In this document: positions 1 to 64,000 of the stretch, in pieces
Layout of the letters: every line of letters starts with the position of its first letter
How positions within the stretch are numbered: the first letter of the stretch is position 1
Assembly: GCA_013115135.1 (NCBI GenBank)
Contig: JABANP010000137.1
Location: 1 to 64,000, forward strand
Length of the DNA stretch: 64,000 nucleotides
Direction: 5' to 3'
Origin: Perkinsus olseni
Taxonomy: Eukaryota > Perkinsozoa > Perkinsida > Perkinsidae
The notes under the pieces: generated by a model
Database searches by the model: none
Told to the model about the DNA's origin: nothing
The model's input: only the letters and a program-made list of their open reading frames with translations
Position numbers and translations under genes: made by a program

Positions 1-53
1 AAGCATAATAGGATGCTTGATCCTCCCACTTCACGACGGGCTTCTCTGAAGGC
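1..53 (-). CDS. Edge exon of a small unknown family (family D), partial
   Basis: Read on the minus strand, an AG acceptor at 55-54 is followed by an open frame with KWEDQASYYA that runs off the window. The same peptide, as TWEEQASYYA, opens the ORF at 507-800, and the nucleotide match extends upstream of it, so the two are probably tandem paralogues. No function is recognised. The piece is short and the frame choice rests on the match to its neighbour. Confidence 0.3.
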
Positions 54-102
54 CTGAGCTACGGCGTAGAGGACCTCTGGTAGCTTCAAGTCACATACTG
101 AG

Positions 103-157
103 TTGTTGTTGTGGTAGTGGTCGTGGTAGTAGTAGTAGTAGTTGTTGTTGTTGTCTC
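103..157. repeat. Trinucleotide-like microsatellite
   Basis: An impure run of GTT, GGT and GTA triplets on the plus strand. On the minus strand it lies just upstream of the edge exon, so it probably sits in an intron or leader there. Confidence 0.6.
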
Positions 158-506
158 CGCACTTCGCATTTCGTTGTTATTCGGGAGAAGCTCATTCTCT
201 ATGCCTCCCCGTGCCCCGCTGTTATTGCTGTCACTCGGTCCTTGAGTCGGTCTCTTTTTGTGGTTCGGGCTCGGACCTGTCGGAAAAAGTCGGCGTCGTA
301 CGAAGAGGGGAAAAATCTGCTGAGAATCTCACCTTTTGAGGACTCAGAGCCCCCATTGGCGACAGTCTTACGGGTTTGTTCCTCGTCTTGTTGTTTCCAT
401 TTCCCAGAGCGGACTGCCACAAAAGGACAGGGACCCAGTTACTGCGTCCTTAAGCTCAAATAGTGTGCCCACTATGAACTGTTTGAAGAGCGAGGAGAAG
501 GGACTC

Positions 507-800
507 TCACGACTTACAATAGTTGGCATCACACATCGTCTTCCGGGCCCAGTCAAGTGACTTTCCTGGAAGGAATCCGACGGCGCGGAAGTATCGAATG
601 CACCACTCCTTGTTGTGAGGGCCGGGGATGTTCAGATCCTTGGGAACGTAGCTGATGGTCCGGAAGGAGTTGAAGCCCTTGTGGTGGCAATTGGTGATGA
701 CATAGCTCCTCGGTCTTATCATTATCTTCACAGAAGCAGTGGTTCCAAGATCGCAGCGGTCATGGTAGGCGTAGTAGGATGCTTGTTCTTCCCAAGTCAT
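507..800 (-). CDS. Small unknown protein, family D
   Basis: A 97-residue frame from ATG at 800 to a stop at 507. It holds QASYYAYHDRC near the start, several Cys and aromatic residues (NCHHKGF, NKEWCIRYF) and ends with two Cys near DANYCKS. The edge exon of the window carries the same N-terminal peptide, which supports coding. Homology appears to extend upstream of this ATG, so the true gene may have an earlier exon or this copy may be 5' truncated. No signal peptide or membrane segment is evident and no known family is recognised. Confidence 0.42.
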   Translation of the reverse strand: MTWEEQASYYAYHDRCDLGTTASVKIMIRPRSYVITNCHHKGFNSFRTISYVPKDLNIPGPHNKEWCIRYFRAVGFLPGKSLDWARKTMCDANYCKS

Positions 801-987
801 ACCCGGCCTTACCGGTATTTCGGATGTCCTAAAAGAGGACGTGAAAAACCTTTAGTGAGCATTGAGTGGCGTACCAAGCCCAAGTCCGAACGGAGAGGAG
901 CGCGGTGACGATGAAGAGGCCTGATGTTACCATCAAAAAATGGATTTTAAAAATTTGCCTGTCCAAAGATGAAGTACTGTTCTTAGA

Positions 988-3900
988 TTACGGGAGCTCG
1001 TGTTTGCGCCAGCCAAAGCGAACCCCGACTGAGTCGCTGATCCGTTCTTCCACCAGCGAATGAGTGGAGCTCCCGTCAAGCTCAGCTGCTTGTGAACCAT
1101 CAGCAGTAACCCCATGAGAGTCAACGCGAATGCTCTCCGGTGGCTTTGACGACAGCGGCCGGATATGCGAATCGCCGGAAGCGACGGTTGTGCTGCAGGA
1201 GATCTCACCGCCGGTGGCGCCAGTGATTGACGAACGCAAAAAATCCACGAAGGACTTGCGAAGAACGCCAAGCTATCCAGTGGTGGTTCTGAGGTCGGTT
1301 AGCAATGGAACTCCCTCTTGCTGCCGAGTTTCCGATGATTCGATCGGCATCCTCTTCCAACGACTTCATTCAGCGCGCAATCCCTGCGACCGCTCGTGGA
1401 TCACGGATTCGCCCATCAGAGAGCGCTATCCCGGCGCTCGAAATACACACAACTTTCCATCTCGTGCGCTCCCGAACGGCGCATCGCCTCGATGGAGTTT
1501 CTTCCTTTCCCTTCGATTTCCACTCCATCCTGCATCATCTGTGCTTTCGGAGTCACATCCCGAACTATCACAACTCAACATCGAGGAATCTGCTTGAACA
1601 TCGATCGCCAATGCTACATGTAGGAACACATCAGAACAGGGATCGCTACGACCGTCTTCGACGCCTCGTCGGAAAGATAACGGCCTTAGCTTCAGGGCTC
1701 TCACCAATGCTACACTCGTAAGGCTGACCGGGCGGGTGCTCACGGGAGTTCCTCGATTTCCCTTTGGTAGACCCTCGACTTCGCATTTTGTGCAGCGCAT
1801 CTCTTCGTCGCTCAAGCATGCTGATCTCGTAACGAAGCTCGTCGAGGATGCCATTGGCTCGGTCGAAGTCTTTAGCAAAGACGTCACACTTCACCTCGAG
1901 CTTGTCTCGGAAATGGTGCAACTGTTGGATCTCCTCCAGTATGTCCGTCCGTTCCTTCTCACACTGTGTGAGTCTATTCTCCATCGAGCAGAGCTTCTCA
2001 CTCAAGCCATCACGTTGCGCTTCTTTATCGGCCAACTGAAGGCCTACATGCTCCAGCAACGAATATGCGTCTCGTATCTGGGCATCAGTCTTGTCCCTCC
2101 TAGTGGTCAGCGTGCAGATGTCCTTCATCAGCGACTTTATCTTTCCCTGGAGCCGACGAGCTTCCGACTCGGTGTCTTTCTCGACTTCCACTATCTTAGA
2201 CAAAACAGCATCCTCGCTCTGTCGCCGTTGAACCAGGCTCGCTACCTGACACAGCAGCACGGAACCGTGCAGAACGGCTGAACAACAGCAACGTCGCTCT
2301 TCATTAGAGTACTCACACTCTTTCGCAAACGATCATGCTCGGACTCGAGGCCCTTCACGACCTCACGAAGATCCGCCTCTTGCCGCTTGAAATGGTCAAG
2401 TTCGCTCTTCATCTCAACTAATAAGAACTGCGTATTCACACCTTTCGACCCATCACGGAGAGGTACCTGTTATTCTCTCTCGTTCATCCACCAGGGAATC
2501 CCGCAGCCTCTGTGCCTCCATCAACTCCTGCTTGGTGTCCGAGGATCTCTTCAACTCCTCTTGAACGACTTGCAACTTCTCAATTGCCTGAGCACTGGTC
2601 TAACGGCTGCAACCCTTTCGTATCTCTAACCTCGCTTCGCCGCCTGTCTGCGTCTCTATACTCAACACGCGCGGCTTCTTCCTCTTGGCAGAGACTTTCC
2701 TGATGATTGAGGTGATTGAGCGAAAAAAACACAGCCTGTAACGACAATAGTGCAACATTTGAAAATTGGGGCACCAAACCACGTGGCAGCAGCACCATGG
2801 AATGGCGGCCTCATTGTTTCATGCGGCATAGCGGCCTCATTTTTGTATGTCGCATTCCTCCGTTACAGGCCGTTTGCAAATGGTTACGTCCCCAATCGGG
2901 ACCCCTACAACAATACAGCCCTACCTTGCTCTTCTGCAAGTCGTGCACAATCTTCTCGACCTGTCGTTTCTCGTGATGCATGTTCTCGAGTTCCTAACAT
3001 GGAATCAATCTTAGCATCGCGAGGAGCTGTGAGGCGTATATATTCCGATGAGTGTGAGCGGGAGACGAACAGTGGAGGCGAGGTACCTGGAGAAGCTGTT
3101 CCTTCTCCGCCTTGGCTGTGGCCAGGGCCTGCCCCTTGGCCTTCGTCGCATCATCGAGTTGCCGTTTCATAATGGCCAGAGTATCCACCGCGTCTTGCTT
3201 CTTGCTCTCCAACACTACGAGAGAGTCGTTCCCTCCAATCCTGACACTCATCTCTCACCTTTCAGTTCTTGTTCCACTCCTGCAAGTCTACTAGCCTTGT
3301 TGCTGAACTCTATCGCCTTAGTCTTCAATTCGGCGACTTCTCGTGCTAGCCTGTCTCGCTCCGCCCAGGTCAGGCCGCTGTCATCATCACAAATATCATT
3401 CCGGTCAGTATTAACCACGGCCTCTACAAATTTGCACTCTGTCCGTTCCCGCATACGCATCGATGCCCAGCTTCATCGGAGTATTCATCCCAACGCTACG
3501 AGACGACTCCGATGACCTCCTCGACACCACTAGGGATGCCCTGCCGCCGTCACCGGCGCTAGCGGCACGAACGTCTTCAACACCTTCTGCGTGGAGTTCT
3601 CGACCCGTCTGAGATCCAAGGCCACCCTCCCCCTGATCGTTCTTTCGCAACTGCTCCTTGAGCGCTGTGATCTCTTTCTGTAGTATTTCCTTCGAGCTCA
3701 CCAATTGACGATCCAGGTCTGCTCGGGCGGACTCGCTTTCCCGCAGCATTTCCGCCATCTCGTCGAGCCGCTTCTGTAAGGTAACTGACTGCTCCGTTTC
3801 GCCCTGTCCCGAGTCTTCCCCATTTTCAACTGACTCCTGCACCTTTTCTCTATCACCTTTCATGGAAGCTAGCTCATTCGTCTGTGCTTGAACTTTACGT

Positions 3901-4625
3901 TGCTCTTCAGCAAGCTCCGCTTCCTTCCTGGTTAGCTCAATCCTAGCTCGTTCCAACTCATCACTAGAAACTAGTTTTTCTCGCAGGGCGACATTTTCCT
4001 CCTTCAAGTCATTCACCACATCCACAGCAGCTGCTTCCTTCTGCGCGGCTCTAATCCGGTCCAGCTCCCCTTGCCAGCGGTCGAGCTGCTTCTTCAACTC
4101 CGCCAAGTTCAGTTGAGCCACCTTCACCTCACACTCCGTCCTCTCCCGCTCCGCTTCGAGCGCATCCCCTTCCTCTCTCAACGCTACAGTCCTAGCCTCC
4201 GCTGAGGCCAGAGCCTCCACCACGTCATTGCCTCCTGAAGATGCTATTTCCCTGCGAGTCTCTGCCAATTGCGCATTGATTGACCTTCGCTTCGCTGTTA
4301 GCAGCTCATTCTCGCGCAACATTGCGTCCCTCGATGCCTCCAGTTTAGCTAACTCGCTACGCGCTGCTTCCAACTTCGACTCCACCGCCACTCGTGCTCG
4401 CTGGGATGACTCTATTGCCGCTAGGGTTTCCAGCAACGCAGTCTTTCTAGAGGCTATTGAGCTAGCTATCCCACAGCCCGCCGAAGCGCCGGATGAGTCG
4501 TCGCTGTCTTCATCGCTATCGCTGTCGCTACGACCAGAAGGAGAGGGCTCCCCTTCACGCAAGGTTTCAGATGAGTTCTCTAGGGGTGATGAAACTTTTA
4601 TGGCTGGTGCGGTGACAGAAGACAT
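988..4625 (-). CDS. Long coiled-coil protein, about ten exons
   Basis: The first exon (3457-4625) starts at ATG 4625 with an acidic Ser/Asp-rich head (about residues 25-50), then hundreds of residues rich in Glu, Lys, Arg, Leu and Ala in heptad pattern: a parallel coiled coil is inferred. Further exons that join in phase are 3259-3377, about 3087-3240, 2925-2993, 2631-2699, 2492-2587, 2317-2427, 1705-2245 and 1613 down to about 1449. Donors are GTATGC, GTGAGA or GTGAGT; introns are mostly about 40-80 nt. The junction near 3240-3258 would need an intron of only about 26 nt, or an indel. The tail after the coiled coil is Ser-rich; its stop may be at 988 or at 1205. It could be a cytoskeletal or centrosomal scaffold, but no family-specific motif was found. 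Confidence 0.72.
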
Positions 4626-4739
4626 TGCGATTCGGAAGAGCTAACATCTACCTACCGAAGAGAATGTGGTCAGGGAACCGGACGGGGAATGGAAGCAACC
4701 CAAAGTGCATGCAGGCTCAGTACAACGTCGTGCTGATAA

Positions 4740-6363
4740 TTAGTCAGGCTGTAGTGCCACTGTCCCCTCAGCGACACTGGTAGACATCGCATGAGACACG
4801 CCCTGCTGAATTGAGCAACTTTCACCGAAAAGTTCCGCAGCGACGGCCTCCTCGTCATCATCCTCTCCATTGTGAGCCTTGGTGAACTCACGCCACCATG
4901 CGAGTAACAAGGGATTAGTAACTGCGAGGCATCAGCATCAGTTTCTGGGCTCGGTTCTCCTCACATGGTTTCTTGGGGCTCTCACAAAAAAAGACCCAAA
5001 TGAAGTGGCTATTGATGCAGAAGACCGCTGTAACTTACGAAGGTCCAGAACAGCCTTCTTGAAGTTCATCGGGGTCTGCGCCTCGCCGTCGCCCTTATCT
5101 TGCTCAGATTCCTAATCATGTGAGCGCTCAGCATTTTCCTCATCGAAGCCATCAGCGTACTCTCTGAGCATGCTTCTTGAGAGCAGCTTCCCGTTTGCCT
5201 TCCTTGTCTTTAGCTTCACGCTCACGAAGGTTACTCAATAACCGTCGGACATGAACCTGACAGACGTCATCCGGGGATTAGCGAGGCATCGCCTTACCAT
5301 GCCGAGGACGCACGGGACGACCACTAGCAAAGCCATCAGCGTCTGAGAAGGTAACAAGACCAAAATAGTCGTTCGGGGCGTATGTATGGCCGGCTTACGA
5401 AGCTAATTGCCGTGAATACCAAATTTCGGCCGCCTCGTCGTAGCCTAACGGAAGTAGAAGGGCCGGCCTCATTCCCTGTCTGTTGGAGGTAGCGGACGAG
5501 GAAGTCCATCCATCGCCTAGACGAACTGTCAACCAGCTGCTGATACCCGTTTCAACCCGAGGCTCAGGGAATGACAAGGACTTGGTAAATACGGACATGC
5601 TCAGCATAAGAATCGCCTTTGGAGCCTCTACTTTTCTATGACCGCTTCAAAGGCACCACTGGTACTGTAGAAGTCATCGATGCACTTGCGGGTGATGCCA
5701 TAATACTGAGAGGAGTAACGTAGCTAGATCTTCTGACCAAAGACAACTGATTATTTACCTCCGTGTTCCGTAACGCTTTGGGTGGTAGGGGGTAACGTTG
5801 CTCGCTGTTCGTGCCGTAGACGGTGTTGTTAGCGGGACGGGGGTCGAACTGGAAACGAAACGAAAAACTTTCTCTGGCCATGTGTCGACCGGAGTCAATG
5901 ACACGCTTACTTGACGTTTTTGCTCCTCTTGAGGGGCAAAGACGAAGCCAAAGCTGAAAATAGCTTTGCGGAAGTTCTCTCGTGTTGGGACGGGCTTCAC
6001 CGACTGAATGGCAAACCGTTGGCCAATCTAATAGGACAACTCGAGAACGTCACCTTGCCAACGGAGTCCTCTAAGTTACCACCAGTGGCGGTGGCGACGG
6101 CTGCGGGGGAGGGAATCTTAGCTATCGAGCTCGACTTGTACCTAGCAGGTTAATTGTCAGGAAGGGTGAGTAGTGCGCCCTTCTGACGTTTCTGATGTCG
6201 GCATCGGCTTGGCGTCGGAGAGGTCCATGTCCTTCAACCATTTTGTTTGAACGCCTATCTCTTTAGCGATGACCTCGGCAAACTGCAGGGCTGCTTGATT
6301 GTCCATGATGAGCAAGGTGGGGCTGTTCTCTTCCACGAACTTATCGAGGGCGCACAAATTTTC
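4740..6363 (-). CDS. Unrecognised protein with one membrane segment, ten exons, 5' end unresolved
   Basis: Ten exons join with matching phase: 6188-6363, 6054-6141, 5911-6003, 5759-5848, 5632-5705, 5399-5525, 5298-5342, 5161-5256, 5039-5111 and 4740-4921, coding for 347 residues. The N-terminal part includes LLIMDNQAAL and a Ser/Ala-rich stretch; the middle has FSFGFVFAPQEEQ and YYGITRKCIDDFY. A hydrophobic segment built across the 5399/5342 junction (FTAISFTLMALLVVVPCVLG) is the only clear transmembrane helix; a basic helix rich in Arg/Lys/Glu follows, then an acidic tail with NGEDDDEEA. A candidate first exon starts at ATG 6459 with a hydrophobic, signal-like start, but its donor would be weak (GTCTTC). 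An ER or other endomembrane single-pass protein is inferred. The splice pattern is strong; the function is unknown. Confidence 0.68.
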
Positions 6364-6610
6364 CTATTCGAATCTTGCGCCGATTTGTGCGCGCGCCCAG
6401 CATCCGATGAAGACGCCTTGACGGAGTGGAGTAATTCCCAAAATCCAAGGGAAAGGCATGAATTTCAAGGAGGCACTTTCGGAGATCTTGTTGCCCACGG
6501 TAATACTTCGGGTTTCTGGTTGCCCTGGATTACAGTTCCGGAATCGGGTTGGCCTGTCGGGTTTCGGGAGGGGGTTTCGGTACACAGTTCCTTCATTCAC
6601 CCCGGGTGAG

Positions 6611-6655
6611 AAAAGCCCTGAACTGCGGGTGAATCACCCGCATTTCAGGGCTTTT
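6611..6655. repeat. 21-bp inverted repeat, 3-nt loop
   Basis: Arms 6611-6631 and 6635-6655 pair at 20 of 21 positions; the single mismatch is 6623 against 6643. The right arm runs into a T tract. It lies between two minus-strand genes. It may be a mobile palindrome or an RNA hairpin; bacterial-type termination is not expected in this genome. Confidence 0.9.
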
Positions 6656-6790
6656 TTCTGTTGCTTTTGCCTCCCTGTCGCTCGCGCTTCTTCGGATTTT
6701 GTACTTCACCCAGTGAGTTGGCGGTTAGTTATCACCATAATGCCATTTCACAGGAAGGTAGCCACTCGTAAGTATCTATGCGCGTGTGCC

Positions 6791-7164
6791 TTATCGCTTG
6801 GCAATCTTCATTGGAACTATTTCCTCCGGAGTGTGTCTAGCGCTCTTGTCGTGAACTCTACTAATCGCTTCCAAGGGGGCTTGATACTCATCCACCTCCC
6901 CTTTGACGGCAGCTCTTTCAAAGAGACTAAGCTGTGCACAGCAACGATTCAGCGACCACAAGGGTGGCTTACGGAGCTATATACTCGGCCACTACCATCG
7001 GAAATAGCCTCCTGCATTTCTTCGCTGACGGCCGACTTGAAACGGTAGGTGTCTGGGCCTTTTGCTAGTAACCCGTGGGGCTTGCTCGGGGGCGGATCGA
7101 TATGAGAGATATGATGCTTCGAAAGGAATGCTCTTTCTACGTAATTTGATCGGTCTTTCTTCAG
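6791..7164 (-). CDS. Last two exons of an unrecognised gene
   Basis: Exon 6973-7164 (64 codons) and exon 6791-6931 (47 codons including the stop) join in phase 0 through a GTAAGC...ACAG intron. The protein end is charged and largely helical, with SEEMQEAISDGSGRVYSS before the junction and FERAAVKGEVDEYQAPLEAI after it. No earlier exon could be assigned; a family A relic on the other strand begins about 130 bp upstream, so the 5' part may have been lost when the array grew into it. No function is recognised. Confidence 0.5.
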
Positions 7165-7289
7165 CTAGGTGTGGTCGGACTCTTGAACTCCTGGGCAAGA
7201 ACTGCCACTCGATCGTCTAGGCGCGGCTTTCACTGAATTCCTGGACCGTTTCTCACGGAGTCTATCCTATCGAGGGCGTGCACTGTACA

Positions 7290-7440
7290 GCGTGATCGTG
7301 ATATGTGCGGACCACACGCATAGAGACAAAGCTTCGTCCGACTGCTCAATGCTGAGTCAAACGATGAGAAGAGCAGACTTCGTATTATGAATAATGACGA
7401 CATGTGGGTGGTCGTTGATGAGTTTGAAGGAGTTGGTAGG
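7290..7440 (+). pseudogene. Family A relic at the left edge of the array
   Basis: Nucleotides around 7290-7320 match the family A stretch coding LYTVxREGYI, and 7380-7430 match the stretch coding MNNSDMRVVVDEFE. There is no continuous frame. It marks the left limit of family A sequence. Confidence 0.65.
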
Positions 7441-7609
7441 AGCCGTATGAGTTGGCAGGTTGTTGACAGAGTTGGCAGACTGCCCTGTGGGACAAAACTC
7501 GGTGTTAATCCGCATACCGTCGCTCAAATTGTCTCATAGATTGCCCATGCTGTTGGTGTTGATTAGTGGAGAGTCAAGGGAATGGGCCATTATCAGGAAG
7601 GGCGTGGTT

Positions 7610-8688
7610 ATGGCCGTCTTCGGATGGGAAGAATTGGCAACAGAATCATCTCCGTGTTCCGCGATGTGTCTCCGGCTGAGAGCTCTCAACGAGGCGTCGG
7701 ACTCATCGGAGAGCGGCCTCTTGTGGAGCATGTGGTTGTACCTAGCCACCCCGAGGCCTACTGTGTCACCCATGTACACTGTGCAGCGTGAGGGCTACGT
7801 ATCCGGGGTCGCCGGTCTTGGTCGAAGCTCAATTCTGCTGAGTTCCGAGCCTGGCGGGGAGGGTGTGCGTACGATCAGCGGCCATGACATGACTGATGCG
7901 AACATGAGGGTGGTGGTTGATGAGTTTGAACTCAAGATTGACTATGGATACATTGCTACTGATGGCGAGAATCTATATCATGCTGGTGACGATGTAGGGC
8001 GGTGTTGTGTGCTCTGCGCGTCCCTTTCTCATGGTCAGCGTCTGGGTGTACTTCCCCAGGTGCGAAGCCCTACTACAATCTGTCCGAAACTTTCTGTGTG
8101 TCGAATGGACAACTTTTCATGGTGGGATACGGGGATGGCAAAGTGTTCAAAGTGGTGTTGCCTCCACCCGGCGACTATCTCACACAGGCAGCTGAAGTCC
8201 TTGACAGGAATGCTCCCAAAGGGAGTGTTGAGTGGGTCGCTGTTGCTGATCTCCCCTCCCGAGTAACCGATATCGACGTACTAGCTAGTGATGCTGATAG
8301 CTTCCAATTGGTCTGTGCGGGCCATGATGGCCATAGCGGAGAGTGTTACATCTACTTAGTCGATTATGAAGGGAAGGCCCGAGTGAAGCCTCATGTCGAC
8401 GCTCGGATGTGCAAGTTCGTTCCTTCTTCTGACGAGCTTGTGTGTGTTGCTGCCTGTCGAAATTCTGATGATTTCGCCTGGAGCATCAGCTTGGTGGACA
8501 TCTGGTGCATGTCGGTAGTCTTCTCGCTGGACGCTCTTCGTCACTATAAGGGTTGCCCTCATGACGTCCTCTGCAACTACATGACTATCACTGAGGACGG
8601 TCTTGTGGTTATCGCTCAGCAGAAAAACCGCGGTGTTGATGCAATATTCGAGTTGATGGTTTATCGACTACAGCTCTCGATCGGGTAA
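7610..8688 (+). pseudogene. Family A copy A1, one frameshift
   Basis: The copy starts at ATG 7610 and follows the family through CLRLRAL, the WSFLATP-like block (here WLYLATP), SGHDM and MRVVVDEFE. The frame is lost near 8050, where CTTCCCCAGGTGCG replaces the longer family sequence coding PAPPG; it resumes as PYYNLSETFCVSNGQLF and stays open to the stop at 8688. The downstream half holds ARMCKFVPSSDELVCVAA, ISLVDIWCMSVVF and TITEDGLVVIAQQK. The rest is well kept, so the break is young or an assembly error. Confidence 0.8.
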
Positions 8689-9266
8689 CGTCATCTAGTT
8701 TCTCTCATCCTCGTGTGGTTCGTGTTAACTCACCTTATGGCTCATCACTCACGTCACTTGCCCGTCTGAGGTTAGGGACCTCTGCCATGCTGACTCTGTT
8801 CTTGGATGGAGATGCTCATTCAGTACCAACACTATCGACGAAAAACACACTTGCAAACTTTTGCCTCGTTCTTTCTCCCTGGCTCGAAGCGTCGGTTCTA
8901 ATTCACTCATCGTTGCAAGCTTCGTCTGCTGTTGGACTTACGGCCGGAGCGTATGAGATTGCTGTTGTTTCCGCCTGTGTCGTACCTGCTGTCGCACTCG
9001 CAGCTGGCATGAAGTAGCACAAGCGGCTCGGATGAGGTGATTGCCGTTCTCTTCGTGAGTATCGCCGTCGCTGGCAAACACCTGACATATCGAGATGTGC
9101 GCATGCTCATTTCGTCCGGTACGATTTTCTTTTGTTATCCGCGTTGCGTTAGATTCCCGCACTCCAGGCTCGGGCTCGATACCGGCGTATATTTTGTTGT
9201 CGCCTGTTGACGGTTGTGACTGAGCTACTCGCTCGTTTTGGCAAGATTTTGTTTCCGTCGCTGAAA

Positions 9267-10325
9267 ATGGCAAAGAAGTTGTCTCGGCGTTCGGCGACGT
9301 GTTTGCACCTGAAAGCTCTCGACAAGGCGTGTGGTTCATCGGAGAGCGGCCTTCTGTGGACCTCATGGTCATTTCTAGGGGCGCCAATCCCTACCGTAGT
9401 GCCTCTGTACACCGTCCATCGCGAAGGCTTCATATGCGGCATGGACTCGTTGGGGCGGAGCTCCGTCCTGCTCAGTACTCAGCCACAAGATGGTGAGGAT
9501 ATACGCATCATTAGCGGGCATAATATCGATACTGAAGAGATGAGGGTGGTGGTTGATAAGTTCGAGGTCGATAGGATATTTTGGAGTATATCTACCGACG
9601 GCGAGATTTTATATTACCCTGAGATTGATGCACGGAGGAATTGCATGGTGCGCTTGTCCCTGTCTAGTGGCGATTGTGTGGGTGTTATTCCCGCACCACC
9701 AAACGAGGGCCGATACGGCAATCTGACGGATGCACACTGCGTTTCGAACGGACTCCTCTTCATGGAGGGCTTCGGAGACCACAAGCTGTTCCGAACTAGA
9801 CTACTTCCGCTCAGTGAGTATGCCGCACAGTCAGCCGAAGCCAGACTCCGTCCCATAGAGGGTGTCGAGTGGGAGGCTGTTGCTGATCTCCCGTCCGACG
9901 TTACTGATATGGATGTGATCGCTAGAGATGATGGCAAGTTCAAGCTGGTCTGCGTGGGCTACGATGTCGACACCGAAAAGCATTACATCCACTACGTTGA
10001 TTATGTGGGGAATGAGAGCGTCATACCTCACGACGAGGTGTCGATGTGCAAGTTCGTTCCTTCCTATGATGATCTCATTTGTGTTGCTGCGCGGCCGCTC
10101 TCCGATGAACCCTCATGGAACATCAGCTTGATTGATGTAGTGGACATGTCTGTGGTATTTTTGGTGGACTCTCTCTGTGACATCGGCTGCGACCCTTACG
10201 TCGGCTCCAACTGCTACTTGACCATCACAGAGGACGATCTTGTAGTTGTCGCTCAGCAGATCTCCAGTGACGAGGATGCGTTTTACGAGTTTGTAGCGTC
10301 GAGACTTCAGTGCTCGACTGCTTAA
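9267..10325 (+). CDS. Family A protein, copy A2, intact
   Basis: A 352-residue open frame from ATG 9267; an in-frame extension to 9207 is possible, but the alignment of starts in sister copies favours 9267. In order: an N-terminal helix with LSRRSATCLHLKAL, a hydrophobic block ending LLWTSWSFLGAP, then repeated short beta-rich modules: GMDSLGRSSVLLS, ISGHN, STDGEILYYPE, CVSNGLLFMEG, DVTDMDVIARDD, MCKFVPSYDDLICVAA, ISLIDVVDMSVVF and YLTITEDDLVVVAQQ. There is no signal peptide or membrane segment, so it is probably cytosolic or nuclear. A propeller-like fold is an inference from the regular strand-turn pattern; no known family was recognised. Confidence 0.85.
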   Translation: MAKKLSRRSATCLHLKALDKACGSSESGLLWTSWSFLGAPIPTVVPLYTVHREGFICGMDSLGRSSVLLSTQPQDGEDIRIISGHNIDTEEMRVVVDKFEVDRIFWSISTDGEILYYPEIDARRNCMVRLSLSSGDCVGVIPAPPNEGRYGNLTDAHCVSNGLLFMEGFGDHKLFRTRLLPLSEYAAQSAEARLRPIEGVEWEAVADLPSDVTDMDVIARDDGKFKLVCVGYDVDTEKHYIHYVDYVGNESVIPHDEVSMCKFVPSYDDLICVAARPLSDEPSWNISLIDVVDMSVVFLVDSLCDIGCDPYVGSNCYLTITEDDLVVVAQQISSDEDAFYEFVASRLQCSTA

Positions 10326-11882
10326 TGTTTATGTCGAACCGAAAAAGAAATTACTACTGGTTGTTTCCTCTAATCGTTCTTGTCGTGCTTTCAATGGTAC
10401 ATTCACCGCACATTACGCGGTCATCCTTCTGAGTGTTGCCTTTGGAATGTTCTGTTCAGTCTCGTAGGCTGCTTCGGTTACTATATATGTAGGTTGAGCT
10501 CGAACTATTCGCTAGAGCAGCTCTAGACAAGAGTGTCCCGTACTCCCTGACTACCGATTCGGGAGTTTCCTTTCAAAAACTGATATAATAGATATCCCTC
10601 CTGGCTGGTCCGGTAAGACGGTGATCGTACTTGAAGCAACATCCCTAGAGGCTTCCCTTATCCGCCGAATAGACTTCTGGATCGTATGATCCGCTGCGGA
10701 TCATCCGCATGCCTTCGTCGTCCCACCCTGTTATCAGTTGCGATAAGCTTCATAGCGTGGCACTCGTTCTGGTTCAACCCAGCAACTTTCTTGGCAGTGA
10801 TCGACTACGGCTGATCGACGAGAGTGAAATTCGGGGAGTAGAGGAACTTTTCACCCCCGCACAACGAAGACGACGATCGGTTGTGCAATGAGCCGTTGGA
10901 GCATCTTCCGCACTTATGAAGCTAGTGCAGATATTCAAGCGCTACTAGTTATCAGTGTATGATGTTGGTGTCTGGTGCTCACCAGACTTTGGCTGATTTT
11001 CGCGCCCTTCCCAACCCAATCCCTCGATGTGGAGGTAGGACTAAAGTTTGTCTTCAACGACAGTATTCCGAGGTAAGTCTGCGGAGAGACTGGGGGTTTT
11101 ATTCGTTGATAGACATTCTCAGTCCTAATAGATGACCGCTGACTGGAGTGTGGCGAGTCACAGTTTGTGGGTCTTTCCACAGCAACCACCGCCTTGTGGT
11201 TCGATCTGCCTGGCAGCTCATCGTTAGTTGCTCTCGTGTTATAGGCTACATATGGACCACGCCAGTTCCGCTGTGCCACAGCAGAACACCCAGGGTGGCC
11301 CAGCAGCTGTAGGCAACGCAATCCGCATTGCCGTAGCTACCTTGGCCAGTCAGCTACATCTATCCATTCCATCCTATACGTCATTGGGAATTTCAGTTCG
11401 AGGCAACACGTCGCGCGTTGTGTAAAATAGCGGTGCGCCCGGGAGTTGATCCTTGTGCGTGCGTTGCTGTACACAACCGTTTCGACGACCGATTCAGGTG
11501 CCGCATTCATGTGGCCAACGAACTCGGTGTATTTGAGTTCCGCTTAATGTTGTGCCTAACTGGCACGTCCTTTTTTCGAATCCACTCTTGACCCCCCTGG
11601 AAGAGACTGGATACCGGGACTTCCGGCAGGCGTGATATAGCTTACTTGTCGATTACTATCGTGAACGACTCGATAGAAGTGCTCTACGCGTCGGTTCCCT
11701 CTGCTCTAGGATGAGTGCACCGTCCCCGGGCTCAGGCCACGCAGTTATGACGGCTCAGACTTTTCCACCGTCACTCCTGCGTACTACCACTCACAAACTC
11801 TCGGGAAGTAAAGTGGCTTGTACTCATCGTGTACCTTAGAGATCAGTGAGCTCGTGGCAGATTCTCGAGTTTCTTCATAGAA
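10326..11882. other. Spacer between A2 and A3, no gene recognised
   Basis: About 1.55 kb with only short frames of random character on both strands. No A-, B- or C-family similarity and no convincing exon-intron pattern was seen. Confidence 0.5.
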
Positions 11883-12860
11883 ATGGCAGTAGACCCTTCG
11901 TGGCGTTCCGCTCTGTGCCTCCGTTTAGCCGCACTCAAGAAGAGATGTGACGACTTACCGGAGATGGGCCTCCGTTGGATGACGTTGCCGTTCCTCTCTA
12001 CCTCGCTCTCCACTCTCTCGCCGATGTATACTTCGCACTGCGAGGGTGGCATACGTGGGCTGGCTTCATTGAAAGGTGACTCGGTCATTTTCGGTGTGCA
12101 GCCCGAGTGGGAAGAGTTCATCACGATTAGTTGTCATGATATGAGTGATAAAAACATGCGGATGGTGGGTGATGAGTTGGCCGTCGATTGGGTCCCTACC
12201 AATATCAGCACCGATGGTGAGATCTTTTACTTTCCCGATGAATATGCGCCCCAGTTCGACTCTATGGAAGTATGGACGACTCACAACTGCGTATCGAATG
12301 GGTATCTCTTTAAGGTTGGGACCGACTTCAACTTATACGGTACAATATTGTCGGATCATGTCAAACAATTATCCCTCGCCGGTGAATGTCTTATCGATGG
12401 TGTTGACTGGAAGTTCGTTGTGCCCTTTACGGATGATTTCTCTGATCTGGACATTATAGTCAGAGATGATGGTCGGTTTCAATTGGTCTGGGTGTGCTAT
12501 GAAGAGCGAACTGGAGAGGGGTGTATCTGCTTTCTGGGGTTCAAAGGCGACTACCGTGTCAAGGCTCACAGCGACGCCCGAATGTGCAGGTTCGTTCCTT
12601 CTAATGACGAGTTAGTGTGCGTTGCTGCTGGACCACAAAGTTTCGAGTGGCTATCGAGGTACGCGTGGGTTATCAGCCTGGTAAATATTTGGTCTATGTC
12701 GGTGATCTTCTCACTGGACCCTCTGCCCTACTACCCTATATTTCCATACGTTGGTCGCCACAGCTATCTAACAATCACAGAGAACGATATCGTAGTCCTC
12801 GCTCAACAGAAAGACTTTCGACGAGCTATTGTGGAGGTCATTGTCATCAAAGTTCGTTGA
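11883..12860 (+). CDS. Family A protein, copy A3, intact but short and diverged
   Basis: An open frame of 325 residues from ATG 11883 (MAVDPSWRSALCLRL). It lacks about 25 residues found in other copies between the STDGEIFYFPDE module and CVSNG, that is the segment with the VMRVSLSNGD and PPG motifs. The later modules are kept: ARMCRFVPSNDELVCVAAG, VISLVNIWSMSVIF and YLTITENDIVVLAQQ. It is among the most divergent open copies, yet the frame is intact, which argues for selection or a recent frame-preserving deletion. Confidence 0.82.
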   Translation: MAVDPSWRSALCLRLAALKKRCDDLPEMGLRWMTLPFLSTSLSTLSPMYTSHCEGGIRGLASLKGDSVIFGVQPEWEEFITISCHDMSDKNMRMVGDELAVDWVPTNISTDGEIFYFPDEYAPQFDSMEVWTTHNCVSNGYLFKVGTDFNLYGTILSDHVKQLSLAGECLIDGVDWKFVVPFTDDFSDLDIIVRDDGRFQLVWVCYEERTGEGCICFLGFKGDYRVKAHSDARMCRFVPSNDELVCVAAGPQSFEWLSRYAWVISLVNIWSMSVIFSLDPLPYYPIFPYVGRHSYLTITENDIVVLAQQKDFRRAIVEVIVIKVR

Positions 12861-13229
12861 ACAAACGAATGGTAAGGCACTCTTGTGTTGTAAGAAGCAG
12901 GAGCCGACTCAGTTAATTCGTTGTCAATGATAGTGGAAGAGTGCTTTGTGGTTTCTGTTTCTCTCCCTTCATGTGTGTTACGTTCCGAGCTCTGGTCTAT
13001 TTTCTAGTCGTTGAGTCTATGCATAGCAGCCTCCTGGATCGATGCTCCGTGGTGTGCCTGCGTCGCTCTCAACGCGATGTCTGATTCTCCCGCGTGTGGG
13101 CTACCCCACCGCGTCCTCTCATGGTTTCTCTCTTCCCGACGTCTATGCTACGAGTGACTTATGGCGGATTCGATACCACCTTCGTAACGAATCAACATCC
13201 TTCCTCGCTGAGATATCCCCAAGGATAAC

Positions 13230-13961
13230 GCGTTCCTGTACACTGAGCAGCTTGAGGGTTATAATTCTGGTTTGAACTCATGGGAGGAAATTCCGTTCAA
13301 TTGAGCATTCATGAAGAAGGATATGATTACACTAGTGTGATCAGTGGGCATGATATCAGTAGTTCAAACATGACAACGGTGGTTATGCATTCCGGGTCGG
13401 AGATCGTACTAAGATGATTTGTACGGATGGGGAGATTGTTTATTATGTAACCAGAGGTGTGGTAAGGCGCGCGTCCCTGGCCAATGGTGCTTTGATGCGG
13501 TGGATTCGGCTTTATTCATCCGAGGACCGATTCAATGAAGGTGTTTTATGGTTAGTAGTTGGCCTCGCGGGGGCTTTAAGCTGCTCAAGGTGAGACTACC
13601 CCCACCCCGGGAGTGTCTCGAACGTCCAATTGAAGATTTCCGCGAAAATTGTCCATTTAAGGGTGTTGAGTGGGAAGCTGTTGCGATTCTCCCAATCAGC
13701 CCTTTTGATATTGACGTTAGAGCTAGAAGTGACGGCGAATGCCAGATTGCTACCGTCGGCAGGACGAGCGGAGATAGACATCGGGATTACATCTTTTACG
13801 TCGGTTTTGAAGGCATTAGATGGCTCGAAGGCTTCGAAGATGCATCAATGTGCAAATTTGTTCCCACCCATGACGAGTTGGTATGTGTTGCTACGGAATG
13901 GGCGATACGGACACCAAACCGCATTTGCTTGATAGTTCACCTCATGGGGAATGGCAGTTAA
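13230..13961 (+). pseudogene. Family A relic A4, fused into the start of A5
   Basis: The 5' part (13230-13545) is recognisable as the VYTxEQxEG, SGHDI and TVV blocks but is full of stops and shifts. From 13548 a frame runs through KLLKVRLPPP, VEWEAVA and DASMCKFVPTHDELVCVA to TAA at 13959-13961. The expected C-terminal third (SLVDxWSMSV onward) is missing: the sequence passes directly into the ATG of A5 at 13951, with an 11-nt overlap between this stop and that start. Confidence 0.75.
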
Positions 13962-15011
13962 ATCGTCTCGGCGTTCCGCGGTGTGTCTGCGACTGCGGGC
14001 CCTCGATAATACACAAGTTTTGCCAGAGAACGGTTTTTTATGGACGACATGGTCATTCCTGGCGACTCCACAGTCTACTCTATCCCCTTCGTATACTGTC
14101 CGCCACGGTGGCTTCATATGCGGGCTGGATTCGTTCGGGCGAAGTTCCGTCCTTTTTAGTGTTAAGCCGATGCACGGTGAAGATGTGCGTCTGATCAGCG
14201 GGTATGATGTGAATGCTGGAGGCATGACAGCGGTGTTTGATGAGTTGGAAGTAGATGGAGAATTGATGAGTGTTTGCACCGACGGAGAGTGTTTGTATTA
14301 TTCTGATTTTGGCCTAGAGAGGAACTGGCTGGTGCGTATGTCCCTTTCCGACAGTGACTGTGTCGATATACTTCCCGCACCGCCCGGTGAGCACCCCAGC
14401 TGTAACCTGTCAGACACTCACTGTGTGTCAAATGGACAGTTATTCATGGTCGGGAACCAGGAGACTGCAAGTTATTCAGAATGAGGCTGCTGCCTGGTGT
14501 CAGTGACCACCTAGAACTGTCATCATGCAGGTTTCGTCACCCTGTAGACGGTCTTGCGTGGGAGCCTGTTGCTAATCTCCCGCTGGAAGTAATTGCTATC
14601 GACGTAGTGGCTCGAGCTGATGATAAATTTCAGTTCGTCTGCCTGGGTTGTGATGACGGAAGTGAAAGATATTCTATCCACTTTGTTGATTACGATGGCA
14701 CTGAGAAGATTGTTCCGTGCAAAGATGCGCGGATGTGCAGATTTGTTCCCTCGCGTGATGAGCTGGTATGCGTTGCTACGAACCTTATGTCTTCTACAGT
14801 ATCATGGTCGATTATACTTGTGGATGTCTGGTGCGGGTCTGTCCTCTCTACGCTGGACCATACGTCTCCCTACGGGTGTGACCCCTTCCTCGGCTGTCAT
14901 TGCTATCTGACTATCACTGAGAACGATCGTGTAGTTGTCGCACAGCAACACATCAGGGATAGAGAGTGCTTTTTTGAGGTGGCGGTCTGGCAAGTTGGTA
15001 CTCGATCGTGA
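13951..15011 (+). pseudogene. Family A copy A5, one frameshift
   Basis: Starts at ATG 13951 (MAVKSSRRSAVCLRLRAL). The frame is normal to LFMVG near 14450, then shifts: the bases before CAAGTTATTCAGAATGAGG differ from the family consensus in length, and the family frame (KLFRMRLLP) continues in another register from about 14458. The second frame is open to 15011 with ARMCRFVPSRDELVCVAT and YLTITENDRVVVAQQ. Apart from this single lesion the copy looks complete. Its 3' end and flank are the source or sister of those of A6. Confidence 0.78.
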
Positions 15012-15412
15012 AGTCGCCCACTTGGTAGATTCACCCTCCTGTCATGTTCATGGTGAACATGTAACATGGTTTCCCTTCTCTTCCTCATCCTTGTTTTGTT
15101 CTGAGTACGGCTGCAGCTTGGCAGCTCACCGAAGTCCGTTTGATAATAGTTGGCCGGGCACGCCCGCTGCTAAGTGTCGTAGTGGCCCGCGTCTGTTCGT
15201 TGGAATATATACGGTCGAAAGGCTAAGGCGTGAGATTCTTTACCCTCATCGGATGAGTTGCAGTTTAGGCGGTGTTCTCGCGGTGGACAAACCGAGACCT
15301 TCTTCCCGCCAGAGACGCTCATGTGCGAGCTTATCAACACTTCGTAACTGTTTGAGGGATCCGGCAAGTTTTCTGTCGATAATTGTGTCCATGGCAGTCC
15401 TTTTCACGACGA

Positions 15413-15860
15413 ATGAAGTCCTCCCGGCGTGCCGCGGTGTGTCTCCGTTTAAGTGCTCTCAGAAAGAAGTGTGACTCATCAGAGAGCGGCTTTTTATGGA
15501 TCTCGTGGTCATTCCTGATGGGTGGGAGGCCCACCCTATCGCCCCTGTATTCTATTCGTCGCGAGGGGTACATGTACGGGCTCGACTCTTTTGGGCGAAG
15601 CTCTATTCTGCTGCTGAGTAACCCAGCTGTCCTACAGATGTGGGACATGCGCACGATCGGTCGCTATGATATCGACGTTGAGAATCTGAGGGAGTGGCCT
15701 GATGTCCTCGAAGGAATTTGTTGATTACGATGGCACTGAGAAGATTTTTCCTATCTAGCTATCACTGAGAACGATCGTGTAGTTGTCGCACAGCAACACA
15801 TCAGGGGTAGAGAGTGCTTCTTCGAGGTGGCGATCTCGCAAATTGATACTCGATCGTGCC
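15413..15860 (+). pseudogene. Family A copy A6, large internal deletion
   Basis: ATG 15413 begins MKSSRRAAVCLRLSAL and the frame holds to the block after DSFGRSSILLL. Near 15715 it jumps to sequence matching A5 at about 14690 (VDYDGTEKI), and then jumps again to match A5 at about 14905-15010 (AITENDRVVVAQQHIR). Roughly the middle half of the gene is gone. Both flanks resemble those of A5 and A7, so this is a block duplicate that later lost its centre. Confidence 0.78.
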
Positions 15861-15916
15861 GGCGCCCCCATTTGATAGTTTCACCCTCGTGCCATGTTCA
15901 TGGTGAGCATATGTAT

Positions 15917-15937
15917 GTATTACATACTATGTAATAC
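15917..15937. repeat. 10-bp perfect palindrome, 1-nt loop
   Basis: Arms 15917-15926 and 15928-15937 are perfect complements around one C. The paralogous flank of A5 near 15050-15065 has the surrounding bases without the palindrome, so it is an insertion in this copy. Confidence 0.85.
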
Positions 15938-16276
15938 GGTTTCTGCTCCCTTTCTCATGCTTGTGTAGTTTTGTATACGGTTGCAGCCTGCCAGGTGATT
16001 ACAGTGCGTTTGCTTCGTACCAAGTGTGGTTGCCCCCCTCTGTCTCTTTACTTGAATGTATACGGTATGTAGAAAGGGTGAAGTATGAGATACTTCACCC
16101 TCATCGGATGAGTCGCAGTTTACACCATTCTAGGCGGTGTTGGCTCGCAATGGACGAATCACGGCCCTTCTTACGGAACCGCTCAAGTACGCGCTTGTCA
16201 ATACTGTCTAACTGTTCCGAGGATCCGACGAGCTTTCTCCGATTAAGTATGTGCATGGCAGCCCTTTTAAACAAGG

Positions 16277-17298
16277 ATGAAGTCCTCCCGGCGTGCCGCG
16301 GTCTGTCTGCGTCTAAGTGCTCTCAGAAAAAGTGTGACTCATCAGAGAGCGGCCTGCTGTGGATCTCATGGTCATTCCTGATGGCTGAGAGGCTCACCCT
16401 ATCGTCCCTGTATGCTGCTGGACGCGAGGGATTCATACTCGGGCTGGACGCATTCCAGCGAAGCTCTGTTTTGCTGCTGAGGCAGCCAGGTGATTTCCAG
16501 CAAAGGCGGGTGATGAGTCGTTATGCTCCCGATGGTTTGAACTTGACCACATGGACTAATGTGTTTGAAGCGGATCGCCCTTTAAGGAGTCTCCGTACCC
16601 TTGGGGACCGCTCGCATGTTCTTGTCACTTGTGATAATATGTTGCTGGTTATATCTTTCCGTAGTCGAAAGTTCAAAGGATTCATTACCGCCCCGCCAGG
16701 CAACGATCTATCGTATTTGAACTGCGTGTCAAACGGACGATTTTTCATGGCAGGGCGCAAAGAGCGAAAACTATTCAGCGCTACACTGCCTCCGTTCGGC
16801 AAACTCCCCATACAACCGGGCTCTGCCAGACTCCACCCCATAGAGGGTGTTCAGTGGGAGGCTGTCGCTGATCTCCCGTCCGACGTTACTGATATGGATG
16901 TGGTCGCTTGAGATGATGGCAAATTCGAACTGGTCTGCGTGGACTATGATGTCGACGCCGAAAAGCATTACATCCACTATGTTGATTATGAGGAGATTAT
17001 CACGATTGTGAGCATCTCGGAAGAGGCGTGGCTGTGCAAGTTTGTTCCTTCCAATGATGAGCTAGTGTGTGTGGCTGGTCGCGCCGACTCCTCTAACCTC
17101 CTTTGGATCAGCCTGATGGATACCTGGTCCATGTCGGTGCTCTTCATGCTGGACCGTCTAGAAGTCTCCGGATTTGGTCATAAATTGAGTTACCCCCGCT
17201 TTTTAACGATTATGGAGAACGGTCTCGTGGTTGTAGGCCTCCAAAATGATGTTGAGGAGGATCCATTCTTCGGAGTTTTGGTCTCGCAACTTGAGTGA
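16277..17298 (+). pseudogene. Family A copy A7, frameshift and stop
   Basis: ATG 16277 opens the conserved start, but one base is missing near 16325 (AGAAAAAGTG against AGAAAGAAGTG in A6), so the later frame is out of register with that ATG. A second lesion is an in-frame TGA at 16909-16911 where sisters have AGA in VIARDD. The rest is open to 17298, including EAWLCKFVPSNDELVCVAG and FLTIMENGLVVVG. Around 16840-16980 it is closest to A2, although its 5' half is closest to A6: this mosaic suggests gene conversion. Confidence 0.8.
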
Positions 17299-17519
17299 TC
17301 GAGCGAAGGCTATGTCCCTAATTCTTACTCAATTCATACGTAATTCTTATGACATTGTTGCCATTATCGAATCATTTATTCCATTCCCCTTTCTCTTAGG
17401 GAGGCGTTGCGTTCCCTGGCAGCGCTCCTGCGTTGCCCGATATCACTCCTACTGGTTATCGTGCCTTGGTCACCCAGGCTAGGTGCAATTCCCTACCCAG
17501 CAGGTCCCGACTCGCACCC

Positions 17520-17695
17520 CACCCTGTCGGCCGAAGGGGCGGCTTTTCATGGTCAGCCACGGAGATGGCTAACTAATAGTTAGCGATCTCCGTATATCTA
17601 CCATTGATGGCTACTTACGTTAGCAAGAGCTGATGATGAGTACCAGTTGTTTATGCACTTCATGATTATGAGAAAGGGGATCGTTCCGAAAACAG
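17520..17695 (+). pseudogene. Family A relic A8
   Basis: Bases 17524-17566 match the family stretch coding CVSNGQLFMVGYGD, and 17633-17690 match the stretch coding DDEFQLVYxxxYDYExGDRS. No frame survives. A palindrome is inserted between the two matches. Confidence 0.6.
17560..17592. repeat. 16-bp inverted repeat, 1-nt loop
   Basis: Arms 17560-17575 and 17577-17592 pair except for one G/G mismatch. It lies inside the A8 relic, right after the bases coding the GYGD motif. Confidence 0.85.
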
Positions 17696-17789
17696 TGGAA
17701 AAAGGAAACAAGGCCTCGGAACGCTACGATTCTCGGATGGGCAACTTCATTTTCTTCCTTGATGAGCTCACGAGTCCCCCGTTGTAAGA

Positions 17790-18015
17790 GGCGAAATCTG
17801 CATCCATTGCGATCTGGGATTCAAGGGAGATTTCGTGGGGTTCCCGACGCTGCTGAAGTTACTGTAGATGGTTGTTGCGAACGGAATGGTAGGCGTGGTA
17901 GGCTACTGCGTGACTTGTTGATAGTAGCCGGAAGTGCCGGCCTGGTGGGTTTTCACCTGAGACTCACTGATACTTTGTCGGTCTCCCAGTGCCACTCCTC
18001 AGGCTTCAACGCCTG
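17790..18015. repeat. Duplicated leader block, copy 1
   Basis: This stretch is similar to 24545-24780, including GGCGTGGTAGGCTACTGCG and the AGTAGCCG stretch. Copy 2 lies just upstream of A12; this copy lies upstream of A9, which is the sister of A12, but about 800 bp of extra sequence now separates it from A9. It may be part of the 5' region of that A lineage. Confidence 0.6.
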
Positions 18016-18984
18016 AGCGCAGAACTTCACTTGGTTCTAGCAATGCTGATTCGTTCGTATGGAAACTACAACATTTCCCGATCGAATAAAATACTGTTCC
18101 CTTCGAGTTAGAAGGGCATGGAAAACAACTTTTAAATGGTTTAGGAAAAGTTTTCATCCACTTTAAATACCCTTGCAAATTTAAAAAACTCATGTCACGC
18201 ATGTTGAATCTCACTCTCCGTGCTATTCAAAAGATTTTTTCCAGCGGATAAACGAGTGGTTTATCTAGGTTGAAACCGGCGCGGAGAGAAACTATGTTGT
18301 GTTGAGCGCACAACGGGACGCTTCGTGTCCCGATTGTCCGCCATTTGTGGTATCGCCTTCGGCCCCGGCACAGTTTGTCTTCGCGTTACCCTGGCTGCCG
18401 TCGTGAGGTCTTGTCGACCTTTGCGACGCTAGTTGGGTGCCGCGCCTCGCCCCATCTCGGAGACCAGAGGTTTTAACTCATCGTGCGATTTGCATCTCGA
18501 CGCCAATGCCACCGGACTTCTGGCACAACGCTGGTTGAGGGTAACATGCAATATGGTATATAGTGCATAGAATAGCTGTGGCATGTCTCATGTGGCAGCG
18601 CTCCTCCACATCGTACCATTGAGGGACGGTTCCCGTTGACAAGAGGCAACGGCTTTGGTGTTCTCTCGAGTTGCATGAGCTCGGAGTGTGCGTTCGAGGT
18701 GCAGGAAGGAGGTCGTAGTAGCAGGGGCTCTGCCGGACGTTGCAGAATGATTCAGATATCGAAATTGGGTCGAAATCGATTGGAGTAGAATGACACGCGT
18801 TCGATCAAACTTTCTCGTGAATTCGATTTCCGTGGCAAAGCGAATTTTATTTTCACAATCGTTGAATCTCCATGACGCTCACTGAGTGGTTATCCCAATC
18901 GTTCAAGTTGACCGAGAGAACATTCTAGTTTGTGGGGGACATGGTGTAGACTTCACAATGCAGTTTTTTGACTTCTCACTTCGA
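18016..18984. other. About 0.9 kb upstream of A9, partly absent from the sister locus
   Basis: Against the A12 locus, where the leader block is followed within about 100 bp by the gene, this locus carries about 800 bp more. The first part is AT-rich with short A and T runs (18060-18260); the rest is GC-richer, with a small hairpin near 18314-18332. No open frame of note and no transposase was seen. Confidence 0.5.
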
Positions 18985-20034
18985 ATGCCACAGGATCTGT
19001 CTCGGCACTCGGCAGCGTGTCTGCGTATGAAGGCCCTCAACGTTGCGTTCGGTTCGTCCGAAGGCGACCTTCTCCGGAACACATGGTCATTTCTCGCTCC
19101 CCCAAGGCCCACCCTATCGCTCCTGTACACGGTTGACCGCGACGGATACATTTACGGCATGGCCCCCTTGGGTGCGAGCTCCGTCCTTTTGAGTGTTGAT
19201 CGAGACGCTGACGACATACGATGGATCAGTGGCCACGATATGAGTAATAGCGACATGAGGACGGTGGTTAATGCGTTCGAAGTCGACAGGCTTCCTTATG
19301 GCATTTATACTGATGGTGAGAGTGTATATTATCCCGACTACCTTGTTGATCCAGGTTGGGTTATGCGCAGGTCTCTCTGCAATGATGAGCCTAGGCAATT
19401 AATTCCTACTCCACCGGGTGGAGATCCACATGAACGTCTGTCAGAAGCAAACTGTCTGTCTAATGGGCAGCTTTTCGTGGTGCAATACGGACCACGTAAA
19501 CTTTTCAAGACTAAAATTCCTCCGTTCGCTAATGAACACCTGGATGGGATCCGTAACTCGAATCGTTTCATAGATGTTGAGTGGAAGCCTGTTGCTGATC
19601 TACCGCTCAATACTTACTCCACCATTCTCGATATCGACGTAATTGCCGGAGATGATGATGAGTTGCGGTTGGTCTGTGTTATCTACGACAATCGAAGTCA
19701 TGATTCTGTCATTTACTATTTTGATAGTGATCGAGGTGGCTCCTTCAAGCCTTTCGCCGACTCTCAGATGTGCAAGTTTGTTCCTTCCTTCGACGACTTA
19801 GTATGCGTTGGCTCTCGCCCTGAGTCTCAGACGTTTTCGTGGACCATAAGTTTGGTGGATGTCTGGTCCATGTCTGTGGTCTACACGCTCGATTATCCAT
19901 GCCTCTTCACGTGTAGTTCGTTCAGTTCTTACTTGACAATAACGGAGAGTGGTCTTGTCGTTCTAGCTCAGCAGAAAGACTCCTCTGATCCACTTTTCGA
20001 GATCATCGTGTGGCGTCTGAGATTCTCCAGTTGA
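18985..20034 (+). CDS. Family A protein, copy A9, intact
   Basis: A 349-residue frame from ATG 18985 (MPQDLSRHSAACLRMKAL); the ORF could extend in frame to 18886, but the sister A12 aligns at 18985. It has the family modules GMAPLGASSVLLSV, ISGHDM, YTDGESVYYPD, RRSLCNDE, LSNGQLFVVQYG, SQMCKFVPSFDDLVCVG, ISLVDVWSMSVVYTLD and YLTITESGLVVLAQQ. It is closest to A12: both have the FGSSEGDLL variant, RRSLCNDE and NEHLDG. Downstream sequence is also shared with A12, so the two are block duplicates. The function is unknown; probably a soluble beta-rich protein. Confidence 0.85.
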   Translation: MPQDLSRHSAACLRMKALNVAFGSSEGDLLRNTWSFLAPPRPTLSLLYTVDRDGYIYGMAPLGASSVLLSVDRDADDIRWISGHDMSNSDMRTVVNAFEVDRLPYGIYTDGESVYYPDYLVDPGWVMRRSLCNDEPRQLIPTPPGGDPHERLSEANCLSNGQLFVVQYGPRKLFKTKIPPFANEHLDGIRNSNRFIDVEWKPVADLPLNTYSTILDIDVIAGDDDELRLVCVIYDNRSHDSVIYYFDSDRGGSFKPFADSQMCKFVPSFDDLVCVGSRPESQTFSWTISLVDVWSMSVVYTLDYPCLFTCSSFSSYLTITESGLVVLAQQKDSSDPLFEIIVWRLRFSS

Positions 20035-20649
20035 TGGTGTCTGTGCTACGGGTTTCCATAATATTCCGTCACTTGGAACGGGAACTGCTGATCTCACTGT
20101 CATCATAAGCATATAAAGGAGTCTCCGCTTCCCACCCACAGCTGGTGTATGTTCTCAGTTAGTCTCGTATCCTTGAGTGGGGTCACCCCTTATAACGGAG
20201 GTGGGGCTCTTTTCCGGGGCGGGAGTTCTTGTAGCCGAGCCGTTGACAAACAACACGTAAATGAATCACTGCCGAAGTGGTACTGGGGTGAGCCTGAGCC
20301 TCTCCCCACTTGGGAGTCTCTAGTGGATACTCAGAATAACTCGGCGGGTCTGAGGCGCACAGAAATTTCGCTCGACTATAAAGCTACAGGCGCTACTCAT
20401 AAAACGGTTCTCATGTCGATTAATGTTGTTGTTCATGATATGTAGCAGTCGATAAATGGCAACCCTCATGAATGGACCTCTAAGTATATCCAGATGCATG
20501 ATTCTTTGGGAGGTTCATGATCGAAAGGAGGCTCCGTGCTTGCCCACATACAGTTCAGTCGAACGTTGCTTTGAGGTCATTCTTGTTGATTGTTGCTGAA
20601 GTGTAGCTTCTTCGCGACAGTCCCTTAGAATACCAATCCGATCGTCTCG
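20035..20649. repeat. 3' flank of A9, duplicated after A12
   Basis: Bases 20040-20440 resemble 25935-26720: both contain AGCATATAAAG.AGTCTCCG, then CTTTTCCGGGGC and a stretch with TTGACAAACAACAC. The segment continues to the A10 relic just as the A12 flank continues to A13. Frames in it are interrupted and it is probably non-coding. Confidence 0.65.
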
Positions 20650-20695
20650 ATGTACCGCGGCGTGCCTCCGTCTAAGTACTCTCAGAAAGAGGTGT
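20650..20695 (+). pseudogene. Family A relic A10, 5' end only
   Basis: CCGCGGCGTGCCTCCGTCTAAG and TCTCAGAAAGAGGTG match the CRGVSxKCSQKE register of A6, A7 and A13 starts. After about 45 bases the similarity stops abruptly. The preceding flank (CGCGACAGTCC) matches that of A13. Confidence 0.65.
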
Positions 20696-22195
20696 GGCGT
20701 CTCTGTTATGGCGATTTAGAAGAAAACAAGACCAAGGAAGGCTACGAGTCGCAGCCTACGACGTGTTGCCGCAGAAGAGGACCTGTGGCAGGTTGTGTCC
20801 CTCAGGCAGGGGTCCCTCCCGAAGGTCTCCATGCTGGCCGCCCGGGGGCAGGCTTGAAGTTCAACAGAATGAGCCCCTCCTGGGCTCGGTGTGGCTCTTC
20901 CAGATGTTGCCTTCCCACCGAACGGACCATAGGAACTAGGTAAGCGCTAAGTGGATTAGAAAGTACCCATGGACGGGTACTCGATCCTGATTGGACACGG
21001 AGTCCGGCAATTTATGTGGTTTTCTACTGCATGATGACTGGCAAGTTCTCATCACCTGTTCAAGCTGAGACACTATCGGATATAGCGGTCTTATTACACC
21101 GACTTTGTCATTCACTATTCGCTCTCCTAACCTCTGCATCGTGGGGATTTCACTCTATGCAAACTTGTGTGCCGGTACTACCGGCCCGGTAGCCCTCTAA
21201 CCGAATTTTCTGTCATTTTTCTTGCTCCGTATGTTTTGTAATTCTAATATGCGCTTGGACGTCCAACGACTCTCAAACGACAGCTTAATGGGAAACGTAT
21301 AGCATGCTTCGGTTATCCACAACTTGAGACCCCTGGTCTCGAAGTTATGGTGGGGTGCCGTTCCGCCTCCGAGCGCCACCTGCAGCGGCGCAGGGAGACA
21401 CGCAAGGCGCGGCAGAATTATGCCGAGGGGGCATGACTCCTGTGAACCCAAGGTTGCTCCTTGGGCCTACATCGGAGCCCCGAGTCGAAGGAAGACGATG
21501 AAAGGAGAGGACCTTCACAGCATTGCGATCATCTACCGGTATCCTCAAACGACGACGATCACCATCATTCCATGACTCTAACAGGCACGGCAAGAGCAAC
21601 CAGCCTCCTAGCCCGAAGCGCTCTTGCTCCACCCTGCCTGTCCCGTTGTGCCGATGATTTCGTTGGTGCTCGGTGTCCTAAGTTTGGCTCCACCTAAGGC
21701 CCAATCTTTGGCGTCTTTTCAACCCCGGAGAAGCTACGCTTTCCTCTGCAACAGAAGGTGGTGTCACGTTGTCAGTAGGAGTATCTTATGGTAAATCGCC
21801 GCGGTCGTTCCTCATGAAATCACAAGATGTCGCAGTAGGAATGAGCCATGAGGGCCATTGAGATATATGGCAGACGCTCTTCCGAACCAAATCGTGTCGC
21901 CCTTAACGCCTCTTGAGTCATCCACACCACTCACTACAATCGGATGCTTGATCATGTAAGTTAGATGCTTGTCTAGAATGCGTCGGGTATATGAAGGAAA
22001 GCCGATAAGACTTCGGTGAGAGACAGCTGGCCTGGTGGGACTTCCCAACCCTGTTAGCATTCGTGAGGCACTCTGATGGATCGTCTTTTCCCCGAAGACA
22101 TCGACTGGATTGCAATGAGGAGCACTTCTTCATCAAGGATCAAGTATTCCTTGAGTGAATGCATCAGTCGAAGACTCCATTACTTCTCGGTGGAG
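20696..22195. other. Insert between A10 and A11 with possible exon-like pieces
   Basis: About 1.5 kb unrelated to family A. Two GC-richer stretches read like exons on the plus strand: 21352-21424 (SASERHLQRRRETRKARQNY) and 21585-21650 (HGKSNQPPSPKRS after an AG). They are not joined convincingly and may be fragments of a captured gene. Nothing else is recognised. Confidence 0.35.
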
Positions 22196-23227
22196 ATGAG
22201 TATGGAATGGTCTCGACGGTCCGCGGTGTGCCTGCGGCTGAGGGCTCTTACCGAGAGATGTGATGCATCGGAGGACGGCCTCTCTTGGATCATGTGGTCA
22301 TTTCTGTCTACACCAAAGTTCACTCTGTCACCTCTCTACACTGCGCACCGTGAAGGCTACATATCCGGGATGGACTCATTGGGAGGAAGCTCCGTCATGC
22401 TGAGTGTTGAGCCCGACGGTGAGGGTATAAGCAAGATCAGCGGGCATAATATGAATAGTGAGGAGATGAGAGTGGTGGTTGATGAGTTTCAACTTGATGC
22501 ACGGCCGTCGAATATTTGTACGGATGGTGAGGTCTTATATCATTCCGGGGTCGTGTGCGTGTCGCTATCCAATGGTGGTCGCATAGGATGGATTCCCCCA
22601 CCACCAGGAGCAGACAAGAACCTGTCAGGAACAAGCTGTGTGGCCAATGGGGAGCTCTATATGTTGGGGTGCGGAGACCGCAAGTTATTTAAAACCAGAT
22701 TTCCTCCCCTCGGCTGTTTTGAGCAATCAGCTGAGCTCGTTGGCCGAAGTGCTTCGGCGCACAGTTTCGAGTGGGAGCTTGTTGCAGATCTCCCGATCAA
22801 GGTTTCTGAAGTGGACGTATTGACCAGAAATGATGGTAAACTCAAATTCGTCTGTGTGGGACGTGATCCTAGCACTTGGGAGTGTTATATCTACTATGTC
22901 GGCTATGAGGGTGATACGAGGTTCGAGCCTTTCGAGCGTGCTTGGATGTGCAAATTCGTTCCATCCTACGACGAGCTAGTATGTGTTGCTGGCTCCCCTG
23001 AGACCCAAAATTTTCCTTGGATAAGTTTGGTGGATATCTGGTCGATGTCAATGGTCTTTTTCCAGAATCGTCAGGGTGACTACGACTGGGACCAGAATAT
23101 CAGCGCCGACTGTTATCTTGCTATCACGGAGAACGGTCTTGTTGTTCTTGCCCAGCAAAAAACCGGTGGTTACGAGCTGCCAATCTTTGGGGTGCTGGTC
23201 TCGCGACTTCAACGCTCGATCGAGTGA
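22196..23227 (+). CDS. Family A protein, copy A11, intact
   Basis: A 343-residue frame from ATG 22196 (MSMEWSRRSAVCLRLRAL); upstream in-frame codons to 22076 are open, but family starts align here. The modules are GMDSLGGSSVMLSVEPD, ISGHNMNSEEMRVVVDEF, CTDGEVLYHS, CVANGELYMLGCGDRKLFKT, RAWMCKFVPSYDELVCVAG, ISLVDIWSMSMVF and YLAITENGLVVLAQQK. A short deletion removes the segment after LYHS that in sisters reads DxxARPGxVM. No signal peptide. Function unknown. Confidence 0.85.
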   Translation: MSMEWSRRSAVCLRLRALTERCDASEDGLSWIMWSFLSTPKFTLSPLYTAHREGYISGMDSLGGSSVMLSVEPDGEGISKISGHNMNSEEMRVVVDEFQLDARPSNICTDGEVLYHSGVVCVSLSNGGRIGWIPPPPGADKNLSGTSCVANGELYMLGCGDRKLFKTRFPPLGCFEQSAELVGRSASAHSFEWELVADLPIKVSEVDVLTRNDGKLKFVCVGRDPSTWECYIYYVGYEGDTRFEPFERAWMCKFVPSYDELVCVAGSPETQNFPWISLVDIWSMSMVFFQNRQGDYDWDQNISADCYLAITENGLVVLAQQKTGGYELPIFGVLVSRLQRSIE

Positions 23228-23855
23228 TGTCGCTATTAGTAGAGTTACTTTATGTTTTTAGCAATGGCATTGCTGCAATGGCCTCATGAATGAATGGTAA
23301 ATTTTTTTCATCTTTCAAGTTGGTTTCGCGCTCCAACGGACTTTGCGTTGACTAGGCCACCCGAAGGCAGCGATGTTTACTTGTGTAAGGAGGGCCGTAG
23401 GTTCCACTGAGGGTGAAACCATCGCGGCAGGGGACGTAGTCACACAATCCCGCACTACTCAAGCTGGTGGTTTCCGATGATGATGCTAGTTCTAGCTGCG
23501 TTACGATACTAGTTTCTGGATTGGTAATTTGTGCACGGCAATCGCGAGCGGTTGTCCTGCGGAGACGCGTGGACCACTTTCCTACTGCCTCTCTTGTTAG
23601 TTTCTCTATGCTACATCGGCGTGAGCGGGTCTGCGGCACTCGCCGTTGCCTGCCCGCCGCCTTTCCAGGTGGAATTCAACCCTCCCATCTTCAACCTAAC
23701 CGAGTCTGCGGGCGAGCCATGGTAGCCCTGGCATCAAGGGGTCTCAGGCTGGACGAGTCCAGTGTTGGGGTGCATGCGTGTTCTCAAGCCCGGCACTCCG
23801 GTGCAATGGCAGACGGGGCGCCGGTGTTCTCTTGCCTGTATACGGGGACAAAGGG

Positions 23856-23872
23856 AGTACGCAGTGCGTACT
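23856..23872. repeat. 8-bp palindrome, 1-nt loop
   Basis: Arms 23856-23863 and 23865-23872 are perfect complements around one G. Confidence 0.8.
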
Positions 23873-24116
23873 ACGCACGCAACACAATGTACGCATACGC
23901 TCTACCCAAAGCACATAAGATACGTGCGCGCAGATGCCGAACAAACACATATGCTTCACTGTCTCAGTTAAAAAGTCAATTGCGGATCGCACGTAGCGGT
24001 CGCTGTGGCTCCCACAGGAGCTGCGGTAAAACTAATCGGGTGCAAGATGATCTCTATCTGGTCTCCGTGGTTGAGCAATCGACTGCGAGCGGAGGTATAT
24101 ACAATAAGCACACCCG

Positions 24117-24133
24117 AGTCGGGTGACCCGACT
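24117..24133. repeat. 8-bp GC-rich palindrome, 1-nt loop
   Basis: Arms AGTCGGGT and ACCCGACT flank one G. It carries the same GGGT/ACCC core seen in the 6611-6655 hairpin. Confidence 0.8.
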
Positions 24134-24299
24134 GGTGTTCTGGGCCTCCGATACCCTCGGCCGGGTCAGTGCCTGTAGGATATGTCGCTCGTCGCCAGGC
24201 CATGGTTCTCACGGTCACGTCGCTGCTTACTGATGATTGGCCATGGTCCTATCGGACCGTGTGCCTCGTTACAAACTCTTGTATATGGCGGTCGGGTCG

Positions 24300-24314
24300 G
24301 ACCCCGCCGGGGTC
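24300..24314. repeat. 7-bp GC-rich palindrome, 1-nt loop
   Basis: GACCCCG, C, CGGGGTC. It sits in a G/C-run stretch (24285-24330) with other short complementary words. Confidence 0.75.
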
Positions 24315-24544
24315 ACCCTGGGGGGTCCTCTCCGAGCACAGGTCAGTGCCATGTCATGATGTCACCGCCCCTAGCGGGTGAGTGAGATTGTACGGCCAGG
24401 TTACCAGCTGCTCCTCTCGATTCTTCCTGGTTAACATGTCGTCGTCCTTGTCACTTGACGTGGAGGCAAGTTTCGATGTGTCTCCCTCCTGGGCAATTAT
24501 GTAGAGCCTATGCTGGCAACCAGGCTCTCCAGATGCTGTCATTT

Positions 24545-24780
24545 GCTTCCATTTGCATCGATTGCGATCTGAGATCCGGGGAAGTTGCGTAGGGTTCTCG
24601 ACGTTGCTGAAGTCGAAATTCGGCTGTCGAATGCACGTTGCGAACTGAACGGTCGGCGTGGTAGGCTACTGCGCGACTCGTTGGTAGTAGCCGAGGGTGT
24701 CGGCTTGATGAGTTTTCACTTGAGACTCTCACAACATACTTTCGCCGGTCTCCGAATTCCGCTCCTCTCCAAAGCTTAAC
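24545..24780. repeat. Duplicated leader block, copy 2
   Basis: Similar to 17790-18015 over its length; it lies about 100 bp upstream of the A12 start. Short frames with GRRGRLLRD in both copies reflect the shared DNA and are not strong evidence of coding. Confidence 0.6.
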
Positions 24781-24881
24781 GACTGAGCACCTTATCTCGT
24801 GAAGTTCTGCCTACGTGGTTCGATCGTGGGGAAAATAGGGTTCATGGTGCAATGACTCAGTTCCTCGGCTTATCAGTTTGA

Positions 24882-25934
24882 ATGCCAGAGGAACCATCCT
24901 GGCACTCAGCAGCGTGTCTGCGCATGAAGGCTCTCAACAATGTGTTCGGTTCATCTGAAGGCGATCTCCTCTGGAGCACATGGTCATTTCTCGCTTTCCC
25001 AAGGCCTACCCTATCGATCCTGTACACGGTATACCGCGAGGGACACATTTTCGGGATGGACTCATTCGGTGAAAGCTCCGTCCTTCTGAGTGTTGACCCA
25101 CATGGTGATGGCATACGCATGATCAGTGGCCATGATATGAATAATAGTGACATGAGGGTGGTGGTTGACGAATTCGAAGTCGATAGGCACCCTGAGAGCA
25201 TCTTTACCGATGGTGTGAGCTTATATTATCCCGATTACGATGCTCGGCCGGGTTGGGTTATGCGCAGGTCTCTCTGCAATGATGAGCGTAGGGATTTAAT
25301 TCGCTCGCCACCGGGTACGGACACATACGATAATCTGTCAGAAACTAACTGTGTGTCCAATGGGCAGCTTTTTATGGTGGGGTATGGAGCAGGTAAACTT
25401 TTCAAAACTAAAATTCCTCCGCTCCCTAACGAACACCTGGATGGGTTCCGTAGCCCGCATCCTTTTATAGATGGTGTTGAGTGGAAGCCTGTTGCTGATC
25501 TACCGGTCAATCGTTACTCCACCGTTACTGATATCGACATCATAGCCGAAGGTGATGATAAGTTGAGATTGGTCTGTGTTGGCTATGATGACGATAGTCG
25601 TGAGCGTTTCATTTATCATTTCGATAGTGATAGAGGCGGTACCTTGAAGCGTCACTCCGGCGCCCGGTTGTGCAAGTTCGTTCCTTCCTACGACGAGCTA
25701 GTATGCGTCGCCTCTCGGCCCGACTCTCAGACGTTTTCGTGGACCATCAGTTTGGTTGATGTCTGGTCCATGTCGGTGATCTACACGCTCGATTATCCAT
25801 GCCACTCAAAGTACAGATCGTTCTGTGCTTACATGGCCATCACGGAGGGTGGTCTTATCGTTCTAGCTCAGCAGAGAGGCTCCTTTGACCCACTATTCAA
25901 AGTTATCGTGTGGCGTCTGAGGTTCTGCAGTTGA
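24882..25934 (+). CDS. Family A protein, copy A12, intact
   Basis: A 350-residue frame from ATG 24882 (MPEEPSWHSAACLRMKAL). All modules are present: LLWSTWSFLAFPRPTLS, GMDSFGESSVLLSVDP, ISGHDMNNSDMRVVVDEFE, FTDGVSLYYPDYDARPGWVM, PPGTDTYDNLSETNCVSNGQ, GAGKLFKTKIPPL, GARLCKFVPSYDELVCVAS, WTISLVDVWSMSVIYTLD and YMAITEGGLIVLAQQ. It and A9 are a recent pair by sequence and by flanks. It is a good reference copy for the family. No targeting signal is visible; the function is unknown. Confidence 0.87.
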   Translation: MPEEPSWHSAACLRMKALNNVFGSSEGDLLWSTWSFLAFPRPTLSILYTVYREGHIFGMDSFGESSVLLSVDPHGDGIRMISGHDMNNSDMRVVVDEFEVDRHPESIFTDGVSLYYPDYDARPGWVMRRSLCNDERRDLIRSPPGTDTYDNLSETNCVSNGQLFMVGYGAGKLFKTKIPPLPNEHLDGFRSPHPFIDGVEWKPVADLPVNRYSTVTDIDIIAEGDDKLRLVCVGYDDDSRERFIYHFDSDRGGTLKRHSGARLCKFVPSYDELVCVASRPDSQTFSWTISLVDVWSMSVIYTLDYPCHSKYRSFCAYMAITEGGLIVLAQQRGSFDPLFKVIVWRLRFCS

Positions 25935-27155
25935 TGGCGTCTGTGATACAGTTTCCATGGGATTTTATCTTCTGGAATGGGAACTGTTGGTTTCGCGAGC
26001 ATTATTAGCATATAAAGAAGTCTCCGGTTCCTTCCTATAGCTGGAGCATGTTTCAAGTTAGTTCTCGTGTTCTCGAGTAGGCTAACAGTTCAGTAGGAGT
26101 ATGGACGACTCGAGGCTTTGTACCTCACCGTCTGTCTCCTATCATTAAGTATCGATTATTGAGGCTAACGCGGCACAACTTTTTCATGTTGCCGAGTACT
26201 GTTAGTCCGAGCACTGGACGTTTGATGGGATAATCTGCTGTTGTGACTACGGGCGCTTGTAATTGAGTCTGTCTTTACAGTAATTCCAGAATACTATCCG
26301 ATCTGCTCTGCTTCTCACTCCCGTGGATGATCATCTCTCCGTCGTATCATCTACCAAGTGTCATCAGAGTACAGCTTTAGTTATTCTATCGCTGGTCCAG
26401 TTGCTCACCCCCTACTCATTCATATTATCACAAGAAGGTTTGCATTCAGATCCAGGAGTGTTACGTTATTGAGTCATCATGGTTGCCAACAGCACTACAG
26501 CTTTTCCGGGGCTGAGGTTTCTCAGCGCGGACCATTGACAAACAACACATGAATGAATCACTGCCGAAGTGGAACTGGAGTGAGTCCGAGCCTCATCACA
26601 GCGGATTTTGGAACTTCCGATTCCGAAGTAATTCAGCCAGTCTGAAGCACGCAAAACTTCCGCTCGTTGAAATATCAGTCGCTACTCATGGTACCGTTCA
26701 AGCTATCTGACAGCCGACATGGCAGTTCTCATGTATGAATCTCCAGGTACATGGCGTGGATCGCCGTTATTATAACAGCATTATGCATAACATGTCCAAG
26801 AATGAGCTTTCAAATTCGTCGTCATTGTATCGCATTATTGAGGTATACTCCAAGATAATGTGGCGCACTGTAGAATGGCCTCGGCATCCTGCGACATATT
26901 TGCTCCATGGGGTGTTAGCTCGCGGAGGAGAAAGCTAGATGTCCGGGTTTGCTATTTTTGACCTCCTTGGTCACCAGTGAGAGAGTTTCCTCATCTTTCT
27001 TCGTGTCGCTTGCGGAGATATTGGGAGGCAGTTAGTAGGGTCATGGGCGAAATGAGGCTTTCGTCCTTGTCCGAAGACAATTTAGTCCACCTTGCCTTCG
27101 AGGTCATTCATGTTCATCAATGCGAAGTGTAGTGTTTCCGCGACAGTCCTTCAGA
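25935..27155. other. Spacer A12-A13, part duplicated from or with the A9 flank
   Basis: The first 800 bp align with the A9 flank (20035-20440). The remainder to A13 has no recognised gene; the last about 60 bp before A13 match the bases before A10. Confidence 0.55.
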
Positions 27156-28185
27156 ATGTCTATGCAATTGTGTCGGCACACCGCGGTGTGTCTGCGTCTA
27201 AGCGCTCTCAGGAAGAGATGTGACTCATCAGAGAGCGGCCTTATGTGGACCTCATGGTCATTCCTGACGGCTGGAAGGCCTACCCTATCTCTTGTGTATG
27301 CTGCCGAACGCGAGGGATACGTGTGCGGGATGAACACGTTCGGGCGAGGTTCCGCTGTGCTGAGCATTCTTTCAGATCGCTCCAGGCCTATGCTGATCAG
27401 CTCCCATGATTTCGACGATGAGAACTTTGGGGTGATGACTGATAGGTTCGAAGTGGACGGGAGAAACAATAAGTATTTGTGTTGACGGAGACTGCATATA
27501 TTATCCCCAATTGAACCGACGGAGCATGGCCCGTGTGTCCCTCTCCAGCGGTGTTCGTGTGGAAGTGATCCCTGCCCCGCCAACCACTAGCTCACGTGAG
27601 TACTTCACGCAATTCAACTACGTGTCAAATGGGCATCTTTTCGTGGCAATGCGCGGTAAACTGATCAGAACTAGACTATCTCCGCTCGGTGAACATCATG
27701 AGCAATCAGTGCTTGGCAGAACTGGTTCCACCGACGGTGTTGGCTGGGAGGCTGTTGCTGATATCAAACTCGTCGTTACTGGTCTGGATGTGATCGCCAG
27801 GAGTGATGATGAATTCCAGTTAGTCTACGTGGGCCGTAATGCCGACACCGACGACTTCGCGACCTACATCCACCATATTGATTATGAAGGGAATGAAAGG
27901 CTCGAGCCCTACGAAGACGCATGGCTGTGTAGATTCGTTCCTTCCAATGATGAGCTAGTGTGTGTGGCTGGCGGGCTCGACTCCTCCGACGTTCCTTGGA
28001 TTAGCTTGGTGGACGTCTGGTCCATGTCGGTGCTCTTCGTGCTGGACCGTCCAGGAGGCATCGGAAAGTACAACAAGTTCGGAGAGTCCTGGTATTTAGC
28101 TGCCATGGAGAACTGTCTTGTGGTTGTTGGTCAGCAAAGGTCAGCGAACCCAGTCTTCCAAATAATGGTCTGGGAACTTCAGTGA
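27156..28185 (+). pseudogene. Family A copy A13, one frameshift shared with A14
   Basis: ATG 27156 (MSMQLCRHTAVCLRLSALRK) opens a frame to 27485. The family frame (SICVDGDCIYYP) continues in another register: AACAATAAGTATTTG has one extra base near 27470. From there it is open to 28185 with YVSNGHLFVA, DAWLCRFVPSNDELVCVAG, ISLVDVWSMSVLF and YLAAMENCLVVVGQQ. The identical lesion occurs in A14, so it predates that duplication and is not a random sequencing error in one copy. Confidence 0.8.
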
Positions 28186-29103
28186 TTGACCGAATGCCCA
28201 CGCGTTCGATTAGAAGTTGTCTCGATCATCACACCCTCACCATGAGGGCCTCGTGATTATTATAGCATGGTTGTTATGATCGCATCAATTCATATGACCT
28301 GTGTCGCGTTTACTACCAGCCTTCCTGCCCAGTGAGTCGCGGTTCAGTAGCTTCGAAGATGGCGAGTTCACTACTGACAAACGTCTCGTCGCCATGCCCG
28401 CTGCAATGCTATTGCCTCGTGGAATGTGTACCGCGATAGCATATGTTGCAGATTCTCAATCAAAACTCAATTCGGTGAAAAACATGCGTGCCACCGAGTG
28501 ATCGCCGCTGCACCCTTCATGATGATGACAGTGTGCACGAAAATGACTAGTGATGAGCACGTCGCGATCATCGCGACGCGATGCCTCATTCCTGATGGTC
28601 TTATGAGTGCAGAACTCTTGCACTCGTATCTTTAGGCAGTCCAATCGCATAAGTAGGGAGACTGGTATTGACCAATCAGGCAATAGTTGTGTAGAGAGAC
28701 ATCACTATGGTCTGATTACACTAGCGATCATCACGGCCTCGTATTTTGTGATGGTGTCTATAACTTCGTGGGGTTGCTGGAGTATAATGAGGGGATTCAT
28801 GAGGACGACGAATGCTCAATCGGGTTGTTTTGGATTTTCCTCAATGGTTGCTTTTGTTTCTTTCCGTTATAGATCGGTTGTGCAACAACAGCCTCTCAAC
28901 GCCAACCTCTCGCAGCTCGAACCCAAGTTCCAGTCTCATGAACGGGGGACCAGAGTCTAATCGCTAGACTATGAGAACGTGCATCGTGTTTAGTTGACGC
29001 TCCTTACTGGCCGGAGGGGTGGCAGACGTGTCATACAATAAGGCTTATCCAGACATCTCGTTAATGGCTTCTACAGTCCTCGCAAAGATGGCAAGCGAGT
29101 TGG
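28186..29103. repeat. Duplicated spacer and A-gene start, copy 1
   Basis: Nearly identical to 31183-32085 apart from small indels (for example about 20 bp more near 28560, and a one-base difference near 28780). It ends with the leader and first codons of a family A gene (ATGGCAAGCGAGTTG), where the match to copy 2 stops abruptly because A15 continues there and this copy switches to family B sequence. Confidence 0.85.
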
Positions 29104-29494
29104 CAACGGTAGGGTCTGCGCTGGCTCGTTTGGTGGTCAACGTGATGAGATGTTCTTCGTCTACGATATGTACAAGGATGCCGTCCTCGCACCGCCTGAG
29201 TGCCACTGCCCCGAGGGTCTTCTTCCTCGCTGTGAGTACGAGTGCTTCGGCTATGAAGACATCTGCTCCCTGAGCATAAGCGATGACTGGAAGGCCTATA
29301 TAGCTATTCGTGGTAGAAGTGAGGCTGTACGTGGCAACAGGGTCACTTACTGTGCAGGGTACTCTGTCATGAAGCTCAGACACTACGTCAAGTATACCCG
29401 TCACGAGGACCATGGATTCCATATGGAGTACATGGAGGAGGAAGAACGAGAACTCTACGGTTCCGATTACGATAGTGATGAAAGTGACTTTTAG
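29104..29494 (+). pseudogene. A/B chimera: family A start fused to family B 3' part (B2)
   Basis: Upstream of about 29103 the sequence is the start of an A15-like gene (MASTVLAKMASEL). From about 29105 it is nearly identical to B1 from 39243, including RDEMFFVYDMYKDAVLAPPE, ISDDWKAYIAIRG and the acidic end GSDYDSDESDF with stop at 29494. The A frame does not continue in register into the B frame, so no joined A/B protein is expected; a B-only product from ATG 29150 is possible. Confidence 0.8.
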
Positions 29495-30128
29495 GCGGTG
29501 CTGGCTCAGTGCTGTACAGGAGAGTTTTATCTTCGGTGGACTCCTGCCGAGTCTATATATGCAGAAAGCTGCTTAGTCTGGGATTACGGTCGACTCATTG
29601 TGTGTTTTGTTATCTAGATCAGTGGTAGAGATTGATGACTCGTAGCTGAGCAATCAAATGACAACCAACATTTTCCTCTGAGTTTTCGCTCGCTTGTGAA
29701 ATTGAGTTCAAGTGAAAGCGCTCGGGGCCTCATTTTTACAGCTCACTTCCCCGAGGACATAAGCCTTCGCCCGCACAGATACCGTATCGCTGTGATCCCT
29801 GCTCCAGTGCCGAGGCTAAGAAGCTGTTTCGGTTGTTTGTTTTCCGCACTGTATCGGAAAGAAGAGCCACCGATCTTCGAGGATTTCTTCAACCACAGCT
29901 GCATGGTACTCCGTCGCATAGTGTGAGCTCAATAGATACAAGACTGGTTGTGCACAGGACCGTCTTGTCAAGACGCTCGAGAATGTATGTCATGAAATGT
30001 AACTCCGCGGTGAGCCACGGGTCAGCAGAACTTTGCTCGCCGTGGGACCGTTCTGCGATGATCGCAGGCTGGGTGCGATACTAACACCCTTAATTTCATT
30101 GTCAGTCGAACTCTGTTTCATTGATTTT
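29495..30128. repeat. Family B 3' flank, copy of 39632-40255
   Basis: Almost identical to the DNA after B1, up to TTTCATT at about 30121, where it breaks and A14 begins in mid-codon. It contains only short frames. Confidence 0.85.
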
Positions 30129-31182
30129 CACCGCGGTGTGTCTGCGTCTAAGCGCTCTCAGGAAGAGATGTGACTCATCAGAGAGCGGCCTTATGTGGAC
30201 CTCATGGTCATTCCTGACGGCTGGAAGGCCTACCCTATCTCTTGTGTATGCTGCCGAACGCGAGGGATACGTGTGCGGGATGAACACGTTCGGGCGAGGT
30301 TCCGCTGTGCTGAGCATTCTTTCAGATCGCTCCAGGCCTATGCTGATCAGCTCCCATGATTTCGACGATGAGAACTTTGGGGTGATGACTGATAGGTTCG
30401 AAGTGGACGGGAGAAACAATAAGTATTTGTGTTGACGGAGACTGCATATATTATCCTCAATCGAACCGACGGAGCATGGTCCGTGTGTCTCTTTCCAGTG
30501 GTGATTGTGTGGAAGTGATCCCTGTCCCGCCAAGCACTAGCTCACGTGAGTATTTCACGCAATTCAACTACGTGTCAAATGGGCATCTTTTCGTGGCAGT
30601 GCGCGGTAAACTGATCAGAACTAGACTATCTCCGCTCGGTGAACATCACGAGCAATCAGAGCTTGGCAGAACTGGTTCCACCGACGGTGTTGGGTGGGAG
30701 GCTGTTGCTGGTATCAAACTCGTCGTTACTGGTATGGATGTGATCGTCAGGAGTGATGATGAATTCCAGTTAGTCTACGTGGGCCGTAATGCCGACACCG
30801 ACGACTTCGCGACCTACATCCACCATATTGATTATGAAGGGAATGAAAACCTCGAGCCTTACGAAGACGCATGGCTGTGTAGATTCGTTCCTTCCAATGG
30901 TGAGCTAGTGTGTGTGGCTGGCGGTCTCGACTCCTTCGACGTTCCTTGGATTAGCTTGGTGATGTATTCGGGTTTTACCTTCGGGATACCAAGAAACCCG
31001 AATAGCTTGGTGTCTGGTCCATGTCGGTGCTCTTCGTGCTGGACCGTCCAGGAGGCATCGGAAAGTACAACAAGTTCGGAGAGTCCTGGTATTTAGCTGC
31101 CATGGAGAACTGTCTTGTGGTTGTTGGTCAGCAAAGGTCAGCGAACCCAGTCTTCCAAATAATGGTCTGGGAACTTCAGTGA
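30129..31182 (+). pseudogene. Family A copy A14, 5' truncated, frameshifted, palindrome insertion
   Basis: A near-identical duplicate of A13 that starts at CCGCGGTGTGTCTGCG without the ATG and first codons. It has the same extra base near 30420 as A13. At 30965-31004 a palindrome interrupts the SLVDVWSMSV stretch and breaks the frame again; after it the sequence matches A13 to the stop. A few substitutions separate A13 and A14, so the duplication is recent but not an assembly repeat. Confidence 0.83.
30965..31004. mobile_element. Small palindromic insertion flanked by a 10-nt direct repeat
   Basis: Arms 30965-30975 and 30994-31004 are perfect 11-bp complements (TATTCGGGTTT). The insertion lies between two copies of TAGCTTGGTG; A13 has one copy at this place and no insertion. 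After the second copy four bases (GACG) of the A13 sequence are missing. This is what a small non-autonomous element, or a template-switch event, would leave. Confidence 0.72.
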
Positions 31183-32069
31183 TTGACCGAATGCCCACGC
31201 GATCGATTAAAAGTTGACTCGATCATCACACCCTCACCATGAGGGCCCCGTGATTATTATAGCATGGTTGTTATGATCGCATCAATTCATATGACCTGTG
31301 TCGCGTTTACTACCAGCCTTCCTGCCCAGTGAGTCGCGGTTCATTAGCTTCGAAGATGGCGAGTTCACTACTGATAATCGTCTCGTCGCCATGACCGCTG
31401 CAATGCTATTGCCTCGTGGAATGTGTACCGCAATAGCAGATGCTGCAGACTCTCAATCAAAACTCAACTCAGTGAGAGACATGTGTGCCACCGAGTGATC
31501 GCCGCTGCACCCTTCATGATGATGACAGTGTGCACGAAAATGACTAGTGATGAGCACTTCGCGATGCCTCATTCCTGATGAACTCGTGAGTGCCGAACCC
31601 TTGCACTCGTATCTTCAGGCATTCCAATCGCATGAGTAGGGAGACTGGTATTGACCAATCAGGCAATAGTTGTGTAGAGAGACATCACTATGGCCTGATT
31701 ACACTAGCGATCGTCACGGCCTCGTATTTTGTGATGGTGTCTATAACTTCGTGGGGTTGCTGAGTATAATGAGGGGATTCATGAGGACGACGAATGCTCA
31801 ATCGGGTTGTTTTGGATTTTCCTCAATGGTTGCTTTTGTTTCTTTCCGTTATAGATCGGTTGTGCAACAACAGCCTCTCAACGCCAACCTCTCGCAGCTC
31901 GAACCCAAGTTCCAGTCTCATGAACGGGGGACCAGAGTCTAATCGCTAGACTATGAGAACGTGCATCGTGTTTAGTTGACGCTCCTTACTGGCCGGAGGG
32001 GTGGCAGACGTGTCATACAATAAGGCTTATCCAGACATCTCGTTAATGGCTTCTACAGTCCTCGCAAAG
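31183..32069. repeat. Duplicated spacer, copy 2
   Basis: Nearly identical to 28186-29103. It ends in the intact start of A15. Confidence 0.85.
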
Positions 32070-33129
32070 ATGGCAAGCGAGTTGTCTCGCCGTTCAGCAT
32101 TGTCTCTACGTCTGAGAGCTTTCCACGAGGCCTGTCACTTATCGGAGGGCGGCCTTCTGTGGACCATATGGTCATTCATAGCCACTCCAAGGCCCACTTT
32201 ATCGCACTTGTACACCGCCCAGCGTGGAGGGTACATATCCGGGATGGACTCATGGGGCCGAAGTTCTGTTGTCTTTAGTGTCCAGCCAGCAGATGGTGAA
32301 GATGTACGTGTGATTAGCGGCCACGATGTCGGGGACGATTACCTTAAAGTGGTGGTTGATGAGTTCGAAGTGGACAGGCTCCCTATGAGTATTTGTACCG
32401 ACGGCAATATGCTTTATTTTTCTGATGCGGATGCGGAGCGAGGCTGCGTGGCGCGTATGTCCCTCCCCCATGGCGATCGCGTAGTTGTGTTTCCCTCTCC
32501 GCCAGGCCAGGACTCACACTACAACCTGTCGGAAACAAATTGTTTGTCCAATGGACAACTTTTCATGGTGGGATACGGAGATCACAAGCTATTCAGGACG
32601 GTCCTACCTCCCGTCGGTGATGATGTGGATCGATTGGTCTCCGACGTGGATTGTCCAATAGACGGTGTTGAGTGGAAGCCTGTTGCAGATCTTCCGTTTG
32701 ACGCTTCCTACATCGACGTGATAGCGAGATGTGATAGCGAGAGATAAAGATGAGTTCCAGTTCGTTTGTGTGGTTTATAATGATAAGGAAGGAGATCGTT
32801 CCATTTACTATGTCGATTTCGAAGGCAACAAGACCCTGATACGCTACAACGATGCTTGGATGTGCAAGTTCGTTCCCTCCCATGTGTTGCCTCCCGATCG
32901 CCTCGCGATGCTTTCTTGTGGGACATCAGTTTGATGGATATCTGGTCCATGTCTGTGGTATGCTCGCTACCGTCCCTGACTGAACTTTGCAATGGATGCC
33001 TCCCTCGGATGTTACTGCTATCTGGGTGTCACTGAGAGCGATCTTGTGGTTCTTGCTCAGCAACACACCTACGATGCTGATCCAACTTTTCTTGTGGTGG
33101 TCTCGCAACTACGATTCCCTGTGAGGTGA
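32070..33129 (+). pseudogene. Family A copy A15, several lesions
   Basis: ATG 32070 (MASELSRRSALSLRLRAF; in-frame ATGs at 32001 and 32046 are also open). The frame is normal to DASYIDVIAR near 32720, where a 13-nt tandem repeat (GTGATAGCGAGAT) shifts it. A deletion of about 13 bases after FVPSH near 32882 and further indels near 32985 follow. The C-terminal modules are recognisable in changing frames and end at about 33129. It is a close paralogue of A17, which is intact. Confidence 0.8.
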
Positions 33130-33610
33130 CGTCTCTGCTTTGACTCTGAAGGCTTGACCAATGCATTGCCTACCACCAACCTGCCCGATATTGATTGACC
33201 TCGCACTTAATGTGGCGTAATCCAGGCTACATCGGGTGAGGATGAATTTGGATGGAGCTGCCTACTGGAAACGCCTCCGAGGTTGTTGTAGTCGTGATGG
33301 GTTGTCCAACCCTTTGGTGAAGTCGGATTGGAGCCCGTTCGGGCGTTCAGTCTTCCACCTATTGATTACATTGCTAGATGAGTTCTTCCTATAAATTCCC
33401 CTGGCGTAGTGTTTCTCCAATGAGCTATGACGAAGGGAAAACGACTCTCAACGCCCCTTCCATCTTGAACCATGAATTGCTAGTGTTTAAGAACAGTTTC
33501 AATCTGCCCCTTCCATCTTGTAAGTAGCGCTTGAAACGTGCTGTAGAATCGCCTCTTTTTTTGGCGGTATAATTCATCCGTCACGGGCCCTCGCGTTTAG
33601 ATTTGAAAAC
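33130..33610. other. Spacer A15-A16, nothing recognised
   Basis: No gene is seen. A 15-nt word, GCCCCTTCCATCTTG, occurs twice, near 33458 and 33505. Confidence 0.45.
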
Positions 33611-33880
33611 AACAAGGAGGCCGTCCCGACGCTCCGGATTTTGTCTGCGTCTTGATGTGCTGAACGAAACTTACGACTCGTCGGAGGGTGTCCTCCTTTG
33701 AATCACATGGTCATTTCTGGCGACTCCCAGACCGGCCTCATCGCCTCTCTACGCAGTCGATTGTCAGGGCTATATATCTGGGATGGGCCCATGTGGTCGT
33801 CGCTGCGCGCCTGCAAGGCGGTCCTCGAGTTCGTCCTCAGCTTTTAAGTCGCAGGGTAAAATCCTCCCCGTGAGGGCCAT
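33611..33880 (+). pseudogene. A/B chimera A16
   Basis: Bases 33611-33792 match the start of A18 (PSQRSAVCLRLNVLN, TWSFLATPRPALSPLYxVD, GYIxGMxS) with stops and a damaged ATG. At about 33793 the sequence switches to family B, matching B1 from about 38636 (VAARLQGGPRVRPQ) to 33880. This is a second A/B junction, at a different place in both families from the one at 29104. Confidence 0.75.
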
Positions 33881-33964
33881 AGCCGCAAGCCGGTGATACC
33901 GATAAGTGCTTGTCTTACGCTTTCTTTCATTATAGATTGCTTGTGCGACAACACCCTCACAACG

Positions 33965-34001
33965 CCGTCGGGATTCCCGACGGAAACCCGATTCGGGAAT
34001 C
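33965..34001. mobile_element. Compound palindromic insertion
   Basis: CCGTCGGGA-T-TCCCGACGG (33965-33983) is a perfect 9-bp palindrome; it is followed by AAACCCGATTCGGGAAT, which adds a second small palindrome (CGATTC/GAATCG) and an ATTCCCGA...TCGGGAAT pair. The paralogous spacers near 28905 and 31883 lack this insert, carrying AACCTCT at this point. Confidence 0.75.
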
Positions 34002-34142
34002 GCAGCTCCAACTTACGTCCCAGTCCGATAAATGGCGCGAATAGACTATGAGAACGTGCATCGTGTTGAGTTGACGCTCCTTACTGGCCGGAGGGGTGAC
34101 GGGCGTGTCATACAATAAGGCTTTTCCAGACTTATCTCGTCA

Positions 34143-35234
34143 ATGGCTTCTACAGTCCTCGCAGAGATGGCAAGTGAGTTGCCTCGCCGGTCAGCAATGT
34201 GTCTGCGCCTGAGAGCTTTCAACGAGGCCTGTCACTTATCGGAGGGCGGCCTTCTGTGGACCATATGGTCATTCATAGCCACTCCAAGTCCTACTCTGTC
34301 GCACTTGTACACCGTCCAACGTGGGGGGTACATATCCGGGATGGACTCATGGGGCCGAAGCTCTGTTGTCTTCAGTGTTCAGCCAGCAGATGGTGAGGAT
34401 GTACATGTGATCAGCGGCCACGATGTCGGGATCTCTGGCCTAAGAGGGCTGTTTGATGAGTTCGTGGTGGCCGGGCCCTATATGAGTATTTGTACCGATG
34501 GCAATATGCTTTACCATCCTGATTCGGATGCGCTCCGAGGCTCCCTGGCGCGTCTGTCCCTCTTCAATGGCGATCGCATGGGTGGGATTCCCTCACCACC
34601 AGGCAAAGACTCATACGAAAACCTGTCGGAAACTAGCTGTTTGTCCAATGGACAACTTTTCATGACGGGATACATAGACCGCAAACTATTCAGGACTACC
34701 CTGCCTCCCGTCGGTGATGATGTGGATCGTTCGGTCTTCGGTGTGGGTTGTCTCATAGACGGTGTTGAGTGGATGCCCGTTGTAGGTCTTCCGTGGGACG
34801 CCAACTGTATCGATGTGATAGCGAGAGGTAATGGTGAGTTCCAGTTCGTTAGTGTGGGTTATGATGGCAAGGAAAGAGACTTCCTTTACTATGTCGATTT
34901 CAAAGGCAACGAGTCCCTGAAATGCTATAGAGAAGCCCGGATGTGCAAGTTCGTTCCTTCCCATGATCAGCTTGTCTGTGTTGCAGCCCGATCACCCAGC
35001 GATGCTCTTTTGTGGGATATCAGCTTGGTGGATATCTGGTCCATGTCCGTTGTGTTCTCGCTACCGTCACTGACTGACTTTGCGAAGGACGACCGTCTTG
35101 GCTGTTACTGCTATCTGGCTATCACGGAGAACGATCTCGTCGTTCTTGCTCAGCAAAAGTCCTACCTTGTTGATCCAACGTTTGATGTCGTGGTGTCACA
35201 ACTGCGATTCCCTATGAGATTTTCCATCTCATGA
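34143..35234 (+). CDS. Family A protein, copy A17, intact
   Basis: A 363-residue frame from ATG 34143; the family-aligned start is ATG 34167 (MASELPRRSAMCLRLRAF). The modules are LLWTIWSFIATPSPTLS, GMDSWGRSSVVFSVQPADGE, ISGHDV, CTDGNMLYHPD, PPGKDSYENLSETSCLSNGQ, RKLFRTTLPPVGDDVDR, EARMCKFVPSHDQLVCVAA, WDISLVDIWSMSVVFSLP and YLAITENDLVVLAQQK. It is the sister of A15; their leaders are nearly identical. Probably soluble; function unknown. Confidence 0.87.
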   Translation: MASTVLAEMASELPRRSAMCLRLRAFNEACHLSEGGLLWTIWSFIATPSPTLSHLYTVQRGGYISGMDSWGRSSVVFSVQPADGEDVHVISGHDVGISGLRGLFDEFVVAGPYMSICTDGNMLYHPDSDALRGSLARLSLFNGDRMGGIPSPPGKDSYENLSETSCLSNGQLFMTGYIDRKLFRTTLPPVGDDVDRSVFGVGCLIDGVEWMPVVGLPWDANCIDVIARGNGEFQFVSVGYDGKERDFLYYVDFKGNESLKCYREARMCKFVPSHDQLVCVAARSPSDALLWDISLVDIWSMSVVFSLPSLTDFAKDDRLGCYCYLAITENDLVVLAQQKSYLVDPTFDVVVSQLRFPMRFSIS

Positions 35235-36088
35235 CATAACAATTCACAACTGCGATTCTCTATGACAATTTCAGTGGGTCGCTGGCAGTGGCCCGCTGCT
35301 ATGCCTTCATGAGCTCGTGTTACCAATGGATTGCATTCGGCCTGGTCGAATCGACCAGCCAATTGGAAAAGTATTGCCTCATTTTTTTCACTCGGTGAGG
35401 AGTTGGGGAGTCCCAGCGGACTCGAAATAGATATGCCCACATCCACGTGGTGCCTCTGGGTCAGGGCACATGACAACCTCTGTACAATTGATAATCCGTA
35501 ATCTAGGCCAGACCGCTAGTGGATGAAAGCGGCCGCCTTGAAAGTCGTTATAGTCGTCCTGTCGCTATGGATTTTTCAACCCCTTGGGGAAGATGCCAAT
35601 GGAGGAATGTATAGAGTAGTCGCGGTTCGGCGTCCCGCGATGTGTCTGCGACTGAGGAATCGATGCTGTACCGTCAGGATCTTCTATTTTCGGTGCTTGC
35701 TGCGAGACTAACGTCAGTACAGTCCCTGCTTTACTAGGTTGTTGTTTCCTCCACACGCAATTAGTCTTGGGTTTCGAGTCGGGGATGGCTATAGCAAGGA
35801 CTCTAGCCTCTGCTACTGGGATTCCGTCTCGGTTCCCCTTTCCAATTGTTTACAGCGGAAAACAAGTCTGCATGAGTTCGCCACTTCTCGTGGATGGTAC
35901 TCAAGGCAGGTGTGAAAGGGGCAGGCCTTTCAGTGAATGCCAACTATTGATAAGTCGCACATTCTCAGAGGGTCTTCGAGAGATCCTGTTAGGGAAGACA
36001 GTATCGATATATAAAATCTTCATGTTCCGTACGCCTTCGGGGTAATGCATCCGTTACAGGCCCTTATTCTCCAACTTCAAAAGCAACA
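35235..36088. other. Spacer A17-A18 with a family A relic
   Basis: Bases 35621-35670 match the family start (VRRPAMCLRLR) and then diverge. No other gene is recognised. The first 40 bases after A17 repeat part of its own last codons (AACTGCGATTC at 35200 and 35250). Confidence 0.5.
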
Positions 36089-37133
36089 ATGAAACCGTCC
36101 CAACGCTCCGCGGTCTGTTTGCGTCTTAATGTGCTAAACCAGAAGTACGACTCGTCGGAGGGTGCCCTCCTTTGGGTCACATGGTCATTTCTGGCGACTC
36201 CGAGGCCGGCCTTATCACCCCTCTACACGGTCGATCGCCCGGGCTATATAGCTGGGATGGACTCATTCGACCGGAGCTCCATCCTCCTTAGTGTTGAGCC
36301 GGATCAAGCTCCGGAACTGAAGACAATCAGCGGTCATGATATGGAGAGCGACGGCATGACGATGGTGGTTGATGAGTTTGATGTTGATACTGAGTCTTCA
36401 AGAATCTGTACGGATGGCGAGCTTTTTATATTATTATGATCGGGATGTTCGGCCAGGTTTTATCATGCGCGTATCCCTCTCCAGTAGGGATCGTACGGGG
36501 TGGATTCCCTCGCCATCAGATGGTCCCGACCATTATCTGTGCGACTCAACCTGTGTGTCTAATGGACAGCTTTTCACGGTAGGGTACAAGAATCGCAAGC
36601 TGTACAGAACAGAATTGGCTCCGCCCGGGGCTTATCTTGACCAGGCGGTTCTCGACATCCACGATCCTATAGATGGTGTGAAGTGGGAAGCTGTTGCAGT
36701 TATCCCGGGTGACGTCTGTGATATCGATATAACAGCGAGAGATGACGATAAGTTTCAACTCGTCTGCGTGTTGTACGAAGATGGTAGAACTTACATCCAC
36801 TATGTTGATTTCAATGGTAATGGAAGTATCGAGCCGTACGAGCCCGCCGACATGTGCAAGTTCGTTCCTTCCTACGACGAGCTAGTATGTGTTGCTGCCC
36901 GACCGTATTGCAAGAGCTTTTCTTCTGTCAGTTTGTTGGATATGTGGAGCATGTCGGTGCTCTTTACGTTGCGCCCTTCTGAGGGCTGTGGTCAAGACCA
37001 ACAGCTCAGCTCCTTCCGTTATCTGGCGATTACCCAGAGCGGTCTTGTAGTTCTGACTCACCAAAAGACCGGTGGTGGTTTCAATCCACTTTTCACAGTG
37101 ATGACCTCACGAGTTCATTTTTCGACCGGGTGA
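36089..37133 (+). pseudogene. Family A copy A18, single-base frameshift in a T run
   Basis: ATG 36089 (MKPSQRSAVCLRLNVL). Everything is family-like up to CTDGEL; GAGCTTTTTATATTATTATG then has one T too many, giving a stop at 36437-36439, while the family frame (LYYYDRDVRPGFIMRVSLSS) runs on to 37133. The later modules include STCVSNGQLF, PADMCKFVPSYDELVCVAA and YLAITQSGLVVLTHQK. One homopolymer base is the only lesion, so it may be a functional gene with a sequencing error. Confidence 0.8.
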
Positions 37134-38398
37134 TGTATGCCATGTACTATTGCTAACTTTAGCATCTCTCACATTCGTATGAAGCTCGCAAGGTGTTATT
37201 TCTCTGCCTCTCTCTTCCTGCCGGTGTCGGATTTTAAATATGCTCTTGGCTTCGCCGGTCATGACCCTCCGTATAGTGGTCGCCCACGGCTGCTGTAGTG
37301 CCCTTGGTATACTTGCTCGAATTGATGCACCATATTGGGCGTTCGACAGCCAACGCGTAGAGAGCAGCTCCTCCATCCTTCCATAATCAAATGGACTAAG
37401 TATACAACGCTCGTTGTTCGAGAATGATCGGACTAGTCGTGAAGAAGTGCCTACTTAGTTGGGCCGAGATGGATCATGATGATCATCCTTCGTTAACAAA
37501 AGGATGATGGGCCACTTCGGATTCGTCCTCCTACCGAAACATGTGTTCACATCATGAACTCACGCAGTAAATGCTCAGTGGAATCTTGAGATTCTATCTA
37601 CAAGAACATTATAAATTGTGATACAGTGTCAAATCGATGCAGTAGCAAGGGTCGAACATTAGCTGCAGCTGTGTGGCGATTTGCCTCGTTCAACTTTATG
37701 GAGCGTCGTCCTCTCCTATTGTGTGTTTTGTCTATTTTCGCCGTCTGGCTCGTTCAAGCAACACTTCGGCTACGCAAAGCTCGACATTCTAGTCATTCAC
37801 GAGCGTCATGCTGAGCGGAGATTCTATACTGTAGGATCTATAGTTGTGCACTCACAGAGCAATAATATGGCTCCTTCGTCGGCACATACGGCTCGTATGA
37901 TCGGGTGCAGAACTGTCATCGATCCATCACTCAAATCGCCCAGTTGTTGTGTGGTGCCTCGAAGGGTGGACCGTCCTGGGCGCTTGCAATGACATAATCC
38001 TATCAATCGAAGTACGCCCTCATACTTAACCACGCAGTATACTGTATTTTGGAGTTGTTGGTATTGCCCTTTCCTGAGACTGTGGTCTGGCGATGTGTGG
38101 TTGAGTGATCGAGTCCACAGCTCACAGTCGATCTATTAGCGTCACTTTTGTGGAGAACATATCGAAATGAAATGTCTCCGCTATAGAATGTCTCCGCTAT
38201 CATTCTCTAGCTTATGCGATATTTCCGGTGAAATCGCTTCCCAGTAAGTCTTCAAACCTTGCGTGTATGAATGAGCGAACTCTATTGGGAAAGCCGATGC
38301 CCGCGACCACCAAGTCATGACCCCTGAGAGACGCCGGGGTGAATGCTTTCATCCCTCAATTCTCAAACCACCAGTTGTGGCATAGCCTAATTTTAAGC
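37134..38398. other. Spacer between A18 and B1, nothing recognised
   Basis: About 1.26 kb with short frames only; no A, B or C similarity was noted. Confidence 0.45.
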
Positions 38399-39631
38399 AT
38401 GTCCACTGCTCCCACTCTAGCCGCGGCGAGACTGAAGGCTCTTCATGGCTACCTCGGTGATAAATGCGACGATCTGGTGAATCCTGTATGGAGCTACCTC
38501 CCTCCTACTTACCCCAATGTGTGTGGTCACGTAAATGGTACCAGATTGGCTAACGATTTTGTCCCTCTCGAGTCAGACTGCTCTACCACAGTCGAGCCAC
38601 ATGAAATCATAGGCGTGGTCGGCGGAAGTACGATCGTCGCTGCGCGGCTGCAAGGCGGTCCTCGAGTTCGTCCACAGCCTCTGATTGCAGGATTCAATCC
38701 TCCCCACGAGGTCCCTATGAACGATGTTAGCCAGAGGCCGCCCGAGGTTGTCTGCCGGCTTGAAGGTGTACTCGAGTACGGCTGTCTGGTGAACGGGCAG
38801 CTGTACTACATCCTATCGGATGACCCCACCCATCTTCTCAGAAGACCTGTGATGCGAGGACCATCCGCCCCGGCGATTATGGAGCTTCCCGAACTGTGCC
38901 ACCAGTTGAAGGCAGTGGAAGGCTACCTCTTCCTCGTCGGTGTGGAGACTGATTGGCTATACATGCTCAGTCCAAAGAGTCGTGAGTTCAAGAGGGTGAT
39001 CAGGCTCACACGTGATCTCGATCGTCTAACAGTCTGGGACGACGAGGACGAGTGGGATCCTGGCTTCATCATCCCTGACCCTGTGTTCCAAGACGCTATT
39101 ATGGATAAGGGCCGCCCAACCCATATACTCTATACGAAGGGTAACTCCAAGGGTGAGCTCTGTCTTTGGCGGAAGGGGATGGGTATTGTCAAGGAGTCCC
39201 CAGGGCACAAGGCCATCGCTTGCCGCTTCGTCCCCTTCACCAACGGCAGGGTCTGCGCTGGCTCATTTGGTGGACAGCGTGATGAGATGTTCTTCGTCTA
39301 CGATATGTACAAGGATGCCGTCCTCGCACCGCCAGAGTGCCACTGCCCCGAGAGCCTTCTTCCTCGCTGTGAGTATGAGTGCTTCGGCTATGAAGACATC
39401 TGCTCCCTGAGCATAAGCGATGACTGGAAGGCCTATATAGCTATACGTGGTAGACGTGAGGCTGTACGTGGCAACAGGGTCACTTACTGTGCAGGGTACT
39501 CTGTCATGAAGCTCAGACACTACGTCAAGTATACCCGTCACGAGGACCATGGATTCCATATGGAGTACATGGAGGAGGAAGAACGAGAACTCTACGGTTC
39601 TGATTACGATAGTGATGAAAGTGACTTTTAG
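38399..39631 (+). CDS. Family B protein B1, intact, acidic C-terminus
   Basis: A 410-residue intronless frame from ATG 38399 (MSTAPTLAAARLKAL). The layout follows family A at low identity: N-terminal ARLKAL helix and VWSYLPPTYP (A: LRLRAL and WSFLATPRP), CLVNGQLYY (A: CVSNGQLFM), ACRFVPFTNGRVCAG (A: MCKFVPSYDELVCVA) and SLSISDDWKAYIAI (A: YLTITENGLVVLA). B differs by a longer central part, a Cys-rich loop (ECHCPESLLPRCEYECFGYED) and an acidic tail (EEEERELYGSDYDSDESDF). No signal peptide or membrane segment. A common ancestor with A is inferred; the function is unknown. Confidence 0.85.
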   Translation: MSTAPTLAAARLKALHGYLGDKCDDLVNPVWSYLPPTYPNVCGHVNGTRLANDFVPLESDCSTTVEPHEIIGVVGGSTIVAARLQGGPRVRPQPLIAGFNPPHEVPMNDVSQRPPEVVCRLEGVLEYGCLVNGQLYYILSDDPTHLLRRPVMRGPSAPAIMELPELCHQLKAVEGYLFLVGVETDWLYMLSPKSREFKRVIRLTRDLDRLTVWDDEDEWDPGFIIPDPVFQDAIMDKGRPTHILYTKGNSKGELCLWRKGMGIVKESPGHKAIACRFVPFTNGRVCAGSFGGQRDEMFFVYDMYKDAVLAPPECHCPESLLPRCEYECFGYEDICSLSISDDWKAYIAIRGRREAVRGNRVTYCAGYSVMKLRHYVKYTRHEDHGFHMEYMEEEERELYGSDYDSDESDF

Positions 39632-40556
39632 GCGGTGCTGGCTCAGTGCTGTTCAGGAGGGTTTTATCTTCGGTGGACTCCTGCCGAGTCTATATATGAA
39701 GAAAGCTGCTTAGTCGGGGCTCACGGTCGACTCATTGTGTGTTTTGTTATCTAGATTAGTGGTAGAGAATAATGACTCGTAGCTGAGCAATCGAATAACA
39801 ACCAACATTTTCCTCTGAGTTTTCGCTCGCTTGTGAAATTGAGTTCAAGTGAAAGCGCTCGGGACCTCATTCTTACAGCTCACTTCCCCGAGGACACAAG
39901 CCTTCACCCGCACAGATGCCGTATCGCTGTGATCCCTGCTCCACTGCAGAGGCTAAGAAGCTGTTTCGGTTGTTTGTTTTCCGCACTGTATCGGAAAGAA
40001 GACCCACCGAGCTTCGAGGATTTCTTCAACCACTGCTGCATGGTACTCCGTCGCGTAGTGTGAGCTCAATAGATACAAGACTGGTTGTGCACAAGACCGT
40101 CTTGTCAAGACGCTCGAGAATGTATGTCATGAAATGTAACTCCGCGGTGAGCCACGGGTCAGCGAAACTTTGCTCGCCGTGGGACCGTTCTGCGATGATC
40201 GCAGGCTGGGTGCGATACTAACACCCTTGATTTCATTGTCAGTCGAACTCTATTTCATTCCATACCGACTCCGGGCCAAATATTAAAGATGTTGACTGGG
40301 AGATCACTGGTACGCTCGTTCATCGAGAATTATCGTACTTTTCGGAAAGGAGTTTCCTTGTTGTCAGAGGAGGGCACCATCCGTCGAGCTGGAAATTTCT
40401 GATGAGTCCATGTGCGCCCGCGACAAGGGAGACTTACCCTGGGCGACGCTCTTTGTTTCGATCGTTTATAATTTTCCGGAAATCCACTAAATCGCAGCAG
40501 TGCTCCGCTCAGAGGTCACTCGTCTTTTTGCCCAGTTCTGGCCGAACATCTCCACG
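39632..40556. repeat. B1 3' flank, duplicated at 29495-30121, then the upstream region of C1
   Basis: Up to about 40255 the sequence is nearly identical to 29495-30121. Beyond that it is single-copy and leads into C1. No gene is seen. Confidence 0.75.
40463..40485 (+). promoter_or_regulatory. Promoter-like element of C1
   Basis: CGTTTATAATTTTCCGGAAATCC lies 94 bases before the C1 start. C2 has the closely matching CGTTTATAGG-TTTTCCGCGAATCC at 43201, 105 bases before its start. The TTTATA part may act like a TATA box. Confidence 0.5.
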
Positions 40557-41390
40557 ATGCGTCTCCTCAGCCAACTGCTCTTCTTCCTGACGGCCACCCT
40601 AGCTCGCGGTCATGACTATAGACCATTAGAATGGCTGTTTTCTACGAACATGCAGACCGGTGATCGATACTATATCGAACCTAAAGAGAGGAGTTCCACG
40701 TTGCGTACTGGACCCTCTGCCACGGTGCGCAACGGTTTCCAATGCATACCAGCGACACAATATGCAACGGTTTCCAGCATATCCTCTGTCCGAAATGTCT
40801 GGATAAATCGTATAGAAGCCGAGACGAAGCGGCAGACGTGGTACTCTGCAAGAGTGGTCACCAATGAGAAGAGTGACTGTTTCGTCGCTCTCGACCCGCC
40901 CAATCCAGAAGTAGCTGCGGACCTTAACGAGATGTGCAAGAATCATGAGTTCCGTGTCGCTGATAGTTCCAATGCTGCTCAGATCAAGGACGGCACGTAC
41001 TCTGGTGTGAAAACTGGATCTATGAAACTCGAGATTGATGTGAAAGACGGTACGGTCGAACGCGTTAACGCAGAGCCGTTGAATGATGTAGCTAAGACGA
41101 TGGACAAACTCACCTACTTTGGAGTGGGGGATGTGCTCTCGGTGATTGTCGAATGCTCGACTAACCCACACAGGCGCTATATATTCATGCTCGAGCCAAA
41201 GGAGAGCGATGTGGTTCTGCGCGGTCGCGTGGTCGGTAGTTCTAATCTGAGAGACTGGGACTGCAGGACTCCTACCGCGGCCGAAATCAAGAGAGGCCAC
41301 GGAAGGTCTCTCCCACGTGGCAAGAAAAAAGGTCCCCTATCTGGACTGAGAGGAATTTTCACTGGGTCGGCGAAATATCAGTCCCTGTAA
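40557..41390 (+). CDS. Secreted family C protein C1
   Basis: A 277-residue intronless frame from ATG 40557. The first 18 residues (MRLLSQLLFFLTATLARG) form a typical signal peptide. The mature part has TGDRYYIEPKER, NGFQCIPATQY, a Cys pair region (DCFVALDPPNPEVAADLNEMC), a central DGTYSGVKTGSMKLEIDV and LTYFGVGDVLSVI, and a basic end (RSLPRGKKKG). Three Cys are shared with C2, two more are private. An in-frame extension to 40500 exists but would bury the signal. The protein is probably exported; the basic tail has no membrane anchor. No known family recognised. Confidence 0.8.
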   Translation: MRLLSQLLFFLTATLARGHDYRPLEWLFSTNMQTGDRYYIEPKERSSTLRTGPSATVRNGFQCIPATQYATVSSISSVRNVWINRIEAETKRQTWYSARVVTNEKSDCFVALDPPNPEVAADLNEMCKNHEFRVADSSNAAQIKDGTYSGVKTGSMKLEIDVKDGTVERVNAEPLNDVAKTMDKLTYFGVGDVLSVIVECSTNPHRRYIFMLEPKESDVVLRGRVVGSSNLRDWDCRTPTAAEIKRGHGRSLPRGKKKGPLSGLRGIFTGSAKYQSL

Positions 41391-43200
41391 GAGGACTACA
41401 AGCTCGAGTTTCGATGCGATTATGATTATCCAGTAGGTGTATCTGTTTTGATCTAGTCTCGTTCATTTATGATCTAATTATCATCCGACTCTGCGTTTAT
41501 ATACTGTTTTCACTCTGTGTCGATGTACTGTGTTCATGATTATTTGCCACGTCATTACATTCATATGTTGCTTAGATCTGGTTACGTGTCGCGAAGGGAG
41601 TTAGGCGGCATGATGTGATCGTGATTATGTGTCCGTTGTGTGTTTCAATACAATGAATATCAGATGCCGCGTTGCGTTGCGCAGTTGCAAACGTCACAGA
41701 GGCTGAAATTATTATTTCGAGCATTCGAACAAGTTGAATGGCGTCTCAACATGACCAACTTGGCCTACTCACAATACAATAATTCCCTTGACCCTCCCAA
41801 GCATCGACTGTGAACACCCGAACTCAACGGAGCGATGACACAGCGAAGACTGAGCAACAAGATTGAGAACCTACACCCCGCAGAAACTATTGCAGATTCC
41901 CGTACGCACGAATTGGAAAGCACGTGTGCTTGGAGGTACAGTTCGAGCCGGAGTCGTTACCTCACCTTGCTCGTCCCCTGTATTGTGTTCGGCACACAAC
42001 TCTGTCGGTCTCAGCTAGCCGCAAGTGTTAGCCCTTGGCACGACTCTTGTGCGTGGTCTGATCATTAGTTCCAAGCAAGCTGTGACGCTCAGACCAGTTA
42101 CTGTTGCGAAGTGTGCCTCGACACACCCATTTTTTTCTTATTTCTAAGGGGCAGGTTCAGCGTCCGATCCATGGATGTATCTCGGCACAGTGATGTATTT
42201 CGGCATAGTGCCCTGTCGTGCTTGGTCGTCGGTTGTATATGGATATTGCTGTATATCTGCTTAATCGAGCCGCTGAGTCCAGATGATAGCCCAATCCTGT
42301 GGTGTCTTGTGCTCGAGTCGAGGTTTGGCACGCGAAGGCAATGAACTATACTACCATGACATGCATCTAGGTCCTCGTAGTTCCCTGTCCCTAAGTATGG
42401 GAACAACCCCGAAAGAGAGATGCTGGCAATCTTGGTGGCTTTCAATTGATCAAAATTTCGGTAATGGCTGCTATCTCGCTATCACTGAGAGGCGTCTTGC
42501 TTTTGTTCTTCAACGAAGGGCCGCGGCAGACCCGCCGATTCCAAAGACAGGGACTACACGCCCCCACTGTGCCATCAGTTCGTGGCTGAACTACTCCCCC
42601 GTTTGTGGTAAGCACTTCTGATTATAACTCGTTATCATGTTCTCAAGCGATCTGTCAAATGTCTACCCTGAGTGCAATGAGTAGGCAATCCGGATAATCC
42701 AGCAGTACCTAGACGAATGCCCGTTCAGATGAACGCTTTTGCAATTCAGTGACTGTTCAACAAAGCAGCCCTCGCTTGACGAGGTGGCATGCTGATGGAG
42801 AGCTCATCCTGAGCCGATTCCATGACTGGACAATTTCGATGAGTAGTCACCTGAGAGCAACTGCGGACTCGGACGACGATGCTCGGGGGCACGGTGCCCC
42901 GGGCACCGAGTCGCAGCCCAGTCGGAGCGTGAGAGAAAGCATGCATTTTCGAGCTGGGAAATTCCGTAGTATGCGATGTACTGCGCTAGCCCACAGTAGC
43001 GAATATCATCTGCTTGTAAACGTATGGAGCCCTGGCTGCAAGGGAGTAAGCCAGTCTACGAGCGAAGACAACCGCTCTACCACATATGAGCGGGCAGGAA
43101 GGCCTGGGACCAGACCAGTTCTGCCACGGAGCGAGATGAGCTTACTTCTTCGAGCAAGAAATACGAGTGTACCCCGTGCTCGCCCGCCCCTGATATCGAG
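41391..43200. other. Spacer C1-C2 with a family A fragment
   Basis: About 1.8 kb without a whole gene. Bases 42445-42545 match the family A C-terminal module (NGCYLAITERRLAFVLQR...DPPIP), so family A once reached beyond B1 and C1. The rest holds only short frames. Confidence 0.5.
42445..42545 (+). pseudogene. Family A relic, C-terminal module
   Basis: It codes NGCYLAITERRLAFVLQRR, followed by DPP, matching the YLAITENxLVVLAQQ...DPxF end of family A. It stands alone between the two C genes. Confidence 0.6.
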
Positions 43201-43224
43201 CGTTTATAGGTTTTCCGCGAATCC
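43201..43224 (+). promoter_or_regulatory. Promoter-like element of C2
   Basis: CGTTTATAGG then TTTTCCGCGAATCC; it matches the element at 40463 with one inserted base and a few changes. The rest of the two leaders is less similar except around the start codon (TC.ACGATGCG). Confidence 0.5.
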
Positions 43225-43305
43225 CCGATTACGCGGCTCCAATTCGCTTATCAGAGTCAGAGCTCACTCGACTTCTCCCTCCAGTTCTTGCTCGAAATCT
43301 TCACG

Positions 43306-44133
43306 ATGCGCCTCGTCAACCAAGCTTATATCCCTCTAATGATGAGTCTAGCGTACGGTGAGGAAGCTAGACGTATAGAATGGCTAACTGTTCACGACCG
43401 GCGAAACGGTGACCGATACTATATCGAACCCAAAGAAAGGGGCGCTGTGCTGGGTACTGGGCCCGCTACCATGACGGACAACGGCTTCCAATGCATACCA
43501 GCGACCCAGTATGCCAATTACGCCGACGTATTCTCTGTCCGATTTGCGACGATAACTCGTGTCAAGCATGAGACGAGGGAGCAGACGAGACATTCAGCAT
43601 CGTTGATAGCCGACAAGAGACGAGATTGCTTCACCTCCATCGACCCTTATGATCCAGAAGTTGCTGCTGCAGTCAATAAGTTCTGCAAAAGCAACAGCTT
43701 CGACCCCTACTATACTCAACCTAATTACACCGAAATCGAGGACGGCACGTACTATGGTAAAAGAGCAGGCTCAATGGGGCTCCAGTTGGATGTAGAGGAC
43801 GGCAGAGTCGCACGCGTGATCGCGACGCAGCTGAACAATGCAACCGAGACGATGACCAAAATCACCTACTTTGGATTGGAACGTGTGCTTTCGGTGATTG
43901 CCGAGAACCCAAATGTTCCGCTCATGCGTTACGAATTCATTCTCGAACATTCGGAGATCGTGGAATCAGATAAACAATGGGATTCATATTTCCATCCTAC
44001 GTTCGGGAGGCGTAACATAAAAGATTGGGATCGTAAGCATGCGACCGAGGGGCTCCCGCGGCTGTCGAGAATCCAGAATGGCTTCCGAAGCATCGTACGC
44101 AGAGCAACGAACAAGGTGTCCAATCAATACTGA
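43306..44133 (+). CDS. Secreted family C protein C2
   Basis: A 275-residue intronless frame from ATG 43306 (MRLVNQAYIPLMMSLAYG, a weaker signal peptide than in C1). It keeps NGDRYYIEPKERG, NGFQCIPATQYA, RDCFTSIDPYDPEVAAAVNKFC, DGTYYGKRAGSMGLQLDVEDG and ITYFGLERVLSVI, then ends in a basic stretch (FRSIVRRATNKVSNQY). Identity to C1 is clear but moderate, so the pair is older than the A13/A14 duplication. The conserved Cys and the GTYxG...GSM core suggest one folded extracellular domain; the function is unknown. Confidence 0.78.
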   Translation: MRLVNQAYIPLMMSLAYGEEARRIEWLTVHDRRNGDRYYIEPKERGAVLGTGPATMTDNGFQCIPATQYANYADVFSVRFATITRVKHETREQTRHSASLIADKRRDCFTSIDPYDPEVAAAVNKFCKSNSFDPYYTQPNYTEIEDGTYYGKRAGSMGLQLDVEDGRVARVIATQLNNATETMTKITYFGLERVLSVIAENPNVPLMRYEFILEHSEIVESDKQWDSYFHPTFGRRNIKDWDRKHATEGLPRLSRIQNGFRSIVRRATNKVSNQY

Positions 44134-44827
44134 GGTTTACCGGAGAATCACTTTCATCCCGATCACGATGCGAGGATGATTCTTCACGTGCTAATCATGA
44201 TTATTATTTATGATCTTACTATAATTTAACGTTATGTGAATTTACTGTTCATGGTTGCCATGTTGATTTATGTTCTACGTTATTCGATCATTTTTATGCG
44301 TTATGTGAATCGGTTTTGACGGTGATGTAAGCATGGGCTGCCGGATGTGATGTGATAGAGAATATGTGTTCGTAGTGTGTTGTGATGGACCGGGTGCTGC
44401 GTTGATAGTTGAATGCTTCAATCGACTGAGATGGCACCAATCATTCCGACCAATGGAGTCTAAAGTTGTGCAGGTCAGGTGCTCACGCGCGCGGGCATGG
44501 ATAAGAAGATAACAGTCGATCGCACGAGAGCGGCAACTCAGATGGAGGTGGCCAGTCATTGACGTGCTTCCCCGATTTCATGGATCACCCGGCCGTTCCC
44601 CAGCTTCCTCTAAGACAGGGAAAAGGGTGATTTATCGCGAAGTAACCATACCCAAGTGAACATTCTCTGTTATCTATTTTATCCGCCTCTCGACAGGGAA
44701 CTCAACCCCTTGGCGTCAAACACTACAACAGACTGGAGACTACAGCGACGTTTCTAAAGATAACTACTAACACGGAATGGGTATCATGCTGAGCATTTGG
44801 ACAGAAACTACACTGTGGAAGGGGTGT
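44134..44827. other. Intergenic, nothing recognised
   Basis: An AT-rich 3' region of C2, then a convergent gap to the minus-strand gene. No RNA gene or repeat was seen. Confidence 0.45.
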
Positions 44828-47800
44828 TCATTGAGAGGTGCTCGATACTTCCCACGGGAGGTCGGCGGTGCTGGCCTCGCCAATCCATTGAACCTGAATA
44901 TCAAGATCGCTCCGACGCCTCGAATAACGCCGGGTACTTGATGTACCGTACATTCGGTTGTTCATGTGCCTGCTCCGCCGCGACTCTCTTGCGCCTCCAG
45001 GAGCGCCATAGCCGAAAATGGTGCTGGATGATGACGGCGGCATCCATGAACCTAGAACTGATGTAATTGCACGTGGGTAGCCCAAGGCCGTATTCAATGG
45101 CACCTCTCGATCTGTCTCCAGGTCGGCTCGTCAGCCAGCTTCCACGGCTGAGTGGCACGTGCCGACCAGCCGTCTCGGAGCAGGCGGCGCCGAAAGCATC
45201 GCTGAATTCGCCTTGCCGCCCAGCATCTCACCTGCAGGCCGGATACTAAAGGGCGCTGATATCCCCCCACCTCATCCTGTCGTTCGTATAGGGTCCTTTG
45301 TCTCAACACAACCTGCTGCCGATCGGGGGCTCTGAAGGTCGTCCGGTGTCCAGAGAGCAGCACTGAGAGAGTAGTCATTGACTTGACAATCACGGATCTC
45401 TCACCCTTCGAATAAGACCTGCAGCCGAGGGTGTTTGCCGAAGATGTCGTGAGGGCCCTCGATCATCCGCGCCATCTTCGAACACATCATACTGGAGTAC
45501 ACAGGCATTCCGGCGTGGTCGCAGTTAGCTGATAGGATATTGGTGGAGGCCCGTGGGAGACGAAAGCGATCGGAGAACCGATTTTCAGAGGTGGAGGAGG
45601 GGCGACTTTTAGTGCAAGCCTTTGAGCGACAAACTCCAAGTTCATGAGCAGATCGGGATAATTCGGCATCGTCGACCGCAAAGGCGAGGGCCTCAACAAC
45701 CTACCGTTATCTCCGTAGCATAAGCCATCTGTTGCTTTGACTCGTACACTCATCTCCATCACCACCAGATGGCCCTTCGCAGTCAGTCTAGATATACGTG
45801 TCACCACAGAAGAGCACCTGCGGCGGCAACTTCCTCATGGGTCGGAGTGAAAGCCCTACCCAAGGAGCTCTGGGAGCACGTCGGAGTCCTCGAGATACCT
45901 CACCAGAGCTCTGACGTCTCCAAAGGCTTTAATATTGGCTGCCCGGAGGCACACCTCGAAGTTGTGCAAATGGGTCTCTGTAGGGTCCTGCGTTGGTCCT
46001 GTATACACCGAAGCCACTCGCTTCGTGCTGGGAGAATGAGCCGTGGGACTCAAGTACGTGCTTAGTGGGGTAGGAAATGCCTACGATGAACGACAAGGAG
46101 AACGCGCTGTCCGGGGCCACGCATACATGCTGCTCTTCCCAAGCTTTTCTTGCTCTCCGCGCTTTCCACCAGAAAGCCTTCCAAGGTACAACGCTGTCAG
46201 TCTTCGTCCAGGGCCTCTGAGAGCACCAATTGCCTTCAAATCTATGCAATGACGGGACATTTATGCACCTTGGAAGCCGCGAAATCATTAGAATGCTCCG
46301 CCTGATCAGTCATACTGGCCTTCAATCGCCTCCAATACCGCTGAATAACCACGGCAGCAGCGGCCCTGATGGAGCAGCGTTCTTTCCGAGACGGAGACAC
46401 TATGTAGATGGTGTTCCCGAGACCTTACCGCTCTTGATGTGAAGACGATGTCTTCCAAGGGGCCCTTGTGGGGAACTCAGCAATGCGGGCCTGTAATAGG
46501 AGTGCCCCACACCGCGTACCGTTGTCGATTAACCTGTGCTCCAAGCAGAGCGTCTCTGAGAGCCTCCTCGGAAGACTGGACGACAGCCCTGAGGGGCGGG
46601 CACATTCAGAATAATCATCTTAGTCACGGCAGCTACCGTTGGAAGAGCTTGGCATATTGAGGGTAAGCACTGGTGAAAACCTCCGCGTCCTTGTCTTGGA
46701 CAACCCGACAGAGTTTGTACGCCAGAGCTGTTACGTCGAGGGAGACCCCTGGATGCCGGCATTCATTGTATCCTGACCCCAGACAACACTTGCTCTCCAC
46801 GAGCTGCCAACAAGACGGTCTGATGTCTATTTTACGAAGGGAGATAGAACTATTGGTCGTCACGAGGCAGCAGTTACTGCTATAATCGTCATGAATGGCA
46901 CAGCACCTCCATCACAAGTGCCGCTCCTCCCGAGAAGACCGACACTGATTCCAAGTTCAACTCTGTTTAATATCCTCTTCAAGCTGCGCAGCCTCGCGGT
47001 TGCACGGAAGCACCTCGACAGGTAATGGGGGAATGCACTAACTACGTTGTGGTAAACTCTCCTCTACCCCAAGAAGCAGCGAATTGCGCTGGAGTTGCTG
47101 AAATCCCGACAGAGGGCCGCCTCGTCTCCAAAGGCACTGCGAAGGTCTTCCACCGGAATTGATACGTACACGATATGCTGCCCTTCGTCCGCACCTTTGA
47201 GAGATAACTCGCCGCCCGTCTGATTATCCCCAGGGTACGGTTCTTCGTCCCCCCGTCTCGAAGACTTTTGCCGATTCGCTGCGTCGTCCGCGGAAGAGGG
47301 CTGGGGATAAGTATCTTCCATCTCACGGTAGAGACCGCCCTCAGAGTTCTGCTCGTAAGGACCGGCCTTGGTAGTAGTGTGATCAACCCTATGAGACCCA
47401 TACGGAGTCGCGCTATCGGAGATTGTCTTAGACGGTGTGACCTCCACCGAATGGGTTCCTTGCTTCGGTGCTGGATTCACTGTGGTGACCTCAGTCGCTC
47501 CGTCCCGGGCGGCTTTTTCTTTGATCGACTCCTTCACGGAGGCAATATGGTCCTTCCTCACCCCTCCCACCGAAGCCCCTCCCGTCATTAATGCCAATTT
47601 AGACTTCACACTCGCTGGCCAGCCGGTGCTTGGAGGAGGGTAGGCATTCAATGGCGATCTTATCACCCGCTGGGCATCAGTCGCTAGCCCGGCCTCCTCC
47701 GCAACAGAATCAGTCGCGCCTTTCTTGCCCTGGACAATTCTCGGCACTGTCGACGACACCATCTGCGGCGGCCATCCACTGGAACTGCCTCCCCGCCTTC

Positions 47801-49341
47801 CTCTTTGGTGGCGAACGTCCGCGAGGTCCCGTCTCTGCCCATGGTGGCCGCAACGCATGCTTCGGCAGCGTAGTCCTGATTGCTCTAGCCGTCGGGCGGC
47901 TACTTGTCACAGCCACAGCAGGGGCGGGCCGCGCACCCGGGCTCCTCAGTTCTGGTCTCAGGCCTGTATCGTAGTGATATCCTTTAGGCGTTGCTTCCGA
48001 GAGCTCTGCAGATGAGATGAGCTGCCTGCTGTCCCGAGGAGTGGGCGCTGCCTTAGCCTTTGCACCGACCCTAAGGACTGGAGTGATGATCTGTATGGTA
48101 TGGGATCTCCAGCTTACTCCTGCTGTTGCTTCCGGCGCTGGTGCGAATACTGCATTCCCCCTCAGGTGCGTCTGACGTCAGCCGGTGAGTGAGCCCTGGG
48201 CATTGGGGACCAGGCCTCTACTGATAGAAGTGCCCCTCCCTCGTTGAAAAAGGCAGTACACCAGACGACTCGAACTCAAGCCTAGGTCATAAGACGCTGA
48301 TGATACCCGTGAGCAACGCTTCAAGCCCTCCTAGGCATATCCATCCACGAGGCTCGAGGGCGAGGAAAGCACGCCTGGCTACGAATTGAGACCCTCTCGA
48401 GAGGTACCCAACCTTGGGAGCATTCAGGTCTGGAGAGCCTAACACATCTATCCCCTCCGGCAGTCGAACTTCATAGAGGCTTGTCCGGTCGTCAGCGGTC
48501 GTTGCCTCGGATCCGGGAAGAGCCTGCTGTACTGAGGCGGCACTTGGTGGCTGCGCCTGCTCTGGGTAAGTCGACTGTGCTGCAGCGGGAGGGTGCTTCA
48601 ACGAGCGTTTGATGTCAGCCAGGTTCATCGACTTAGCATAGTCGAGTTCTTGCTGGAGAATGACCTGGTCATGAGATCTTGCGGCTATCACTACATGCAG
48701 ATTTCAGAGGTACCAGTCTAGCCTGCAGCTTCCGAACGTATGGATGGTGTGCAATCTTGGAAGCAGCATCTACATCGCCTTCCTTCCAGTCTCCAAAGAG
48801 GAAGTTGAAAAGTCGTGTGAGTTCGGCTTGATACTCGGAGCTACTGCATAGGTCTGGCGAGAAGTACCTGATAGAGATCGTATGAGCTCCTCCAATTACC
48901 ATGCTGCTGACCAGTCCCGCCCTACGCCCGACCAGGTCAGTATGTGAGCGCGTGAGACGTACCACGCTGTGATATCCTCCGTTTGTGTGCGGCGACATCT
49001 AGAGGGGATCGCTACTGTGCATGTAGCTTTGGTCTGGCCCGTATCGGATCTAACATCCGCTACAACTCCCCTCTCCCTACGTGAGGGCCGGTCCGTCTCT
49101 GTGTCTGACACGGGCATAGTGTACGAAGGCGCCTGCCTGACTGACTACGTTGGTCCCTGGCTGGCAGGTCGGCTGTCTGGGTTTGTCTATCACAGACGGC
49201 ATCCTCCGTCATAACGTAACTGTCGATGTGTACTGCTGTTTCTGTTTGCGTGCATGCATCAACCTTGGCTACGGCGGCTGCGTCGTCGGCGGCCAATCTG
49301 GGGACTGCGATGCTGGTTTTGGTCCGGAAGAGACGATTCAT
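44828..49341 (-). CDS. Large multi-exon protein with TQTE motifs and IQ motifs
   Basis: Exons were recognised piecewise, not fully joined. ATG 49341 opens MNRLFRTKTS with CTQTE and RQTQT; a further RRTQTED lies near 49000. Later pieces: 48720-48880 (FSPDLCSSSEYQAELTRLFNF), 48287-48690 (a compact beta-rich stretch, possibly SH3-like, with YEVRLPEGIDVLGSPD), 47064-47860 (Ser/Thr/Pro-rich, probably disordered), 46633-46860, 46545-46590 (SSEEALRDALLGAQ) and 45856-46050. Near the end are two IQ-type calmodulin-binding helices: AARRIQRCFRRRLLRDGW (about 45190-45240) and AAVIIQHHFRLWRSWRRKR (about 44980-45040). The stop is at 44901 or 44828. A scaffold or flagellar/cytoskeletal protein is inferred; no named family is claimed. 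Two adjacent genes cannot be excluded. Confidence 0.55.
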
Positions 49342-49630
49342 CCGACTAATGGGATTTTTAGAACCCTAACCTTTGGACCGAGCTCTTCGAAGGCCTAAAC
49401 TGCAGGATCGGTCGCCCGTAGCGAGGGCACTCACAGCGAGCGTTCCGCTGTGGCTCTGAACGCTTCTACGTCTAATCTGATACACTACGAGGCAGATTAT
49501 GTACTCCCAGTAAAGCGGATCCCTACAATTCGCCTGACGTGTATAGCCTCGAAAATGAGGATGGAGGTTAGAAGTAAGTAAACACAGTATAATCGAATGA
49601 TCAGTCATCTCACCAGGCTCAATTGAAAGC

Positions 49631-51416
49631 TCAACCCGTTAAATGCACCAAGTGCGCTGCTATGAAAAACAATAATGAACAGCTCAGTTGATAGGTGAGG
49701 GGCCTGACGTTGATACCTCTCTGCTGGACCCTGGGACTAAGAACAGAGACCAGCTGAGAGCCACGTTGGGAATACTCCGGAGTCCGCGTACCTTCCCGAC
49801 AGGGACTTGGCGGTTCGACATCCCACAGTCCGATGCCATAGAAGATACGTACCTGATACCGATGCGTAACTCGAGAGTACGACAAGAGCAAACTTACGCT
49901 GGCGATATCCCGAAGCATCTGCAGGCTGGCGGTCACGATGTGGAGCTTAGAACCCGGTATCTCAGTCCAATTGACAGGGACCTGACGCGATACTGTATAG
50001 AGAACGAACAAGGAAGCGCGAGGCGCCTACCTCTACAACGCGGAGCCCCATGAACCGCGCTAGAAGCACGATCTCTATGTCGAAGGCCCACCTGAAGGAG
50101 AGGTAATTAGTAACAGCAGGTGGGGAGTCGGGGCGTGGCATACCGATTGAGGTGAAGACTGCTGAATATATCCCGGGCCGCATCCCTCGTGAAGAGTTTA
50201 AACCCGCATTGAGTGTCTCTGATGGAAGTACCTGGGCGGGGGTGTGGGGTAGAGGAGGACGTAACGAGGGCTTACCAACCATAAGCCATACAATGAAGTG
50301 GAAGCCGGCCATGAGGACCTGAACACCAACAGCAGTATTAACCGTGAAGGAAAGCTCATCCAACACATCAGATGGTGCAGCCGAATGGTATTCATTCTTA
50401 CGTTCCGAATAGGACTCCGCTTCGCTACAGCATCGGTAGCTCTGAGATGATCTCTCGATCCGAAGGTCTGAGGTAGGGACCATCAAAGTCGTATAGGGTT
50501 GCATGCAACACCCACCGCAGCAACGCCGGGATCTTTATTCATAACCTCCTCTAGTCGGTCCAGGTCGTCGATCCTGGTAGCGCCATCAGCATCTACCATC
50601 AAGATGCGACGCCCCCGAGAGCATCTAACCCCATAGCGGACCTGTACGCTGAACAATCACAGGCAGGCCTCTAGGCAACTGCACCTACCGCTGCTCCTTT
50701 CCCCATGTTCCGAGCAAGGCCCACTACTCTCGTGTCGATCTTAGGGAAATCGTTTTCCCGTGCAAGACGAAGGGCCACGGCTTCCGTAGCATCCCGAGAA
50801 CCATCATTCACTATTATTATCTGAACAATTTCACGTCTACCGAACGAACAAACAAGACGAATGAAGGTAGCTAGGGAAGCTTCCGGTAAAAGTAGACGCA
50901 TCGGTCCATCGAGAGCCTCACCTCACAGGTCATAGTAGGGTCCTTATCGAGTCGCCGACGGAGGTACTGAGAGGGGTCAACTGAACTCCAACACCCGCCT
51001 CCAGAACCCCTCTCCTACCGCTATCGTTTCTCTATACATGAGAGGGAGCCTCTCGACTTCATTGTACGCAGGGACAACCTGATAGAGGAGGGGCAGATGG
51101 GTCTGATGAGCCGATCAATGGTGCTACTACCAAGCTCAAGTCCACTGAAGCCTCCGTGTAAATTTCATTGATTGCGCTCTGAGGGCTGGCCCCAGGCCAC
51201 GATATTCGGGCGACCCTGAAACAACGACATTTGGAGGGTTGCTTTCCCGGGAGGTTGGTGAAGGAGTGGTATAGAATACTACGGTGATTGGACGCCTTCG
51301 AGTGCTGCGGCCTCCTTCCTCCATACGAAGTACGGATAGAATATCAGTACTATTGCCGCAACCACGGCTGCTACCAATAGCACCTCTGGCGTCGAGAAGG
51401 CATCTAGTGGTAACAT
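49631..51416 (-). CDS. ALG5: Dolichyl-phosphate beta-glucosyltransferase
   Basis: It transfers glucose from UDP-glucose to dolichyl phosphate on the cytosolic face of the ER, supplying the donor for N-glycan precursor glucosylation. ATG 51416 opens an N-terminal membrane anchor ([20 protein letters not shown]). GT-A family blocks follow in short exons, in order: [70 protein letters not shown]...[44 protein letters not shown] and [20 protein letters not shown]. The metal/UDP motifs DADGAT and RWAFD are intact. The C-terminal exon after LQMLRDI is uncertain; the frame runs to 49631. The gene starts only 99 bp after the prefoldin stop on the same strand. Confidence 0.9.
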
Positions 51417-51514
51417 CCCAAAACAATACTAGGAGACGAGGCGGTAGTAGACGCTATATGGCCACCCATGAACCCAACCCACGGAGTTAACGAAAAGTCG
51501 TTCGTTCACAATGG

Positions 51515-52173
51515 CTAATTGACTGTCGCCTGAGGGCCGCTCTGTCCTTGATGCATAGCAGCGAACTTCTGCTGGAGCTCCTCCAACTAAAGAGGAGACC
51601 ATAGGACGGGTGGCCTGTACCATCCGATTGCCTACCTCATCAGACTTCTTTTGTAGTTTCTCCTCGAGCTCCTTTACCGTGTCATTGGTCTTATCCCTAC
51701 CGACTCACGAAAATGATTGCGGAGCGATTGGAGCTTCACTATTACAAGTCAGAGGTGATGAACTCTAAGCGTTTCTCTACGTTGGAAATGGCTTCCTCCC
51801 TATCCTGCCGTACCTATAGGAAGAATGATGAGACGAGACTGCAGCAGCAGCCCCTCAGTGGCCCCACCATGATTGGGCCGACGAGCTTCCAGATTACACC
51901 ATCATCCTCCAGAACGTCGAATTCCTGAGATCAACTCTTCTAACAAGTTCGCTACGCAGGGGCGGGGCAACCGAGTCCGCCTACCTTTTTCACTTGTTCG
52001 TTTTCGCTCTTCTGCGCTGTGAGTGTGCGCACCTTGCCGTAGAGCTTGTGCAACCCTAACATGGCACCATTGTGCAAAGAATAGACACCCCATCTACTAC
52101 GCTCCTGCACGTCCTGTATCTCCGTCACGGTATCCTGATACTGGTTCTGAAGCGGAGTCGAATGCGACGACAT
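51515..52173 (-). CDS. PFDN6: Prefoldin subunit 6
   Basis: A beta-type subunit of the hexameric prefoldin chaperone, which hands unfolded actin and tubulin to the TRiC/CCT chaperonin in the cytosol. Six exons join in phase from ATG 52173 to TAG 51515 and give 133 residues, the normal size (about 130). There is an N-terminal coiled coil (NQYQDTVTEIQDVQERLHKL, then VRTLTAQKSENEQVKKEF), the beta-hairpin core VWKLVGPIMV-like block (here VIWKLVGPIMVRQDREEAIS) and KRLEFITSDL, then the C-terminal helix KELEEKLQKKSDELEELQQK. Introns are about 40-60 nt with GTAGTA, GTAGGC, GTGGGG and GTAATA donors. All family blocks are in order. Confidence 0.93.
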
Positions 52174-52419
52174 GTAGAAGAGAGAAAACAGAGCAGGACT
52201 TAGACAAGCACTCCTCCAGGCATAGCGCGCGACGCAGCTGCGAGCCCTTCCGGAACCACACTCAAACTCAAGGTCATTCTCGCTGACCACTAGGGACACA
52301 ATTAAAAAATAGTAAAAACTCTAAAACCGCATTATCCGGCTCATGTTGATCAATAATGACTGCGCAATTAGTGCATCGCTCCGCCTATTTTCAACAAAAA
52401 AGTTACTTCGAAACTTATC

Positions 52420-54370
52420 TCATTTGAAGGCCGACAACCCCGTGACCGCCCGTCCCAATATCAGCGCATGAATATCATGAGTTCCCTCGTACGTATTCAC
52501 GGCCTCTAAGTTCATCACGTGTCTTATTATACCGTACCTAGCAGCGCACAGCAAAGGATTCTTAAAGAGATATCTGAGCACCCGTCCACTACTCATCGAC
52601 GATCCCATTGCCACCCAGCATGTCCCGGGCCTCCCGAGCAATCGCAAGGGCCTTGCCGCAGTTATTACGCTTACACATCGAGATGACGTTGCTATGCAAC
52701 TAAAGAGGCATCGGAATGCTATCAGCAGCGAACCCTGGATAACCTCGCCGTGCACCTTATATTCATCTTTAAGTTGAGTAGCTCGATGGGCCATTAGAGT
52801 CATGGAATGGATCTCGGTTAGCTGATCTGCCATCTTCTTCTGTATGAGCTAAGATGCGTCACCATGAGCTCACCAACACGGGCCGTGAGTGCGAGAACAG
52901 TGACCAATACGCGACAGACCTTTGAAAAGGCTCCCCCCAAATTTTTGGTATTCACTTACGGCCATAATAGCAGGAAAACCGATTTTTCAGAATGCCGCAA
53001 TCGACTAATGAAGCACACACACCTTCGCCTCCGTATCACCTGGTTAGCGGCTAGGGGTCGGCCAAACTGCTTCCTGTCCATGGTGTACTGCCTGGCCACG
53101 CCCATACAGTACTCAGCTGCTCCAACCACTCCCCAGGCAATCCCTAGGACTCGTGATACCATCAAGTTATAAGTGATGCTCCTACCTAGACGAGCCGAGT
53201 TGAGACAGGCGAATGGGCCCTTCATCCCTGTAACACCGGGAAGGAGAGAGCTCTCCGGTACGAATACATCATCCATCAGGATCATGCCTACGCCGAGCAG
53301 CTTAACGAGTTATGCTCAACGGACAGGACTACCGGTTGGAGACGCCCGTAGGGAAAACTTTCCGAGGATCTTGGGGCAGGATACGCCCTTCCACTCGGTC
53401 TCAACCAGGAATCCTCGGACCTGGCGGATGCTGGCCTCGACCTATGATACGCTTACATAGCCTACCTGGCCGTCAGTATCGCACTTAGCCCAGACGACAC
53501 ACACGTCTGCTATCGGAGAATTAGTTATCCAGTTCTTTCGACCCATGGAGCTTCCAGCCACCGTCGACCTTCTTCGCAGCAGTCTCCATACCGCTGGGAT
53601 CCGAGCCATGGTTAGGCTCAGTAAGACCGAAACAGCCGATCTTGGTCCCTGCAACCCTACAGCCTACTCCTGCGCTCGAGTTGTCGAACTACCTGTAGCC
53701 AGCTCAGGAAGCCACCGCGATTTCTGCTCCTCGGTACCGAATAAGTTTATGGGGTGCATGACCAGACTGGACTGCACCGAGAACGCGGAGCGGAAGGCGG
53801 AATCCACCCGTTCGACCTCCCGAGCGATAAGACCATAAGCCACGGAGCTGGCACCTGACGGGAAGACCGTCGTCCCTCCTGATGCCGCAGATGTAAGGCT
53901 ACCCGCGCAACCGTAACCCTCAATGAAGGGCCCAAGCAAACCGTTCTTGCCGAACTCGAGGAAGATGTCCTTATTGAAGGTCTCATTGCGGAAACCGTCA
54001 AGAACGGTGGGCATCAAGACGGAATCCGCGAAGGCACGGGCGGAGTCCCTGAGAGCTTTAGTCCAAGGGGAAGGAGCTCGGAAAGGCACTACCGAATGAG
54101 CCTCTCTTCCTCAGTGAGCATATCCTCCAACATGAACATGTCCCTCCAGTGTGTATCATGGTCCCACCTACGAAGATCGGAGTTCACTTGATCCCAGTGG
54201 ACTTGATAGGAAAGGCTGTACTCCGTTACCCCAGAAGAGTAATGAGAGGGGTTTTTCAGTATCGTAACTCACTTGAAAGGATCCCCACCCTGCTTAACCT
54301 TGGCGGCCGCAGCTGTACAGAAGCTGCGCGAGTGAGCACCACGTCCTTGAGAGGCTAAGCGGGATAACAT
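52420..54370 (-). CDS. GCDH: Glutaryl-CoA dehydrogenase, mitochondrial; one-base frameshift
   Basis: An FAD acyl-CoA dehydrogenase that oxidises and decarboxylates glutaryl-CoA to crotonyl-CoA in lysine and tryptophan breakdown. ATG 54370 begins a presequence rich in Arg/Ser/Ala ([20 protein letters not shown]). Family blocks follow: [138 protein letters not shown] and the active-site stretch [17 protein letters not shown], with the catalytic Glu. Many short introns. Between KLHGSK and NWIT an extra A (plus-strand TTT at 53536-53538) breaks the frame although both sides are well conserved. It is divergent from RPA1. Confidence 0.92.
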
Positions 54371-54723
54371 AGAGGATAAGGGGAAGACTGCTAACAGGTA
54401 ACGGTTCTCAGTACGGTTCCATGAACAGTCAACGCAACGCGCAAAGGGCTCACAGAGTTATCGTCGACGCTCTGTGGAAATGGTACAACGATTAAGCGTG
54501 TGGAAAGTATTTCCATCATTGGCCGTTTTTACACGCGCGAAAACATCAAGTGGGCGGTGTAGACACCCCGATACCCTTTGTGTTACAAGTTAGTTGGGCT
54601 TGCTTACTACCACCAGTCCCATCCATGGTTCTCTAACTTTTGCTGATTGAAGCCTCGCCGATCCGGCCTGAAGTTAGTAAAGCATAGTCGTTGTCTTTCA
54701 GTTCCTCGTGGTAGCTCACCACA
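54371..54723. promoter_or_regulatory. Shared intergenic region between divergent GCDH and RPA1
   Basis: The 353 bp between the two start codons must hold both 5' regions. No clear TATA box or repeat was recognised. Confidence 0.4.
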
Positions 54724-57700
54724 ATGTCCGCGGCATCCGAAGAGCAGATCCGTCCGGGGTGCTCCATACATGATGTACAGTTCATGTAATACAGGGAGGC
54801 GGGAGTTGGGGCGGGAGGGTGAGAAAGAACAGGGCCATACGTGCGCGTGTACCGTTGTTGATGGCAATGGGGAATCGGTTGCTTGGCGAGAGGAGGGAAA
54901 TAGCTACTTGGAGGGAAGGAGATCTCGGCAGGTACATGTCCCCGAAGGAGATTCAGGACATATCTGTCAAGGAAATCACGGAAGTTGCTGCTTTCGGCAA
55001 CCTGGCTGGCGCCCCTTTGCCCGACGGCCTGTAATAGAGTCAGCGAACTCCATGCGTTCTGGGGCCACGACTCCTCAGATACGACCCTGCATTGGGACCC
55101 CTGCACATCGGTGACCTCTGCAAAACCTGCGGCCTGGGGGTACTCAGTGCTTGGGACTCTCCTCTATCATCTACCCCTCCCTCATCAGGTCCATGACTGC
55201 CCTGGGCATTTAGGCCACATACAGCTAGCCACCGACGTCTACAACCCGTTTTTAATACGGACATTGTAAGCTCGCCCGGGCTCCGACTGAATATCATCTT
55301 TGTCGTGTCGCTGGCTGAGAGTATCCTTCTTGGCCTCCCTTCCGTATCTCTGAGCGTTGGCAGGTACAATGTGCTACGTAGAATGTGCACTTCTTGCAAC
55401 CACTTCCGTGTTAGAAAGGCCGTAACGCAGAGGTGAGGACAGCACAGTTCTCATCCACAGTATCCCAAGGGAGTTTCGGCTGTGCAGGTACTGTGATCGG
55501 TTCAAGCTCATCCTTGCCGGTCTTGAACCTGAGTCTCACGATATCGTCATGGAGCCTTGTGACGAGAAAACCAAGTGAGTGACCTTGGAGTGGTAGGCTT
55601 TCGCGACAGAGGGAGTTGATTAGGTCGGCATTGGAGAGAGATATGACATCGGACCCCAATGCAGACAGCCGAGAGGCCTTTGTTGAGCATGCTAGTAGGC
55701 CAATGAGGGACACCGTGTATTGGTCAGGGATGCCCTGTAGGTTATGAGGACGGCTCATCATCCTACGTACCGTACATTATGGGTCATGGTGAGGAACAGA
55801 ATAGGGTCAAGTCACTAGTTAAACAACTGGGCATCGCCCATAGTGAGGTCAATGAGAACCTCGAAAAGCTCGTGGCTAAGAATACCGATTGGGGCATAAG
55901 TAAGATCTTTTCGAGTGCTAGTAGGGGTAGGTCCGTCGGCCTGCTCAGGTAGCTCCGGTGAGATACAGGCCTGGAATGACCTGGTCACGGAGTTCGAGAA
56001 TGAGGTCTCCGTTGCTGTGTGTCCCAATTGCAAGGCTAAGTCGGAGCTCTACCGTAAGATGGCGCTATCTATGGAGGCCACGGTAGAGCAATCTCAGGTG
56101 TTGATGGCTATAATAAGATCTTCCGCAAGCTGCGAGGCAAGGCGGCGGAGAAATACGTCACCCCAACTTACGTGAGTCGCCGTAGATTGAGAAATTAAGC
56201 TTAGTAATGGGAGTCCATCCAGGTACGCAACCTCGTCCACAAGCTTTGGCGTGAGGAAAGGGAGATCTTGGAGTTCCTCTTTCCCGCCTCTGTTGGTCGT
56301 GGAGAGGATATCTTCTTCATGCAAAATATAGTCGTCCCGCCTAACAAGCTGCGACCCCTCCGTTTTGGTGGTGATAGTGATGATAACCAAGGCTTCCTGC
56401 CGGCCTCTACGGTCTGTCTCAAGAACATCCTTGAGTCGAACCTTCTACTGAAGCAGCTCCTCGAGACTGATCAGGAGGCCGTAGAGAACCCCAATGATAG
56501 GGAGAAGGGTAAGCCGTTGGGTTGATGCTGTCCGGGCCTTGGCTATTGCGCTGCTGTCTTCAGCTGGCGATGCTCTGCCGAACCTCATATCAGATGAAGA
56601 TGAGACATCGAAGCCTTCGGATGTCACAACCCCACAGAGGGGGCCGATGACTACTCTGGGAACTGCCCTCATTGACTTGCAGAACAACGTCAATAACTAT
56701 CTAGATTCTGCAAAGAGCGGCAAGGCTCAGAATAAGGTTGTGGCCTTTGGTGTGCGGCAGCTCCTGGAACGGAAGCAGGGACTGTTCAGGATGAAAATGA
56801 TGGGCAAGCGTGTGAACTACGCTGCTCGTAGCGTCATCAGTCCTGATGTCTCCCTCGAGACCAATCAGATCGGTCTTCCCATGTTCGCGGCTCTACAGTT
56901 GACTGTACCTGAGCCAGTGAACTCCTTCAATGTGGACTACTTGCGTGCGTTGGTGGAGAACGGTCCCGATAAGTACCCCGGTGCTGCTGCGGTAGTGTTC
57001 CCAGATGGCAAGTTGGTGTCATTGAAGGGACGACAGCCTCATCAGAGGAAGGCTATCGCTAGGAGCCTTTATCAGAGTACTAACCCTGATAAGAAGCCTA
57101 GAGTGGTACTCAGGCATGTGAGGGACGGTGACCCGCTGCTAGTTAATCGTCAGCCCACCCTGCATAAGCCTGGTATCATGGCCTTGTTCGTGAAGGTAGT
57201 GGAGAGGGACCATTGAGGGTGATGAACTGAGGCCCTTGTTGTTTAGGTGCTGAGTAAAGAGAAGACCATCCGTATGCATTACGCTAACTGTAACACATTC
57301 AATGCTGATTTCGATGGTGATGAGATTAACTTGCATTGCCCTCAAGACTCCAACGCCAGAGCGGAGGCCATCTACATTGCCTCTGCCGATCATCAGTATC
57401 TTGGACCCACCTCGGGCAAGCCCCTTCGGGGTCTTATCCAGGATCATGTCGTCTCCGGTGTCTTCCTCACTGCAAGAGATCACTTCATGACCAAGACTGA
57501 GGTCCAGAATCTCATCTACACTGCTATGAGGGCCGCCATTGAGGGCGATACCTCGGGTATTGGCAGTGTGAAGTCTAGGGGGCATGTGACTAAGGTCAGT
57601 ACGCCTGCTGGAGTACCAAAGGACTTCAGGATTGTCATGGAGCCTCCGATCGTTGTGAAGCCACAGAAGCTGTGGACAGGAAAGCAGGTCATCACCATCT

Positions 57701-60700
57701 TCCTCAAGAGTCTTATCAAGTTCGCTACTCATAGTACGGACAAGGCCATCATCAATGGCTTCAACCATCACGCTAAGGCCAAGACCCCTGGGGACCTTTG
57801 GGGTGGTGTCAGTGACGGCAACAAGGAGGAGCAGATGGTCACTATCAGAGACACTGAACTCATAGAGGGTGTGCTTGATAAGGCCTCTTTCGGTGCCACT
57901 GCTAATGGTCTCACCCATCTATTCTACGAGCTATGCGGTCCCAAGGCTGCTGGCCTGCTCCTTACTGGTAAGCACACGGTGACCTTAAGTGGGCTTGGTA
58001 CAGGGTGGTTCTTGCTGCTGCTCAGGTCTTGGTAGGATGCTCACTCTCTACCTCCAGCTCCATGGCTTTACCTGTGCTATGAGGGATCTTCTCATCACTC
58101 CTGAGGGCAATGAGGCTAGATCGCAGATGCTGAACAAGGCTAGGGAGGACTCTTGGAATAAGATCAAAGATTGGGTGCAGGAAAACAGCCCTGAGGAGGC
58201 TAATGTCACAACCCTTCATAAGCTCCAGAAGGAGATAGGTAGTTTGTAGAATTCTGAAGAGGTTGGGATAGGTTTGGTATGTATTGTTAGGCAAGCTGTA
58301 TGCAGCGGATCCTAAGGTCCAGCATCCCATGTTCGAGGAGTTGGAAGAGACTATGTTGTCCACTAATCGAGATTACTGGGGAAGTAGGATGCTGGCGTGT
58401 AGGCTGGCCTGGTTAGAATTGCTCCCTTCTCAGAGCTCATTGATATCCTATTCCCTAAGGGCCAGATGTCCCCTTTCCCGGAGAACTGCTTCTCTGCTAT
58501 GGTTAGCACAGGTAAGGACGTCCGCCATGGCGACCCATGTGTTGCCCCCATTTCCTCCTATATGGGTATTACTATACAGGTGCTAAGGGTTCGAAGGTTA
58601 ATCACTCAATGATTGACGCCATGCTGGGCCAGCAGGAGTTGGAGGGTCATCGTGCTCCTCGTATGAGGACGCAGCGATTCCTTCCCAGCTTCGCCCAGTA
58701 TGATGTCGGCCCGAGAGCTGGTGGTTACATCACCGATAGGTGGGCAGACATTGTGCGGGTTTCCTCTCGGGTGCATGCATCATGGTGTAGATTCCTTACC
58801 GGCTACCGCCCGCAGGAGTTCTTCTACCATTGTATGGCTGGTAGAGAGGGTCTGGTCGATACAGCCGTGAAGACAGCCAGGTGAGCGTTGAGGCCCTTTT
58901 GTCGCTCTGCACCTCTTTGTTGGCTAGGTCTGGATACTTACAGAGGTGCTTGGTGAAGAACTTGGAGGGTCTTACCATCAACTACGATTACACTGTCCGC
59001 GATACGGACTCCTCGATCGTCGAATTCCTCTATGGCGAGGACGGTATGGATGTGACCAAGGTCAGCCATCTGGAACAGTAAGCCCCTCTCAGAGCCCTCA
59101 CTGCACGGTACCCATACTCCTGCTCACAGGTTCGACGTTCTGGACGAGAACTCGGCCTTCATGGCTAACAGTGTCTCCGTCGCTAAGGAAGAGGCTAAGA
59201 TGGAGAGCAACTTGCCCGATCTTTATCGGAAGTGGGCGGAGAAACCTCAGAGTGGACGAAGGACTAAGAACCTTGTCAAGGAGGTGAGACCGCCGATCAG
59301 GCCGATTGCTGTTGAGGACTTGCTGGCCAGGTTAACGCTAGTGATAAGTTGCGAGATGAGGAGAAGGAACACATCGCTTTCGTTGTTGAGGATACTCATG
59401 CTAATGGAGGCAAAGCGCCGCCCATGAACAGCATGTTACCGCCATGGAGGTATTAAACTGGTTTTACCACACACGGAGTATGCTATTGCCGAGGTCTACA
59501 GCTGTCGTTCTTTTGATCGCCTGTCTTGTCCTGAAGGTTCACTGGTGCCATGTCCGAGCGTGAGGAGAACGCTCTGACGGAGTACATCGCCCATAGACCG
59601 GAGGAGTTGGAGAAGAAGATGCCCGCTGAGGAGTTCCGTGATGTCATTATGCACAAATACGCTAGGTGAGTTGTTCAAGTTACGGTATTTGCAGCTGTTG
59701 GTGATGATTGTTATGGTTCTCAGGACTCTTGCCGATCCTGGCGAGGCTGTCGGAACCTTAGCAGCTCAGGTGGGTTCAAAAAGTATCCGTCGGTTGAGTG
59801 ATGACTGTTGTTCTCAGGGTATGGGAGAGCCTTCCACACAGATGACCCTGAACACCTTCCATCTTGCCGGTCACGGTGGTGTTAACGTTACTCTGGGTAT
59901 TCCTCGTCTGAGAGAGATCGTACAGGTACGTACCCTGGCCGTGCAAGGCTCGACCGTCGCTTCATTGTGCTCTGCCTCAGACCGCTTCCCGCCACCTCGA
60001 GACCCCGGCCATGGAATTCCCGGTACTGGGAGGCCTCAAGGCTGCAGAAGACTTGCAGGTAGTGCAGGTTAGGGAGAACTCACTTACAGTCCCCAGTACC
60101 GAGCTTCACCATTCCTATGCTCAGGGTAAGATGACCCGAGTGTCTCTGAAGGACGTCGTTGTCGCTACCCATGTGTTGGAGTCGGTCACTGCTGCCCAGC
60201 CCAGTGGAGAGACCATGCGAACCTATGAGCTTGTGGTGAGTACTACTCGTAGTTGCAGCCTCTGTACTGGTCTATGATTGGCTTTATTATGCAGGTCGAA
60301 CTAGTGGATCCGGAGATGATCCAGAAGGCGTATCCTTCGCTTACCCAGACAGCTATTGCTCACTTCCTGGATCATGACTTCAGAGATAAGCTCAACGCTA
60401 ACCTTAAGAAGTTCATCAAGATCTCTGAGAGCACCTCTACGGTAGTACAGCGACTCCTGCAGGGCACTCAGAATGGCGGTCTTGCGGTTAGATCACGACG
60501 CGCAAGGCCCAACAAGAGGAGGGTGCAGCTGACGTGTTCAATGAGTCTCCAGAGGACGAGAACAATGCTGAGCAGAAGGACCAGGGTGACGAGAGTCAGA
60601 ATGTCACCCGTACATTAGCCCAGCGTGCTCGTGCTACTGATGAGGAGAGAGAGGCCGAGCTTGATAGGATGGAGGCTGCCAGCGGTAGGTCCCGGCCCCG

Positions 60701-62180
60701 GCTAGAGTGAGCTCTCACTGTGTGTGTAGATGCTGATGATGCCGATGAAGGGCAGTATGATGATCTTGTCGATGATGCAGCAGTTGAGGATAAGAATAAT
60801 GTAGTAAGGTGGCATAGTGTGGCTTGATGACATGGATTCCATTTTAGGAGGAGGCCCAGGAGGACAATGAGACCCCCGCCGCTGAGGAGGGCACTCAGAG
60901 GTAATGTTGCCTTCAGTAGCACGCGGATGACGTAGTGTATTCTCAGACGGGCTGTTGGAGGCCAGGCCGTTGCCGGCACCGTGGAGGATTATCAAGTCTC
61001 CAAGACCAAGAACTCGACTGAGGTTATCTTCAACAAGTCTGGCCGTCTCTATGGCCCCAAGTGAGTACCTCTACCGCGCATAATACTCATCTCATCAGCG
61101 TTGATCGTCGAGCAATAGTTCGAGAGCTCGGTGGCAGGTGGAGTAATCACTAACTGTTCAGGTTCGTCCTTCGTTCCCGACCGCTTGAGCTATCCCAGGG
61201 TATCTCCCGCAAGATTCTCATCTTGGAGGCCGTCGCTGACCTCTGCTCTGATCTGTACATCCAGCAGACTCCCGGCATCACTAGCGTCCACGTCGTGGAG
61301 CCCCGCCCGGGTCAGGCCAATGAGGTCATGATTGAAACTGAGGGTAAGGCGGCGGCTTCTCCCACGTCCCACTGCCCTCTATGAGACTCTCAGGTGTTAA
61401 CCTTGATATTGCATGGGGCCTTAACGGCATCGATCATGATCGTATCGTCACTAATGACATCGGTCTCATCCTGGATAGATATGGTGTCGAGGTAAGGATT
61501 ATAATAGTACTCCTACTGGTTCATTGGCTCCTTTGGGAGAGCTCTAGCGTTGTAGTATGTTTTGCTTCCTCTTCTCAGGCGGCCCGCGCTGCTATAGTCC
61601 GGGAGGTGCTTCGAGTGTTCGGTCACTACGGTATTGGTGTTGACCCGAGACATCTGATGCTCATCTCTGATTACATGACTCATCATGGAGGGTACTATCC
61701 ACGACGCCCGTACATCATTGCCGACGCCCCCTCCTCTCTGTTAGGTTCCGGCCCTTCAGCCGTAGAGGTATGGAGTCTCACGCCTCCCCGTGGTTGCAGA
61801 TGACGTTCGAGACAAGTGTCAACTTCCTTACTAAGGTCGGACCAGCATATCGGGACCAGCTGAATCAGGATGTCACTTGTTCAGGCCTGCAACAACGCAC
61901 AGTTCGATAGCCTGAAGAGCCCTGCTGGTTCCATCATCCTTGGCAAGCAGGCCAGTGTTGGTAAGGCTCCCTCTCCTGAAAGGCCCATCACTTCCATCGT
62001 TTTGGTGTAATAGGTACCGGCTGCTTCGACCTACGTATGGAGATGCCCAAGACCGTTCGAGGACTTGCCAAGAGCGAGGTGGCTACTCAGGTCAAGAAGC
62101 CGAAGAAGGAATTCGTAGGCTTCGTGGTTGAAGCAACAGAGCGCCATCAGCGAAGTGCTTCTATTCAGGTCTTCGCGTGA
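54724..62180 (+). CDS. RPA1: DNA-directed RNA polymerase I largest subunit
   Basis: The catalytic subunit that makes the large rRNA precursor in the nucleolus. ATG 54724 opens MSAASEEQ...CSIHDVQF; exon 1 (54724-54785) joins exon 2 (54932-55030; [16 protein letters not shown]), exon 3 (55079-55139) and others in phase. Zinc sites are [19 protein letters not shown] and CTSCNHFR. Core blocks in order: [20 protein letters not shown] (56800), [14 protein letters not shown] (57150), the Mg-binding [16 protein letters not shown] (57303), [14 protein letters not shown] [46 protein letters not shown], and the bridge/trigger region [32 protein letters not shown] (59826). [16 protein letters not shown] marks Pol I rather than II or III. 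A Glu/Asp-rich stretch (60500-60910) precedes the C-terminal blocks, ending [12 protein letters not shown] and [13 protein letters not shown]. The stop at 62178-62180 is the likely end. The intron count is high. Confidence 0.94.
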
Positions 62181-62363
62181 TGAGGGTGATTTATATTGGA
62201 GGTTGGCCTCTGTTATCGGGAAGGTCATTAACGTATTTACCAAGAGAGCTGAGATTATGCTCGCAGCCGCTTCACGTTATATAGGTTTCTATTACTGCCC
62301 TATAAGCGGTGGGTGTAGTGTTTAGTCGACGCTGAGGGCCGTAGTGTGGAGGAGGGTCACTGG

Positions 62364-63971
62364 ATGACTAGTGAGAGCGGGCACACTGAGTCACCACTGG
62401 ACAGCGGGGCTATCACTCGAGAAATGTCAGGGGTCCCGCCTCAGCAACAGCAGCAGCAGCCCCCACATGGGATGCCCTCACCTCCGCCCTTCATGGGTAT
62501 GCCGCAACCGCCGACGGCTACTGGCAAGGTAGTACTCTACACGGTCCATGCTGACTATCCTACGTAGCATTCATAGTTAGCGCGTCCCCATGGCGGTACT
62601 CTTTCAGAGCCCTGCTCCACCCTCTGGTCTTCCCATGCCCCCAATGGGTATGCCAGGTGGCATGCCGATGCCGCCGCCACCAGCAGGTATTGTATCCCTC
62701 TTGACCTCTTGGCCAGTGATATCCAACCTTCAGGACTGCCTAGCTTCCCTGGCGCCCCTGGTGGCTTGCCCATGCCCCCACCAGGAGCCTCCTTCGGCAA
62801 CATGCCGCCAGTCCCTCCTGGATTTGCTAACGTGGTCCCCGGCTTTGCTCCACCCGCTGGTCAGAGCGGACAGGCGGGGCAAAATACGGCCGGGTCGGCC
62901 TCGCCTGAGATGGCGAAGATCCCTCTGGCTGAACGGCTAGCTCATGTAGTATCTTTCAGCTCCTCATGGCAGTAATGGCGAAGGTGACTTTTTGGCAGGA
63001 CCCCCATGAGAGGCCACCGGATGACTACCCTCCCAACGAGACCCTCTATATCAATAACCTCAATGATCGGGTCAAACCTGAGGAGTTGAAGAAGTCTATT
63101 CTTGAGGTGGGCCGAAATACTCTCTCGTAGCGTTATATATCTCTCACTCATCAGTTATGTAAACCCTGCGGTACAGTCGTTGATTGCATTGCGATGAGGT
63201 CGCTCCGGCGGAGGGGTCAGGTAGTAATGGTATCAGCTCACGTCCCCGGAGTACCCCCGTATCTCCCTCGATGAGGGGCTCCGTTGGGCTGCTGCTGCTG
63301 ATCTCGATCATAAGGGGCATGTCTAAGTCATGAGGAGCTGACCTTCAGGTCTTTGTCGTTTTCTCGTCTAAAGAGGAGTCATCGTCGGCGAGGAAGAGGC
63401 TGCAGGGCCACAGCTTGTGAGGGCGAGCAGATGGTATGTTTGGAGAGTACACCATCTGGTTCAGATACAGCAAAAACATGCGGGTATCGTATGCCAAGAC
63501 GAAGTCGGATGCTATTGCTAAGAAGGACGGTAGTAGTAGGGTAAAGGCTGGATGTACCTCGGAGGGGCCTCCCTTTATGGCTTGACAACTATTCCCACGC
63601 CGTGCCGCCAGGCAGCAGTTGTGCTGTTGTTGATGATGTCATTCAGGTTCCTACGTCCGTCGGGATAAGAAGAAGTTGAGGGAAATGAGAGAGGCGGCAG
63701 CAGCACAGGCTAAGTTGCCCGATACGGCAGCTCAAGCGTAATGTCGACTATCGGGGTGTCTCAGCATCACCGTGGACCATTTCAGGGCGGCAGCGGCGGC
63801 AGCAGCAGCGGCAGCGGCGAAGGCTGCAGTGCCGGGAGGCCCTATGCCGGTGAGTTCGGATCCACTGCCGGCGGTCTGTTGTCTAGCACTTCTACTTTCT
63901 TAGGGTGGTATGCCACCCATGCCTCCCAACTTCGCAGGCATGCCTGCGGGCTTCCCAGGTAGGATGGCTTA
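62364..63971 (+). CDS. U1A/U2B''-like snRNP protein with Pro/Met-rich N-terminus, partial
   Basis: It binds a U snRNA stem-loop through an RRM and belongs to U1 or U2 snRNP. The first in-frame ATG is 62364; 62424 (MSGVPPQQQQQQPPHG) is an alternative. Exons up to 62528, then 62608-62686 and one from about 62735 to 62946 code a Gln run and Pro/Met/Gly-rich repeats (MPPMGMPGGMPMPPPP). The RRM follows across four exons: DDYPPNETLYINNLNDRVKPEELKKSILE (RNP2 LYINNL), CGTVVDCIAMRSLRRRGQ, VFVVFSSKEESSSARKRLQG (RNP1 RRRGQVFVVF) and YSKNMRVSYAKTKSDAIAKK. A basic helix, a run of Ala and another PGGPMP/GGMPPMPP stretch follow. A donor GTAGGA at 63959 suggests it continues past the window. The Pro-rich head is absent from animal and plant U1A. 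Confidence 0.88.
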
Positions 63972-64000
63972 GGGGAGGGACCGCGTCTGTAGGCGACTGT

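What the first reader, a model, noticed from the sequence alone, without database searches (positions are those of the whole stretch)
7290..37133. Large tandem array of an unrecognised intronless gene family (family A)
At least 18 copies or pieces lie head to tail on the plus strand: six open (A2, A3, A9, A11, A12, A17), one with a single homopolymer lesion (A18), and the rest pseudogenes or relics. All share a fixed order of motifs (RRSAxCLRLRAL, WSFLATPRPTLS, GMDSxGRSSVLLS, ISGHDM, TDGExLYY, CVSNGQLFMV, MCKFVPSYDELVCVA, ISLVDxWSMSV, YLTITENxLVVLAQQ) that I cannot assign to a known family. The absence of signal and membrane segments points to a soluble protein. The mix of intact genes and pseudogenes resembles repertoires that evolve by duplication and gene conversion.
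Basis: partly seen in the sequence, partly recalled or inferred. Interest (0 to 1): 0.8.

Follow-up and report, generated by a model that had tools for sequence, protein, structure and literature searches.

The report
Perkinsus tandem family of beta-propeller genes
A mollusc parasite carries a row of about sixteen related, mostly old gene copies, some intact and some broken, whose proteins are predicted to fold as propellers, a common protein-binding shape; the family itself has no name or known role yet.

The parts
7634..8679 (+). copy 1, near full length, one frame change
   Evidence: models under three other tags show no residue missing at that place (P0007, P0013, P0017)
9264..10322 (+). 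copy 2, open, 352 aa from its first ATG
11883..12857 (+). copy 3, open, 325 aa, lacks about 22 profile positions
13233..13913 (+). copy 4, relic in several frames
13951..15002 (+). copy 5, near full length, one frame change
15413..15850 (+). copy 6, fragment with large internal deletion
16277..17295 (+). copy 7, near full length, frame change and stop
18985..20031 (+). copy 8, open, 349 aa from here
22205..23224 (+). copy 9, open, 340 aa from here (the ORF starts upstream at 22076)
24882..25931 (+). copy 10, open, 350 aa; the folded member
27156..28185 (+). copy 11, near full length, one frame change
29104..30122 (+). 1,019-base ungapped piece of the downstream paralogue and its 3' flank (96.3% to 39241-40259), lying between the two units of a 1.9-kb duplication
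   Evidence: for the coding part
30130..31179 (+). copy 12, duplicate of copy 11, in three pieces
32070..33120 (+). copy 13, several breaks; a full-length counterpart model exists under another tag (P0004)
33615..33800 (+). copy 14, fragment
34143..35231 (+). copy 15, open, 363 aa
36089..37133 (+). copy 16, near full length, one frame change; models that cross that place exist under other tags (P0008, P0016)
38399..39628 (+). distant paralogue, open, 410 aa, similar predicted fold, close relatives in P. chesapeaki and P. marinus

Best explanation
The array is an old expansion of a Perkinsus family of soluble proteins, each with a short helical N-terminus in front of a (probably six-bladed) beta-propeller. 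Shown: tandem copies, open and broken; counterparts under other P. olseni locus tags, in the same order; dN/dS below 1. Predicted by model: the fold. Inferred: the proteins work as intracellular interaction adaptors. In this reading the rigid propeller presents variable loops that choose partners, and the helical N-terminus docks to something shared. Copies arise by tandem duplication, are kept by purifying selection, and some are lost strain by strain.
Against: The adaptor role has no direct evidence; propellers also bind nucleic acid or lipids, or act as enzymes. Foldseek TM-scores are modest (query-normalised 0.23-0.50 in the 50 rows shown). The helical part is of low confidence (blocks of 50-62 pLDDT), two of five models scored only 66-67, and the 38399 model shows one long helix there instead of two. 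Loops vary more than strands in most proteins. Synonymous change is near saturation in most pairs (pS 0.6-0.76); the only intact pair with moderate dS (copies 8 and 10) gives 0.42. No significance test was run. Two proteins (P0021, P0023) have no close window counterpart, and FOZ63 has two relatives of copy 16. No transcript or protein evidence was available.
Confidence: 0.4

Rival explanations
1. Substrate receptors of an SCF-like ubiquitin ligase: the N-terminal helices would be a degenerate F-box in front of a propeller.
For: Architecture (short helical N-terminus, then propeller) resembles F-box/kelch or F-box/WD40 proteins (recalled). Some distant paralogues have a start of the form PEDVxxxIWxxLP; its likeness to an F-box start is recalled, not tested by profile-profile comparison.
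Against: No F-box match at E <= 10 in the 27 members of A1, the 16 of A4 or the 10 proteins (overlapping sets; the tool's filters drop many weak matches). The F-box-like model PF12937 finds 25 places in this genome, 4 over its cut-off, none at a family locus (below the cut-off it also rings in 3 of 14 control genomes). PF00646 was not searched in the genome. The model shows two helices running straight into a strand, not the three of an F-box, though with low confidence.
Confidence: 0.12
2. RNA-binding regulators of the NHL type (like Brat, Mei-P26, TRIM71).
For: The best structural matches are NHL propellers, some of them RNA-bound.
Against: All six open copies are acidic (pI 4.5-5.2, net -13 to -28). 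No NHL match in Pfam. A shared fold shows no function.
Confidence: 0.08
3. Host-directed or antigenically variable repertoire fed by conversion from broken copies.
For: Parasite, tandem array, intact and broken copies, status apparently differing between strains; local homogenisation around one start.
Against: No signal-like start; dN/dS below 1; 17 of 19 proteins keep to one copy, in the same order; distant paralogue conserved in the genus.
Confidence: 0.08
4. A decaying array with no remaining function.
For: Ten of 16 copies are broken or fragments; the young duplicates 11 and 12 are both broken.
Against: Six open copies of 325-363 aa with dN/dS below 1; full-length counterpart models under other tags.
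Confidence: 0.12

Closest known systems
NHL-type six-bladed beta-propellers (Brat, Mei-P26, TRIM2/3)
   Different: 9-13% identity over the aligned residues, no Pfam NHL match; the RING/B-box/filamin parts of such proteins (recalled) are not seen; different organism group
F-box/kelch and F-box/WD40 substrate adaptors
   Same: Short helical N-terminus before a propeller
   Different: No F-box match by profile; two low-confidence helices instead of three in the model
Perkinsus propeller paralogue at 38399-39628 and its relatives P0028 (P. chesapeaki), P0030 (P. marinus), P0029 (unnamed source)
   Same: Homologous by profile comparison over 236 columns, similar predicted fold
   Different: Longer protein, found in three Perkinsus species at 67-79% identity; the array family was found only under P. 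olseni names

Membership tests
beta-propeller fold | closed ring of four-stranded blades | tested here: met
   model with 23 strands, pTM 0.79; propeller chains fill most of both lists. A prediction, not a structure; Foldseek TM-scores at most 0.50
NHL repeat family | NHL sequence repeats (Pfam NHL) | tested here: not met
   no NHL match in 27 members at E <= 10; no internal repeat above noise in a profile self-comparison
WD40 or kelch repeat family | sequence repeats matched by Pfam | tested here: not met
   no such match
F-box proteins | F-box domain at the N-terminus | tested here: not met
   no profile match; the helix count in the model is of low confidence
F-box proteins | binding to Skp1 | not testable with these tools
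   needs an experiment
antigenic-variation repertoire | secretion or surface signal | tested here: not met
   best 19-residue hydropathy in the first 35 residues of six open copies at most 0.55; copy 9 was read from 22205, not from its upstream ATG; no dedicated predictor was at hand
antigenic-variation repertoire | sequence exchange among copies | tested here: inconclusive
   seen around the start of copies 13 and 15; only two pairs were scanned in sliding windows

The most novel reading that the evidence does not exclude
Perkinsus has evolved its own repertoire of intronless propeller adaptors, spread over at least 18 contigs and unlike any curated family, with one ancient conserved member next to a fast-turning array. 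The array would supply strain-specific sets of partner-binding proteins, possibly feeding a lineage-specific protein-degradation or scaffold machine through the helical N-terminus.
Probability: 0.2. Interest if true: 0.65.

Novelty: new member of a known kind. Interest (0 to 1): 0.42.

Why it matters
This places one unnamed multigene family: a propeller family with a distant relative conserved in the genus and a strain-variable array in P. olseni. It gives a clear case for reading array birth and death across strains, and warns that annotated models in such arrays bridge broken copies with doubtful introns.

Tried and rejected
Pfam at E <= 10 for the proteins and for the 16 and 27 members gave only chance-level hits for the family. 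PDB by sequence gave nothing below E 0.1. Blade-to-blade sequence repeats: none above noise. A retroposition trace: a spliced-leader pattern recalled from memory has no match in the window with up to 3 mismatches; this does not exclude retroposition, as the pattern may be wrong for this species. Rfam at gathering thresholds and a tRNA scan (bacterial code) of the window: none. Programmed frameshifting, known from Perkinsus mitochondria (PMC9550989, title and start of abstract seen): rejected as a general account, because the frame changes fall at different profile positions in copies 1, 5, 11 and 16 and models under other tags cross some of those places without missing residues. That copies 11 and 12 share a place fits inheritance through their duplication.

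Literature: looked for this family, for propellers in Perkinsus and for Perkinsus genome papers. Only listings with the starts of abstracts were seen (for example 20 of 22 papers, 10 of 526, 15 of 64,149); no paper was opened. None of the listed titles or abstract starts describes this family. That is no claim about unlisted papers or subscription journals.

Limits: proteins under other tags are annotated models from clusters at 90% identity, and their DNA was not seen; that different tag prefixes are different strains is my inference. In this same genome the models P0001 and P0014 drop 26 and 16 residues against open frames, and P0022 and P0026 bridge breaks, so a full-length model elsewhere does not prove an intact gene. 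I rely only on models without missing residues for copies 1 (P0007, P0013 and P0017 at that place), 13 (P0004) and 16 (P0008, P0016). P0019 and P0005 are left open. The protein searches need shared 5-residue words, so absence of the array family outside P. olseni is weak evidence; relatives on C457, C323, C335 and C264 were not in those queries. In one search only the 7,999 candidates sharing most words were scored. Counts of genome places are lower bounds; the match on C67 is weak (E 3.7e-4). The entropy contrast shrank when only the 12 full rows were used.

Full report
What the window is. A homology search with the open copy at 24882 returned 21 proteins, 20 of them named as Perkinsus olseni and one (P0002) that equals a window copy. 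P0001 matches the query apart from 26 residues missing from the model, and lies on a contig of 117,594 bases. That is the length of contig C43 that holds the window, in a genome of 61.5 Mb and 968 contigs. The window is therefore from P. olseni, assembly with locus tags FOZ60.

The array. A family profile finds 16 copies or pieces on the plus strand at 7634-37124: six open, seven near full length but with frame changes or stops, three fragments. Start-to-start spacing runs from about 0.5 to 3.2 kb. The extent and the six open copies of the finding are right; the count of 18 is two more than is firm here. The coding parts show no introns in the sense that paralogues align end to end in one frame; whether transcripts are spliced was not tested.

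How the array evolves. Open copies differ from each other at 48-58% of residues in 14 of 15 pairs (the 15th, copies 8 and 10, is 70% identical), with near-saturated synonymous change. Of 19 proteins under four other tag prefixes (FOZ61, FOZ62, FOZ63, FOL46), 17 are 77-100% identical to one window copy: for example copy 1 with P0005, P0007, P0013, P0017; copy 2 with P0009 and P0018; copy 3 with P0024; copy 9 with P0012; copy 13 with P0004 and P0011; copy 15 with P0006; copy 16 with P0008, P0015 and P0016. The other two, P0021 and P0023, group with copies 7 and 11/12 but at only 53-61%. Both P0015 and P0016 are FOZ63, so the pairing is not strictly one to one. The tree used 35 rows: 13 window copies or pieces, these 19 proteins and three distant relatives; the same-genome or identical rows P0001, P0002, P0010, P0014, P0022, P0025 and P0026, and ten smaller window pieces, were left out. 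Tags in FOZ63 follow the order of the window copies in two runs (023936-023944 and 021338-021340), while two further FOZ63 proteins (028201, copy 5; 012998, copy 16) carry tags outside them. Tags in FOZ61 and FOL46 follow the order reversed (tags, pairing). So most copies predate the strains. This is birth and death, not array-wide conversion.

Exceptions that show recombination. Copies 11 and 12 belong to a 1.9-kb duplication (27179-29102 and 30129-32084, 96-97% identical). Between its units sits a 1,019-base ungapped piece, 96.3% identical to 39241-40259, the 3' part of the downstream paralogue and its flank. Copies 13 and 15 are 91-94% alike over about 300 bases around the start (31968-32265) and 79-87% after that. 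At protein level they are 90-92% alike within this genome over the first 80 residues, against 62-78% after that. In FOZ63 the same pair is 95% over the first 40 aligned residues and 65-78% after that. Across genomes the pair P0004 and P0006 is 72-85% over the first 80 aligned residues, while orthologues in the same stretch are 80-92% (all). This fits local conversion around the start. The last 29 or so aligned residues of P0004 and P0006 are also 97% alike, which I did not follow up. Copies 8 and 10, scanned the same way, show no such tract.

Selection. Nei-Gojobori ratios are 0.16-0.42 for 14 of 15 pairs of open copies, one pair being saturated. The pair with moderate dS (copies 8 and 10, dS 0.41) gives 0.42. 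Pieces of broken copies give 0.23-0.54 in 12 of 13 comparisons; the 13th has no changes. No test of significance was made, and pseudogene pieces carry selection from before they broke.

Broken copies elsewhere. For copies 1, 13 and 16, models under other tags run through the broken place without missing residues. These are annotated models, and some models in this very genome bridge breaks or cut out coding residues, so the DNA would have to be checked. The point stands that broken or intact status seems to differ among strains or assemblies.

How it most likely works. The open copies are acidic (pI 4.5-5.2), lack a hydrophobic start, and vary more in loops than in strands or helices (1.44 against 1.11 and 1.02 bits, 12 full rows; an earlier count on all 22 family rows gave 1.69, 1.31 and 1.06). 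I infer soluble intracellular adaptors with a shared docking end and variable binding loops. An F-box at that end is not supported. My confidence in the propeller fold is about 0.9, in purifying selection on at least some copies about 0.85, and in the adaptor role about 0.4.

Noticed in passing
window 40500-41390 and 43288-44133, plus strand: A second tandem pair of related ORFs without significant Pfam match; the upstream one has a hydrophobic stretch near its start. Relatives at 12 places on 8 contigs of the genome, the window's own included.
   Followed up: partly
window 56494-58035, plus strand: Parts of an RNA polymerase largest subunit (Rpb1 domains 2 and 3), giving a conserved anchor beside the array.
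   Followed up: partly
window 29104-30122 and 39241-40259: Ungapped 1,019-base copy of a paralogue's 3' part placed exactly between the two units of a younger duplication, as if copied in during the duplication.
   Followed up: partly
proteins P0001, P0010, P0014, P0022, P0026 (models of this contig): Public gene models of the array drop coding residues or fuse pieces of different copies; the annotation of this array is unreliable.
   Followed up: partly
L055 and L046 (C605, C135): Superfamily members whose reading frames carry a long C-terminal acidic tandem repeat built on the unit DEVVYDDIF.
   Followed up: no
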